From: Orobanche coerulescens
Taxonomy: Eukaryota; Streptophyta; Magnoliopsida; Lamiales; Orobanchaceae
DNA length: 64,000 bases
Assembly: GCA_033398695.1 (NCBI GenBank)
Contig: CM065804.1
Location: 120,151,501 to 120,215,500 of the forward strand
Direction: 5' to 3'
Below the pieces are notes generated by a model that ran no database searches, was not told the DNA's origin, and saw only the letters and a list, made by a program, of their open reading frames with translations. Position 1 is the first letter of the stretch, and each line of letters starts with the position of its first letter. Of the stretch, positions 1 to 64,000 are shown one piece after another. The position numbers and the translations under genes were made by a program.

Positions 1-745
1 AGTCGATTATCCGGACAATCACAAAACACAACGAACGAAAATCAATAGAATTGACTAACCCAACGGTACATCAATCAAAACGCGAGCTAACCGCTGAACA
101 AATACGGAATTCCACCGCCCAAGGGTTAGAAGATTGAAAACGAGACTAACTTCCCGAACTTAAGGAAATTACGAAGGAGCCTGAACGCTCAACAATCACG
201 AAACGAGAACAAAAACCAGACAAACAAACGACCGAGACAACAAAAATCGAACAATCATGTCCGAAACACGAAGGATAATAAAATTCAAACAACAACTCCC
301 AGGATGATCTGGTGAGAACAACAAGACATGCATTCCCATAAGATCCACAGGAAAGGGAATAGCGATTGAAAAGTCACAACGACAAATGAGTTATTCCGAA
401 ACAATACCACCCTCGTTCGATCAACAAAAGCAAGGGATAGGGAAAGTTCAGAAAATGTCAACGAACATAAACGAGTTGACAGAGTTGAAAATACATAAAT
501 TCAAAATCCGATCCACGTTGAATAGAAGAGTTAATAAAACCAAATGATGTCACTTCCGAACAAGTTTCACAAGAATCGAACCGAACTCGAAAAAGTCACA
601 GCGATAACTAGATCGACCCACAACAAGATCACAGTTCGTTCGGATGATGAAACCGAAATACAGAACAAGTTCATAAGGTATCAACGAACATGAGCGAATC
701 GATAGACTGGAGAAAGAGAAAATACAGAAGTCAAAATAGTACAGG
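1..745 (-). repeat. Diverged gypsy U3-like sequence
   Basis: No coding region is recognisable. The sequence is A-rich and resembles, on the minus strand, the U3 portion of the gypsy LTRs elsewhere in the window: phrases such as AGAATCGAAC, GGAAATTACGA and a GAGCGAATCG segment recur in the same order near the right ends of the LTRs at 4888 and 13022. It stops near 745 with AGGTATTAC, resembling the LTR start TGTAATACC read on the minus strand. It may be the 3' LTR of element A or of an older neighbour; the left end is outside the window. Confidence 0.35.
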
Positions 746-2072
746 TATTACCCCGACCTCATCCACGAAATTCACAAAAACAGGAGCAAGGTAACAAGAC
801 ATTAAACAACCGACACATAACGGAACGATTACCGATGCACACGGCCATACCAAACCAAGCTCTAACAACTTGCACATGCGCGACAATGCAGAAATCACCA
901 CGAGGCGACAATATTCAACACCAACATCCCACCTCTCACAGAGGGCTAACACAACAAATGTGTAGAAAGCGACTCAATGCTCACACCGCCAATTCGATCA
1001 TACTCGGGAGCAAACATCATAATGAGAACGCGAACATCATACATACATACCCAGCCCTTAAATGGGAATGGATAGGTTTTAAAAACAAAAACCTCATTTT
1101 GAAAATAATTTTAGAAGAACACCGGTTGATCTTGAGTATCACCTTTCAAAAAAAGTATAAACGTGAGACATCGTTATCGAGACTTTCGAGAACCATTTCA
1201 CATTAGATAAAAATGAGGACACTTTCTCTTAGTAAAAACTTTCAGAATATTCGACCCTCGGGTCTAAATAAAAGTGTTTCTAAAACATTGAAAATATCTC
1301 AAAACATTTTGGTCCTCGAGGTAGAAGAATTTGGAAACATATTGTGGCACCTTGGATGTACCACGAGAAAATAATTCATTTTAAAAGTACGTCTCGAAAT
1401 TTATTTTCTAAGATACTCAAGGTTTTCAAAGATAATTCAATGGGCTAGAATGCCCAAAAATTTCAGGTAATTACACAAAACTTTATAGTGCCGTGGGTCC
1501 CGCGTCGGAACCCACCAGGCTAAAAACCATTTACAAAAACGCCAAAAAGGCCGATGACGGTAATATTTCAAAAACTCACAAAAGCCATTTACAAAATACT
1601 AAATACCGTCATAAGAATTTCGCCAAAACGATCAAGGCCATAATGCCAAAAACTCGGTTAAGGGAATCGGTTTTCAAAATAAAACTCGGTCGGTAAAATA
1701 CCGAAAGTCATTACAAAAGAACTCACGCAGCGGATAAAAGAAATACAGTTCAACATGCACAATCCAGCAACACTACTCCTCATATGAACAAAATATTAGA
1801 GTCAAATAACCACATTTCACGAAATCAAAATCCATAAGAGGATTCCATCACTGAACAAACAATCATAAAAATAGCTCGTGTCACACGAGGCACAACACAA
1901 AGAAGGGAGACTTACAGCCACAGGTCGCACGAAGATGATGATCGCCCCACGATACTAATCACGACCAACAAACTCAGACGACGCGTCGCGACAAGACTCA
2001 GTCAGACAAAATCCGACGAGACAAAACTCAATAGACACCACTGACCCGACAACCTAGGTTTCCACAACCTAA
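746..2072 (-). other. Untranslated leader/internal region of gypsy element A
   Basis: This lies just downstream, on the minus strand, of the primer site of element A. The part at about 1900-2072 is the reverse complement of the leader of plus-strand element E (18155-18340), including the CCTAGGTTTCC and ACTAATCACGACC segments, so A and E are related. No gag or pol is visible. At 1486-1508 there is an inverted repeat (GTGGGTCCC, 5-base loop, GGAACCCAC) of the type found at the 3' ends of the gypsy LTRs, so an old LTR end may be buried here. The small open frames are not supported by any family. Confidence 0.5.
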
Positions 2073-2084
2073 GCTCCGATACCA
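2073..2084 (-). promoter_or_regulatory. Primer-binding site (iMet tRNA type), element A
   Basis: The minus strand reads TGGTATCGGAGC four bases after the LTR end. This is one mismatch from the usual plant TGGTATCAGAGC complementary to the 3' end of initiator tRNA-Met. It shows that the adjoining LTR is the 5' LTR of a minus-strand element running leftwards. Confidence 0.85.
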
Positions 2085-2088
2085 TTTA

Positions 2089-4888
2089 TGTAACACCCCC
2101 AATCCACTCAGGGATATTACACGCCGTAGACCCTCTCCTCGAGGATCTACCAGGCTGATAACTAAAATCAAACATCTAAACATCGCCTTTAAGGCTAAAA
2201 TGACTCAGCAGACCGATTTGGTCTTTCAACAATAACATACAACTCAATTCCAAACACATACCCACGCAGGGGTCAAAATATAATAAACTCCCGTACAACG
2301 GGGAAAAAATACTGCAGCGGAAAAGAAAATACAACTGGACCAAAACGACATCAACGGATCCTCGTGTGATTAGTATCGTTCATCTTTCATCATCCTTCGT
2401 GCCGACCCTGTGTTGTGCTCCAAAACCTGAATGCAAAAATAGACATCCACCCCCCGAATACTCAGGCGTTAGCAAAACTCCACTGTTTTGCTAGTGCAAG
2501 TACAAGTGCAATAATACGAGCCATACGATTCAAGTTCCAAGAATAACAATAATCAGAAATCCTCAAAGATTAAAATACAACGAAATGAATAGTTCCCGAG
2601 GCAAGAAATTGAGTAAGACATTCCAAAACCGAAAGACCACAATTAAAGGGAAACAATTTATGAAACAGTTTAAAATGCCATCTAGAGTTTTAATAGAAAA
2701 CAATTTAGGATTATCAAATCCTTATCTTTCCAAAATCAATAGGGGTCACATCCCAAAGGTTTGGTTTTCACAAATAGAAAACCGACAACAGTTCACAGGG
2801 CCAAAACCCAAGTCACATGTCCTCGACGGACATACAATCAAATACCAACTCGTGAAGTTTTTACTCGTGATTCCCGGACTCAACCCATTGGAATTCCCGT
2901 TGTGGCCCCGTCGAACCAACCCACGGTGAGTAAAATACATTCACTAAATATACAACAACCTGTGAAGTTTTTACTCGTGATTCCTGGACTCACCCATTGG
3001 AATTCCCGTCGTGGCCCCGTCGAACCAACCCACGGTGAGTAAAATACGTTCACTAAATAACATATCAAACCAAGCATCGCCTTGGGAATAGGGTAATACC
3101 ATTGATCCCACCCGAGGCCTCGAAGGACCCTCCCGAGCTGGCTAGCTAAATAAATCACACACATAGCACAATGCAACAAAGATATCCAAACAATTCATTC
3201 ATAGGTATCAAACACTTAGCAAAACACCTCATCAAACCACAACGCACCGAAATGAAATGATATACGTCCACACGCAATACCAATTGCAACATCAACACCA
3301 AACATATCCATAGAAATCACATAGTCATTTACAAAATACACCATTCACAAAACACACGCGTTTTGAAAGTGAGCCTTTAACATGGCTATCCAAATCTTTT
3401 GAAAACTCGTTTCAAATAACCAAACAAACACATTGATATGGTCACCAATCATCATATCCAGAAAACAAGAAAAGTATGGACAAGGTACTTGCCTTGAACA
3501 ACCACAACGCGGAGAATCGACCGGAGTAGGTTGGCACGAACCGACTACGAACCCGCCGACTCCACCGAATGCCAACTCGCGATAATAAACTATGGAGGAC
3601 AATAACAACAATGAAAATGAATTCCATAGCATGACTCAAAGCCGTTGAATTCAAAGAACGAACGATGAATGTTCAAGTGTTTTCCCCAAAACGGCCAAGA
3701 ACACGATTCGTCCCGACAAAATACGAAAATGGAATTCCAAGTTGAAATATGGATATACAATCCATAGAATATGTTTAACAACATCATTTAACCATAATTG
3801 ATCCATCAAAAACGGATGAAAAACGAGATCGATGACAAATCTCCCAAAAAGTCGATTTGAAGGAAATCAAGAAATATACATCGATTCGACAAAGAACAAT
3901 GGATTAAATGATGTTAAACACAAGAATACTACCAAGATTAATCATACCCATCATAAATTAATCAACAACACGGAACGAATAGGACAAAAATGCAAAAAAC
4001 CCCAAATTCACGAAATTAGGGTTCTAGGGAGAGATTACCTTGATTCACTGGATCAAAGGATGATATAGGATGATTGATTGATGTTATAAACTCAAGAACT
4101 TTGAGGATTTGTTGTTCAACAACATGGCTCCATGATTAGCACACCCTCAGCCACGGAAGAGAAGGAGAAGAAGGAGAAAAATGGCCAAAAACCCGACTGC
4201 AGGGCCTTATATAGGCTGCCTACCGGCCGGGTTACGTACGTAACCGGCCAAGGCTTACGTACGTAACCGAGTCGCTGCCCCAAAACTGCCGGCCCGTTAC
4301 GTACGTAACCGGACAAGGCCTTACGTACGTAACCAGCCTTACGTACGTAACTGCCGAGCACTACCGGCCGTAACTCGGCCAGTGCCGGCCTGGGCCCGAA
4401 CGACGGCCCGAACGACCCAGAAACCCGAACCTGAATACGAATCGAAGATACGGTTACGAAGTACTCGCAAAGACGAACTCGAGCACTAAGAGAACACACG
4501 ATTCCGACCACCCAAAGGCTCGAAATTCGACAACGGAAAGTAATTACCCCAAACTTTGGGAAATTACGAAAATGGTCCAAAACGTCCGAAATACAGGATA
4601 CATGATCGAAACACCAAACGGAAGTTCACAACACGTTTAACAAAGTTAAATGGACTTATGGGAAACTCGAAACAGCAGTTTCGAAGGAGATTCGCAAGAA
4701 TCGAACTCAAGTGCGGAAAAGTCGCTAAAAAGCACGAAACTCAACAAAACGACACCGAAACGAACTCGGATGTCAAAAAGTGTAGAATTAATCATTCCTA
4801 GAATGGCGAAATGGTCATGAGCGAGTCGTCAAAACATACTTCTGCCGAAAAAAAGAAATTACCGGAAATCGAAATTACGGGTATTACA
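2089..4888 (-). repeat. 5' LTR of minus-strand gypsy element A
   Basis: The 2.8 kb LTR is bounded by TGTAATACCC and GGGGGTGTTACA on its sense (minus) strand, with a primer site just beyond its 3' end. From sense 5' to 3' it holds U3, a cluster of TTACGTACGTAA palindromes, a TATA box, a 110 bp tandem duplication (2852-2961 and 2962-3058 on the plus strand) and the terminal stem-loop at 2126-2150 (ten pairs, GUAGAUCCUC with GAGGGUCUAC). It abuts copia island B at 4889, so A probably inserted into that copia element. Confidence 0.85.
4206..4352 (-). promoter_or_regulatory. LTR promoter: TATA box with ACGTACGT palindrome array (A)
   Basis: On the minus strand CCTATATAAG (4206-4215) is preceded by five perfect copies of TTACGTACGTAA between 4232 and 4352, spaced irregularly by about 10-30 bases with GGCC/CCGG-rich spacers. 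The position directly upstream of the TATA box suggests upstream promoter elements. The copia element K uses the same core. Confidence 0.6.
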
Positions 4889-5791
4889 GGAATAGTATCA
4901 CAACTTACACCTCCAGGCACTCCTTAGTTAAATGGTGTGTCAGAAAGAAGGAACCAGACCTTGTTGGACATGGTCCATTCCATGTTGTGCTATACTGACT
5001 TACCAATTTACCTGTGGGGTATACACTCCTGACTGCTGCATATATCTTGAACAGATGTCCTTCTAAATCCATTCCTAAAACTCCACATGAGATGTGGGAG
5101 GGCAGAAAACCAAGTCTTAATCACATTAGGATTTGGGGATGTCCCGCCTATGTCAAGAAGACTAATATGGACAAAATAGAAGTGAGGTCCGTGAGGAGAC
5201 GTTTCATTGGATTCCCATCTGAGGCGATGGGTTATCTATTCTACATGCACAAAGATCGAAAGATCGTTGTTGCTTTGCATGCACAGTTCCTGGAAGATGA
5301 GTTCATTCAGGAAGGCGGAGCGGGTAGAAATATTTCTTTGGAAGAATACAATGAAACTCCTCAGGAGACACCTATGCAAGAAATTGGAACCGAACCTTAT
5401 GTAACACAAGTATAACCACCTCGTAGGTCTACTGGGGTGTCTCAATTACCTAGGAGGTATAGTTTTATGCACTTGGAGGAACTGAGTTTCCACGAGGTTC
5501 CAGGTGATAAACAAGAGACCGACCCACGACCAATGACCTAGCAATGGTGGATGTAGACTCCATGAAATAGACTGTAGTAGTCTTCATATAATTGGGACCT
5601 TCGTTTTGACGAGGCAGTCAAAGAGTTTGACTTCATGCAAAATAAAGAGGAACCTTGTGTATACAAGACGGTTAGTGAGAGCAAGATCGCATTCTTAGTA
5701 CTAAATGTAGATGACATTCTACTAATAGGAAATGATGTGGGAATGCTCAGTTCTGTGGAAGCTTGGTTTTCGAGTAATTTCTCCATGAAAG
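4889..5791 (+). pseudogene. Ty1/copia pol fragment (integrase C-terminus to RT)
   Basis: Plus-strand copia pol remnant. It begins in integrase (GVSERRNQTLLDMV, then LNRCPSKSIPKTPHEMW and the IRIWGCPAY segment; main open stretch 5014-5415), runs through the linker between integrase and reverse transcriptase with several stops (around 5413-5580), then resumes in the middle of RT with FDEAVKEF, EEPCVYK and the catalytic region at 5700-5716. The catalytic YVDD is here NVDD, a missing key residue. Roughly the first 100 residues of RT are deleted. Both ends are cut by insertions: the LTR of A on the left and the LTR of C on the right. It is the oldest sequence in this part of the window and cannot be functional. 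Confidence 0.85.
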
Positions 5792-7183
5792 TGTAACACC
5801 CCAAATCACCAATGGGAGATTACACGCCGTAGAACCCTCATGAGGTCTACCAGGCAAACACAGAACGCACAATCCGAATATGAAATCCTAAAAGACACAA
5901 CCATCATAGTAAAATAGGGCCGTGGCCTCGGCCAAAACAATTTAATCAAGTATCGAAGAGTGTAACCCCAATAAATCCATTGCCCACGCAGGGGACTTTA
6001 ACCAAATTATAAAACACTCAGTCTAACTCCAACATCAAGATAAATGCAATAGTAAAACATAAAACACGACTCGAGCCTCATCATCATGATGGTCCATCGT
6101 TTTCATGTATATCCCGTGCCAGCTCCTCGGCTCGACCAGTACCTGAAATGCATAAGACGCATTTCCCCCATTTAAGGGGTTAGCATTCGAATAGCTAGTG
6201 CAAGTACACAATTACACAACATTATATACATACGCGATTCAACGCAAACAATCCATTTAGGAAAACATTTGCAAACAATATTCCAGAATATCACATTTAT
6301 ATCTAAAACAGTATATCCTCAAGTTTTCCACATCATAATTATCCACGCTTGGTAACTCGCGACCGTACCTATTAGTATCGGCCCCCAGAGGTCCTGTCGA
6401 ACCATCCCCAGGTGAGAAACCACTTCCGCGGCTGTACCCATTAGTATCGGCCCCCAGAGGTCCCATCGAACCATCCCCTGGTGGAAGAACAACAACACAC
6501 GCACCCAAGTCCACTCCCAAGGCCGTACCCATTAGTATCGGCCCCCAGAGGCCACACATGCCATCCCCGGGTGGAAGAACGACAACATGACCAAACAATA
6601 ACACAACTTACATCATTCGCATCAAAACTGTACACACATAACGAAATGTAATACATATACTTGCCTTGGATAACCCGATGTGAAGAAAACGGTGAAAGGA
6701 AAGGTTTCGGTCCTAATAATCTTCACAAATCCGTTCCAAACACAAGAACAATATACAACCAATCTCAATATTGTGAATATGTAGGAATTCTTCCTAGTTC
6801 TACCCGATGGGACAATTCGTCGAACAATATGAAGGCATAAGGGTTAAACTTGATTAACGAAGGGGAAGAATTCGGAATTAATCCACAAAACTTCTAGGAA
6901 AAACTATAATCGTGATCACATAACTATAATCCACCATCACTCGAAGCAAAAACGGAAGTAAAAACGAATTATAGTCCAGAACCCTAACATTAGGTAAAAT
7001 GCCAAAATACCTCAATTCAACGATGAAATGGTGGAAGGAAGATGGTTGATTCGTGCTAGAATATCCAATTCCCAGTTATAAGATGATGGAATGTAATATC
7101 TGAGTGAGATCGCCCGAAATCGCCAAGGAGGAGTTAAAAACCGAGAGGAAACGGAGGAAATGGGGTTAAAACACCCGTATGTC

Positions 7184-7221
7184 CTATATATACTGGACAG
7201 AACACGGCGCAACAAACGGCC
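7184..7221 (-). promoter_or_regulatory. TATA box and start of inverted-repeat block, LTR of C
   Basis: On the minus strand TATATATAGG is preceded by ACGGCGC/GCGCCGT-type sequence at 7202-7221, which continues on the far side of inserted element D at 12241. The insertion therefore separated the LTR's upstream block from its TATA box by 5 kb. Confidence 0.6.
7217..7221. repeat. Target-site duplication CGGCC, left copy of element D
   Basis: CGGCC immediately precedes the left LTR and is repeated at 12241-12245 immediately after the right LTR. This fixes both ends of element D. Confidence 0.9.
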
Positions 7222-8501
7222 TGTTAGGCGTATTTTTATGCGCTTATTTATCATTATTTTATGTCCATCTTGAGCCTAATTCAGCATAAATGAGATTTTA
7301 ATGCACTATTCTTATATGTTTTGCAGGAAATCAGAGTCCGGAAGCCAAAACGATGAAAAACGGGCGAAAACAGTAGTTTTTGGTCATGAGCCGCGGCACA
7401 AACCAAGTGAGCCGCGGCACACTTAGACAACCAGCGAGCGCTGAAGCACACTGTACTGTGAGCCACGGCACAGCCTAAGTGAGCCGCGGCCCAGGAGGAA
7501 AAATGCACCCAGGTATAGGCGCTGGGCGTTAAGGGGCCGCGGCACAGCCTAAGTGAGCCGCGGCCCACGAAGCGGTTTTAACAGAAAGTGCCGCGTTTCT
7601 GGGCCGTTTTGGAGCCTATTCTCGACCTAATCACACGGACGCATTTTGGAGGCTGATGACGACTATAAATAAGCATTGAAGGGCTGAAGACAAAGGGAGG
7701 GATCGATCAGGAGGAATTCGGAGGTGGATCATAGCTAGGGTGAAGAACACAAGGAGGAGATTTGTGGGCGACGACAAGACCACGGATCCCTACGGTTTTT
7801 CTGCATCTTAGTTCCTAGATCTATTCGAGTAGGATTTTGATTGTAGCCGATTTCATGACGGTTTGATTATTTATTATTATTTCGATTTACTCATTATTAT
7901 ATTGAATTGGATTCTTCTTACTGTTCTTAATGCTTTTTAATTGTCTGGCCAACAGTTAATTTGTTTTGAATGTCTTTATAGATTCGGGAGATGAAATTTA
8001 GGCATAGTTCTTGTGAGACGAATCATAATTTTCGTGAGATAGGGATATACTAATGCGAATTGTGAAGCCTGTTATTGTGGGAATTCTTGAACTGTTTTAG
8101 CTATTAATTATCTAATTCGAATAGGGATATATCGAGTTAAAAATGCGTAGTATTTTCTATCGACCTTGAGAAAGGCTTTAGAATAATTTAGGAATTCCTG
8201 GCTTACAATCAATTGAATAAAAGTGAATTGAATCGAATAAATATCATTCCCGAATGTTTGAGGTGAAAATCATAATCCTACGCCCTTATTAGTATCCTTA
8301 TTATTATTAGTACTATTATTTATTTTCTACAATTAGTTTAGATATAAACTCTATTTAATTGTTCTTCAAATAAAATTGTGAGTTGACTATATTTTGGTAC
8401 TTAGTGAAATCAGTCCTCGAGGGAACGATACTTTACTTCTCACTTTATTACTTGTTGACACCGTGCACTTGCGGCATATTGTGAGGGATTTTCCCACAAC
8501 A
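7222..8501 (+). repeat. 5' LTR of element D
   Basis: Begins TGTTAGGCG and ends CCCACAACA. It carries a run of GAGCCGCGGC motifs at 7389-7564, a TATA box ACTATAAATAAG at 7663-7673 and AT-rich sequence to its end. By eye it differs from the 3' LTR by only a few per cent, so the insertion is fairly recent. Confidence 0.92.
7389..7673 (+). promoter_or_regulatory. GCCGCGGC palindrome array and TATA box, 5' LTR of D
   Basis: About five copies of a GTGAGCCGCGGCMC motif, each holding the 8-base palindrome GCCGCGGC or a one-base variant, lie 100-270 bases upstream of ACTATAAATAAG. Most copies are in the same orientation and spaced about 20-60 bases. The same array recurs in the 3' LTR at 11131-11312, with its TATA at 11403-11413. 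Confidence 0.6.
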
Positions 8502-8506
8502 AGTTT

Positions 8507-9352
8507 TTGGCGCCGTTGCCGGGGACTGATTTTTCGCTAATATCAATACCAAGCGACTCTAATTTTAATTTGAAGTTTTTTTTCTTTAGTCTCTATATTT
8601 TTGATTTCTTCATTATGTTTTCCTTTGAGTATCGTGGCCCTTGGCATTTCATAAATTTCGATGTTCTTAATAATTTGCCAAATAGGGTCAGTCAGCCCCC
8701 TCCCCCAAAACAAAAGACCATGCTTGAACAATGTATAGACGTTCTCAAAAATCCCGATAGTACCCTTTTTGAGTGAGAATGTGCACGTCGTGGTCTTGAG
8801 ATTGACTATGGTTGTATTCCAGCTCATATATTTAGTAGTGAAGTTGAGGGGGAGGTTGAGAAGAAAGACATGCTAAGTTTTAAGGTCGATTCCCCAGCAC
8901 CCGATAATTACATAAAGTGTGATGAGCCTGTAGAAGAAGTTACCATTGATGATGTTTCCAAAGAAATTTCATTAAATTGTCATCAAACTTCGACTAATAA
9001 GGTGAACACTTTTGTGCCAAAAATTTTATTAACGGTGCCGCGCATAATCTTTCCTAAATCCATAATGGGAGAGATTGACCCTATTACTTTTGATTCTGTT
9101 GAGGCTGATACCATGAGTTCTAATGAGGTTGTTCATGATAAGTCTTTATTATTTACCCATTCGAACTCTGCTTATTTTTTCATGCCTTATCATTATTATA
9201 TTCTTCCATCATTTTTTGGTTGTCCTCATAATTCTTCTTACTCATTATTTGTGGCAACCGGGCATGAACCAAAGCCTCCCCTATGGAATAAGAGGCTTAT
9301 AGATTGCAAGAAGGGGGCATTTGGCAATCTCCGTAGAAAAAAGCCACGTTAA
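8507..9352 (+). pseudogene. Degraded internal reading frame of element D
   Basis: A frame opens across the primer site and stops at 8776. A second open stretch (8870-9352, 160 codons) follows after a further short gap; the sequence between them (ECARRGLEIDYGC...) reads on as if one protein was interrupted by a stop at 8774-8776. The products contain acidic stretches and a basic C-terminus (KRLIDCKKG, RRKKPR) but no zinc knuckle, protease or polymerase motif. I do not recognise a known domain. It could be a remnant of a gag-like or leader protein, or a frame kept open only by low stop density. Confidence 0.45.
8508..8525 (+). promoter_or_regulatory. Primer-binding site (tRNA-Asp), element D
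   Basis: TGGCGCCGTTGCCGGGGA starts seven bases after the LTR. It is complementary to the 3' end of plant tRNA-Asp (CCCGGCAACGGCGCCA as I know it), the primer used by Athila-type elements. Confidence 0.88.
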
Positions 9353-10964
9353 ACTCTTTTTGCCACGTCGTGCTCAAGACGTAAAATAGAGCGCTTGGTG
9401 GGAGGCAACCCATCATTTTTACTTGCTTTCTATTTAGTTGTTTTTATTTGATTTTTTTTTTGGTTATTAATTTTTTCTTTGCTTTGTTATTTCGTTTGGA
9501 TTCGTATTCTTGTTGGCCCTTATTTCTCTAATCTTTTTATAACCCCAATGAGTTATTATTCTTCATATTCTAGTCTTGCTTGATTTAATGTCTATTGTTA
9601 TCTCATGACTAGAGACTAAGTTTGGGGGTCCCTCGTGATGTTGAGCATTATTAGAAGCATGGATTAACAGTCGATTCCACTCAGACATGTGCTGGCTTTC
9701 AAGAAGACATTTGGAATAAGTTTAACTTTTCCTTATCTCTTTTATTTTCACATGAGTTTTATTATTGATGATGTTATGTGTAGTGGAATACATTGAAGCA
9801 TGCGATAATTTTCTTAATTTTTCTGGAGTATAAATTGCGATTGCATTATTGTCCTTGCATGCTGTTGATGGTTTTGTTCAAAAACGTGAATTTTTCGTGA
9901 ATTTTTCGTGCTTCCGTGTGTAAAACTAATGTTACGATACTGATTTCTCTTGGAAGAAATGGTTGAGTTTAGTCGAGTTGTAGTCAGCAATTTTTGTTTC
10001 CGTTGAGTATTCAATTAGGTCCGAAATTTTATCGTTTTTGTAGAAATTCTAGCAGATAAGAAAGGGGACATACGTGTTTTCAAATCACTATTTATACGTT
10101 TGGTTAAACTTTTCGTGTAGCTAGTCGTCCAGTAATATGAGTCTTGTTGGCACTTGAATTGAGTTTAGAGTCGGACAATTTTTCCCAAACAAGTCGAGAA
10201 TTCATACATGTTCTATGATGGGAAGTCTAGTAACCGAAGGTATTCACGTGACCCGTTGTTTACTCTCGTGTAAAACGACGACCCTGAATAGATTAATAAT
10301 TTAGAAATATCACATTACCGATGATAGGAAGCCTAGTAACTGGGGGTATTCACGTGACCCGTTGTTTACTCTCGCGTAAAACAGCAACCTTGACATGCGG
10401 GAATTGCTATTCGAGTTTTTTTCTCCGCTGTAGAGGGGGGGCTTAGTAACTAGAAGCATCCATGTGCCCCATGAGTGCCTTTTACGTCAAACGGTTCCCC
10501 GATACATGAGAATGGAAATCCACCCTAGGATCATCCCGATGAAATATCCCGAGAGCCGAAACCTAGTGGTTAACTCGAATCATATTATTGATCATACATA
10601 AGGAAATGCTGTCCTAGGAATAATTTTGTTAATGAAACTCTTGAATTTTGCCACTAGACTGTGGGACTGGGCGAATTAGCTTGTTTATTTCAACCCTTCA
10701 TATTGACGGTTGGTTAAATTCACGCTTGTTAATCTTTGAGCTTGATTTTCTTCATAAACGATTGATTAGGACTGAAATTGGTTACTTAGTGGAATCAGTG
10801 TCCTGGATGTGACTCGCTATTACGATACTTGTACTATTCTTTGAGATTTTCAGGGTAGTATTGATTAAGTTGAACATTATGGACTTGCATGATTATTCAT
10901 GATACATTTAGTTTAAAATTGATCTTTGCTTGAGGACAAGCAAAGGCTCAAGTTTGGGGGTATT
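9353..10964 (+). other. Non-coding internal region of D with motif block, tandem triplication and PPT
   Basis: No coding signal. At 9388-9413 is GCGCTTGGTGGGAGGCAACC, a motif seen in many Athila-type elements. At about 10216-10500 a unit of roughly 105 bp containing CTAGTAAC, ATTCACGTGACCC and TTTACTCTCG.GTAAAAC occurs three times, the third copy more diverged. At 10926-10964 the conserved TTGAGGACAAGCAAAGG and the polypurine tract AAGTTTGGGGGTAT precede the right LTR. Confidence 0.75.
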
Positions 10965-12240
10965 TGTTAGGCGTATTTTTATGCGCTTATTTATCATTAT
11001 TTTATGTCCATCTTGAGCCTAATTCAGCATAAATGAGCTTTTAATGCACTATTCTTATATGTTTTGCAGGAAATCAGAGTCCGGAAGCCAAAAAGATGAA
11101 AAACGGGCGAAAACAGCAGTTTTTGGTCATGAGTCGCGGCACAAACCAAGTGAGCCGCGGCACACGAAGACAACCAGCGAGCGCTGAAGCACATTGTACT
11201 GTGAGCCGCGGCATAGCCTAAGTGAGCCGCGGCCCAGGAGGAAAAATGCGCCCAGGTATAGGCAGGCGTTAAGGGGCCGCGGCACAGCCTAAGTGAGCCG
11301 CGGCCCACGAGGCGGTTTTAACAGAAAGTGCCGCGTTTCTGGGCCGTTTTGGAGCCTGTTCTCGACCTAATCACACGGACGCATTTTGGAGGCTGATGAC
11401 GACTATAAATAAGCATTGAAGGGCTGAAGACAAAGGGGGGATCGATCAGGAGGAATTCAGAGGTGGATCATAGCTAGGGCGAAGAATACAAGGAGGAGAT
11501 TTATGGGCGACGACAAGACCACAGATCCCTACGGTTTTTCTGCATCTTAGTTCCTAGATCTATTCGAGTAGGATTTTGATTGTAGCCGATTTCATGACGG
11601 TTTGATTATTTATTATTATTTCGATTTACTCATTATTCTATTGAATTGGATTCTTCTTACTGTTCTTAATGCTTTTTAATTGTCCGGCCAACAGTTAATT
11701 TGTTTTGAATGTCTTTATGGATTCGGGAGATGAAATTTAGGCATAGTTCTTGTGAGACGAATCATAATTTTCGTGAGATAGGGATATACTCATGCGAATT
11801 GTGAAGCCTATTATTGTGGGAATTCTTGAACTGTTTTAGCTATTAATTATCAAATTCGAATAGGGATATATCGAGTTAATACTGTGTAGTATTTTCTATC
11901 GACCTTGGGAAAGGCTTTAGAATAATTTAGGAATTCCTGGCTTACAATCAATTGAATAAAAGTGAATTGAATCGAATAAATATCATTCCCGAATGTTTGA
12001 GGTGAAAATCATAATCCTACGCCCTTATTAGTATCATTATTATTATTAGTATTATTATTTATTTTCTGCAATTAGTTTAGATATAAACTCTATTTAATTG
12101 TTATTCAAATAAAATTGTGAGTTGACTATATTTTGGTACTTAGTGAAATCAGTCCTCGAAGGAACGATACTTTACTTATCACTTTATTACTTGTTGACAC
12201 CATGCACTTGCGGCATATTGTGAGGGATTTTCCCACAACA
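10965..12240 (+). repeat. 3' LTR of element D
   Basis: 1,276 bp, near-identical to the left LTR, with the same GCCGCGGC array (11131-11312) and TATA box (11403-11413). It ends CCCACAACA directly before target copy CGGCC. Confidence 0.92.
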
Positions 12241-12510
12241 CGGCCTAACTAGCGCCGTGTTCATCGCCATGTTGCAAGTCAGCGAGCGACCCCTGTGCGA
12301 CACGGCGCACAGACACGGCGCAGAATGCCGCGGGTCTTGCGCCGTTTTGCTAGACAGCTAGCGACCCCTGTGCGACACGGCGCACAGACACGGTGCATAA
12401 TGCCACGGGTCTTGCGCCGTTTCGCTAGAAATTGAGCGACCCCTGTGCGACACGGCGCACAGACACGGCGCAGAATGCCGCGGGTCTTGTGGCGTTTTGC
12501 ACAGGTCATG
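12241..12510 (-). repeat. Three 75 bp tandem units with ACGGCGCA/TGCGCCGT inverted repeats
   Basis: Continuation of the LTR of C beyond element D. Units at about 12282-12356, 12357-12431 and 12432-12506 each contain GACCCCTGTGCGACACGGCG, a second ACGGCGCA-type copy and a TGCGCCGT-type copy near the end. ACGGCGCA and TGCGCCGT are reverse complements, so each unit can form a hairpin. On the minus strand the block lies upstream of the TATA box at 7184-7193. It contains an open frame that is only a by-product of the repeat. Confidence 0.85.
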
Positions 12511-13057
12511 CCAGACAGCCTCTTGTCACAGGACGACGCTACAATAACTGAAAAAGATGATAAAACCACAACACGACATGCCGAGCCAATGGTCCGACAA
12601 AATTACAAGCAACGAAAAATAATATCTAATAAACCGGAACGGTCCGAGGTACAAAACCAAAATCGAACAAGGGGGGCAAATTCCCTAAACTTATAGGAAA
12701 TTACAAAACGGCCCAAACGTCCGAAATCACGATACAACGTCGGATTAACAATCTGAAACTCACAACATGAGTAACTCAACCATATGAACTTATGGGAACA
12801 GAGAAATAGTGAAATCGAATGAGTGTTATGAGAATCGAACGTACACGCGATAAAACGTAGTTCAATATGAAAATACATAAAAACATCACCGAAACTCATC
12901 CAAATGGGACAACTCAAAGAACAAACAAGATTCAGAATCCCAAAACAGTGACAAGCGAGTCATCCGAAATGAACATACCCCAAAAATAGAAATTACCAAA
13001 AATAGGAAGTACGGATATTATATTCTCTCCCCCTAAAAATAAGTTTCGTCCCGAAGC

Positions 13058-15765
13058 TTACAACGCGAATAACTCGGAGTATCTCGACCTCATACTCTCT
13101 TCCGTCTCCCACGTGGCTTCCTCAGATCCATGCCTCGACCATTGCACTTTAACCAAATGAATGGTTTTGTTCCTGAGTTGCTTCACCCGACGCTCTAAGA
13201 TCTGAATCGGCCTCTCCTCGATGGTAATGTCGGGCCCCAACTCGATCTCTCCAAAATCAATAATATGGATAGGGTCTGGTACGTACTTCCTAAGCTGGGA
13301 AACATGAAATACGTTATGTACATGGCTCAGGGATGGCGGCAAGCCTAACCGATATGCAAGCTCTCCAACTCTCTCTAGAATCTCGAATGGCCCACTATAT
13401 CTCGGACTAAGTTTACCCTTCCGACCGAAGCAGTAAATTCCCCGTGTCGGCGAAACCTTAAGCAACACATGGTCTCCCACCTCAAACTCCAACGGCCGGC
13501 GACGCGTATCGGCATAAGACTTCTGTCGACTCTGGGCCGTCAACATCCTATCGCGAATCAGAGCAATCTTCTCTCTTGTCTCAACTACCATATCGGGCTC
13601 GGTGCCAATTAGCTCGGATGCATCATCCCAACACAACGGCGATCTGCACCTCTTACCATACAATACCTCTAATGGTGCCATTTTGATCGAGGCGTGCCAA
13701 CTGTAGCTGTACGTGAACTCGATCAATGGCAAGTGCGACTCCCAATCATCCTTCCAATCTAAAGCACAGGCTCGCAACATATCCTCCAGCGTCTGTATCA
13801 TCCGCTCAGACTGTCCGTCTGTCTGAGGGTGGTAGGATGTACTGAGTCTCAACTCGGTCCCCAAGGCTCGATGAACGGCCTGCCAAAAATGTGATATAAA
13901 CCGGCCATCACTATCCGAAACAATACTCTTAAGGGTCCCATGCAACCTCACGATCTCCGCAATGAATACCCGCGCTAGTCTCTCCGGCCCCAAGTATCCT
14001 TAATACCCAGAAAATGAGCTGATCTGGTTAGTCGATCGACAATAACCCAAATCATGTTCATTCCAGTCCGAGTCTTAGGCATACTGGTAATAAAATCCAT
14101 GAAAATGTCCTCCCACTTCCACTCCGGAATAGGGAGTGGTCGCAATAATCCCATGGGTCACTGATGCTCAATCTTAACCTACTGACAGGTTAAACACTTC
14201 GATACAAACTCATTCACGTCCGTCTTCAAATTGCTCCACCAATAGTTACTCCTTACATCTTTGTACATTTTGCTCGTACCAGGATGTATGGAGTAAGGCG
14301 TAGTATGAGCCTCACTCAAGACCTTCTGTCTCAACTCAATGTCATTCGGTACACATAATCTGCCGCAAAATCTCAAAACTCCATCATCCTGAATCATAAA
14401 CCCAGGAGCTTTCCCATTCCTCACATCCTCCCTCAACTGGACCAAAAACGGATCATCATACTGCTTTGCCTTGACATCATCAGTCAAGGATGAAGTGATT
14501 TCCAACGCACATAACTGACCCTAAACTCTCTGAACCCAAACCTCGATGTTTTGACAAATCAAATCCCGCTGGATCCTACTCTGTGGTGTAAGTAACTCTA
14601 ACATCTGTAACGCCATCGGCTTCCAACTCAACGCATCAGCCACTACATTAGCTTTACCCAGATGGTAAAGTATCTCGATATCATAATCTTTAATTAGCTC
14701 CAACCACCTACGCTGTTTCATGTTCAACTCTTTCTGACTGAAGATATACTTCAGACTCTTGTGATCCGTGTAAATCTTACACGACGACCCGTAGAGATAA
14801 TGCCTCCAGATTTTTAAAGCAAAGACGACTGCAGCTAACTCTAAATCATGTGTAGGGTAATTTGCTTCGTAAGGTTTCAGCTGTCAGGACGCATAAGCAA
14901 TAACCCTATCTCTCTGCATCAAAACATATCCGAGCTCGAGGCCCGAAGCATCACTATATACCACGAAATCCTCGTTCCCCTTAGGCAATGCTAACACGGG
15001 TGCGGTAGTTAGTCGTCTCTTCAACTCATCAAAACTATCCTGTCTCTTTGCGGTCCACTCGAATTTCTGAGTCTTCTGGAGTAACTGAGTGAGTGGTCTA
15101 GATAAGAATGTCATCGATAAAGACGACTATGAATTTGTCGAGATACTCAATAAAAACTTTGTTCATCAACTGCATGAACATTGCTGGGGCATTGGTTAGC
15201 CTGAAAGGCATAACCACAAACTCGTAATGGCCATATCTCGTCCGAAAAGCAGCTTTCGGTATATCACTGTCCCGAATACTCAACTGGCAGTAGCCCAATT
15301 GTAAATCAATCTTCGAGAAGACTGCCGCTCCCTAAAGCTGATCAAATAAATCGTCGATCCTGGGCAAAGGGTACTTGTTTTTGATGGTTGACTTGTTTAA
15401 TTCTCGATAATCGATGCATAAACAAAGCGATCCATCCTTCTTCTTAACAAAAAGTACAGGCGCACCCCAAGGCGATGCTCAGTCGGATATACCCTTTATC
15501 TAACAACTCTCCCAATTGTCTCTTCAATTCTAACATCTCCGATGGTGCCATACGGTACGACACTCGAAAAATAGGAGACACATTCGGCTCTAGATCAATA
15601 GGAAACTCAACCTCCCGCTGTGGTGATAATCCCAGCAAGTCATCTGGAAAAATATCAGGATACTCGCTAACGACTGGAATCGAAGACATGTCAACTCCAC
15701 CATATTCCGCCTTCAGAGCATAACAACAATAGCCGACGCAACCCTGGTTTAGAAGTTTTATCGCA
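13058..15765 (-). pseudogene. gypsy (chromovirus) pol of element C: RT, RNase H, integrase, chromodomain
   Basis: Read on the minus strand from 15765. Order: linker before RT (YALKAEYGG, PDIFPDD), RT palm including FIDDIL near 15110, RNase H (YSDAS at about 14945, DHKSLKYIF), integrase zinc-finger region (HPGTSKMYKD, CLTCQ), integrase core (SDGRFISHFW, YHPQTDGQSERM) and a chromodomain-like C-terminus (VKVQWSRHG, EEATWETEE) ending at 13058. Gag, protease and the RT start are missing at the right, where the sequence joins element E. RT jumps from FIDDILI straight to the RPLTQLLQK segment, so about 100 residues of thumb/connection are deleted near 15105. Many stops and shifts interrupt RT and RNase H. 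The chromodomain type suggests the Tekay/Del lineage. Confidence 0.88.
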
Positions 15766-18153
15766 GCATCATGCTCGTGCATGTCCGGAAGACTCCCAGA
15801 CGTGTACGGAAGCTTCTGGCAGGTTCTTGGCGCACGAGTCACGCATGGACGGTGCTCGTGCATGGCTTCTCATACGTCCTGTGGGTTCTATATAAATGAC
15901 CGGGCTGACGTATTCATTACCCGTTTTCTCAACCTAACTCGCCCCTTCCTCGGCCAAGACTTAGAGAACATGAAGGCATGGTGTATAACTACCGATCCAC
16001 GTCATTTTTGAGCTTCTATCGTCAATTAATCATCATATAATCTTCTCCAATCGACCAAATCAAGGTATGATTTCCTAAAAATCTAGTTTTGGGAAAGTTG
16101 GGGATTTTGGTAGATTTCGTCCCTTTAATCCGAATTGGCTTATTATAGTGATGGATTATCGAATATTAAGTTGTATTTTACCAATTGCCTTGTTGTTCCA
16201 TGGTTCGACTGTTAAAGATTCGTCGTTTTGTTGAATTCCTAATCGACGCCTTGAAGGTGTCCGGTGAAAGTTCTCAGAGGGGGTTTCGGGTGTTCTACAG
16301 TTATTCTTTCTCGTACGATCATTGATTATTGATGATATGATGTTAGGTCAGGCTCCTTGTGAAGAACTCGAATCGGAAATTTTCCCTTCGTCATTTTCTT
16401 CAAGAATTCGAAGCTTCCCGATCGATCGTGTTATCGTTGTTTCCGCCCGGAGAATTGTAGGTGTTCAAGGTTTCCTGGTTGAGCCATGTTCGTCAGAGTG
16501 TTCGGTATCAATTATCGAGGCATGTATCTTGCATGTACACTTCATGTTTCGTAGCCATAATAGTTGGTAATTAACTATGTGTGCGATTGGAATGTTTTTA
16601 ATGAACTTATAAAAGAATCGGTATATTTTCGATGAAGGCATTCTTTAAAATCTACTTGTGTGTTTGTGAACGAATGTGTTGTTCTGAGAAGGTGTATTAG
16701 TGTTGTGCATTGTAATGTCTTGTTTGAAATGGTACCATTGTCTGTGATTATGTCGATAGTGGATTTAAAGTTACGTCTTTTTGGCAAGAAGTGTGTGTGT
16801 GCATGTGTGTGGACATGTGTCTTATTTATGAGTATGTGATGTTGTGTGATGTGAATATGTGTTGGACATAGTAGCTATTTCTAACAAGTACCTTGATTTA
16901 CATTTGATATACTTCGGGGGAATGAATTCGTGAAAGTATGTTGTGGAAAGTGATGATTTCTGAAAGTGCGACTTGTAGTCGTGTGCCAAGTAAAACCAGC
17001 GAGGGTCCCCTGGGTTCCGTAGACCGAGGCTTCTGCGGTCCACTTGGCCGGGTTTGTACAACCATGGAGGCCTGACAAGGACTTTATAGGGAGAGGTATG
17101 TATCACGCGTGAGGTGCAGTACCTGTACAGCCCCCATTTTTGTTTTGTGATGATGTGTTTTCGATAATTGTGATATGTCCGTAATATCACAACATTGTCA
17201 TTCTCGATGTGAGATACGTTATATGTAGGGTTTTGGTACTTGGCTAGAATGGCATCAGTATAAGTCTCGTATATGATTCGTTTCTTGGTTGTGATATTTT
17301 TGGCATAAGGATGCGGGCCCTGTTAATGTTTTCGTGCATTGTGATTTGGCTGTGTATCAAGTTTGACCATTGAGTTATTCACTCGAGTATGTGATGTGGA
17401 TGATTGGGTCGTGGACCTCGTGTTTTGTGATCGGATTTGCATTTTTGAAACAAAAACAATACTTAGGGCCATATCCTTATGTGGTTTTCGATAAGTTGAG
17501 GATTCATTAGTCCAAAAATGTCTATCTAAAACTCTAGAGAATCTTTAAATGCTTTTCAAAGTGTCTACATGTCTCATTCCAACTTTTTATGGTTTGAACT
17601 ATTTTATCCAATGAAATATCTCGGGAAGTCTTGGTTGGGTTGAATTGTGGAATTTATCAAGTTATTATTTTCTTGGAGTATGTTGTGTATAGTTCGTATT
17701 TTCACTTTATACTTACACTAGAAAAATAGTGGAGTTTTGCTAACCCTCGAGTAATCAGGGGGTGGATGTATGTATTGCGTCCACGTACTTGCAGGTTCTT
17801 GGGGAGATAATCACAGGATCGGTACGAAGAATGATGGAAGACGACGATACTAATCACATGAAGACCAGTGTTGAGTATTTTGGTCAAGGCATGTTGTGAT
17901 GTCTTTTCCACTGTTGTATTTTCTGATTGTAGGAGTATGGTTCGTGTATTTGAACCTGGTTTGGGTTTGAGTGGTATCACAGTTTGTGTGTCTAATTTGT
18001 AATTTGTGGTGAAAGACTAAATTGGTCTAATGGTTCATTATTTTGTCAGGCCGGCTTGTCATATAATGTATTGTTTATGTATTTAGGTTGGTAGATCCTC
18101 ACGGGGAGGGTCTGCGGTGCTGTGATATTCCCGAATAATTTGGGGGTGTTACA
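15765..18153 (+). repeat. 5' LTR of gypsy element E, truncated at its 5' end
   Basis: From AGCATCATGCTCG onwards this is closely similar to the 3' LTR at 21313-23701, and it ends GGGGGTGTTACA at 18153 followed by a primer site, so it is the 5' LTR of a plus-strand element. About 475 bp of U3, with most of the GCACGAGC array, is missing and the break joins minus-strand pol of C. TATA box CTATATAAAT is at 15888-15897. The terminal stem-loop is at 18091-18115 (GUAGAUCCUC with GGGAGGGUCUGC). Confidence 0.88.
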
Positions 18154-18158
18154 GAATA

Positions 18159-18170
18159 TGGTATCGGAGC
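18159..18170 (+). promoter_or_regulatory. Primer-binding site (iMet tRNA type), element E
   Basis: TGGTATCGGAGC five bases after the LTR end, one mismatch from the standard iMet-complementary site and identical to that of element A. Confidence 0.88.
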
Positions 18171-19966
18171 TTAGGTTGCGGAAACCTAGGCTGTCGGGTC
18201 CAGTCATGTATTGTCGAGTCTTGTCTTGTCGGATTGTGTCTGACTGAGTCGTGTTGTGACGCATCATCTGGAATGTCGGTCGTGATTAGTATCAAGTGCA
18301 GCCATCATCTTCGTGCGACCTATGGATGTAAGTCTCTACTATATTGTGCCTTGTATTATACGGGCTTGTGTAATTCTATGTTGTGAAGTGGTGTTTAAAA
18401 TGAATTGTGAATACGTAACCTATGCTTGTCTGATTCTTGTAGTGCACTGGAATAAAGAGTGGTACTGGTGTACATGTATATATATGTATATCTTTGGATA
18501 AATCGTTTTTACAGGAGCAATGACTTTGGAATTTAAGGTTTTAAATGCTTTTTTTTTGGTGAGTCACATAATTTTGTTTTAAAACATCCTCCAAGAGAGG
18601 AAAAAAGTTTGATTTTCGTATCATGACCTCAAGACCAATTTTTTTTGAGAATTCAAACTAAATGACATTTCATTTTCATCTTGGATTATAAATTTTTTTC
18701 AAAACGCGATTTTTAAACTCAGATGAGGTCTACAAAATTTACTCAAAACGTGACTCTCGCTTTCAACTTTTTGATTTCATGTTTGTCGGTTCGGAGGTAT
18801 GTAGTGATGATGACATTATTGTTTGGGCAATAATGCTCAAAATTGTGATTAAGTTGGTGGTGTGAACGCTAAGTCCTTCTGGATGCACTTGTTGGGAGAG
18901 TCCTCTTTATTGAGAGGTAGGATTTCAGTTTTAGATGTTAATTGTCTTTTGACGGTTGCTTGTACGATACTATAATTATGTGGATAGATGGTGTTGATGT
19001 GTGATTGGATTTGATGGTAATGGATTGTGTTTGATGAATTGATAAATTATGTCTGTTGTGTGTGTGTTCGAAAATGCTTTCCTGAAAATTTCATAAACTT
19101 GAGCAAGTTGTGGAAAATCAATTTTCGAAAATGTTTTGACGGTGCAATTAATCGGTGGCTTCGTGTGGATTTTGAAAATCGTTTGAAATTGGCGACCCAG
19201 CATTGAATTCCCAAATGAAACCCCAACAGTATTGAAAGAGTTCTTTTAAAGTACCTTGGACAATTTGTAAAATGTTACCGTCGTTGGTTTTGTAGTGTTG
19301 AGAGGATTTTCGAAAATGATTTTTGACATATTGTTATATTTTCAAATAATTCGAGTACATGATTTTAAAAATCATTCACATCATAATTTTTTTATTTCAA
19401 AATACAATGCGATTTTTATTTTCAAAAATATATTGTGAAAGATGAAAAATCTTACTCAATTCAAACATCAAACTCGGATTTGGAAAATTTTTTCTTTACT
19501 GAACCAATTATCGCATGCTAATCTTGTCTTACTCCAAAATGATTGTTGATTGGTGGAAATGTTTAGTGCATGTGTGAATGGTTTGGTGGTATGGCGTGGT
19601 TACCCTGTTTGTTATTAATGATGATGATGATGCGTAGTGGCATGGTTATTTTGATGATACTGATTACAAGGGAATTTGATATTCCGAAATATTGTTTGCA
19701 AATGATTTCAAAATGAGACGGATAAAGTTTTTTTTACAAGTTTTGATAAAACAGCCCGAGGTACCAAAAGTACTTTCAAAAATTTTATTTCGAGTAAACA
19801 TGCAAATTCAAAGATTTTCAAATGATAACATTTAAAAGGATACCTCGTAGATCTTCTTAGCATGTTGCTATTAGATACCTTATGTCGATATGTTGTGCAG
19901 TGTTGGCATTTTAATGTATGATTTTGAGATGTTGGGTTTCATTGTGCTGAGTGGTTACTACTCAGT
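18171..19966 (+). other. Long untranslated leader of element E
   Basis: About 1.8 kb with no coding signal, lying between primer site and gag start. The first 190 bases match the leader of element A in reverse complement. The rest is T-rich with runs such as TTTCAAAA and GATGATGATGATG. It may carry packaging signals, but none can be identified by eye. Confidence 0.65.
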
Positions 19967-20053
19967 ATGTCGAGGGGCAGAGGTCGTGGTCGTGACCATG
20001 GTATAGACGGTCGTGGAGATCAGATTTGGAACCATGAGAATATTGCCGAATAG
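19967..20053 (+). pseudogene. gag start remnant of element E
   Basis: ATG followed by an Arg/Gly-rich stretch (MSRGRGRGRDHGIDGRG) and stop at 20051-20053, 28 codons. The start resembles the gag N-terminus of element N (MLRGVRGCGRGRGRRRR at 53368), both preceded by CAGT or ACAGT. Everything after it in gag-pol is absent. This is the surviving first exon-length piece of a deleted gag, not a gene. Confidence 0.6.
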
Positions 20054-20835
20054 GTTCCTATGCTAACACCTTGCTCTCATTGTTTTGGTTTCAGGGACAA
20101 AACCTCTTTTAATAGTGATAGAATGTAATGACCATTTTTTTTTCGCTTCTGTATTGTTTGACTCTATCGACTCGTTTGTGTTCGTTGATACTTCTGACCT
20201 TGTGTTGCTTTCGCCTTTGTCATTCGAGCGAGTTTTGATATTGTTCCGGATTGATTGTTTATCGTTGTGACCTTTCCAAGTTCGGTTCGATTTTCTGTGA
20301 ACCTTATGTGAAATTGACACCTCGTGCTTCCTACAAGTTCTTTTAATGTCTTGAGTTGAAGTGTGAACTTCGGTCGCTGTTGTTCGACCGTTGTTGTTCG
20401 ATCATTGTTGTTCGATCATTGTTGTTCGAAGCTGTTGTTCGACCGTTGTTGTTCGATCGTTGTTGTCAGATTGATATTGTCCGATCTCGTATCATGATTA
20501 TTTAGCATCTGGGCCACTTCGTAATTTCATTAAGTTTCGAGAAATTGTCTTCATATGTGATCTTCCAAACCTTTGGGGTTATCCGAATTTCATATGTGTT
20601 CAGCGTTAGATTTGTGTTTTGGATGTTGTCCTGTTCTGATTAATCTACCGTAGTGATGTTGTTCATTGCATTTCATTATAGTTTAGGCGTAGCGAATTGA
20701 ACTGCAACAATTCTGTAGTTCATGAGGTTCATTATGAGCTGTCAGCAACAGATAACGGGTGTTATCCAGAGTTGCCATGCCTTGACTATTCCATATTTTA
20801 AGTTTCGGGATGAAACTTGTTTTTAGGGGGGTAGA
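20054..20835 (+). other. Deleted internal region of E, with minisatellite and pol 3' untranslated end
   Basis: No pol domain is recognisable. At 20371-20467 a roughly 14 bp unit (TTGTTGTTCGATCA type) is repeated six to seven times with small changes. The last part (20802-20835), AAGTTTCGGGATGAAACTTG then TTTTAGGGGGGTAGAAG, matches the sequence just after pol in the other gypsy elements and includes the polypurine tract. So the element keeps its ends but has lost about 5 kb of coding sequence. Confidence 0.7.
20371..20467 (+). repeat. 14 bp minisatellite (TTGTTGTTCGATC type)
   Basis: Six to seven consecutive, slightly varied units such as GTTGTTGTTCGACC and ATTGTTGTTCGATC. Confidence 0.8.
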
Positions 20836-23701
20836 AGTAAAACCCGAGATTTTCATTCAGGTTAATTTGAATTTTTTTTCTTAGACCGGATATTTCTCGG
20901 TTGTCCACCCTTGGTATTATTTTCTCGTTGACTGATTTTGTGGTCGTAGGTGGTGATTTGTTTCATGATATTTCATTTCGGATCAATGATTTTGTCCGCG
21001 AGAGTTTCGTCGTGTTCGTTCCATACCTTTTTGAAAATCGGGTTGTCGAGTCTTGGCGGCGCGGCAATGACCGGCCAGGTGCGGCAATGACTGGCTAGGT
21101 GCGCACGAGCAGCCCACACGGGCCAACGCTCTTGCGGAACAGGCAGACTGCTGGGCAGTCTCTGCCGGCCGCGCCCGAGCATGGCGCACGAGCAGGGCGT
21201 ACGATCCGGTGCTCGTGCGGCCCTGACTGCACGCGCACGAGCGAGTGCTCGTGTATCTCGGCAGACTCCTGGCAGTGGGGCGCACGCCCCGACTCACGAC
21301 CGGACGTCCGAGCATCATGCTCGTGCATGTCCGGAAGACTCCCATACGTATCCAGAAGCTTCTGGCAAGTTCTTGGCGAACGAGTCACGCACGGCCGGTG
21401 GTCGTGCATGGCTGCTCGTGCGTCCTGCGGGTTCTATATAAATGACCGGGCAGACATATTCATTACCCGTTTTCTAAACCTAACTCGCCTCTTCCTCGTC
21501 CAAGACTTAGTGAACATGAAGGCATGGTGTATAACTACCGATCCACGTCGTTTCTGAGCTTCTATCATCGATTAATCATCCTATAATCTTCTCCGATCGA
21601 TCGAATCAAGGTATGATTTCCTAAAAATCTAGTTTTGGGAAAGTTGGGAATTTTGGTTGATTTCGTCCCTTTAATCATAATTAGCGTATTATAGTGATGG
21701 ATTATCGAAGATTAAGTTGAATTTTACCAATTTCCTTGTTGTTCCATGGTTCGGTTGTAAAAGATTCATCGTTTTGTTGAATTACTAATCGACACCTTGA
21801 AGGTGTCCGGTGAAAGTTCTTAGAGGGGGTTTCGGGCGTTCTACGGTTAGTCTTCCTCGTACGATCGTTGATTATTGATGATATGATGTTAGGGTGAGGT
21901 TTCTTGCGAAGAACTCGAGTCGAAACTTTTCCCTTCGTCGTTTTCTTCAAGAATTCGAAGCTTCCCGATCGATCGTGTTATCGTTGTTTCTGCCCGGAGA
22001 AATGTAGGTGTTCAAGGTTTCCTGGTTGAGTCGTTTTCATCAGAGTGTCCAGTATCGATTATCGAGGCAAGTATCTTGCCTATACACTTCATGTTTCGTA
22101 GTCATAATAGTTGGTAATTGACTATGTGTGCGATCGGAATGTTTTTAATGAATTTATAAAAGAATCGGTATATTTTCGATGAAGGCATTCTTTAAAATCT
22201 ACTTATGTGTTTGTGAACGAATGTGTCGTTCTGAGAAGGTGTATTAGTGTTGTTTATTGGAATGACTTGTTTGCGTATGGTACCGTTGTGTGTGATAATG
22301 TCGACAGTGGATTTAAAGTTACGTCTTTTTGCAAGAAGTGTGTGTGTGCGTGTGTGTAGACATGTGTGTTATTGATGAGTATGTGATGTTGTGTGATGTG
22401 AGTGTGTGTCGGACATAGTGGCCATTTCTAACAAGTACCTTGATTTACATTTGATGTACTCCGGGGGAATGAATTTGTGAAAGTATGTTGTGGAAAGTGA
22501 TGATTTCTGAAAGTGCGACTTGTAGTCGTGTGCCAAGTAAAACCAGCGAGGGTCCCCTGGATTCCGTAGACCGAGGCTTCTGCGGTCCACTTGGCAGGGT
22601 TTGTACAACCAGGGAGGCCTGACGAGGACTTTCTGGGTAGAGGTATGTATCTCGCGTGAGGTACAGCACCTGTAGAGGGCCCATTGTTGTTTTGTGATGA
22701 TGTTGTTTTCGATAATTGTGATATGTCCGTAATATCACAACATTGTCATTCTCGATGTGAGATACGTTATATGTAGGGTCTTGGTACTTGGCTAGAATGG
22801 CATCAGTATAAGTGTCGTTTATGATTCGTTTCTTGGTTGTGATATTTTTGGCATAAGGATATGGGCCCAATTAATGTTTTCGTGCATTGTGGTTTGGTTG
22901 TGTATCGAGTTTGACCATTGAGTTATTCACTCGAGTATGTGATGTGGATGATTGGGTCGTGGACTCCGTGTTTTGTGACCGGATTTGCATTTTTGAAACA
23001 AAAACAATACTTGGGGTCGTATCCCTATGTGGTTTTCGATAAGTTGAGGATTCATTGGTCCAAAAATGTCTTTCCAAAACTCCCGAGAATCTTTAAATGC
23101 TTTTCAAAGTGTCTACATGTCTCATTCCAACTTTTTACGGTTTGAACTATTTTATCCAATAAAATATCTCGGGAAGTCTTTGTTGGGTTGAATTGTGGAA
23201 TTTATCAAGTTATTATATTCTTGGAGTATGTTGTGTATAGCTCGTATTTGCACTTTATACTTTCACTAGCAAAACAGTGGAGTTTTGCTAACCCCCGACT
23301 AATCGGGGGGTGGATGTCTGTATTACGTCCAGGTACTTGTAGGTTCTTGGGGAGCTAATCACAGGATCGGTACGAAGAATGATGGAATACGACGATACTA
23401 ATCACATGAAAACTATTGTTGAGTATTTTGGTCAATGCATGTTGTGGTGTCTTTTCCACTATTGTATTTTCTGATTGTAAGAGTATGGTTCATGTATTTG
23501 AACCTGGTTTGGGTTTGAGTGGTATCAGAGTTTGCGTGTCTGATTTGTAAAATTGTGGTGAAAGACCAAATAGGTCTAATGGTTCGTTATTTAGTCAGTC
23601 GGCTTGTAATATAATGTATCGTTTGTGTATTTATCCTAGTAGATCCTCACGGAGAGGGTCTGCGGCGCTGTGATATTCCCGAGTAATTTGGGGGTGTTAC
23701 A
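20836..23701 (+). repeat. 3' LTR of gypsy element E
   Basis: 2,866 bp, starting AGTAAAACCCG (TG expected, first bases changed) just after the polypurine tract and ending GGGGGTGTTACA. It has an inverted-repeat array (21098-21425), TATA box CTATATAAAT (21434-21443) and terminal stem-loop (23639-23663, GUAGAUCCUC with GAGGGUCUGC). It is inserted into LINE F, whose sequence starts at 23702. The left flank of E is deleted, so the target duplication cannot be checked. Confidence 0.88.
21098..21443 (+). promoter_or_regulatory. GCACGAGC/GCTCGTGC inverted-repeat array and TATA box, LTR of E
   Basis: At least eight copies of GCACGAGC or its reverse complement GCTCGTGC (and near forms) lie within about 330 bases upstream of CTATATAAAT. 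Both orientations are mixed, for example TGCTCGTGCGG followed by GCGCACGAGCG, so hairpins are possible. The 5' LTR retains only the last three. Confidence 0.6.
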
Positions 23702-24919
23702 CCATCTTAGCCACCCCGCCTTGATATGATACATGACATCATCTTCAAACTCTCCTTATTTCTGAATGACCAAACCCAAATACTTGAACTTATCCATACG
23801 GGGTAAGATGTGATCAAGAATCATTACCTCTACCTCTTCGTCGTTGGTCTCACCACTAAAAATACACCAGAGATACTCGGTCTTATACCGACTCACACGC
23901 AAGCCCTGGGATTCTAACGCAGACCTCCATAACTCCAACTTCGCGTTCACCTCCCTCCTCGATTCCGCCATTAACACAATATCGTCAGCAAAAAGCATGC
24001 ACCACGGTACGCCATCTTGAATACCCCGCTAAATGACGTCAAGGATTAGATCGAAGAGAAGAGGGCTTAGCGCCGACCCCTAGTGAAGCCCTATCTCAAC
24101 AGGGAAATACTGGGTATCACCAACTGGGGTCCTAACGCATGTCCTAGCATGGGAGTATATGTCTTGGATCGCCCTAACGTACGGCGACAACACCCTCCAC
24201 TCTTCTAGGCTTCTTCAAATAACATTACGCGGAATGCTATCATAAGCCTTCCTAGATCTATGAACACCATATAGAGATCCTTACGCTGTTCTCTAAACTT
24301 CTCCACAAGGCGTCTGCCGAGATGAATGGCCTCAGTCGTGGACCTCCCCAGCATGAAGCCAAATTAGTTCTCTAAGATCTCAACTTCTCTTCTAACCCTG
24401 CATTCAACCACTCTATCCCAAAGTTTCATAGTATGACTGAGGAATTTAATACCCCGATAGTTACTACAACTCTGAGCATCGCCTTTGTTCTTGGAAAACG
24501 GCACCACAATACTATGCCTCCACTCCGCTGGCATCTTAGAATCTCTGAGGATAATGTTGAACAGCTCTGCTAGCCACTGAACTCCAACTTCCCCCAAACA
24601 AAGCCATGCCTCAATAGGGATCTGATCTGGGCCTGCAACCTTAGCTCTACCCCTCTTCTGTAGGGCACCCTTTACTTCCTCCTTGCTGATGCTCTCACAG
24701 GAACTTAACGAACGAGCAGAAGATTGACTAACTCATTGCACCATTACCGAGCCGCTTCCCCTTGCCTCATTGAAAAGTTCAAAAAAGTACCTATTCCACT
24801 TCTCCTTAATAGCAACATCGTTCACTAACACTTGGCCCAATTTATCTTTAATAAACTTAACGGAAGCCAGGTCGCGCCGCCCTATGTCCCTAGCTTTTGC
24901 TAGTTTAAAGATAGCATTC
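23702..24919 (-). pseudogene. RTE-clade LINE F: reverse transcriptase part
   Basis: Minus-strand LINE RT. Sense order: linker (KLAKARDIGRRDL, DKLGQVLV), finger/palm (AEWRHSIVVPF, SCSNYRGIKF, FGFMLGRSTTEAIH), YMVFIDL, GSALSPLLFDL and the catalytic FADD in MLFADDIVLMAES (about 23970-23998), then the thumb region (LRVSRYKTEYL). These match the plant RTE-clade pattern as I know it. Stops at about 24595, 24370 and 24030, among others, and shifts near 24250 inactivate it. It is cut at the left by element E and at the right by TRIM G, after which the LINE continues at 26195. Confidence 0.88.
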
Positions 24920-25283
24920 TGCATAGGACGGGAGATCCGAAGCCCGTGCGGCGTCCCGAGGATCCTCACGCCCCGAGACCAGCCTATCCCACATACGCAT
25001 GCCAACTGGTTTCGCCCTGCCATGGGCTCATCAGGGAGACGACAGTAGCCCCCGACCAGTTGTGCCCTACCCGCAACGATCCCTTTCATAGTCAAGTCCT
25101 CGACCAGCGACAAGCTCTCCGGACTAAACCGGGTCGGTATGCCTGACTCGGCCAGACTGATGCATCCTGGCAAACAATGCCTTAACGCTAATGTCGCCTC
25201 CTTTACCCCACTTGTGGCAAGCTAACCAGAAGGCACGCCTCATTTGGACGGTCAACACAGACACGACATATCGGGTCGTGACA
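24920..25283 (-). repeat. 3' LTR of TRIM G
   Basis: Sense strand starts TGTCACGACCCGATATGTCG at 25283 and ends near 24920 with CCTATGCA (other copies CCTGTGACA). It is about 35 bp longer than the other LTR because of extra sequence near 25205-25240. Confidence 0.85.
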
Positions 25284-25849
25284 TACTCCCTCACTCAAAT
25301 AACAGCACGTCCTCGTGCTGGGGAAGAATGTTTCTTTCCGCACACTGTATTGTCCCACGCACAAAAAACGATCGTGGCCAATCATATATGGTACCATCCT
25401 TTAATGGACAGGCTCTTCACTCGCGCGCCTCGCGCTATCTCGCAGTGCGCCGCGCACATACCGCATGACCAATCAACATCAACCTTCACCCTACACGCTT
25501 CCTGGCGTTAGTACTTCGGTTGAACACCATTCTCTCAGCCGCTGCATTTTCCCGCATGTCGAGGTCCCCATAGTGGCCGACGATTATCCATGCTCTTACA
25601 CCTCGATCACCATAGGTGGAGCTACCAAAAGTGCGCAATACAAGTGTGTCCACATTCCGGACCATCTTATCTCACAAGCCTAGGACCACCTCTCATTCCG
25701 GCATAGAATCAGTTCATGTTCTCCGCCTAGAAGCCTTGTCAGGAGCCGCACTTTGACTGTGCCCTCTTTGCACCTGCGTTCACTCCCCGCCCTCATCGGT
25801 TTAAGAAAAACTTGACCACACTCGAACCATATAGTACTGAGAGAGGTTT

Positions 25850-25863
25850 TGGCTCCGATACCA
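25850..25863 (-). promoter_or_regulatory. Primer-binding site, TRIM G
   Basis: Minus strand TGGTATCGGAGCCA, two bases after the LTR end; the iMet type shared with gypsy and copia elements here. Confidence 0.88.
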
Positions 25864-25865
25864 CG

Positions 25866-26194
25866 TGTCACAGGACGAGATATCCGAAGCTCGTGCATCA
25901 TCCCGAGGCCCCTCACGCCCCGAGACCAGCCTATACCACATACGCATGCCAACTGGTTTCGCCCTGCCATCGGCTCATCAGGGAGACTGCAGTATCCCCC
26001 AACCAGTGGTGCCCTACCCGCAACGATCCCCTTCATAGTCAAGACCTCGACCAGCGAGAAGCTCTCCGAGCTAAACGGGATCGGCATGCCTGACTCGGCC
26101 AGCCGATGCATCTGGGCAAACAACGCCTTAACGCTAATGCCGCCCCCTCCTCATTTGGATGGTCAACCCAGACACGACATATCGGGTCGTGACA
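25866..26194 (-). repeat. 5' LTR of TRIM G
   Basis: 329 bp, TGTCACGACC to CCTGTGACA on the minus strand, giving matching inverted ends TGTCA/TGACA. Confidence 0.88.
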
Positions 26195-26444
26195 ATTCGC
26201 TCCTTCTTTGGTGTGTAGGCGCTTGTACATATCCTTGTATGGCTCATCTTTAGCCTTTGCCACTGCCTTCTTAGCCTCTCTTCACGCCACCTTGTAAGAT
26301 ACATTCTTCATGATTCTCTTCTCCCCAACACTAACCGACAAAAGCTCCTTAAATAGCGCTTGTTTAGTCTTAACTTTCTTTTGAACCTCATCATTCCAGC
26401 ACACCTCATTAGGTTCACTAGACCTTCCCAAAGAAACCCCTACC
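26195..26444 (-). pseudogene. LINE F segment between endonuclease and RT (first copy)
   Basis: Minus-strand coding fragment: WNDEVQKKVKTKQALFKELL, then EKRIMKNVSYKVA, a stop, AKKAVAKAKDEPYKDMYKRL. It is the region upstream of RT in RTE LINEs. TRIM G bounds it on the left and the LTR of H on the right, with CTACC at 26440-26444 next to the LTR. A second copy lies at 33603-33855. Confidence 0.85.
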
Positions 26445-28545
26445 TGTAACACCCCGAAATATTTAGAGTATATTACAGCGCCGTGGACCCCTACATGGGA
26501 CCCACCAGGCTACGACAAGAAAACACCAGTCGACTAACCATCTCGGTTAGCGAGGACACACATTTAAATAGTACAACATATAACAATACGCCCGGAGCAA
26601 CTGGCGTAATAAACATCAACCAATAATGTAGCAATTTGAGTTAATACAAAATGAAGTTCGAAATGAAAAACCCAAGTACTCGCGAGTACAATCTATAAGT
26701 TTATAAATGTGGGAAACAACCAAATCGAAGTAGACAAAAGAAATAAGAGGACTCAAATGCACATGTCAACGACCCTGGCCAACATCCTCGTACTGTCCCA
26801 GCGCCCGCTCGTCCGGCAGAACATAACCTGAAATCCATAACAAGAATTTCCCCAAAACGGGTTCCCAAAGGGGTTAGCAACTACGCTAGTACAAGTAATC
26901 AAGGCAAACCATTCGCTTACACGTTTCATAGTACAATGCACCAAATCATTTCAAAACCAAAACCAGACATGTCTTTTCGAGAAACAAACAGTCAAACAAT
27001 TTTCCTAGGACCGGGACGAAACCACGAATCCTACCCGAGGCCTCTAATGACCCTCCCCGGCTGGCCATATTCATAAAACAAACCAAGCACACATGTCACC
27101 TAGGACCGGGACGAAGCCACGAATCCCACCCGAGGCCTCTAAGGACCCTCCCGGGCTGGCCGCGAAACAAACTCATGAATCCAGAACGAAGCCATAGATT
27201 CCCCCAAGGCCCCGTCGGACCCTCCCGGGGTGAGTAAAGCACACACAATATACATTACCATTTCACGTTAAGCATAAAGGTTTCCAAAAATACTTGCCTT
27301 GAATAATAGACGACGCAACGAACGGAAGGAAAACACCGACGGACGTTAGGAGCCGATAAATACGAACCTAACGATACGAAGAACATAATTACGACCAATT
27401 CTAAACGAATACGGAATTGGAAAACACCCAAAAACCCGCCTACAACTTATGTGTATTCGCATCAAAACAACGACGAGGGCGGATCGCAACCAAACCCTCT
27501 CGATTACGCAAATATCACGAAATACACCATGAGTTCGTAGGAGAACAAGAATGCTAACGAGATCAATCATAATCATCAAGAATTAATTAACAACACGGAG
27601 TAAAACGAACAATACAACCGAAAACCCCCAAATCCCCCAAGGTAGGGTTCTAAGAGATTTTACCTTGATTCGAAGATCAACGATGGATGATTAGTGATAG
27701 GTGGATGATATGATACTTGAATATGCCCTTACAATGGAGTTTGGATCAAAATCGGACGAACCCTAGCCTATGTCGTCTCTCCCGTCGCAAAGAGAAAAGA
27801 GAGATGTGAGAAATGAGGAAAAACGGGCCGCTGCTAGTTTATATAATGGCAGGTGTTACGGCCGTAACTCAAACATGATACGCCCGTAACTAAGAACTGG
27901 ACCAAGAGGCAAGAAACGAAGCCTTGTTATGTCCGTATGAAAGAAAGCTTACGGCCGTAACTCTCGATTATTATGGCCGTAACATATACGGCTTACGGCC
28001 GTAACATGGCCTGTGACAGCAGGCCAAAGTCTGAAGCACTGCTCGACGAGAAGATGATCGGAAAGAAAGAAAAAAAAGAACAAGGTGTATCCACGACCAA
28101 CGGATACACTCACCACGGATTTGAGTCAGAAACCAAAACGTTACGATGAAGCGTGATTCCGAATACCCGAAGGCTCAGGAACAACAAGGATAACAAGAAT
28201 ACCCTAAACTTAGGGAAATTACGAAACGACCCAAACGTCCAAAAAAATCGCGATACACATCGGATTAACAAACCGAAACTCACAACACGAATAACTCAAC
28301 TATACGAACTCGTGAAACCAAAGAAATTACAAAAGCGAACGGATTCTACGAGAATCGAACGTCCATGCCATAATACATGACATAAAACAGAATAATATCA
28401 AAACATCACCAAGATCGTCCCAAATGGAGAAACTCCAAGAATAAAAATAGATTCAAAATGTCAACATGGTTACAAGCGAGCTACTAAAAATGAAAATACA
28501 CCAAAACGGGAATATCGGAAAAAGAAGAAAAATGCGGATATTACA
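26445..28545 (-). repeat. 3' LTR of gypsy element H
   Basis: 2,101 bp; sense strand TGTAATATCC to CGGGGTGTTACA, with purine-rich AGAGAGGTAGAA just before it (28546-28557). It carries TATA (CCATTATATAAA, 27838-27848), ACGGCCGT palindromes (27856-28010), tandem units containing CCTAGGACCGGGACGAA (27003-27240) and the terminal stem-loop at 26483-26505 (GUGGGUCCC with GGGGUCCAC, nine pairs). It is close to the solo LTR at 33856-36108 apart from a 160 bp deletion in the palindrome array. Confidence 0.9.
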
Positions 28546-28580
28546 TTCTACCTCTCTAAAAACAAGTTTCGTCCCAAAAC

Positions 28581-31500
28581 TTAAGAAACAAACAACTCAG
28601 GGTACTTAGCACGCATGTTATCCTCGATTTCCCAAGTTGCCTCCTCGACACCGTGTCTCGACCACTGCACCTTGACCAAAGGGATGGTCTTATGCCTCAG
28701 TCGTTTCTCGCGATGTTCCAAAATCTTCAAGGGACGCTCCTCAAAAGTAATATCCTTGGCGACATCGATTTCACCATAATCGATGACATGACTAGGATCT
28801 GGGACATATTTCCTCAGCTGGGAAACATGAAAAACGCTATGAAGATGACTCAAGGCCGGGGGTAACGCCAAACGGTATGCTAATCCACTGACTCGCTCGA
28901 GAATCTCGAAGGGCCCAATAAATCTCAGACTCAACTTCCCCTTTTTTTCGAAACGGAAAACTCCTCTCGTCGGCGACACCTTTAGAAAAACGTGGTGTCC
29001 CACCTCGAATTCCAAAGGTCGACGATGGACATCGGCATATGACTTCTGTCGACTCTGGGCAGTCAACATCCGTTCCCGAATCAAATCCACCTTCTGCCTC
29101 ATCTCTGAAATAATATCCGGTTCGGTCCTGACCAAATCAGACGCTTCGTTCCAACAAATCGGTGATCGACAACATCGCCCATAAAGTGCCTCATACGCAA
29201 ACGAGTACCCAATGCTTTATGCACTGCCTGCCAAAAGTGCGATACAAAACGGCCATCACGATCCGAAACAATAGACTTCGGAGTACCGTGAGGCCTCACA
29301 ATCTGCGCGATAAACACATGAGCCAACTTCTACGGGCCCCAAGTGTCCTTGATTCCCAGAAAATGTGCCAACTTGGTCAGACGATCAACAAACACCCAGA
29401 CCATATTCATGCCCGACCTCGATCTCGGAAAACTCGTAATGAAATCCATCGATATGTCTTCCCATTTCCATTCTGGAACAGGAATTGCCTGCAATAACCT
29501 AGCCGGTCGCTGGTTCTCGATTTTGACCTGCTGACAAATCAAACATCTTGCCACAAACTGTGTGACCTCCTCTTTCATATCATTCCACCATAAATTCCTT
29601 CTCAGGTCCTTGTATATCTTACTCGAACCAGGATGAACGGAGTAAGGTGTAATATGGGCCTCACGCAAAATACTCTGTCTCAACTCTGAGTCGTTCGGTA
29701 CACAAAGCCGACTCTGGAATCTCAAAACACCATCCTCGTGGATCACAAACCCAGGAGACTTTCCTTTAAGAATGTTCTCTCGGATTTGAGTAATCATCGG
29801 ATCCTCCAACTGCTTCAGCTTAATTTCGTCGATCAAAGACGACGAAATCTCTAAAGCACAAAGTTGCCCGACAGCTCCAGGCAACAAAACCTCAACATCC
29901 AACTCGATCAAAACCCGCCGAAGTTCAGACTGAGACGTAAGGATCTCAAGTGTTCGCAAGGCGACCGGTTTCTGACTCAAGGCGTCGGCCAGGACGTTCG
30001 CCTTGCCCGGATGATAAAGGATTTCGAGGTCATAATCCTTAATCAACTCTAACCACCTCCTTTGCCTCATATTCAACTCCCGCTGAGTAAATATATATTT
30101 CAGACTTTTATGATCGGTAAAAATCTGACATGCAGAGCCAAAAAGATAGTGACGCCAAATCTTGAGCATAAAAACGACTGCCGCTAACACCAAATCATGA
30201 GTAGGGTAGTTAAGCTCATACGGCCTCAACTGTCTGGACGCATATGCGATGGTCTTGCCGTGGTGCATCAATACGCACCCAAGACCCTGATCCGAAGCAT
30301 CACTGTAAATAGCAAAGCCCCCGTTGCCACATGGCAACACTAAAATCGGGGCTGAAGTCAAATGCCTCTTCAGCTCCTCAAAACTCGACTGCCTCACGTC
30401 ATTCCAAACGAACTTTTCGGACTTCTAGAGCAACTGTGTAAGTGGCCGACCCAGTTTCGAGAAACCCTCGACGAACCTACGATAGTAGCCAGCTAAACCC
30501 AAGAAACTACGAACTTCCTTCACGTTCTTGGGAGGTGCCCAATCCAACACTGCCTCAATCTTCTGCGGATCCACACGAACCCCTTCGGTTGAAATCACAT
30601 GACCTAAAAACATCACTTCCTTCAGGCAGAACTCACATTTCGAGAACTTCGCATAGAGTTGCTTGGTTCTCAAAATGTCTAACACTACTCGCAAATGATG
30701 GGCATGCTCTTCCTCGTTCCTCGAATAAATAAGAATATCATCAATGAAGACGACGACACACTTATCCAAATACTCGATAAAAACTTTGTTCATCAACTGC
30801 ATGAACACCGCCGGCGTATTAGTTAACCTGAAAGGCATAACTACAAACTCATAATGTCCGTATCTCGTCCGAAAAGCTGTTTTCAACCCATCGGACTCCC
30901 TCACTCGGAGCTGATAGTACCCCAATTTCAAATCAATCTTTGAGAATACCGCAGCTCCCTGCAACTGATCGAACAAGTCATCAATCCTCGGCAAAGGATA
31001 CTTGTTCTTGATGGTCACTTTGTTTAGTTCGTGATAGTCGATACACAAACGCAGTGAACCATCCTTCTTCCGCAAAAACAGGACCGGTGCGCCCCAAGGC
31101 GAGGTGCTCGGTCGAACATACCCCGACTCAAGAAGCTCACTCAACTGCCTCTTCAATTCAGACATCTCTGAAGGTGCCATGCGGTACGGCGCCTTCGAAA
31201 TCGGAGCCGCGCCCGGCTCTAACTCTATAGCAAACTCGACCTCACGATCTGGTGGCAATCCCAGTAACTCATCAGGAAATATATCAGGAAACTCACTAAC
31301 GACTGGAATCGACGAAAGCTCGACTCCACCATCCTCTGCCTTCAAGGCATAGCACCAATAACCAGTACACCCCTTTTGAAGGAGACTCATCGCCTTCAAG
31401 GCGTTAATAACGAACTTCTGGTTTCCCCTCTTTCGCCCCGCGAAAGAGTGCTCGGTGCCATCCTCGGCTAACATAGTGACGATTCTCGTGCAGTAGTTCA

Positions 31501-32903
31501 AGATCGCGCCATGCCGCTCAAGCCAATCCTCCCCGAGAATCAAATCCTCACCCTCGATACCCACGACAATAAGATTAGAGAGCCAAGCCCTATCACAAAT
31601 AAATACAGAACAGTCCCGGACCTCTCGATCACCGACAATTCTATCACCGCTAGGTAGTTTAACGATGAAAGGCTCGCAAGGTGATAAGCAGTCGAGACTC
31701 AAACGACATACACACTCTAGAGAAATGAATGAGTGCGTAGCACCCGAATCAAAAAGCACACTGACAGGATGGGAATGGATATGAATGGTACCTGTCGCCA
31801 TAGTGGTCGTTGGATCATCGGCCCTCCTCATCTCATAGATACGCGGCTGGGCAGAGCCGACAATGGAAGCTCCTCCTCTAGCGGGATGACCCCGACCTCT
31901 ACCTCGATCGGCACTCGGTGGAGGCTGCGGAGCAAATGAGCACTGGTTCACACTCGGCTCCATAGGTGCTGGGTGAGAAGAACGGGCGCCGCGAAACTGT
32001 CTGAGATGTTCACAATAAGTAGCCTTGTGGCCCGACTGACCACAAATATGACAAGTCAAAGGCGGACGAGGACACTCCCAGTTCCTATGGCTCGGCTGGC
32101 CATAGTTAAAGCATGTGGGATCATGGACGGGGGTTCCGGCGGCACCTCGAAAATTCCCAGAGAAACGAGCCGAACCGCCCGTAGAAATGTTTGCAGGGTG
32201 AGATTTCTGCTGACTTCCACCCTTGTAACCCGAGAAATTCCCAGCGGATTTCTGCTTCTTACTCTCTCGGACCGCCGCACTGGCTGTCACCGACATATCA
32301 TAGGCAAGATCTCGACTCTGATAATCCTTCAAAGTAGTACAGAGGAGCCCAGACATGTAGTCTCGAATTGAAAATTTCATCCGCCTGGAAAAATGGGAAA
32401 TTTTGTCGCTCTCCTCGACAACTTGGGTATTCACATAGCCCAACTCCTTGTTGAAATCTTCAACAGCTTGGGACACGGGAATATCCCGTGGTTGAGCATC
32501 ATAGAAAGCATGGACTCGAGCTTGTCTAACCGGCCACGGGCAATATTCAGTCTCCATCAACTTCTGAAATTCGGCCCACGAAGCAACATGATCTTTGGGC
32601 CCAATGGCCTCCCACCAATCCGTAGCGTCTCTAGTGAGAAAGTACTGGGCAATAGGGACCTTACGGTCCTCGGGACAGTTGGTGGCAACGAAGACTTTAG
32701 ATATCTCCTTGATCCACCCCTCCCAGCCAATTGGGTCTGATGCTCCTGAAAACTGAGGATGGTGCATCTTGATGAAATCTTGGAGCCAACGGTCTGCTAT
32801 GCCCCGATTAGCATGGGCCTGATCCGGGTTCTGAACCACTTGAGCTATAGCCGCCATTTGTTTACCATTTGCTGCATAACGGCCGCAATACCAAGGTCGG
32901 CGT
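28581..32903 (-). pseudogene. gypsy gag-pol of element H (nearly full, inactivated)
   Basis: Minus-strand chromoviral polyprotein. The longest open part (32857-30425, 810 codons) contains gag (about residues 40-190), two zinc knuckles (249-262, in which the second Cys is Tyr: [14 protein letters not shown]; and 269-282, intact), protease [10 protein letters not shown] (370-379), and RT with FIDDIL (704-709). A TAG at 30425-30427 interrupts an otherwise continuous frame into RNase H ([14 protein letters not shown]) and integrase (CLICQ finger, DRDGRFVSHFW). A second TAG follows at about 29327. At about 29193 roughly 58 residues of integrase, including the region with the catalytic Glu, are deleted with a frame change. 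The chromodomain end (VKVQWSRHGVEEATWE) closes at 28581. The N-terminal gag has a one-base shift near 32857 and is cut at 32903 by the TRIM junction; leader and primer site are missing. Confidence 0.9.
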
Positions 32904-33602
32904 GCTTCCTGGCGTTAGTACTTCGGGTGAACGGCATTCCCTCAGCCGCTGCATTTTCCCGCATGTCGAGGTCCCCATAGTGGCCCACAATTATCCATGC
33001 TCTTACACCCCGGTCACCATAGGTGGAGCTACCAAAAGTGCGCAATACAAGTGTGTCCACATTCCGGACCATCTGATCTCACAAGCCTAGGACCACCTCT
33101 CATTCCGGCATAGAATCTGTTCATGTTCTCCGCTTAGAAGCCTTGTCAGGACCCTCACTTTGACCGTGCCCTCTTTGCACCTGCGTTCACTCCCCGCCCT
33201 CATCGGTTTAAGCAGAACTTGACCACACTCGAACCATATAGTACTGAGAGAGGTTGTGGCTCCGATACCACGTGTCACGGGACGGGATATCCGAAGCTCG
33301 TGCGTCATCCCGAGTCCCCTCACGCCCCGTGACCAGCCTATCCCACATACGCATGCCAACTGGTTTCGCCCTGCCATCGGCTCATCAGGGAGACGGCAGT
33401 ATCCCCCGACCAGTGGTGCCCTACCCGCAACGATCCCCTTCATAGTCAAGACCTCGACCAGCGACAAGCTCTTCGGGCTAAACCGGGTCGGCATGCCTGA
33501 CTCGGCCAGACCGATGCATCCGGGCAAACAACACCTTAACGCTAATGTAGCCCCCTCCTTATTTGGACGGTCAACACAGACACGACATATCGGGTCGTGA
33601 CA
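32904..33602 (-). mobile_element. TRIM G, second truncated copy
   Basis: One LTR (33273-33602, 330 bp), primer site TGGTATCGGAGCCA (33257-33270) and 369 bp of internal sequence matching 25497-25865. The rest of the internal region and the other LTR are absent, replaced by gag of element H from 32903 leftwards. The LTR is followed by ATTCG and LINE sequence exactly as in the first copy, so this is a duplicate of the same insertion, not an independent one. Confidence 0.85.
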
Positions 33603-33855
33603 ATTCGCTCCTTCTTTGGTGTCTAGGCGCTTGTACATATCCTTGTATGGCTCACCTTTAGCCTTTGCCACTGCCTTCTTAGCCTCTCTTCGCGGCACCT
33701 TGTAAGCTACATTCTTCATGATTCTCTTCTCCCCAACACTAACCGACAAAAGCTCCTTAAAGAGCGCTTGTTTAGTCTTAACTTTCTTTTGAACCTCATC
33801 ATTCCACCACCATGCCTTCTTAGGTCCACTAGACCTTCCAGAAGAAACCCCTACC
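33603..33855 (-). pseudogene. LINE F segment between endonuclease and RT (second copy)
   Basis: Same segment as 26195-26444 but with a longer open frame: GRSSGPKKAWWWNDEVQ, VKTKQALFKELL, AKKAVAKAKGEPYKDMYKRL. The stop seen in the first copy is absent here (Arg codon), so that stop may have arisen after the duplication. It ends with CTACC next to the solo LTR. Confidence 0.85.
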
Positions 33856-36108
33856 TGTAACATCCCGAAATATTCGGAGTATATTACAGCGCTGTGGACC
33901 CCTACATGGGACCCACCAGGCTACGACAATAAAACACCACTCGACTATCATCTCGGTTAGCGAGGACATATATTTAAATAGTACAACATATAACGATACG
34001 CCCGGAGCAACCGTCGTAATAAACATCAACCGACAATGTAGCAATTTGAGTTAATACAAAACGAAGATCGAAATGAAAAACCTAAGTACTCGCGAGTACA
34101 ATCTATAAGTTTATAAATGTGGGAAACAACCAAATCGAAGTAGACAAAAGAAATAAGAGGACTCAAATGCACATGTCAACGACCCTGGCCAACATCCTCG
34201 TCTTGTCCCGCCGCTCTGCAGCGAACATAACACAAATCCATAACAAGAATTTCCCAAAAACGGGTTCCCAAAGGGGTTAGCAATTACGCTAGTACAAGTA
34301 ATCAAGGCAAACCATTCGCTTACACGTTTCATAGTACAATGCACCAAATCATTTCAAAACCAAAACCAGACATGTCTTTTTCGGAAACAAACAGTCAAAC
34401 AATTTGCCTAGGACAGGGATGAAGCCACGAATCCCACCCGAGGCCTCTAAGGACCCTCCCGGGCTGGCCATATTCATAAAACAAACCAAGAACATACGTC
34501 ACCTAGGACCGGGAAGAAGCCACGAATCCCACCCGAGGCCTCTAAGGATCCTCCCGGGCTGGCCGCGAAACAAACTCATGAATCCAGGACGAAGCCATAG
34601 ATTCCCCCAAGGCCCCATCGGACCCTCCCGGGGTGAGTAAAGCACACACAATATACATTACCATTTCACGTTAAGCATAAAGGTTTCCAAAAATACTTGC
34701 CTTGAATAATAGACGACGCAACGAACAGAAGGAAAACACCGACAGACGTTAGCAGCCGATAAATACGAACCTAACGATACGAAGAACACAATCACGACCA
34801 ATTCTAAACGAATACGGAATTGGAAAACACCCAAAAACCCGCCTACGACTTATGTGTATTCGAATCAAAACAACGACGAGGGCGGATCGCAACCAAACCC
34901 TCTCGATTACGCAAATATCACGAAATACACCATGAGTTCGTAGGAGAACAAGAATGCTAACGAGATCAATCATAATCATCAAGTATTAATTAACAACACG
35001 AAGTAAAACGAACAATAGGACCAAAAACCCCCAAATCCCCCAAGGTAGGGTTCTAAGAGATTTTACCTTGATTCAAAGATGAACGATGGATGATTAGTGA
35101 TAGGTTGATGATATGATACTTGAATATGCCCTTACAATGGAGTTTGGATCAAAATCGGACGAACCCTAGCCTCTGCCGTCGCTCCCGTCGCGAAGAGAAA
35201 AGAGAGATGTGAGAAATGAGGAAAAACGGGCCGCTGTCAGTTTATATACTGGCAGGTGTTACGGCCGTAACACACCCCACATACGGCCGTAACATAGGAA
35301 CATTACGGCCGTAACCTGACTCTCTTACGACCGTAACTGGCCTCTGGAGAGAAACTGGGAAATTCGACAAAAGACACATATGGCCGTATCAAGAACACCA
35401 TTACGGCCGTATCAATACTTACGGCCGTAACTCAAACATGATACGCCCGTAACTCAGAACTGGACTAGGAGGCAAGAAACGAAGCCTTGTTACGGCCGTA
35501 TGAAGGAAAGCTTATGGCCGTAGCTCTCGATTATTACGGCCGTAACATATACGCCTTACGGCCGTAACATGGCCTGTGACAGCAGGCCAAAGTCTGAAGC
35601 ACTGCTCGACGAGGATATGATCGGAAAGATAGAAAAAAAATAACAAGGTGTATCCACAACCAACGGATACACTCACCACGGATTTGAGTCAGAAACTAAA
35701 ACGTTACGATGAAGCGTGATTCCCAATACCCGAAGGCTCAGTAACAACAAGGATAACACGAATACCCTAAACTTAGGGAAATTACGAAACGGCCCAAACG
35801 TCCAAAAAAATCGTGATACACGTCGGATTAACAAACCGAAACTCACAACACTAACAACTCAACTATACGAACTCGTGAAACCAAAGAAATTACAAAAGCG
35901 AACGGGTTCTATGAGAATCGAATGTCCATGCCATAATACATGACATAAAACCGGATAATATCAAAACATCACCAAGATCGTCCCAAATGGAGAAACTCCA
36001 AGAATAAAAATAGATTCAAAATGTCGACATGGTTACAAGTGAGCTACTAAAAATGAAAATACACCAAAACGGGAATATCAGAAAAAGAAGAAAAATGCGG
36101 ATATTACA
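33856..36108 (-). repeat. Solo LTR H' (same family as H) inside LINE F
   Basis: 2,253 bp LTR, TGTAATATCC to GGGATGTTACA on the minus strand, flanked by CTACC on both sides (33851-33855 and 36109-36113), with LINE coding sequence outside each side. No primer site or coding region adjoins it, so it is a solo LTR. TATA at 35241-35250; terminal stem-loop at 33894-33916; tandem units at 34407-34636. Confidence 0.9.
35241..35575 (-). promoter_or_regulatory. TATA box and long ACGGCCGT palindrome array, solo LTR H'
   Basis: AGTATATAAA on the minus strand is followed upstream by about a dozen TTACGGCCGTAAC or one-base variants (35259-35571), with irregular 10-40 base spacing. The first is perfect at 35259-35271, another at 35419-35431; the 160 bases between those two are exactly what is missing from the sister LTR at 27856. 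Confidence 0.65.
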
Positions 36109-36113
36109 CTACC

Positions 36114-37041
36114 ACCTTCTCGCCCACACTCCAAATAGCATTAGCCATGCTGGTCCACATAAGGTTAGCATCGCCTCCCGCAAAAAACCTCCTTCGCGGG
36201 TCATAGACTCCCTGAATTCTGCCGCCTTCTCACCCTTCAGGCCCTTCCAAAAAATCCTAGGTCTAACTACTATATCCCTACTAACAACACGGCCTGCCAT
36301 GGATAAATCCATAGCCAGCAGCCGGTGTTGTGCAGCACAAGCCTCGCTCCAAAACACCTTGCAATCCATGCATGCCCTAGCATCACGACTGCGCAAAAGA
36401 AGCTAGTCAATTTGTGTGTTGTGCCTCCCACTACCGAAGGTGATGAGGTGCTCAGCTCTATTTTGAAATACAGAGTTAGTAATTACCAACTCATGCACAG
36501 TAGCAAAATCCAACAGCGCGGAACCCCCTGCATTCCTAACTCCGAAGCCGAACACATGAGTACCATGTTAACCATCCACCTCCTCACCAATGTGCCCATT
36601 GAAATCTCCCCCCAAAACAATAAATTGATAGTCAGGAATACTACCGACCAACTCATCTAACCATACCCAAAAAGCTTCATTTACAAGCATACCCAAACCA
36701 ACATGTGGGGCATACGCACAAACCACGTTAACCACCTTCTCTCCAACCACCACTCTAACGGACATAATCCTATTGTTACACCTCTTCACTTCCATGACGT
36801 TATCCTTCAGCTCCTTAGACAAAAGAATACCCACTCCATTACTCGAGTTTGCGAGGCCTGAATACCACAATTTATAACCATTTGCCTCCCTGGACTGCGC
36901 CCCCTTCCACCTAGTCTCCGGAATACAAGCCACATCTACCCTTCTCTTTCCCAACACATCCACGAGCTCCAAAAGCTTACCCGTCAAGGTACCCAAATTC
37001 AAACTTCCAACTCGCAAACACCGTGACATCGGCCAACACAA
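36114..37041 (-). pseudogene. RTE-clade LINE F: apurinic endonuclease part
   Basis: Minus-strand start of the LINE ORF at 37041. Endonuclease-type motifs in order: LRVGSLNLGTLTGK, ACIPETRWKG, GYKLWYSGLANSSNGVGILL, VVCAYAPHVGLG, VLGGDFNGHIGEEVDG (main open stretch to 36568). Beyond a stop the frame resumes (GFGVRNAGGSALLDFA, then SRDARACMDCKVF) to the solo LTR at 36113. The endonuclease opening directly after the ATG, with no separate ORF1, fits the RTE clade. The glutamate of ETRW and the aspartate of GDFN are kept, but stops inactivate it. Confidence 0.88.
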
Positions 37042-37541
37042 AACACAAACGCACTACGAAAATAAATAAAATGTGGTAGTGTGTAACAAAAGTGAAAATA
37101 TGATGAGAATGTAAAAGAGCAATTTATAAGCAGGAAAACCACAGAGGAATTACAGTAAATAATAGATATATGGCTGACAAAGAAGAAATTTAACCGAAAA
37201 GTACAATGATACCAGCCTTCGAGACGACTTGGAGGCCGGCAGACAGCTCACGCTCATGCCCCGACGGTCTCCGGTCACACCTCCGGTGCCACGAGCGGGC
37301 TCTTGAGAAGGAGAAAGGCGGCCTATGGACAGATGCCGCTTGGATGCAGCTCGAGCGAAAATGCGCGGGATCCGAGCAGCTAGAGAATCCGGCAGGAGAA
37401 CCTAAAAAACATACTATTCTATGCTAGACTACTGTTAGATTGCAGGGGAGGGAATGAATATCTAACAACCCGATGGGCGAGGGGAGCGGCGCTAGAGGAG
37501 TTAGGGTTTAGTTAGGGGAGCAGCCCGATCCCTCTTCTACA
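37042..37541 (-). other. Probable 5' leader of LINE F
   Basis: No coding signal. A GC-rich block at 37200-37540 contains TTAGGGTTTAG (37501-37511), which on the LINE sense strand is CTAAACCCTAA, a plant telo-box. LINE 5' ends are not marked by repeats, so the right boundary is inferred from the change to AT-rich sequence near 37541. Confidence 0.5.
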
Positions 37542-38096
37542 ATAAGAAATTTATGACCTTCGCAAATGTACTGAGATAACAATAGAGCAGACAAGCTACT
37601 CGATCGTTAGTCTTTTGAGTGACGCCGATTCTTTTTCCTTCCGGTTTTCTAATGGATTATGAGTGAAGCAAAATTTTGGGATCTACTGATAAAGAAAGAT
37701 TGGATTTCTAAAGACAAGGAGAACAATAAAAGAAAAATCAATTAAATCACACAGGCCACAACAGTCCGATTTTCACTTTCGTGAAAGGGATGGATTTTCA
37801 GATTGGGTTTAAGTTGTATATGAGAATCAAGTAAAGTCCTACAAATGATACAAGCACTCATACTGAATACACATATACTCAACCCAAAAATATTCTCATA
37901 CAATATACCTGATATCCAAATCAGTTCAACCTGATACAACAAATCCTCAATATAACTGTCAATCAAACACGTCAATTACACAAGTATAACTGTCTCGGTC
38001 CTCAATTTATTTTATCCATATTGTATATACACCAAGCTACATAATATATCTCAGATAAAATAACGCGAAAAATTTATACTGAAAATCCGGGTATTA
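37542..38096. other. Unassigned AT-rich sequence ending in an LTR-like terminus
   Basis: No gene seen. The right end, CCGGGTATTACA (38085-38096), equals the 5' terminus of a minus-strand gypsy LTR (TGTAATACCCGG), but no matching 3' terminus TGTAACACCC lies to the left, so any LTR is truncated, possibly by the LINE. Confidence 0.4.
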
Positions 38097-38271
38097 CAAC
38101 AAGATTAGCATACGTAACATGCTTTACGTACGTAACATACAAAATGTTACATACGTAATGCTCTACTCAGAGCGCACTGCCCCAAACTACATATATGCTA
38201 ACGTATGTAATGGAATGAGAATAACGTACATAAGGCGCACTTAGCTAACGTACATTATCTACTGAAGCTAG
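38097..38271 (-). repeat. Left fragment of gypsy-like LTR J with ACGTACGT-type palindromes
   Basis: Contains TTTACGTACGTAAC (38121-38134) and degraded versions (CATACGTAAC, TACATACGTAAT, TAACGTACAT). The last five bases, GCTAG at 38267-38271, are the left target copy of copia element K. The sequence continues at 45495. Confidence 0.6.
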
Positions 38272-39313
38272 TGTTGGGTACGGGTTCGGAAATTTGCACC
38301 GTGTTGCAGAAGCGTAAATTAAAATGCGGAAAATAAAGGACACGAGGATTTATAGAGGTTCGGCTATAAACGAGCCTACGTCCTCTCTTTATCTTTTTCA
38401 ATAGGTTAAAGATAGCAACCTCTACGCCTCTCTTCTATCGGTCGAGGTATAGCCGTTTACAATCACGTCTTCTATCGGTCCGTGATAAACCACTCGTACT
38501 TGTCTTTGCGTCGGTCCAAGTTAAACCGTTTTCCTTTTCATAGGACAAGGAATCAACCTCTCTAGCTTTCTATTGGCACTAGATAAGCCTCACTAAGATA
38601 GCGATTACGATTCTAACAATGCCGGATCCTTGATCCTAAGAACACCGAATCCAATCGTATCTTTTCTTTTACCACTCGTGTATATGTTGAATGTATAAAC
38701 ACTCAAACTAACAATTAAGCTCAATATTACAACAACAAGTATATCAATATGAATCTCTGATCAATGAGTTGTTTGCTTTGTGTTGTTGTGCTTGATCAAT
38801 ACCATAGACATGGTATTTATAGGCTCCATCATCCAACTAGCCGTTAGCTGCCAGACTGCTCATTACGTACGCTATCATCCCCTTATTACGTACACAAGCC
38901 TCGTTACGTACGTTAACCACCACGGGTTACGTACGTAAGCCTCTTCCAGTTTCAGTCCAGGGAGTTTCGTCATATTGGTTACGTACGTTAGCATATACTC
39001 CATTACGTACGTTAAGCCATACGTCAGTGCTGACGTCATGTGTCCGTTGCATGCTTTTCTGACTTTGACTCCTCCAACGTTCACTTGTTTGAACTAAGTT
39101 ACGTACGTTAATTATCCTTCATTACGTACGTAAGCCTTATAATATTACGTACGTTAATCGTTCCATGTTACGTACGTTAGCTTTGTTTTTCTCCAGTATT
39201 TTGCACTTCGTTTTCCTTCGATGCTTGCTTCGTCTCTTCGTTGTTTTGTTTTGCTTATCAACATTAATCATCAAAACACTTTTAATTTATGTATGGAACT
39301 AAATGTTCCAACA
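38272..39313 (-). repeat. Copia K LTR 1 (3'-most)
   Basis: Plus-strand ends TGTTGGGTAC and TTCCAACA. On the sense strand TATA (CCTATAAATACC, 38813-38824) lies downstream of a TTACGTACGT array at 38862-39180. Confidence 0.92.
38813..39180 (-). promoter_or_regulatory. TATA box and TTACGTACGTTA array in copia K LTR
   Basis: About ten copies of TTACGTACGTWA or TTACGTACGCTA, spaced 10-60 bases, begin some 45 bases upstream of the TATA box on the minus strand. The core ACGTACGT is the same as in gypsy LTR A although the two elements belong to different orders of gene arrangement. The array is repeated in LTR 2 (41950-42267) and LTR 3 (45038-45355). Confidence 0.65.
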
Positions 39314-39760
39314 ATCTCCCCTTTTTTGATGATTACAAAACAAAACTTCGTCGATGGGATTTACCTGCAAAAATACAAATATATGTATATGTGTACAGAA
39401 CAAAGTTTTCGACTTTGTCCGTTTCGTGAGTTCTTCTCCCATTTCTTTTTCGACTCCTTCTTTTCTTCTCTCCTTTTCTTTTCTCATTTTTAATTTTTCA
39501 TCGTCTTTTCGACGTCTCCTCATTTTTCGATTTTCTCCCCCTTTCAAGGTTAATCACATTTTCGACTTCTTTTTCTCCTTCTCCATTCTCTCCCCCTTTT
39601 TTATTTTCATCAAAAAGTGGATAAAATATCAATTGAAAATACTACCAAAATATAAAATATGCATGATACAATTTATGAATAATTGCATAAAGGGTAAAAA
39701 CTCCCCCTGAGAATAATATCTCCCCTAAAAAAAATACTCCCCCTGAGTAAAATACAAAAA
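39314..39760 (-). other. 3' untranslated region and polypurine tracts of copia K, unit 1
   Basis: Next to the LTR the minus strand reads ATCAAAAAAGGGGAGAT, the tract for plus-strand priming. Further upstream two CTCAGGGGGAGT copies and one TAGGGGAGAT are spaced within 50 bases (39699-39745). Unit 2 has the same arrangement at 42402-42847. Confidence 0.7.
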
Positions 39761-41302
39761 TCAATTTTTGGGGATCCAACCTATAGTTGGTTTTTGTTTA
39801 GAAACGTAGACGATATTTGAAACGATTGTTCCTCTAGGAACCCAAATTTTCTTAATTTTTATCGTCCGCCTCGGGCTTTTGCAACTTGAAATATGATGCC
39901 CGATTTTTAAACACTTTTCGCAATGGGGTATTTTAAAATTAACGGATTCGTTTTTCGAACGTGGTTTGAATCCTAACCCCTCTTTATTTAAAGTATATTT
40001 TTGAACACATAAGATTTGTTCAAATTTATCGTTGCCGCACGAGAATTTTCTTGCCAAAGATTTTAGTTCATCTTGAACTTTTAAAAGATCATTCTTCAAA
40101 ATATTTTCATTTTCAATACACTTTGAATGATCGATTTCAACAACTTTTCCATTCTCGATAATTTTGGAATTTTCACTTTCCAAAAATTTAATTTTAGACT
40201 TAAGGGATTTTATTTCCGATAAAGCATTTTGGAAATCCGTATGTAATAACTCAAATGCATCAAAAATTTCGTCACGGGAGGATGTACTTACTTGGCTTTC
40301 GACGTCGCTGTCGTCGAACGAACTCCGGGGCATGAGAGCGAGATTATTTTGATTGATGAAATCATCGTCTTCGTCTTCATCGCTCCATGTTGCCACGAGA
40401 ACCTCCTTTTTCGGTTTGGCTCGGCAATGCTTAGCGAAGTGGCCTGGTTTTCCACATAGTCGAAAAGAATTGTCGAACTTCTTAGATTCGCTCGAGATAT
40501 CCTTCTTCCTCTGGTTTAATAAGGTTTGGAATTTATTAATATTTTTGGCATAATATGCCATTTCTTCATCGCTTTCTTCCACCGGGATTTCTTCCTTCTT
40601 TCTCGATATCTTAGCCTTCATGGCTAGCGATTTTTCTTTTGGTTTCGGCTTGACACTTCGTGATTTTAACACGATCTCATAATTAATTAGCGAACCAACG
40701 AGGGCGCTAAAATCGAGCGTGTTGAGATATTTGGATACCATAATTGCGGTGACGGTACCGTCCCATTCGCTAGGTAGTGATCGTAAAATTTTCTTAACTT
40801 TTTCACTACTAGATTATGGTTTTCCGAATGACGCAAGTCCATTTGTGATGATCGAGAATCGGTCGAGCATATTGGTGATGGACTAGTCACCTTTCATCAT
40901 GAATAACTCGTAGTCATGGAGAAGCATATTGATTTTCGTCTCCTTGACTTGAGTCGTCCCTTCGTGTGTGATTTCTAAAATTTTCCATATTTCTTTCGCA
41001 CTCTCACACGATGAGATTCGATTGACTTCTTCCGGATTTAAGGCACAAAATAAGAGTTGAGTAGCCTTAAAATTTAGATGGTCATTTTTCCAATCGGCAT
41101 CGTCGTATTCTTCGAAATATTTGAGCGTACCGTCGGATTTGAGAGGAACTTTTGGGCCAAGGCAAATGATCTTCCAAATCTCTATATCATAGGCACGAAT
41201 AAAGATCGACATCTTTTTCTTCCATGTCAAATAATTTGAGCCATCAAAGAAAGGTGGTCGGTTGAGAGCAAGACCTTCGACAGGAGCAAATTGAAACGCC
41301 AT
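39761..41302 (-). pseudogene. Copia K gag, unit 1
   Basis: Gag frame of 514 codons from ATG at 41302. The N-terminal part resembles the UBN2-type gag of plant copia elements (FDGSNYLTWKKKM, IWKILEITHEGT, ITNMLDRFSII). The first zinc knuckle is incomplete (FRLCGKPGHFAKHC, first Cys missing); a second, CEKCLKIGHHISSC, is intact near the C-terminus. The frame ends IGWIPKN, where protease and integrase would normally follow. Two in-frame stops: TAG at 40883-40885 (Glu in unit 2) and TAA near 40815, the latter shared with unit 2. Confidence 0.88.
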
Positions 41303-41346
41303 TGGATCTTTTTCTCCTCGGATGTTAAGCCGTGTATTGGAGTACC

Positions 41347-41358
41347 GCTCCGATACCA
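41347..41358 (-). promoter_or_regulatory. Primer-binding site, copia K unit 1
   Basis: Minus strand TGGTATCGGAGC two bases after the LTR end (AACA-AT-TGGTATC). Confidence 0.88.
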
Positions 41359-41360
41359 AT

Positions 41361-42401
41361 TGTTGGGTACGGGTTCGGATATTTGCACCGTGTTGCAGAA
41401 GCGTAAATTAAAATGCGGAAAATAAAGGACACGAGGATTTATAGAGGTTCGGCTATAAACGAGCCTACGTCCTCTCTTTATCTTTTTCAATAGGTTAAAG
41501 ATAGCAACCTCTACGCCTCTCTTCTATCGGTCGAGGTATAACCGTTTACAATCACGTCTTCTATCGGTCCGTGATAAACCACTCGTACTTGTCTTTGCGT
41601 CGGTCCAAGTTAAACTGTTTTCCTTTTCATAGGACAAGGAATCAACCTCTCTAGCTTTCTATTGGCACTAGATAAGCCTCACTAAGATAGCGATTACGAT
41701 TCTAACAATGCCGGATCCTTGATCCTAAGAACACCGAATCCAATCGTATCTTTTCTTTTACCACTCGTGTATATGTTGAATGTATAAACACTCAAACTAA
41801 CAATTAAGCTCAATATTACAACAACAAGTATATCAATATGAATCTCTGATCAATGAGTTGTTTGCTTTGTGTTGTTGTGCTTGATCAATACCATAGACAT
41901 GGTATTTATAGGCTCCATCATCCAACTAGCCGTTAGCTGCCAGACTGCTCATTACGTACGCTATCATCCCCTTATTACGTACACAAGCCTCGTTACGTAC
42001 GTTAACCACCACGGGTTACGTACGTAAGCCTCTTCCAGTTTCAGTCCAGGGAGTTCGTCATATTGGTTACGTACGTTAGCATATACTCCATTACGTACGT
42101 TAAGCCATACGTCAGTGCTGACGTCATGTGTCCGTTGCATGCTTTTCTGACTTTGACTCCTCCAACGTTCACTTGTTTGAACTGAGTTACGTACGTTAAT
42201 TATCCTTCATTACGTACGTAAGCCTTATAATATTACGTACGTTAATCGTTCCATGTTACGTACGTTAGCTTTGTTTTTCTCCAGTATTTTGCACTTCGTT
42301 TTCCTTCGATGCTTGCTTCGTCTCTTCGTTGTTTTGTTTTACTTATCAACATTAATCATCAAAACACTTTTAATTTATGTATGGAACTAAATGTTCCAAC
42401 A
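41361..42401 (-). repeat. Copia K LTR 2 (shared middle LTR)
   Basis: Serves as 5' LTR of unit 1 and 3' LTR of unit 2. Near-identical to LTR 1 and LTR 3; TATA at 41901-41912. Confidence 0.92.
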
Positions 42402-42847
42402 ATCTCCCCTTTTTTGATGATTACAAAACAAAACTTCGTCGATGGGATTTACCTGCAAAAATACAAATATATGTATATGTGTACAGAACAAAGTTTTCGA
42501 CTTTGTCTGTTTCGTGAGTTCTTCTCCCATTTCTTTTTCGACTCCTTCTTTTCTTCTCTCCTTTTCTTTTCTCATTTTTAATTTTTCATCGTCTTTTCGA
42601 CGTCTCCTCATTTTTCGATTTTCTCCCCCTTTCAAGGTTAATCACATTTTCGACTTCTTTTTCTCCTTCTCCATTCTCTCCCCCTTTTTGTTTTCATCAA
42701 AAAGTGGATAAAATATCAATTGAAAATACTACCAAAATATAAAATATGCATGATACAATTTATGAATAATTGCATAAAGGGTAAAAACTCCCCCTGAGAA
42801 TAATATCTCCCCTAAATAAAATACTCCCCCTGAGTAAAATACAAAAA

Positions 42848-44389
42848 TCAATTTTTGGGGATCCAACCTATAGTTGGTTTTTGTTTAGAAACGTAGACGA
42901 TATTTGAAACGATTGTTCCTTTAGGAACGCAAATTTTCTTAATTTTTATCGTCCGCCTCGGGCTTTTGCAACTTGAAATATGATGCCCGATTTTTAAACA
43001 CTTTTCGCAATGGGGTATTTTAAAATTAACGGATTCGTTTTTCGAACGTGGTTTGAATCCTAACCTCTCTTTATTTAAAGTATATTTTTGAACACATAAG
43101 ATTTGTTCAAATTTATCGTTGCCGCACGAGAATTTTCTTGCCAAAGATTTTAGTTCATCTTGAACTTTTAAAAGATCATTCTTCAAAATATTTTCATTTT
43201 CAATACACTTTGAATGATCGATTTCAACAACTTTTCCCTTCTCGATAATTTTGGAATTTTCACTTTCCAAAAATTTAATTTTAGACTTAAGGGATTTTGT
43301 TTCCGATAAAGCATTTTGGAAATCCGTATGTAATAACTCAAATGCATCAAAAATTTCGTCACGGGAGGATGTACTTACTTGGCTTTCGACGTCGCTGTCG
43401 TCGAACGAACTCCGGGGCATGAGAGCGAGATTATTTTGATTGATGAAATCATCGTCTTCGTCTTCATCGCTCCATGTTGCCACGAGAACCGCCTTTTTCG
43501 GTTTGGCTCGGCAATGCTTAGCGAAGTGGCCTGGTTTTCCACATAGTCGAAAAGAATTGTCGAACTTCTTAGATTCGCTCGAGATATCCTTCTTCCTCTG
43601 GTTTAATAAGGTTTGGAATTTATTAATATTTTTGGCATAATATGCCATTTCTTCATCGCTTTCTTCCACCGGGATTTCTTCCTTCTTTCTCGATATCTTA
43701 GCCTTCATGGCTAGCGATTTTTCTTTCGGTTTCGGCTTGACACTTCGTGATTTTAACACGATCTCATAATTAATTAGCGAACCAACGAGGGCGCTAAAAT
43801 CGAGCGTGTTGAGATCTTTGGATTCCATAATTGCGGTCACGGTACCGTCCCATTCGCTAGGTAGTGATCGTAAAATTTTCTTAACTTTTTCACTACTAGA
43901 TTATGGTTTTCCGAATGACGCAAGTCCATTTGTGATGATCGAGAATCGGTCGAGCATATTGGTGATGGACTCGTCACCTTTCATCATGAATAACTCGTAG
44001 TCATGGAGAAGCATATTGATTTTCGTCTCCTTGACTTGAGTCGTCCCTTCGTGTGTGATTTCTAAAATTTTCCATATTTCTTTCGCACTCTCACACGATG
44101 AGATTCGATTGACTTCTTCCGGATTTAAGGCACCAAATAAGAGTTGAGTAGCCTTAAAATTTAGATGGTCATTTTTCCAATCGGCATCGTCGTATTCTTC
44201 GAAAGATTTGAGCGTACCGTCGGATTTGAGAGGAACTTTTGGGCCAAGGCAAATGATCTTCCAAATCTCTATATCATAGGCACGAATAAAGATCGACATC
44301 TTTTTCTTCCATGTCAAATAATTTGAGCCATCAAAGAAAGGTGGTCGGTTGAGAGCAAGACCTTCGACAGGAGCAAATTGAAACGCCAT
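42848..44389 (-). pseudogene. Copia K gag, unit 2
   Basis: Same 514-codon frame as unit 1 with only a handful of amino-acid changes (for example IRF codons near 42925 and Glu at the position of the unit 1 TAG). A single in-frame TAA remains at 43901-43903, just after the ITNGLASFGKP segment. That stop is present in both units, so it predates their duplication; a read-through or split gag cannot be excluded, but no pseudoknot or slippery site is evident. Confidence 0.88.
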
Positions 44390-44433
44390 TGGATCTTTTT
44401 CTCCTCGGATGTTAAGCCGTGTATTGGAGTACC

Positions 44434-44445
44434 GCTCCGATACCA
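44434..44445 (-). promoter_or_regulatory. Primer-binding site, copia K unit 2
   Basis: Minus strand TGGTATCGGAGC, same placement as in unit 1. Confidence 0.88.
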
Positions 44446-44447
44446 AT

Positions 44448-45489
44448 TGTTGGGTACGGGTTCGGATATTTGCACCGTGTTGCAGAAGCATAAATTAAAA
44501 TGCGGAAAATAAAGGACACGAGGATTTATAGAGGTTCGGCTATAAACGAGCCTACGTCCTCTCTTTATCTTTTTCAATAGGTTAAAGATAGCAACCTCTA
44601 CGCCTCTCTTCTATCGGTCGAGGTGTAACCGTTTACAGTCACGTCTTCTATCGGTCCGTGATAAACCACTCGTACTTGTCTTTGCGTCGGTCCAAGTTAA
44701 ACCGTTTTCCTTTTCATAGGACAAGGAATCAACCTCTCTAGCTTTCTATTGGCACTAGATAAGCCTCACTAAGATAGCGATTACGATTGTAACAATGCCG
44801 GATCCTTGATCCTAATAACACCGAATCCAATCGTATCTTTTCTTTTACCACTCGTGTATATGTTGAATGTATAAACACTCAAACTAACAATTAAGCTCAA
44901 TATTACAACAACAAGTATATCAATATGAATCTCTGATCAATGAGTTGTTTGCTTTGTGTTGTTGTGCTTGATCAATACCATAGACATGGTATTTATAGGC
45001 TTCATCATCCAACTAGCCGTTAGCTGCCAGACTGCTCATTACGTACGCTATCATCCCCTTATTACGTACGCAAGCCTCGTTACGTACGTTAACCACCACG
45101 GGTTACGTATGTAAGCCTCTTCCAGTTTCAGTCCAGGGAGTTTCATCATATTGGTTACGTACGTTAGCATATACTCCATTACGTACGTTAAGCCATACGT
45201 TAGTGCTGACGTCATGTGTCCGTTGCATGCTTTTCTGACTTTGACTCCTACAATGTTCACTTGTTTGAACTGAGTTATGTACGTTAATTATCCTTCATTA
45301 CGTACGTAAGACATATAATATTATGTACGTTAATCGTTCCATGTTACGTACGTTAGCTTTGTTTTTCTCCAGCATTTTGCACTTCGTTTTCCTTCGATGC
45401 TTGCTTCGTCTCTTCGTTGTTTTGTTTTGCTTATCAACATTAATCATCAAAACACTTTTAATTTATGTATGGAACTAAATGTTCCAACA
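44448..45489 (-). repeat. Copia K LTR 3 (5'-most)
   Basis: Ends TTCCAACA directly before target copy GCTAG. It has more CpG-to-TpG type changes in its palindrome array than LTR 1 and 2 (for example TTACGTATGTAAG, TTATGTACGTTAA). Confidence 0.92.
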
Positions 45490-45994
45490 GCTAGTGTACG
45501 TAAGCTTCATGTAGTACATAGCTGTTGCAGTTCGATTCATTATGTAAGGGTATTTACAGATGCAACGAACACGAGCCACCATGGTTAATTAAACCGAGCA
45601 GCACAACAGCCAAAACATGAGTCTAAACACCGAACAAGCATGTGACTCTAGTAGCCCGAATGTTGGAAAGACGAATACAAAGAGAAACACCCAAGACTTT
45701 GGAAAATTATGAAATGGCCCAAACGCCCGAAATCACGATATGAGGTTGAACAACAACTCTGGAGTTTGCAACATGACTAAAAATGTTAGGTGAACTTGTG
45801 AGAACAATAAAATATTAGTTTCGAACAAGATTCACAGGAATCGAATCCAAATGCGAAAAAGTCGAAATAATATACCGATTAATCTGAAACAATATAAAAC
45901 TCACCCGAATGACAAAAAGGCAGAAAAAAACATGTCCAAAATGTGTCATTGAGCACAAACGAGTTGCTAGAATCGAATACAATCTTGAACTAGT
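45490..45994 (-). repeat. Right fragment of gypsy-like LTR J (U3)
   Basis: Starts with target copy GCTAG then TGTACGTAAGC, continuing the palindrome array of 38097-38271. Then follows sequence typical of gypsy U3 here (GAAAATTATGAAATGGCCCAAACG, split across 45700-45725, and AGGAATCGAATCC). The LTR's 5' terminus is missing: sequence changes at about 45994. Confidence 0.6.
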
Positions 45995-46015
45995 TGTCAT
46001 CTACATCTTTTCAGG

Positions 46016-47640
46016 AAAATAATTCAAAGTGGGTAAGAATAATTTAATAAAATAATATAGTTATATTATATATGATGGTGAAAGCAAATGTGAAAACTTT
46101 GATGGTTCATGTTTGACCTAAAATAGAATATTACCATCATGCATGTGATGATCTTTGATGTTGTTTGGTTTTTCTTCAAAGACATACTTGAAGAGTTGAG
46201 CATATTATCTATTTGATGAAACTTGTGGTTGATCATGATAAATATGACATTTGAGAAATAAATCCCAAAAATATGTGAATATAATATTGGACTAGGAGAG
46301 AGATCAATTAATCACCGAAAATTTTCACTAATCAAACATAAAACTCGAAGAGTTAACAAAATGGCCAAAAAGGATAATTTATGGATAAATTTAATGGAAT
46401 CCTTCATTCTGAACTTTTCAAAATAAAACTAGTATTTATGTATCAAAAATATAGTATTCATAAAATTTAACTTAAATCATAACTCACTAAGATGAAAACT
46501 CGGGGCAAAATATAATTTTTAAGAATTCAGGGCTAAAACTGTAATTTATAAAAATTTACTATTTTAAAAATAAAATTTCAATTAGAGTTGGACTATATGG
46601 ACTCATATGATCATAGAGAATTTACCCCGAAAGCTTGAAGTTAATCCGACAAGAAACAAAAGAGTTATGACCCATTTACTAAAAGTTCAATTAAAACTTA
46701 ATTAAGGGGCAAAAATATAAATTGTGAAAGAATAAAGTTCATGAATGGAAAGAATGTGAAAGTACAAGTCCTAAAGAATATAACGCAACTAGATTTATAA
46801 TTTTTGAAGCAAAAATAAACTCAAAACGAATTATTAAAAGTTATAAGATGAAACTTAATAAAAATTACAATAATAATAGTTAAAATTCGGAAGGGAAGAA
46901 TTATAATTTTCGAAAGATAAAACATTGATTCGACTTCTCATCTTCAGTCCTCACATCAAAATGGACCTTTCGCTATAAAATTTATAATATTTGGACATAT
47001 AATCAATAAGTATCGAATTATTCTAATTCACAAAATTATAATAAAAATAATAATATTTAAATTTAGAACTTTCATATAACATCTGATCTTCAATCCTCGC
47101 ATCATAATAGAATTTTTCCATAAATTTAGTAATTTTCCGATGTGTAGGCAATCCGTACCGATTATTTAAATTGATATAATTATAGTAAAAATAATAATAA
47201 TACTTAAAATTCGGAAGGGAAGAATTCTAATATATAAAAGGTAGAACTTTCATGCAACTTCTGATCATAATAATAATAATACTTAAAACTCGAAGTGGCA
47301 GAATTTTAATTTTCGAAAGGTAAAACTATCACGCAACTTCTGATTTTTAATCCTTATTTCATAATGAACTTTTCACCATAAAGTTCATAATTATCAGACG
47401 TATCATTATTCCGCACCAATTTATTTAAGTTTATAAGTTTATCATAAAATTCTGTTAAACTCTCGCATTTGCTGTCTAATAATGAACCTATTGAATTAAT
47501 TTACCTAAATTAACCAAGTCCATTTATTATCAAATAGATCATGTTGACATCTTATGATATGCATGAACATCGTTGATCACGATAATAATTCTTATTTAAT
47601 TGAAATGAGGAGTAAGTACTGTACGTAACTAAGTAATACA
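46016..47640 (+). repeat. Direct repeat R1 with about four 180 bp tandem monomers
   Basis: Homologous, same orientation, to 60885-62465. Within it, about 46880-47430, units beginning ACTTAAAATTCGGAAGGG and carrying a CGGACTTTTCGCCATAAAG-type segment recur; one unit has lost its middle part. AT-rich, no coding signal. Confidence 0.75.
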
Positions 47641-48242
47641 ATCATTGGGTATGTGAGACCCCATTCTTTCGTAAGTAGAGCAGATTAATAATTCTCAATA
47701 AATAAAATAAAGTTTTACATTATTTCCTTGTCGAATAAATTTAGTTCGTACCATATGTATAGTCTCGTCAATTAAATAATATCCTATAAGTTTAATTAAC
47801 TTAAATTTTTAATAAATTTAAATTTATTAGTTAATGGGCTATTTAATTTAATAGTACAACTTAATTAGTGGGCTTACTATTAAAATTTGAACTTAGAGGC
47901 ATTATGGGCTTATGACCACCTAAATATTAAACTACCTATCACCTAAAATACTACATCTAGCCCAAAACACTCATGACCCAACCCAACTTAAAATTAATAC
48001 CTAATACTTGACAAATACAACCAAAATACACCATACATGTATAAATACCCAAAAATTTTGGCCTACTCTAATAAAAGGTAAGGGAAAATTGAGTTGTCAC
48101 AATTTGAAATTCTTCCCAAGACACTTGTTACCTTTACATACTATGTTGACCACACCTCACCACTCACCTCCACCTATATATACTTCCACCTTGAAAATTC
48201 CTCCCTTATTTCACAATATAAGAAAAGAATCTGCACATCTAG
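47641..48242 (+). other. AT-rich upstream region with TATA-like box
   Basis: No gene. Two TATA-like sequences, TGTATAAATACCC (48039-48051) and CCTATATATAC (48173-48183). The last five bases, TCTAG (48238-48242), are the left target copy of solo LTR M, about 60 bases downstream of the second TATA. Confidence 0.5.
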
Positions 48243-50413
48243 TGTAACACCCCCAGATCAAACCGGGAATATTACACGCCGCAAACCCTCTCCGTGAGGA
48301 TCCGTCAGGCTAGACATCAAAACAACACATTACATTACATACCGACGAATCAAAATAACGAACCAATAGACCGATTTGGTCTTTCGTCACTGACTTACAA
48401 ATCAAAAAACATAACTCATCTAGACTCATACCCACGCAAGGGTAAAATACTTGCAACAACGAACAATAAGACAGCGGAAAAGACAATACAATGGACTTCG
48501 ACTAACTTAACCCAAAACTGGCCTTCGTACGATTAGTATCATTCGTCTTTCATCATCCCTCGTACCGATCCTGTGACATGCTCCCGAAAACCTGCATGTA
48601 CCTGGACACAATACAGATATCCACCCCCCGATTACTCGGGGGTTAGCAAAACTCCACTGTTTCGCCAGTGCAAGTATAAAGTGCAAAAATGAGCCATACA
48701 CAACACATTCCGAGAATACAACGAAAGACTTCCCGAGATATATTTAGTTAAAATAGTTTAAGTCTTGAAAGTAGAAACGAAGCATGTAAGCACTTTGAAA
48801 ACACTTACAAATCTTGGGAGTTTTTGAAAACATTAGAAATTGAAAAGTTCTAAATTCCTCGAAAGCCACTTAGGGTCACAGCCCCAAAGTTTATTTTCTA
48901 AAATACAAATCCATTAACAAAGCACGGGGTTCACGACCCAACCATTTCGATCACAAAACACAGGGCCCACGACCCGATCATCCACTGCAATTCACTTACA
49001 AGGACACATTACACATAACACATTATTCTTATGCCATTCTAGCCAAGCACCAAGACTCGATATATAATGTCTCTCGACTCCGAGCACAAAGTATTGTGAT
49101 ACTCCGGACAATATCACAATTAACGAAAACATCAACATCATCCTCAAGATGAAAACTACACCTGGTAACCCGCGACCGTACCCCTTAGTATCGGCCCCCA
49201 GACGCCCCGTCGAACGCTCCGGGTGGGAAACCACTTCCGCGGCCGTACCCCTTAGTATCGACCCCCAGACATCCCGTCGGACACTCCGGGTGGAAGTTCA
49301 ACCACACACGCACCCAAGTCCACTTTCGTGGCCGTACCCCTTAGTATCGATCCCCAGACGTCCCATCGAACGCTCCGGGTGGAAGTAACAACACACACAC
49401 ATGTTCCAAAATCACAGTTGCAAACCACAAGCCTCGAAGGTCAATCACAGTATATATAGTCGAGGTACCTTATTAGAATGGCCAGTTCATCCAACATATA
49501 CTCACGACCAAGTAACGATACAATTCATGCTAGAATTTCAATGATGCAGCTAGTACCAATAACATAGTAACGAGGGAAAGTACCTATCCAACCACGCTGA
49601 ACGACACAATGACACAGGATCATCAATAGGCATATGTTCCACACATATCTCAAGGAAAGGTTAAACTATAAATCTACAACATCATAATCACACAAAACGA
49701 TACCCCACACATACTTAGGCAAGCACATTTAACAACGAAATCATACGAGTTATCTTTTAAGGAAGTATTGAAAAGCATATCGATTCCTTTGAAAGTTAAT
49801 TATAGACATTCATAAATCACGTATCGTAAATTACCAACTAATATATCCATAAAACACGTAATGTATGGGCAAGATACTTGCCTCGAATTCAATTTGTGAA
49901 TACTCCAACGAACGCGACTCGGCCGAAACAGCCCCGAAAACCGACCACCTTCGCGAGAAATCAATAACAACACCATCACTACGAGAATAACACCGCTACG
50001 AATCAACAATACTAAACGAAATCCAAATCGACACTAAGAAACAACAAGGGTTCAAGGGTTTCCCAAGGAAATCAAAATCATGTTCCGGGTGGAATGAAAT
50101 CAATAAATGAGTTTCTAATCCGTAGGGTACAACCAAAACAACAAGAACTACACAATTAATTTATCATTTCCGGGTGAACTCAAGAGATCAAGGAAAACCC
50201 CCCAAAATTCCCAAAACTAAGGTTCTAAGGGATTTTACCTCGAATCCGACGGTGGAAGATGAAAGAAGGTTGATAAATCCATGTTAGGAGTTGAAAGGAG
50301 TTGATATTTAATGATATCTGGCCGAGATCTCCACCTTCTCACGCCTGGAATCGCCTAGGTCGCCGGAGGGGAGGAAGTGAAATGAAAAATGACGAAAGTT
50401 GACCTATGCAGTC

Positions 50414-50545
50414 CTATTTATACTGTCAACAGTTAGCGCACGCTAAGATATGTGTAGCGTGCGCTATCGGATGCAAAATGCAGTCCAGAACCCTCTGCCA
50501 GACTTCGTTAGCGCGCGCGAATAAATGGGTTTAGCGTGCGCTAAT
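50414..50545 (-). promoter_or_regulatory. TATA box and AGCGYRCGCT palindromes, LTR M
   Basis: On the minus strand AGTATAAATAGG is preceded by four to five TTAGCGCACGCTAA-type motifs at 50433-50543 (for example TAGCGTGCGCTA and TTAGCGCGCGCG). The core is the same as in element N although the two LTRs differ elsewhere. Confidence 0.6.
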
Positions 50546-50937
50546 TATAGACTGTGTAGTCTTTGCTATTTCGGCCATAACTCCTTCGTCCGGACTCCGA
50601 TTGACTCGCCGTTTGAACCATTAGAAAGCTAATTTTATGCTCTATCACAATGTAAAGTTTAAGAATTTTTAGACATAATAAGTTCCGGTGGTGATCTTAC
50701 AAAATCGACCAAATGCACAACAACGATACTCCTCGACAAAACAATGATTATTCAACATGCAACGAAACACTAACGGACAACACCTGTAATATCCGGATTT
50801 ATTACTATGTATGTTACCTGTATTCGAACCCTGTATTATTCGGAATTGTGATCTTGATGATTGGAGTATGATATTTCTTACATTGGTATCTTTGTACATA
50901 AGTATATCAACATGCAAAATTTCTCATGCAAACTCGT

Positions 50938-51192
50938 GATAGCGCACGCTAAGAATGTAGCTTAACGCGCGCTATCGGCTACTACTAGCGCACACTACGT
51001 ATGTAGGAGTTGCGTGCGCTAGGCACTCAATTATTGAGCTGGGCGGCTAGCACATGCGCCAGCCGGGACATGGGTCCGGGTAAGATTCTCGCGGAAGAAC
51101 CTGGATAGTTTTGAAGTCAACTCTTATTAGCGCGCGCTGAGGAATGCTTAGTAGCGTGCGCTAATCTGCTTTGTGCAGAAAGTTTATATATG
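50938..51192 (+). promoter_or_regulatory. AGCGCGCT-type palindrome array and TATA box, 5' LTR of N
   Basis: Motifs TAGCGCACGCTA, TTAACGCGCGCTA, TAGCGCACACTA, TTGCGTGCGCTA, TTAGCGCGCGCTG and TAGCGTGCGCTAA precede TTTATATATG. The 3' LTR has the same array with several C/T or G/A differences. Confidence 0.65.
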
Positions 51193-52006
51193 GGCCAGCA
51201 CTCCATTTTTATTCCCATTTCCTTCGTCCATTCTTCAGTTTTGAGAGACCAGAGGGAAATAAATATCCTCCTAACATTCTTAGAATACATCTACTTGATC
51301 CTTGAACATTGGATATTACTTGTGAGTGATCATTGAAGTGAAGTAACACCTTGAAGTAGCATATAACCAACCGGAGTCGGATTCTACCTTGTGGTTCAGT
51401 GATTTTGTCATATTAAGGTATGTTGATTCTATCTTCAACTCTAGATTCGTGTTATGGAGAATAAGATGATCATGTTAGCTAGTATTGATCTTCTTGGATG
51501 AATTATCCAAAGCACATCATGTTTGGAATATTGAGATGAATATGCCTTAAGTACCTTGATTATGAACATCATGATTCGAATCTTATTAAATTGAACAAGT
51601 AGAGGAAGTTTCTATCATTGGTAAATCCGAATTTAGTAGGTGTCTTCATAGCAATCATGGACTTGACTTTAGTATCACTATTGTTAGACGGATATAAGAG
51701 ATTAATCATGGAAGGATTTATCTTGGAATGTTAATCAAACTACAGGGTGATAGTTTTCATTGATATTAAGGTGTTGATATCGACCGTTAAGCCTTCCGAA
51801 TTATCGCATGAAGAATTGTATTTGAAATGGAATATGGTTTTATAATAGTATACATATTCTTGAATCCGAAGTTGTTGTTATCCGTAAGATCATTCATAAC
51901 CGTATGAACATGATATTCATGGAGGTAACATGAATTAACACTGAAGATTTCTTTGGTTTGATCATGATGAGATCAGTCTACTGCCCAGTAGTGAACTGCC
52001 ATGCAT

Positions 52007-52226
52007 AGTTAGTGCACGCTAAGCTATGTAGATTAACGTGCACTATCGAGAATGAGTTAACATACGCTACGCTTGGTACATAACGTACGTTAGGCCATCA
52101 GTCGAGTCAGTCGGCTGATGAGTGAGGTACTGACCATGCATAGTTAGCGCACGCTAGGCTTTGTTGTTTGCGTGTGCTATCGAGCAGACTTAACGCACGC
52201 TATACAGAATACTTAGCGTACGCTAA
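52007..52226 (+). repeat. Second palindrome array downstream of the TATA box, LTR of N
   Basis: TTAGTGCACGCTA, TTAACGTGCACTA, TTAACATACGCTA, TTAGCGCACGCTA, TTAACGCACGCTA and TTAGCGTACGCTA, about 830-1,040 bases downstream of the TATA box, with a TAACGTACGTTA among them (52081-52092). The copy in the 3' LTR is at 59280-59500. Confidence 0.75.
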
Positions 52227-53137
52227 GAAGTTCAGGCAGATTGCGTTTTATGAACTTTCGGCCGTAATTTTGGATTGTTAGACATTCGTATGACATTAGA
52301 TAAATTCTAGATTATTTCTTTTGTTAAGGTTCGAGCTTGTTACGTGATTGATTGAAGGGGCGACCTTCGAGTGTTTTGTGGAAGTTTTGTCCTTGTCTTC
52401 GAACCGAGGCAAGTACTCTAATTAGAATTGTTTATATTATGATAATTATCATGTGATTGTATTGTGTACATGTGTTGTGATTATATGTACACCATGCGTT
52501 GATCCGACGGGAATCATCATGGGAATCTATAGCTGTGTGCGCTGGATCGTTGGACAGGTAGTTCCACCATGTGTTGGTCCGATGGGATCATCATGGGAAT
52601 CTATAGCTGTGTGCGCTGGATCGTTGGAATACCATCAGTATGTTGGAAAATGTTATGATATGATATGTGTTGTTGGTATTTCTCGTTGGAGAAACTTGTC
52701 ACGATATAATTGTTGATTATATGACTGTTGTATGATTATTGTACTTGTAATAGCATCGTTGTGCTAACCCCTGCGGGGGTGAACATTTGTTTATGTTCAG
52801 GATCCAGGAGAGCGGGGAAACAACCACTGAAGCTGCATGACGACGAGCGTGCAGAGTGATGTTCCGGCCGGGTTTTATTGTCTGTTGTTTGTTGGTTATT
52901 TCAATCAGTACTCGTGTGCGTCGTCAGTTAAAGATGTTTGGATTTTGGTGATGTATTAATAACCCTTCATTGGATAATTATATTCTCGGTATTGAACAAG
53001 ACTGTTGTATTTTATTTCAGTAATTTCATAAGTTGGTATCTGTTATTGTCTTTTCGCTTCTTCAGCCTTGTAAATTTATATGTAAAGGATTTACGGCGCT
53101 GTAATATTCCTGAATATATCGGGGGTGTTACAGAATA

Positions 53138-53149
53138 TGGTATTGGAGC
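53138..53149 (+). promoter_or_regulatory. Primer-binding site, element N
   Basis: TGGTATTGGAGC, five bases after the LTR, with one more change (C to T) than the copies in the other elements. Confidence 0.85.
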
Positions 53150-53367
53150 TAAGATTATGGATATCTTGGCCATTGGGTTAAAATAGGGGTCATTTACGTC
53201 TTTTGAGGTAACCGGCCGTGAATGACATCACTGCACTGCCTACGTCTTCATGAGAACGGTGGTTGTAAGTTCCAAAACTCTATCTCGTTCTTTACATGTT
53301 GTACCTCTTTATACTTGAACATTAGAACGATGTTGTTACCTGTATATTGAGTATCTATGCTTACAGT

Positions 53368-56300
53368 ATGTTGAGAGGCGTACGTGGATGTGGTCGCGGT
53401 CGTGGACGCAGACGAAGGAATGCTGAAAGGGAGGCGTCGCCTTCTAATCAGACCAGTCATAGCTCAGGCGAGCCGCGACGATCCATAAATAACGAATTGG
53501 AACCTGCTGTACCAGAAATCCTTCATCAAGTGGTGAATCAAATGACTCAGTTCGCTCAGGTCGTGGACCGAATGCAGGTGGCAGTGGGATTTCAGCAGGG
53601 AGATGGACAGCAAAGGATCCCAGAAATGGGAAATCGAGGTGACCGATGGTTGCAAGAAGTAGCAAAGATGTAACCATCCAGATTTCACGGCTTTTCCGAG
53701 ACTCCCACTTGGGATCATTGGTTGAAGGAATTAGAGAAAAATTTTGCTGGAATTAATTGCCCAGACGACAGGAGAGATCCTATTGCCCAGTACTTTCTGA
53801 TAGGGGAAGCATCCGAGTGGTGGGAAGCTATCCGACCTGCAGATCATGATGCTGATTGGACAGAATTTAAAATGATGATGGAAGCTCAGTACTGCCCTCG
53901 TCCTGTGAGGGAAGCCAAACTTCGGGAGTTTTTCTCCGCTCAGCCATTAGACGAACCCGTATCCCAGACCATTAAGACGTTTAATCAGCAGTTAGCATTT
54001 GTTCGACATCTGGTCAGAACAGATGCAGAGATGATGATTCACTTTGAAATGAGGATGAAACCAGAAATCCAAAGGTACATGTCCGGTTTTGAATGTACCA
54101 CTCTCCATCAATACCAAGATAAGGCGTTGGCTTACGAAATCAAGGAAGCAGCAATGGAAAAGTTTACGGAGTCGAAGAAGCAGAAAGTCTCTGGTACTTT
54201 CATAGAGCACAAGAACAGCGGGCCTCGCAAAGCCCAGTCATCCTTTTATTCTTTCAAGAAACATCCGCACCCATCTAAGAGCGGAAAGAATTTCGGAACA
54301 ATGTCAGCCAGGACGGATACAACTAGGAAGTGCTTTAACTGTGGTCGCCCAGGCCACCTTTGGCGTGATTGTTTGCCCACTCCAATTACATGTTTTGATT
54401 GCGGACAGGAAGGGCACCGGGTGATGTTTCGCAAGGATGCCACCAAGTACAATGGAACATGTACGTCACAGTCAGTTCACAAAGAAGCTAGTATCCAACA
54501 GACGAAGCAAAGTGTTCAGATGCCTCAAAATTTTTGCCGCGGACGAGGCAAAGGACAATGGGACCGAAAGGGGACATTGAGTGCCGGATCTGTTCCCCCA
54601 CGTCTGTACAAGATGAGGAGGACAGACAATCAGGATGCTACTGTCGCATCAGGTACTGTCCAGATCCTTTCCCAGCCAGTTAGTGTTTTATTCGATACAG
54701 AAGCTACGCATTCTTTTATATCCTTGTCTTGTGTAAATAGTTTGAATATTTCTGGTTTTCATACTTGTGAACCTTATGTTGTTGGTTTACCGAGTGGAGA
54801 GAGGATTGTTGGGAACTTAGAGACTAGAGATTTACCTGTGTCATTTGGGGGTAGGGAATGGCTCTCAAATCTGATTGTGATAGAAATGCAAGGAGACGAC
54901 CTGATACTCGGAGACGATTGGCTTAATCGATATGAAGCTATTGTAAACTATCGAAGGAGAAATATTTCGCTGATAGCTGACGATGGTTTCAAGTCTTTGA
55001 GGATGGAAACCAGAAGCTCGGGAAAGTTGATCAAGGCGATGAAAGTCACAAATTGTTGAAGCAGTGTGTACAGGATCGGTGCTATGCAATGAAGAAAGAA
55101 GACGAAATTATGGAACTTTCATCCATTCCTGTCGTTAACGAATTTCCAGATGTATTTCCTGACGAGTTAACTGGACTACCTCCACGAAGGGATGTAGAAT
55201 ATACCATTGAACTGGAACCCAGAGCTACACTAATTTCTAAGGCGCCGTATCGTATGGTACCTACTGAGATGTATGAACTGAAAAAGCAGCTGGAGGAGTT
55301 ACTGGACAAAGGCTATATTCAGCCAAGCGTTTCGCCCTGGGGTGCACCGGTTCTTTTTGTCCGAAAGAAGGATGGATTGCTTCGACTGTGTATCGACTAT
55401 CGAGAGTTGAACAAGATGACGATTAAGAACAAATATCCGTTGCCACGGATTGATGATTTATTTGACCAGTTGCAAGGAGCAACAGTATTTTCTAAAATCG
55501 ATCTGAGATCAGGATACCATCAGCTGCGGATTAAGGAATCTGATGTTCCAAAGTTAGCATTCAGAACTCGCTACGGACACTATGAGTTTGTAGTGATGCC
55601 GTTTGGTCTCACTAATGCACCTGCTGTATTCATGCAGTTGATGAACCGAGTGTTCATCGAATAATTGGATAAATTTATGGTCATTTTCATTGATGACATT
55701 CTGGTGTATTCTAAGAGCCCGGAGGAACATGCGCAGCATTTGCGGATAGTATTAGAACTTTTGAGAAGCGAGCAACTGTACGCCAAACTCTCTAAGTGTG
55801 AATTCTGGCTAAAGGAAGTAATGTTCCTCAGTCATGTAGTATCAGCTGAAGGAGTCTAAGTATATCCTCAGAAAATTGAAGCGGTTTTGGATTGGAAGCC
55901 TCCAAAGAACGTGAAAGAAGTCCGAAGCTTCTTAGGACTTGCTGGATATTATCGTCGATTTGTGAAAGGGTTTTCTAAAATCTCCCGCCCACTTACTCGA
56001 CTCCTGCAGAAAACTTAAAAGTTTGAGTGTAACGAGTCGTGTCAGACTAGTTTTGATGAATTGAAGGAGAGATTGACGACAGCACCAATTTTATCACTTC
56101 CATAGGGGACTGGAGGATTCATAGTTTACAGTGATGCTTCGAACCAAGGACTCAGATGCGTATTGATGCAGAATGACAAAGTGATCGCCTATGCATCGCG
56201 ACAGCTGAAACCCTATGAAGTGAATTATCCAACACATGATTTAGAGCTAGCAGCAGTAGTTTTTGGTTTGAAAATCTGGAGACATTACCTGTACGGGACT

Positions 56301-58023
56301 CACTGTCAGATCTTTACTGATCACAAGCGTCTCAAATACATCTTCAGTCAGAAAGAACTAAACATGCGGCAAAGAAGATGGTTAGATCTGATTAAAGACT
56401 ACGACTTGGAGATTTTATATCATCCAGGCAAAGCAAATGTGGTGGCCGATGCACTTAGCCGCAAGCCTATTTCTATTCAGATGATGGAGACTCTGACCTC
56501 CCAACTTAACCTTCAACGAGATATGATTAGAGAAGGAATTGAAGTGTGGTTACAAAGAGTCCAAGGACAACTGTGCGTGATGGAATTAAACATTAACCGA
56601 AGAAATCAAATCTAGATGGACAGATGATTCTCTGATGATTTGGTTACGTGATGAAGTGATCAAGGGAAAGGCCCCCGGATTCCTAATTCATGATGATGGA
56701 GTTTTGAGATTTCAGAACCGACTCTGCGTTCCTGATATCGATGTACTGAAACAGACGATTATGAAGAAAGCTCACAACTCACCCTATTATTTCCACCCGG
56801 GCACCAGTAAGATGTATAAGGACTTGAAACAAAATTTCTGGTGGGGCAACAAGAAGAAAGATGTAGCGGACTATGTTTCGAAATGCTTGACTAGTCAGCA
56901 AGTTAAAATCGAGCATCAACGACCTGCCGGGATGTTGAAGCCGCTTCCGATTCCTGAATGGAAGTGGGAGGACATATCGATGGACTTTATTACTAGTATG
57001 CCGAGAACCAAGACAGGAATGAACATGATTTGGGTGATAGTTGATCGTTTAACCAAATCAGCTCATTTTCTGGGCATTACGGATACGTGGGGACCAGAGA
57101 GGTTGGCACGAGTATTTATTTCGGAAATAGTTCGATTGCATGGTACACCGAAGACCATTATTTCTGATCGAGACGGCCGTTTTGTGTCTCATTTTTGGAA
57201 AGCAGTTCATAAGGCCTTGGGGACCGAGTTGAACTTCAGTACAGCTTATCACACGCAGACTGACGGACAATCCGAGAGGACCATTCAAACGGTAGAAGGT
57301 ATGCTAAGGGCCTGTGCCTTATATTGGTCAAACGATTGGGAAATTCATCTACCGTTGATTGAATTTACCTACAATAATAGTTGGCATGCTTCCATTAAGA
57401 TGGCACCATTTGGGGCATTATACGGGATAAGATGAAGATCGCCCCTATGCTGGGACGATTCATCAGACTTGATCGGAACAGAACTAGAGTTGATCGTATA
57501 GACTCGAGAGAAGATAGCTTTAATTCGTGATAGACTGTTGACCGCCCAGAGTCGACAGAAATTTTATGCAGACGTACGCCGTTGCCCTTTGGAGTTCAGT
57601 ACGGGAGACCATGTACTTTTAAAGGTTTCTCCTACTCGGGGAATCTTTCGTTTCGGAAGGAAAGGAAAACTGATTCCGAGATATATCGGAGCATTTGAGA
57701 TCCTTGAGAGAGTTGGAGAGTTGGCATATAGATTGGCATTGCCGCCGTCATTGTGCCATGTTCATAACGTGTTCCACGTATCCCAGTTACGGAGGTATAT
57801 ACAAGATCCTTGTCATGTCATTAAATTCGGAGAGATCGAAGTCGCTCAAGATGGGACGTTTGAAGAAAGACCGGTCAAGATACTTGAGAGTCGAGTTAAG
57901 CAGTTGAGGAACAAACCCATCGTTTTGGTCAAAGTTCAATGGTCACGTCACGGAGTGGAAGAAGCCACATGGGAAACGGAAGATGGCATGAAGTCCAGAT
58001 ATCCCGAGTTATTTTTGTCTTGA
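53368..58023 (+). pseudogene. gypsy gag-pol of element N
   Basis: Chromoviral polyprotein from ATG at 53368 (Arg/Gly-rich start). Order: gag; two zinc knuckles, the first intact (CFNCGRPGHLWRDC, 54331-54372), the second without its last Cys (CFDCGQEGHRVMFR); protease with DTE in place of DTG/DSG (54694-54702); RT ([21 protein letters not shown]); RNase H ([17 protein letters not shown]); integrase finger (HPGTSKMYKD, CLTSQ, where the expected Cys is Ser); core (DRDGRFVSHFW, TDGQSERTIQT); chromodomain end (VKVQWSRHGVEEATWE). Stops: 53671, 55662, 55857, 56016, 56103, 57433 and 57499. Frameshifts: about 55047 and about 56592. Length and layout are otherwise complete. Confidence 0.93.
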
Positions 58024-58044
58024 GTTTCGGGACGAAACTCCTTT

Positions 58045-58058
58045 TTAGTAGGAGAGTA
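58045..58058 (+). promoter_or_regulatory. Polypurine tract, element N
   Basis: TTAGTAGGAGAGTA directly before the 3' LTR, after the conserved TTTCGGGACGAAACT that follows the pol stop in several gypsy elements here. Confidence 0.75.
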
Positions 58059-60405
58059 TGTAATATCCGGATTTATTACTATGTATTTTACCTGTATTCG
58101 AACCCTGTATTATTCGGAATTGTGATCTTGATGATTGGAGTATGATATTTCTTACATTGGTATCTTTGTACATAAGTATATCAACATACAAAATTTCTCA
58201 TGCAAACTCGTGATAGCGCACGCTAAGAATGTAGCTTAACGCGCGCTATCGGCTACTACTAGCGCACGCTATGTATGTAGGAGTTGCGTGCGCTAGGCAC
58301 TCAATTATTGAGCTGGGCGGCTAGCACATGCGCCAGCCGGGACATGGGTCCGGGTAAGATTCCTGCGGACGAACCTGGACAGTTTTGACGTCAACTCTTA
58401 TTAGCGCGCGCTAAGGAATGCTTAATAGCGTGCGCTAATCTGCTTTGTGCAGAAAGTTTATATATGGGCCAGCACTCCATTTTTATTCCCATTTCCTTCG
58501 TTCATTCTTCAGTTTTGAGAGACCAGAGGGAAATAATTATCCTCCTAACATACTTAGAACACATCTACTTGATCCTTGAACATTGGATATTACTTGTGAG
58601 TGATCATTGAAGTGAAGTAACACCTTTAAGTGGCATATAACCAACCGGAGTCGGATTCTACCTTGTGGTTCAGTGATTTCGTCATTTTAAGGTATGTTGA
58701 TTCTATCTTCAACTCTAGATTCGTGTTATGGAGAATAAGATGATCATGTTAGCTAGTATTGATCTTCTTGGATGAATTATCCAAAGCACATCATGTTTGG
58801 AATATTGAGATGAATATGCCTTAAGTACCTTGATTATGAACATCATGATTCGAATCTTATTACATTGAACAAGTAGAGGAAGTTTCTATCATTGGTAAAT
58901 CCGAATTTAGTAGGTATCTTCATAGCAATCATGGACTTGACTTTAGTATCACTATTGTTAGATGGATATAAGAGATTAATCATGGAAGGATTTATCTTGG
59001 AATGTTAATCAAACTACAGAGTGATAGTTTTCATTGATATTAAGGTGTTGATATCGACCGTTAAGCCTTCCGAATTATCGCATGAAGAATTGTATTTGAA
59101 ATGTAATATGGTTTTATAATAGTATACATATTCTTGAATCCGAAGTTGTTGTTATCCGTAAGATCATTCATAACCGTATGAACATGATATTCATGGAGGT
59201 AACATGAATTAACACTGAAGATTTCATTGGTTTGATCATGATGAGATCAGTCTACTGCCCATTAGTGAACTGCCATGCATAGTTAGCGCATGCTAAGCTA
59301 TGTAGATTAACGTGCGCTATCGAGCATGAGTTAACGTACGCTACGTTTGGTACGTAACGTACGTTAGGACATCAGTCGAGTCAGTCGGCTGATCAGTGAG
59401 GTACTGACCATGCATAGTTAGTGCACGCTAGGCTTTGTTGCTTGCGTGCGCTATCGAGCAGACTTAACGCACGCTATACAGAATACTTAGCGTACGCTAA
59501 GAAGTTCAGGCAGATTGCGTTTTATGAACTTTCGGCCGTAATTTTGGATTGTTAGACATTCGTACGGCATGAGATAAATTCTAGATTATTTCTTTTGTTA
59601 AGGTTCGAGCTTGTTATGTGATTGATTGAAGGGGCGACCTTCGAGTGGTTTGTGGAAGTTTTGTCCTTGTCTTCGAACCGAGGCAAGTACTCTAATTAGA
59701 ATTGTTTATATTATGATAATTATCATGTGATTATATTGTGTAAATGTATTGTGATTATATGTCCACCATGCGTTGATCCGACGGAATCATCATGGGAATC
59801 TATAGCTGTGTGCGCTGGATCGTTGGATAGGTAGTTCCACCATGTGTTGGTCCGACGGGATCATCATGGGAATCTATAGCTATGTGCGCTGGATCGTTGG
59901 AATACCATCAGTATGTTGGAAAATGTTATGATATTATATGTGTTGTTGGTATTTCTCGTTGGAGAAACTTTTCATGATATAATTGTTGATTATATTACTG
60001 TTGTATGATTATTGTACTTGTACTAGCATCGTTGTGCTAACCCCTGCGGGGGTGAACATTTTTTTATGTTCAGGATCCAGGAGAGCGGGGAAACAACCAC
60101 TGGAGCTGCATGACGACGAGGGTGCAGAGTGATGTTCCGGCCGGGTTTTATTGTCTGTTGTTTGTTGGTTATTTCAATCAGTACTCGAGTGCATCGTCAG
60201 TTTAAGATGTTTGGATTTTGGTGATGTATTAATAACCCTTCATTGGATAATTGTATTCTCGGTATTGAACAATACTGTTGTATTTTATTTCAGTAATTTC
60301 ATAAGTTGGTATCTGTTATTGTCTTTTCGCTTCTTCAGCCTTGTAAATTCTTACGTAAAGGATTTACGGCGCTGTGATATTCCTGAATATATCGGGGGTG
60401 TTACA
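58059..60405 (+). repeat. 3' LTR of element N
   Basis: 2,347 bp copy of the 5' LTR; TATA 58457-58466, terminal stem-loop 60343-60367 (GUAAAUUCUU with AAGGAUUUAC, ten pairs), tandem units 59761-59900. Followed by ACACC. Confidence 0.95.
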
Positions 60406-60625
60406 ACACCAATGATCCAAATAGGAAACAAACAAATAACAAAGCACGACGTAATATTAGCTCGACTTACGCAATGATAAGTCGAACCCGGCAAACACTA
60501 CAACACGGTACATCGGCCATACCCAACATAGGGGAAAATCTCAAGAAATTGCCAACTTAACAAAATGACCGGCGCAACCGACAAAAATTCAAAACTAACC
60601 AGAATCGAGAATCTCGGGTATTACA

Positions 60626-60884
60626 TCTAGAGTAAGAGAGAGAGGAGCAAAGTGAGGAGGAGAGAAAGAGAAAAAAAAAACAGAGAGGAAGAAGAAGAAG
60701 AGGAAAAAGAAAGAAGGAGAAAGGTAAAAACTACACCCTATGCCTTAAGTTTCTGTCTTATTCTTCTTCTCAATCTAATATAAATCTTAACATGCAACCA
60801 AATAATCATCCTAATGGTGATGATGCTTCGGCCAAAATGTAGAGGAAGAGGAAGAATGATTCTTTCAACCTATAAGAGACATTC
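60626..60884 (+). other. GA-rich leader and following region of L
   Basis: Starts with TCTAG, right target copy of M. A 95-base purine-rich tract follows (60631-60725), then a short open frame (60814-60891, 26 codons) that I do not support as a gene. It looks like the untranslated leader whose promoter lies at 48173, before the M insertion. Confidence 0.45.
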
Positions 60885-62465
60885 AAAGTAGGTAAAATTA
60901 TTTTCTTTCTTTTCTCTTATTCAAAATTAATACAAGTTAAATATATATGGTGCATGCAAGTATTATAACTTTAGTTATCTGCACTTGATTAAAAAGGACA
61001 TTCATTACCATACATATAATGGTATTGGTATTTGTTGAATTTTAGTTTGTCATATTTTGATTATATGTGCAAATTAACTCATTGATGGAAATTTTGGTTG
61101 AATATGGGAAATCTGTTCTTTGGTGATTAAAATCCCAAAAATATCTGAGTATATAGTGAACTATGATAAGAGGATAATTAGTCACCGGAAGATTTTATAA
61201 TTCAAACCTAAATTCGAAGGATAACTAAAATAATTTAATTAAGATAAATTTTGGGGTAAAATTGTTAAAAGTCATAATTCTGGTCTTATATCCTGAAAGT
61301 AAGTCTTATTATATCAAAAATTAGTTCTCTATAAAATTTCACCTAAATCGGAATTTATTAAAATAGAAAGTCGGGGCAAAAATATAAATTTCAAGAATTC
61401 GGGGCCAAAACTGTAATTTATAGAAACTTACTGTTTTGAAAAGAAAATTTCCAGAAAAGTTGAGCTCTTTGGACTCGTAATAACATAAAGAGCTTATCCC
61501 GCGAAAATTTGAGGTCAATCCGACAAGAAACGAAAAAGATATGACAAGAATACTAAAATACCGAATAAGGTGAAATGAAGGGGTGAAATTATAATTTCTA
61601 ACAAACTAAAAATTAAAACTGAATGTAATCCGAAAGTACAAGTCATAAGGTACAAAACGCAACTGGATTCATAATTTTTGGAGTTAAAATGAATCCAAAC
61701 GAATTAATCAAAGTTATAAGACAAAACTAAATAAAAATAATAATAATAATAGTACCTTAATTTCGGAAGGGCAGAATTGTAATTTATGGAAGGAAAAACC
61801 TCCATGAAACTTTTGATATCAAAATCTTATATTATAACGGACTTTTCGCCATAAAGTTCATAATTTTCGGACGTACAATCAAATCGTTCCAACTTAATCA
61901 AATTTATAATATTTTAGTAAAAATAATGATAATACTTAAAACTCAGTAGGGCGGAATTGTAATTTTCGAAAGGTGAAACTTTCATGCAGTTTCTGACCTT
62001 TAATCCAATGACATAACGGACTTTTCACAATAAAATTCGTAATTTTCGGACGCATAATCAATCTGTACAAAATTATCCAAATTCGTACAATTATAGTAAA
62101 AATAATAATGATAGTACTTAAAAGACGGAAGATGCAGAATTGTAATTTCTAAAAGATGAAACTTTTATGCAACTTCTGACCTTCAATCCTCACATCATAA
62201 CGGACTTTTCGCAATAAAGTACGTAATTTTTGGACGTATAAATCTTCCGTACCGAACTATTCAAGTTTATCATAAGAATATGCTAAGACTCGCACAATAA
62301 CAATATAATCATCAACCGGTTGAAGTAAATTCTCTTGTTTACCCATGTCCATTTATTATAAAATAATCATATTAATATCTTATAATATGCATAGTCGTCG
62401 TTAATCACGACAATAATTGTTATTTAATAAAAATCGGGAGTAAGTGTTGTGCGGAGCTAAGTGCT
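60885..62465 (+). repeat. Direct repeat R2 with three 182 bp tandem monomers
   Basis: Homologous to R1 (46016-47640). Monomers start at about 61751, 61933 and 62115, each with ACTTAAAA.., GCAGAATTGTAATTT, AACTTCTGACCTT and AACGGACTTTTCGC elements in the same order. No coding signal. Confidence 0.8.
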
Positions 62466-63521
62466 ACGACCTTCGGGCAGGAGCCACCGCTAAATTCCGT
62501 ACGAGTACCTCTAGAGTCCCTTTTTATACTTATATGCATGAGAGGCGGCTAGTCCAAGTCATGAATCGAGCAGCGTGGCTGCGGTTCTAGGCAAAGCTAC
62601 TGTCGTATCCTATACCTTTGAAGCCGAAGGACGAAGTGATCCTAAGGTGACTGAGTCGTAGAATTCGGATATAGTCGTGATTATAATATGATCTGGGCAT
62701 TGACCCAAGCTAAGGACATATGGCGCCCAGATAAAAGAGAAGGCATCACGTCACCAAACGTGAGAGCGATTAAGCTCAAAGGCCAATGTTATAGTGACGG
62801 TCCGACAAATGCCCAAGGCTACGGTTATCAAACCAAAGGTTGTGGCGATAATCAATGACCAAACACTAATAACGATCTAAGACGTTATAAGGAGGCTAAA
62901 GGATTAGTCATGTCGACGACCTCCCGAAGCTAAATACTCATTATGCGCTCGACGCCGTACATTGTTCATACTCAACAGCAATCTATGGAGATTGACTGTA
63001 CATTCATGTCAAGATTCATAACATCCTTCTTGAAAACTTGCACCAATTATTAAATAATATTATTTTGTAAAAGTGTGAGAAAATACATTATGTTTTGTTC
63101 TTGAAAATAATAAACTCATTAAATACCAAACCCCAACTCATTGAGAATCCTTTATTCTCACCCCACTTTGATTTTTCTAAAAACCCCACTAGATGAAGAA
63201 GTCAAAGAGGAAGAAGAGGCACCTGCTGGTATGAAGTGAAGACTTACCTCGGATACTGCAATACATAAGACTCATGAAGTTGCGTTTAGTATTTCTTTAT
63301 TTCCTGTGTCAAAACTGTATTCTGATTTCCGTTGTACTCTTCTGTACTTGATGTAATAATTCCGTTGTACTCTTGAATATTTCTTTTCTATGGAATAACT
63401 AGTCTTAGTTCACCAGGCTAAGATCTGGCACCTGTATGCTTGCTGAAAATTTATTACCACAAATGTTATTTTATATAATAACTGTCGCGTTCTCGTCCAA
63501 CCCCGGTGTGGGGGCGTGACA
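62466..63521 (+). other. 3' part of candidate LTR L
   Basis: No gene seen. The portion 62494-62700 (GTACCTCTAGAGTCCC, GAAGCCGAAGGACGAAGTGA) is repeated at 63526-63745. The end, CCGGTGTGGGGGCGTGACA, looks like the 3' terminus of a plant gypsy LTR. Confidence 0.45.
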
Positions 63522-63756
63522 GTATAAATTACCTCTAGAATTTATATGAGTACCTATAGAGTCCCTTTTCTATCTATATGCATTGAGGGATGATTAGTCT
63601 AAATCATGGATTGAACAACGTAGCTGCAGCTCTAGGGAAAGCTACCATCATTTCCTATTCCCTTTGAAGCCGAAGGACGAAGTGATCCTAAGGTGACTGA
63701 GTTGTAGATTCAGATATAGTCACAATTATGATATGATCTGGACATAGACCTATACC
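63522..63756 (+). repeat. Second partial copy of L internal sequence
   Basis: Direct repeat of 62494-62700, sharing GAAGCCGAAGGACGAAGTGA and ATCCTAAGGTGACTGAG, with scattered differences. Confidence 0.75.
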
Positions 63757-64000
63757 ACTTTGAAAATGGTGGCTATTACAGTGCCGTGGATCTCACACTG
63801 GGACACACCAAGTGATACAAATACACAAATCAATCATAATATAACTGTAGTAACGAACCACAAAATATTATCCATCACTCTAACAAGGAGTTTATACATC
63901 ATATGGCTATAATTGCCACGACACAAAGGATCCAAATACAAGTATAAACCATATGAAGATGGAGTATACACAAAGTAACACAATTGAAAACCAATACAAC
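63757..64000 (-). repeat. 3' end of a minus-strand gypsy-like LTR, cut by window end
   Basis: ATTACAGTGCCGTGGATCTC followed by GGGACACACCAAGTG is a decayed version of the LTR 3' terminal block (stem-loop plus CAGCGCCGTGG) seen at 26473-26508. No primer site is evident to its left. Rest of the region shows no gene. Confidence 0.4.

Follow-up and report, generated by a model that had tools for sequence, protein, structure and literature searches.

Regularly spaced palindrome arrays upstream of the TATA box in copia and gypsy LTRs of Orobanche coerulescens: candidate enhancers for dimeric DNA-binding proteins

Nine arrays of palindromes or inverted repeats were found in LTRs of the window, the 64-kb stretch of Orobanche coerulescens DNA analysed here (Table 1), and in eight of them the last site is followed by a TATA box 13-103 bp downstream. 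The sites stand in groups of mostly two or four with centre-to-centre gaps of 21-24 bp, they are built on few cores, and one core, ACGTACGT, is present in copia K as well as in the gypsy-like A and P. We consider it probable, at roughly 60%, that these arrays are promoter-proximal LTR enhancers composed of cooperative sites for predicted dimeric DNA-binding proteins. Each palindrome would be the site of one such dimeric protein, the groups of two or four sites would permit cooperative dimer binding beside the TATA box, and the bound protein would help to switch the elements on. Protein binding itself, the dimeric state of the protein, its origin in the host and not in the element, and its activating effect on transcription are our inferences.

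Table 1. Palindrome and inverted-repeat arrays in the window, with the polypurine tracts of element K (gaps in bp, centre to centre).
Array	Element or LTR	Position	Strand	Sites and gaps	TATA
A	chromodomain-gypsy-like LTR fragment	4230..4373	-	TTACGTACGTAA sites, first one degenerate (2 mismatches); 23,18,24 / 42 / 23	4213
D	5' LTR	7387..7567	+	TGAGCCGCGGCACA sites; 21 / 51 / 21 / 53 / 21	7664
D	3' LTR	11130..11307	+		11404
C, distal part		12280..12500	-	GCGCCGTGT in both orientations, 75-bp unit	
C, proximal part	beyond element D	7191-7221	-		7192
E	3' LTR	21099..21424	+	CGCACGAGC and reverse complement, spacing less regular	21435
H	copy at 27.9 kb	27855..28004	-	6 sites, TTACGGCCGTAA type	27845
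H'		35256..35567	-	12 sites; [22,22,22] 49 [22,18,23] 53 [22,22,22]	35248
P	older gypsy-like LTR	38109..38271, continues 45490-45510	-	[23,24,23] 52 [23,18 .. cut]	
K1	Sirevirus-like copia	38863..39179	-	10 sites; [23,23,23] 96 [24] 52 [23,18,23]	38821
K2	middle LTR of three-LTR element	41952..42267	-		41910
K3		45039..45355	-		44997
N		50433..50545	-	TTAGCG-NN-CGCTAA; 23 / 54 / 21	50422
M	5' LTR	50939..51164	+	TTAGCG-NN-CGCTAA; [23,23,24] 118 [24]	51185
M, second	5' LTR	52009..52226	+	[24,24,23] 64 [23,23,23]; 0.8-1.0 kb downstream of TATA	
M	3' LTR	58213..58438	+		58459
M, second	3' LTR	59283-59500			
K tracts	AGGGGGAG, two internal domains	39535, 39590, 39701, 39737; 42623, 42678, 42788, 42824			

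The initial annotation had placed palindrome clusters upstream of LTR TATA boxes, and this was confirmed on a larger scale than claimed. The last site lies 24 bp from TATA in A, 47 in K, 16 in H, 27 in M, 17 in N, 103 in D, 17 in E and 13.5 in C; the second M array, far downstream of TATA, is an exception to this position. Array P, the ninth, is split by the insertion of K and has several sites with 3 mismatches, and element D is inserted inside array C (TSD CGGCC at 7217-7221 and 12241-12245). When 8-mers with a recurring reverse complement (at least 3 copies) were counted at -400..-1 from TATA, a shuffle check gave enrichment in 13 of 14 LTRs and in all 8 TATA-anchored families, each with the lowest P value that 200 shuffles allow (P=0.005); the remaining LTR was the truncated E 5' LTR. 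Since the TATA boxes were chosen by eye beside the arrays, this enrichment contrasts one part of an LTR with another and does not test the link to TATA blindly. Elsewhere in the LTRs the same test gave P<0.05 in 10 of 56 regions: three held a neighbour's array, two the second M array, two the K LTR edge plus internal domain (unexplained), and three rested on three words. Perfect 8-bp palindromes alone were significant at -400..-1 in 7 of 14 LTRs (A, three of K, two of D, and H') and without significance there in H 5', E, M, N and C. A blind scan of the 64 kb yielded 143 windows above threshold, against 0-5 after shuffling, and 13 segments, 12 of them arrays of Table 1; the arrays that escaped it were P, the two of D and one second M array. 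In hold-out sequence, a strict TATAWA lay within 135 bp of only 10 of 26 arrays (expected 5.2, P=0.018), and 4 of 11 arrays without it that were inspected by eye show TATTTAA or TATAATT.

Spacing had been described as irregular, which did not hold. In the window 25 of 37 gaps measured 21-24 bp and none 25-41 bp, with two degenerate sites, at -471 in K and at 4367 in A, left out. The hold-out sequence gave 79 of 113 gaps at 21-24 bp and again none at 25-41 bp (15 independent arrays), with the same spacing in arrays of different clusters. Group sizes in the window were four (8 groups), two (8) and three (1); in the hold-out, 39 of 43 groups had two or four sites (four, 21; two, 18; one, 2; three, 2; 15 independent arrays), counting one array per cluster and observed sites only. 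An earlier count (1:12, 2:29, 3:10, 4:49, 5:2) dropped lone 3-mismatch sites, inferred a missing site at gaps of 42-48 bp, and entered some arrays once for each of two cores, with the two LTRs of an element counted separately. Degenerate end sites in the hold-out were trimmed by a 17-26 bp gap rule, which slightly favours the 21-24 bp class in gap and group counts; the fixed spacing was also found at up to 2 mismatches without that rule. These hold-out gap, group, spacer and TATA analyses cover the first 20 stretches, the few arrays of L026-L030 being listed apart. Genome-wide, exact doublets of TTACGTACGTAA numbered 19,476 at 21-24 bp and 1,754 at 25-41 bp (control 0 in both), and by eye 45 of the 50 places listed for the latter class have a gap of 41 with another site inside. 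Array A alone fell short of significance (P=0.09), and in C and E the motifs are not palindromes but form inverted pairs, more loosely spaced. Helical phasing, with sites on one face of the DNA, was considered and set aside. An early 10.5 bp signal was weak without the 21-24 bp class (P=0.005 on 9 gaps); as the best period, 23.6, does not correspond to a whole number of helix turns and the gaps are few, we do not claim same-face binding.

Could such regularity arise from functionless 22-bp tandem repeats, that is, neutral minisatellites expanded by slippage? Spacers are indeed alike in A and D, slightly in K, and between quartet halves, and the H copy at 27.9 kb is without a segment that is flanked by two identical palindromes in H'. 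Against this, the palindromes are 76-91% identical while the spacers of K, H and M are near-random (site versus spacer likeness 0.91 vs 0.38 in K, null 0.31, P=0.013; 0.87 vs 0.37 in H, null 0.33; 0.76 vs 0.40 in M, null 0.32), arrays of different clusters have equal spacing, and few cores recur in the genome. We regard this origin as very improbable.

The cores themselves had been thought free to change, and here the data pointed the other way. Only two of the 64 possible TTA-core-TAA 12-mers are found repeatedly in 250 kb from elsewhere in the genome, and ACGTACGT is common to copia and gypsy-like LTRs. In the window ACGTACGT occurs 29 times, ACGGCCGT 12 times and GCCGCGGC 10 times, with 3 copies of GCACGAGC plus 7 of GCTCGTGC and 6 of ACGGCGCA plus 2 of TGCGCCGT. 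Of the cores named earlier, AGCGCGCT itself does not occur in the window; the actual M and N form is TTAGCG-NN-CGCTAA, common to both although their LTRs give no match to each other. Across the genome TTACGTACGTAA has 170,680 occurrences, against 255 for the reversed control, and four cores head the palindrome list. Site specificity goes beyond self-complementarity: the centres of 34 TTACGNNCGTAA sites in the 250 kb are GC in 14, TA in 13, and AT or CG in none, and among the first 100 places listed genome-wide AT is found once and CG never. All 10 K1 sites have an intact half facing TATA, and 2 of the 10 an intact other half. Fixed spacing, groups of two or four and this invariant K half-site lend support to the earlier proposal that the position is under constraint and holds sites for a dimeric factor. 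A and K have one common 36-bp match (83%) of sites plus spacer, and transfer of sequence, rather than a factor in common, may thus account for the shared core. In viral contigs, the ACGTACGT doublet pattern matched one phage-like contig, and neither the ACGGCCGT pattern nor the H pol protein matched any.

The host elements had been called unrelated, which is right for K, a copia, and for the Athila-like D, and too strong for A, C, E, H, M and N, which share LTR similarity in various pairs. H is a gypsy, with RVP_2, RVT_1 and RNase H followed by Integrase_H2C2, and a Chromo match below cut-off (20.8 vs 25.1 bits). D carries a primer-site-like stretch, TGGCGCCGTTGCCGGGGA, which we take to be Athila/Tat-like, and the gypsies of the window presumably go under the names Tekay and Athila. 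K looks like a Sirevirus: each of its two internal domains has four AGGGGGAG polypurine tracts, all within 0.5 kb of an LTR, and the terminal tract, AAGGGGAG-AT-TG, has a junction that fits Sireviruses and an octamer one base off AGGGGGAG. Its gag is broken; the four best homologues measure 538-595 aa, in a search limited to ~1.75x the 350-aa query, and the two K ORFs scanned gave gag matches only.

An alternative, raised in part earlier, is that U3 transcripts form hairpins for small-RNA silencing or another RNA function, the palindromes being kept for mutual pairing. Structure is possible, in that 7 of 8 families have array folds (best 110 nt) of -44 to -57 kcal/mol, inverted pairs occur in the non-palindromic families C and E and in stretches L006 and L025, and even group sizes are compatible with pairing; in maize, according to PMC10760457, Sirevirus palindromes attract small RNAs (citing Bousios 2016). 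The predictions specific to pairing failed, however, for spacers, orientation and the K half-site. Among 38 unique quartets the outer spacers lacked complementarity (0.295, null 0.319, P=0.85) and instead resembled each other when read in the same direction (0.412, null 0.329, P=0.002). Where oriented TTAGCG-NN-CGCTAA sites are neighbours, they agreed in 42 cases and opposed in 15 (31/57 expected, binomial P=0.003; copies not independent), and these spacer and orientation tests disfavour a hairpin origin of the quartets. In addition, K sites retain an A/A mismatch, the K fold is weak (-33 kcal/mol) with a more stable one elsewhere in the examined stretch, N likewise has a lower fold outside its array, and of the self-complementary centres, AT is nearly absent and CG wholly so. 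We hold the hairpin explanation to be unlikely.

CpG sites decay ~9-21x faster than other transition sites, inside array sites as outside (six diverged LTR pairs), which makes methylation pressure likely; the methylation arms race suggested in the initial annotation would go further than this evidence. Between K3 and K1, 4 of 20 site CpGs differ, three decayed in K3 and one in K1. As site CpGs decay no slower than outside CpGs between LTR copies, conservation is likely maintained in the replicating lineage. Methylation is also what a transposon-derived, trans-acting anti-silencing factor would strip from the arrays, as VANC does for VANDAL, and we rate this slightly lower still than hairpins. 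In its favour are the strong CpG decay, doublets that appear to duplicate in tandem, and a VANC pattern of family-specific motif arrays evolving by tandem repeat formation (excerpts of PMC5735166). Moreover, an extra ORF with a predicted nuclear product occurs in some Tekay and Athila elements of sunflower (excerpts of PMC11728184), and elements of such lineages may therefore encode factors of their own. However, neither H nor M has an extra ORF of at least 150 aa between its LTRs; all ORFs of that size match gag-pol-type families, so an element-encoded factor is not apparent at this threshold, which smaller or split genes would escape. ACGTACGT is common to unrelated superfamilies, VANC motifs share one orientation, and the term 'palindrom' is absent from the text of PMC5735166.

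Returning to enhancers read by dimeric proteins, the direct likeness of outer quartet spacers suggests that arrays grow by tandem duplication of doublets. Between homologous LTR flanks, arrays were probably also swapped or remade on a different core, and families would in this way switch between a few host factors. Only tentatively do we suggest that a common promoter code unites the copia and gypsy elements of a single genome. It would consist of about four CpG palindromes of 12-14 bp under one grammar, with doublets and quartets spaced at 21-24 bp, and every palindrome would have a dimeric factor of its own; families might rebuild whole arrays from core to core in concert, and the choice of activator could be a niche that is partitioned or shared. 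To our knowledge, the way in which plant LTR retrotransposons become active, and the reason why families replace one another, are largely open beyond a few stress-responsive elements. With a countable code of fixed-spacing sites, their activation becomes testable. An activator found for such sites would serve seemingly very many promoters in one genome, and the code could set a promoter role of LTR palindromes apart from their proposed role as small-RNA triggers.

Our literature search, which covered titles, beginnings of abstracts and passages, found no palindrome arrays in gypsy LTR promoters. PMC6911290 concerns insertion sites rather than promoters, the passages of PMC12844716 gave nothing further on arrays, and ACGT-spacer-ACGT pairs in gene promoters show species-dependent spacer peaks in a paper whose text lacks the term 'transpos' (PMC3622567). 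QuinCent of einkorn is likewise a U3 module in one copia and one gypsy family, for which its authors propose transfer, e.g. by gene conversion; unlike our arrays it is a 162-bp nucleosome-placing motif with no palindrome array (passages of PMC11302176). VANC/VANDAL arrays are likewise dense, tandem-evolving and family-differing (passages of PMC5735166, PMC10398659), but VANC targets are same-orientation motifs (YAGTATTAY for VANC21) in DNA transposons, bound by an element-encoded protein (PMC5735166), whereas no own binding protein is apparent among the H and M ORFs of at least 150 aa. Small-RNA hotspots of maize Sireviruses are likewise a palindrome-rich, foldable cis region of LTRs; maize gypsies generally are without such a structure peak (excerpts of PMC10760457), whereas here gypsies carry arrays and pairing is seemingly not what is conserved. 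Closest are the RM boxes of Sireviruses, which the passages of PMC2829016 define as clusters, located in the LTR before TATA, of at least 8 palindromic copies per element, and describe as Sirevirus-specific, absent from classic copia and with a CGG-CCG core in 12 of 13 elements; Sireviruses there have four AGGGGGAG tracts on average and a gag of ~660 aa, against 330 in classic copia. Here there are 10 copies in a K LTR and 12 in H'; in M, 6 stand upstream of TATA and 8 more form the second array, while A and N (both fragments) and D have 4-6 in the LTR. The arrays differ from RM boxes in occurring also outside Sireviruses, as in the gypsy H, with chromodomain gypsies and an Athila-like element among the carriers, and in a core that is often CG-TA-CG or GCG-NN-CGC: H has CGGCCG, A, K and P have CGTACG, and M and N have GCGNNCGC. 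They also follow a spacing and grouping rule, of which the RM-box description in those passages gives none. Altogether, palindrome boxes were already known in Sireviruses (PMC2829016, as excerpted), and the new points are that gypsies and an Athila-like element have them too, that their spacing follows a rule, and that one core is shared.

The window (G000:C4:120151501-120215500 of a 3.65-Gb plant genome) consists of nested LTR elements. Its chromodomain gypsies comprise H and M, both represented by two LTR copies, and the pieces A, C, E and N; D is Athila-like. The copia element K has three LTRs in tandem, two internal domains and intact GCTAG target duplications. Each internal domain holds four AGGGGGAG tracts, all at most 0.5 kb from an LTR; in the available part of PMC2829016 such tracts near the LTR are a Sirevirus hallmark. 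Among named proteins, K gag was close to one from Orobanche gracilis (81% over 21% of the query), a tentative pointer to Orobanchaceae. The palindrome array of C is interrupted by D, and a ninth array, P, of an older gypsy-like LTR, by K. With these two insertions and a third LTR start, it is possible that arrays are preferred insertion places.

Coordinates and centre-to-centre gaps of arrays and related features (window positions unless a stretch outside it, L, is named)
Feature	Position	Gaps (bp)	Remark
Array A		18,24,42,23	
Array K		23,23,23,96,24,52,23,18,23	
Array H'		22,22,22,49,22,18,23,53,22,22,22	
Array M		23,23,24,118,24	
Array N		23,54,21	
Array D		21,51,21,53,21	
Second M array	52009-52226, 59283-59500	24,24,23,64,23,23,23	outside the 37-gap test; two quartets inside M LTR, 0.8-1.0 kb downstream of TATA
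Element K	38272-45489		
D insertion	7217-12245		within array of another element
K insertion	38267-45494		within array of another element
Third LTR start	about 38097, minus strand		by eye; also adjoins array P
H array copies	27855-28004, 35256-35567		differ by segment between two identical palindromes
Self-complementary repeat cluster	19026-19450		ATTTTCGAAAAT twice; apart from listed arrays
Mixed array	L008 2136-2290		
Further array class	L006 3800-4070, L025 6260-6560		close inverted pairs of CGGCCGTGTC / GACACGGCCG, like array C
Phage-like contig	IMG/VR L001 5761-5931		eight TTACGTACGTAA-type sites, gaps 22-23 bp

The initial annotation had called the spacing of the palindromes irregular, which is contradicted by the gaps themselves: 25 of 37 measured 21-24 bp (4.3 under random placement; P at its floor with 20,000 placements), and gaps of 25-41 bp did not occur. 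The spacing was significant alone in five of six families, A being the exception (P=0.09). Sites fell into groups of four (8), two (8) or three (1). In C and E the motif was non-palindromic and formed inverted pairs with looser spacing. Because the best period was 23.6 bp, we do not claim binding on the same face.

The same spacing was observed outside the window, in 20 stretches, each 10 kb long, taken from fixed coordinates of contigs C1-C5 and five more from C6-C10, for which all four tested cores were taken from the window. In the first 20 stretches, with up to 2 mismatches per site, gaps of 21-24 bp made up 29/49, 22/29, 65/102 and 16/43 for the four cores and gaps of 25-41 bp numbered 0, 1, 0 and 1, some sites being counted under two cores; an array of at least four sites was present in 14 of these 20. 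When one array per similarity cluster was kept (15 arrays), 79 of 113 gaps were 21-24 bp (null 13.0, maximum 27) and none 25-41 bp (null 36.3), with groups of four (21), two (18), one (2) and three (2) sites. Genome-wide, TTACGTACGTAA occurred 170,680 times against 255 for the reversed word, and TTACGNNCGTAA 412,278 times against 2,319 for its control. Exact doublets numbered 19,476 at 21-24 bp and 1,754 at 25-41 bp (0 for either control); among the latter, the gap was 41 in 45 of 50 places listed, with another site inside by eye (18+23). The doublet pattern also turned up in a phage-like contig, IMGVR_UViG_3300033463_001428, directly upstream of a small ORF abutting a putative terminase gene; this match in palindrome and spacing is presumably convergent.

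The core had been thought free to change, a view not supported by how few words recur. AT repeats aside, the 12-bp palindromes with most copies in 250 kb were GTGCCGCGGCAC (22), TAGCGCGCGCTA (18), TTACGGCCGTAA (14) and TTACGTACGTAA (13), counts that take in copies of the same family, and those following had at most 6 copies each; only 2 of 64 possible TTA-core-TAA 12-mers recurred. The core is therefore not free to drift, and a few specificities are reused. TAGCGCGCGCTA is the core of M and N, TTACGGCCGTAA that of H and TTACGTACGTAA that of A, K and P, while GTGCCGCGGCAC combines the GCCGCGGC centre found in D with different flanks; GTGCC-NN-GGCAC was absent from D itself. ACGTACGT is found in copia K as well as in the gypsy-like A and P, and M and N both have TTAGCG-NN-CGCTAA although no match between their LTRs turned up. 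A and K had one 36-bp match of sites plus spacer (83%). The upstream flanks of A, H and C were alike (72-75% over the longest matches) with different cores, A and H being alike downstream too, and one array outside the window mixed five TA centres with one GC. Since alike flanks carry different cores and a mixed array exists, arrays were likely exchanged or rebuilt as modules. The available part of PMC11302176 proposes copia-gypsy transfer of a U3 module in einkorn. The two H copies differ as if palindromes had been used in recombination or template switching.

As initially annotated, the palindromes precede the TATA box of the LTR when each element is read in its own orientation, the last site being 13-47 bp away (103 bp in D). 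In the 400 bp before TATA, 8-mers with a recurring reverse complement were enriched in 13 of 14 window LTRs, among them members of every one of the eight TATA-anchored families, at the lowest P value that 200 dinucleotide shuffles allow; the TATA boxes were chosen by eye beside arrays, so that this compares LTR parts and is no blind test of the TATA link. The one exception was the 5' LTR of E, which is truncated. When just perfect 8-bp palindromes were counted, 7 of 14 LTRs were significant: A, all three of K, both of D, and H'. Other 400-bp regions reached P<0.05 by the 8-mer measure in 10 of 56 cases: three held a neighbour's array, two the second M array, three rested on three words, and two, at the K LTR edge and in the K internal domain, had no explanation. 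A blind scan of the window returned 13 segments, 12 of them known arrays, and overlooked P, the two arrays of D and one of the two second M arrays. For the second M array, no additional promoter was identified. Outside the window, a strict TATAWA lay within 135 bp of only 10 of 26 putative LTR arrays (expected 5.2, P=0.018); among arrays lacking it, 4 of 11 inspected had TATTTAA or TATAATT by eye.

We favour cooperative binding of dimeric proteins to the palindromes over RNA hairpins, and infer binding, dimer state and activation. The arrays can fold: in seven families out of eight, the best 110-nt folds reached -44 to -57 kcal/mol. However, K reached only -33 kcal/mol, and both K and N had a lower fold elsewhere. 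Three tests argue against pairing as what is conserved. The outer spacers of 38 quartets were non-complementary (0.295, null 0.319) but resembled one another in direct orientation (0.412, null 0.329, P=0.002), pointing to tandem duplication of doublets. Adjacent oriented TTAGCG-NN-CGCTAA sites faced the same way in 42 cases and opposite ways in 15 (about 31 of 57 expected; copies are non-independent), and in K1, the array of one K LTR, the TATA-facing half-site was intact in 10/10 and the other in 2/10, so that most stems contain an A/A mismatch. Nor do neutral minisatellites account for the arrays, as spacers in K, H and M were near random while sites were 76-91% identical. The protein that would bind cooperatively is likely host-encoded, since a core is common to unrelated elements and every ORF of at least 150 aa lying between the two LTRs of H or of M matches gag-pol-type families; an extra ORF in some sunflower Tekay and Athila elements, reported in the available part of PMC11728184, speaks against host origin.

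In six diverged LTR copy pairs, 12-33% of CpG sites had changed to TG or CA, other transitions amounting to 0.7-3.3%; the seventh, K1-K2, was nearly identical (1/58). CpGs differed at 16/76 within sites versus 53/343 outside (K1-K3, D, M, H), and the sites are thus unprotected from decay after insertion. Since the arrays nevertheless keep their CpG (observed/expected 1.0-1.7), it is likely that the replicating lineage keeps renewing the sites.

The arrays are the same kind of feature as the RM boxes of Sireviruses, which their authors, in the part of PMC2829016 at hand, regard as Sirevirus-specific. Maize gypsy elements generally do not have the structure peak of copia elements, according to the portion of PMC10760457 available. 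As far as the literature searched shows, what is new is the presence of such arrays in gypsies and an Athila-like element, together with the rule for spacing and group size and a core shared across superfamilies.
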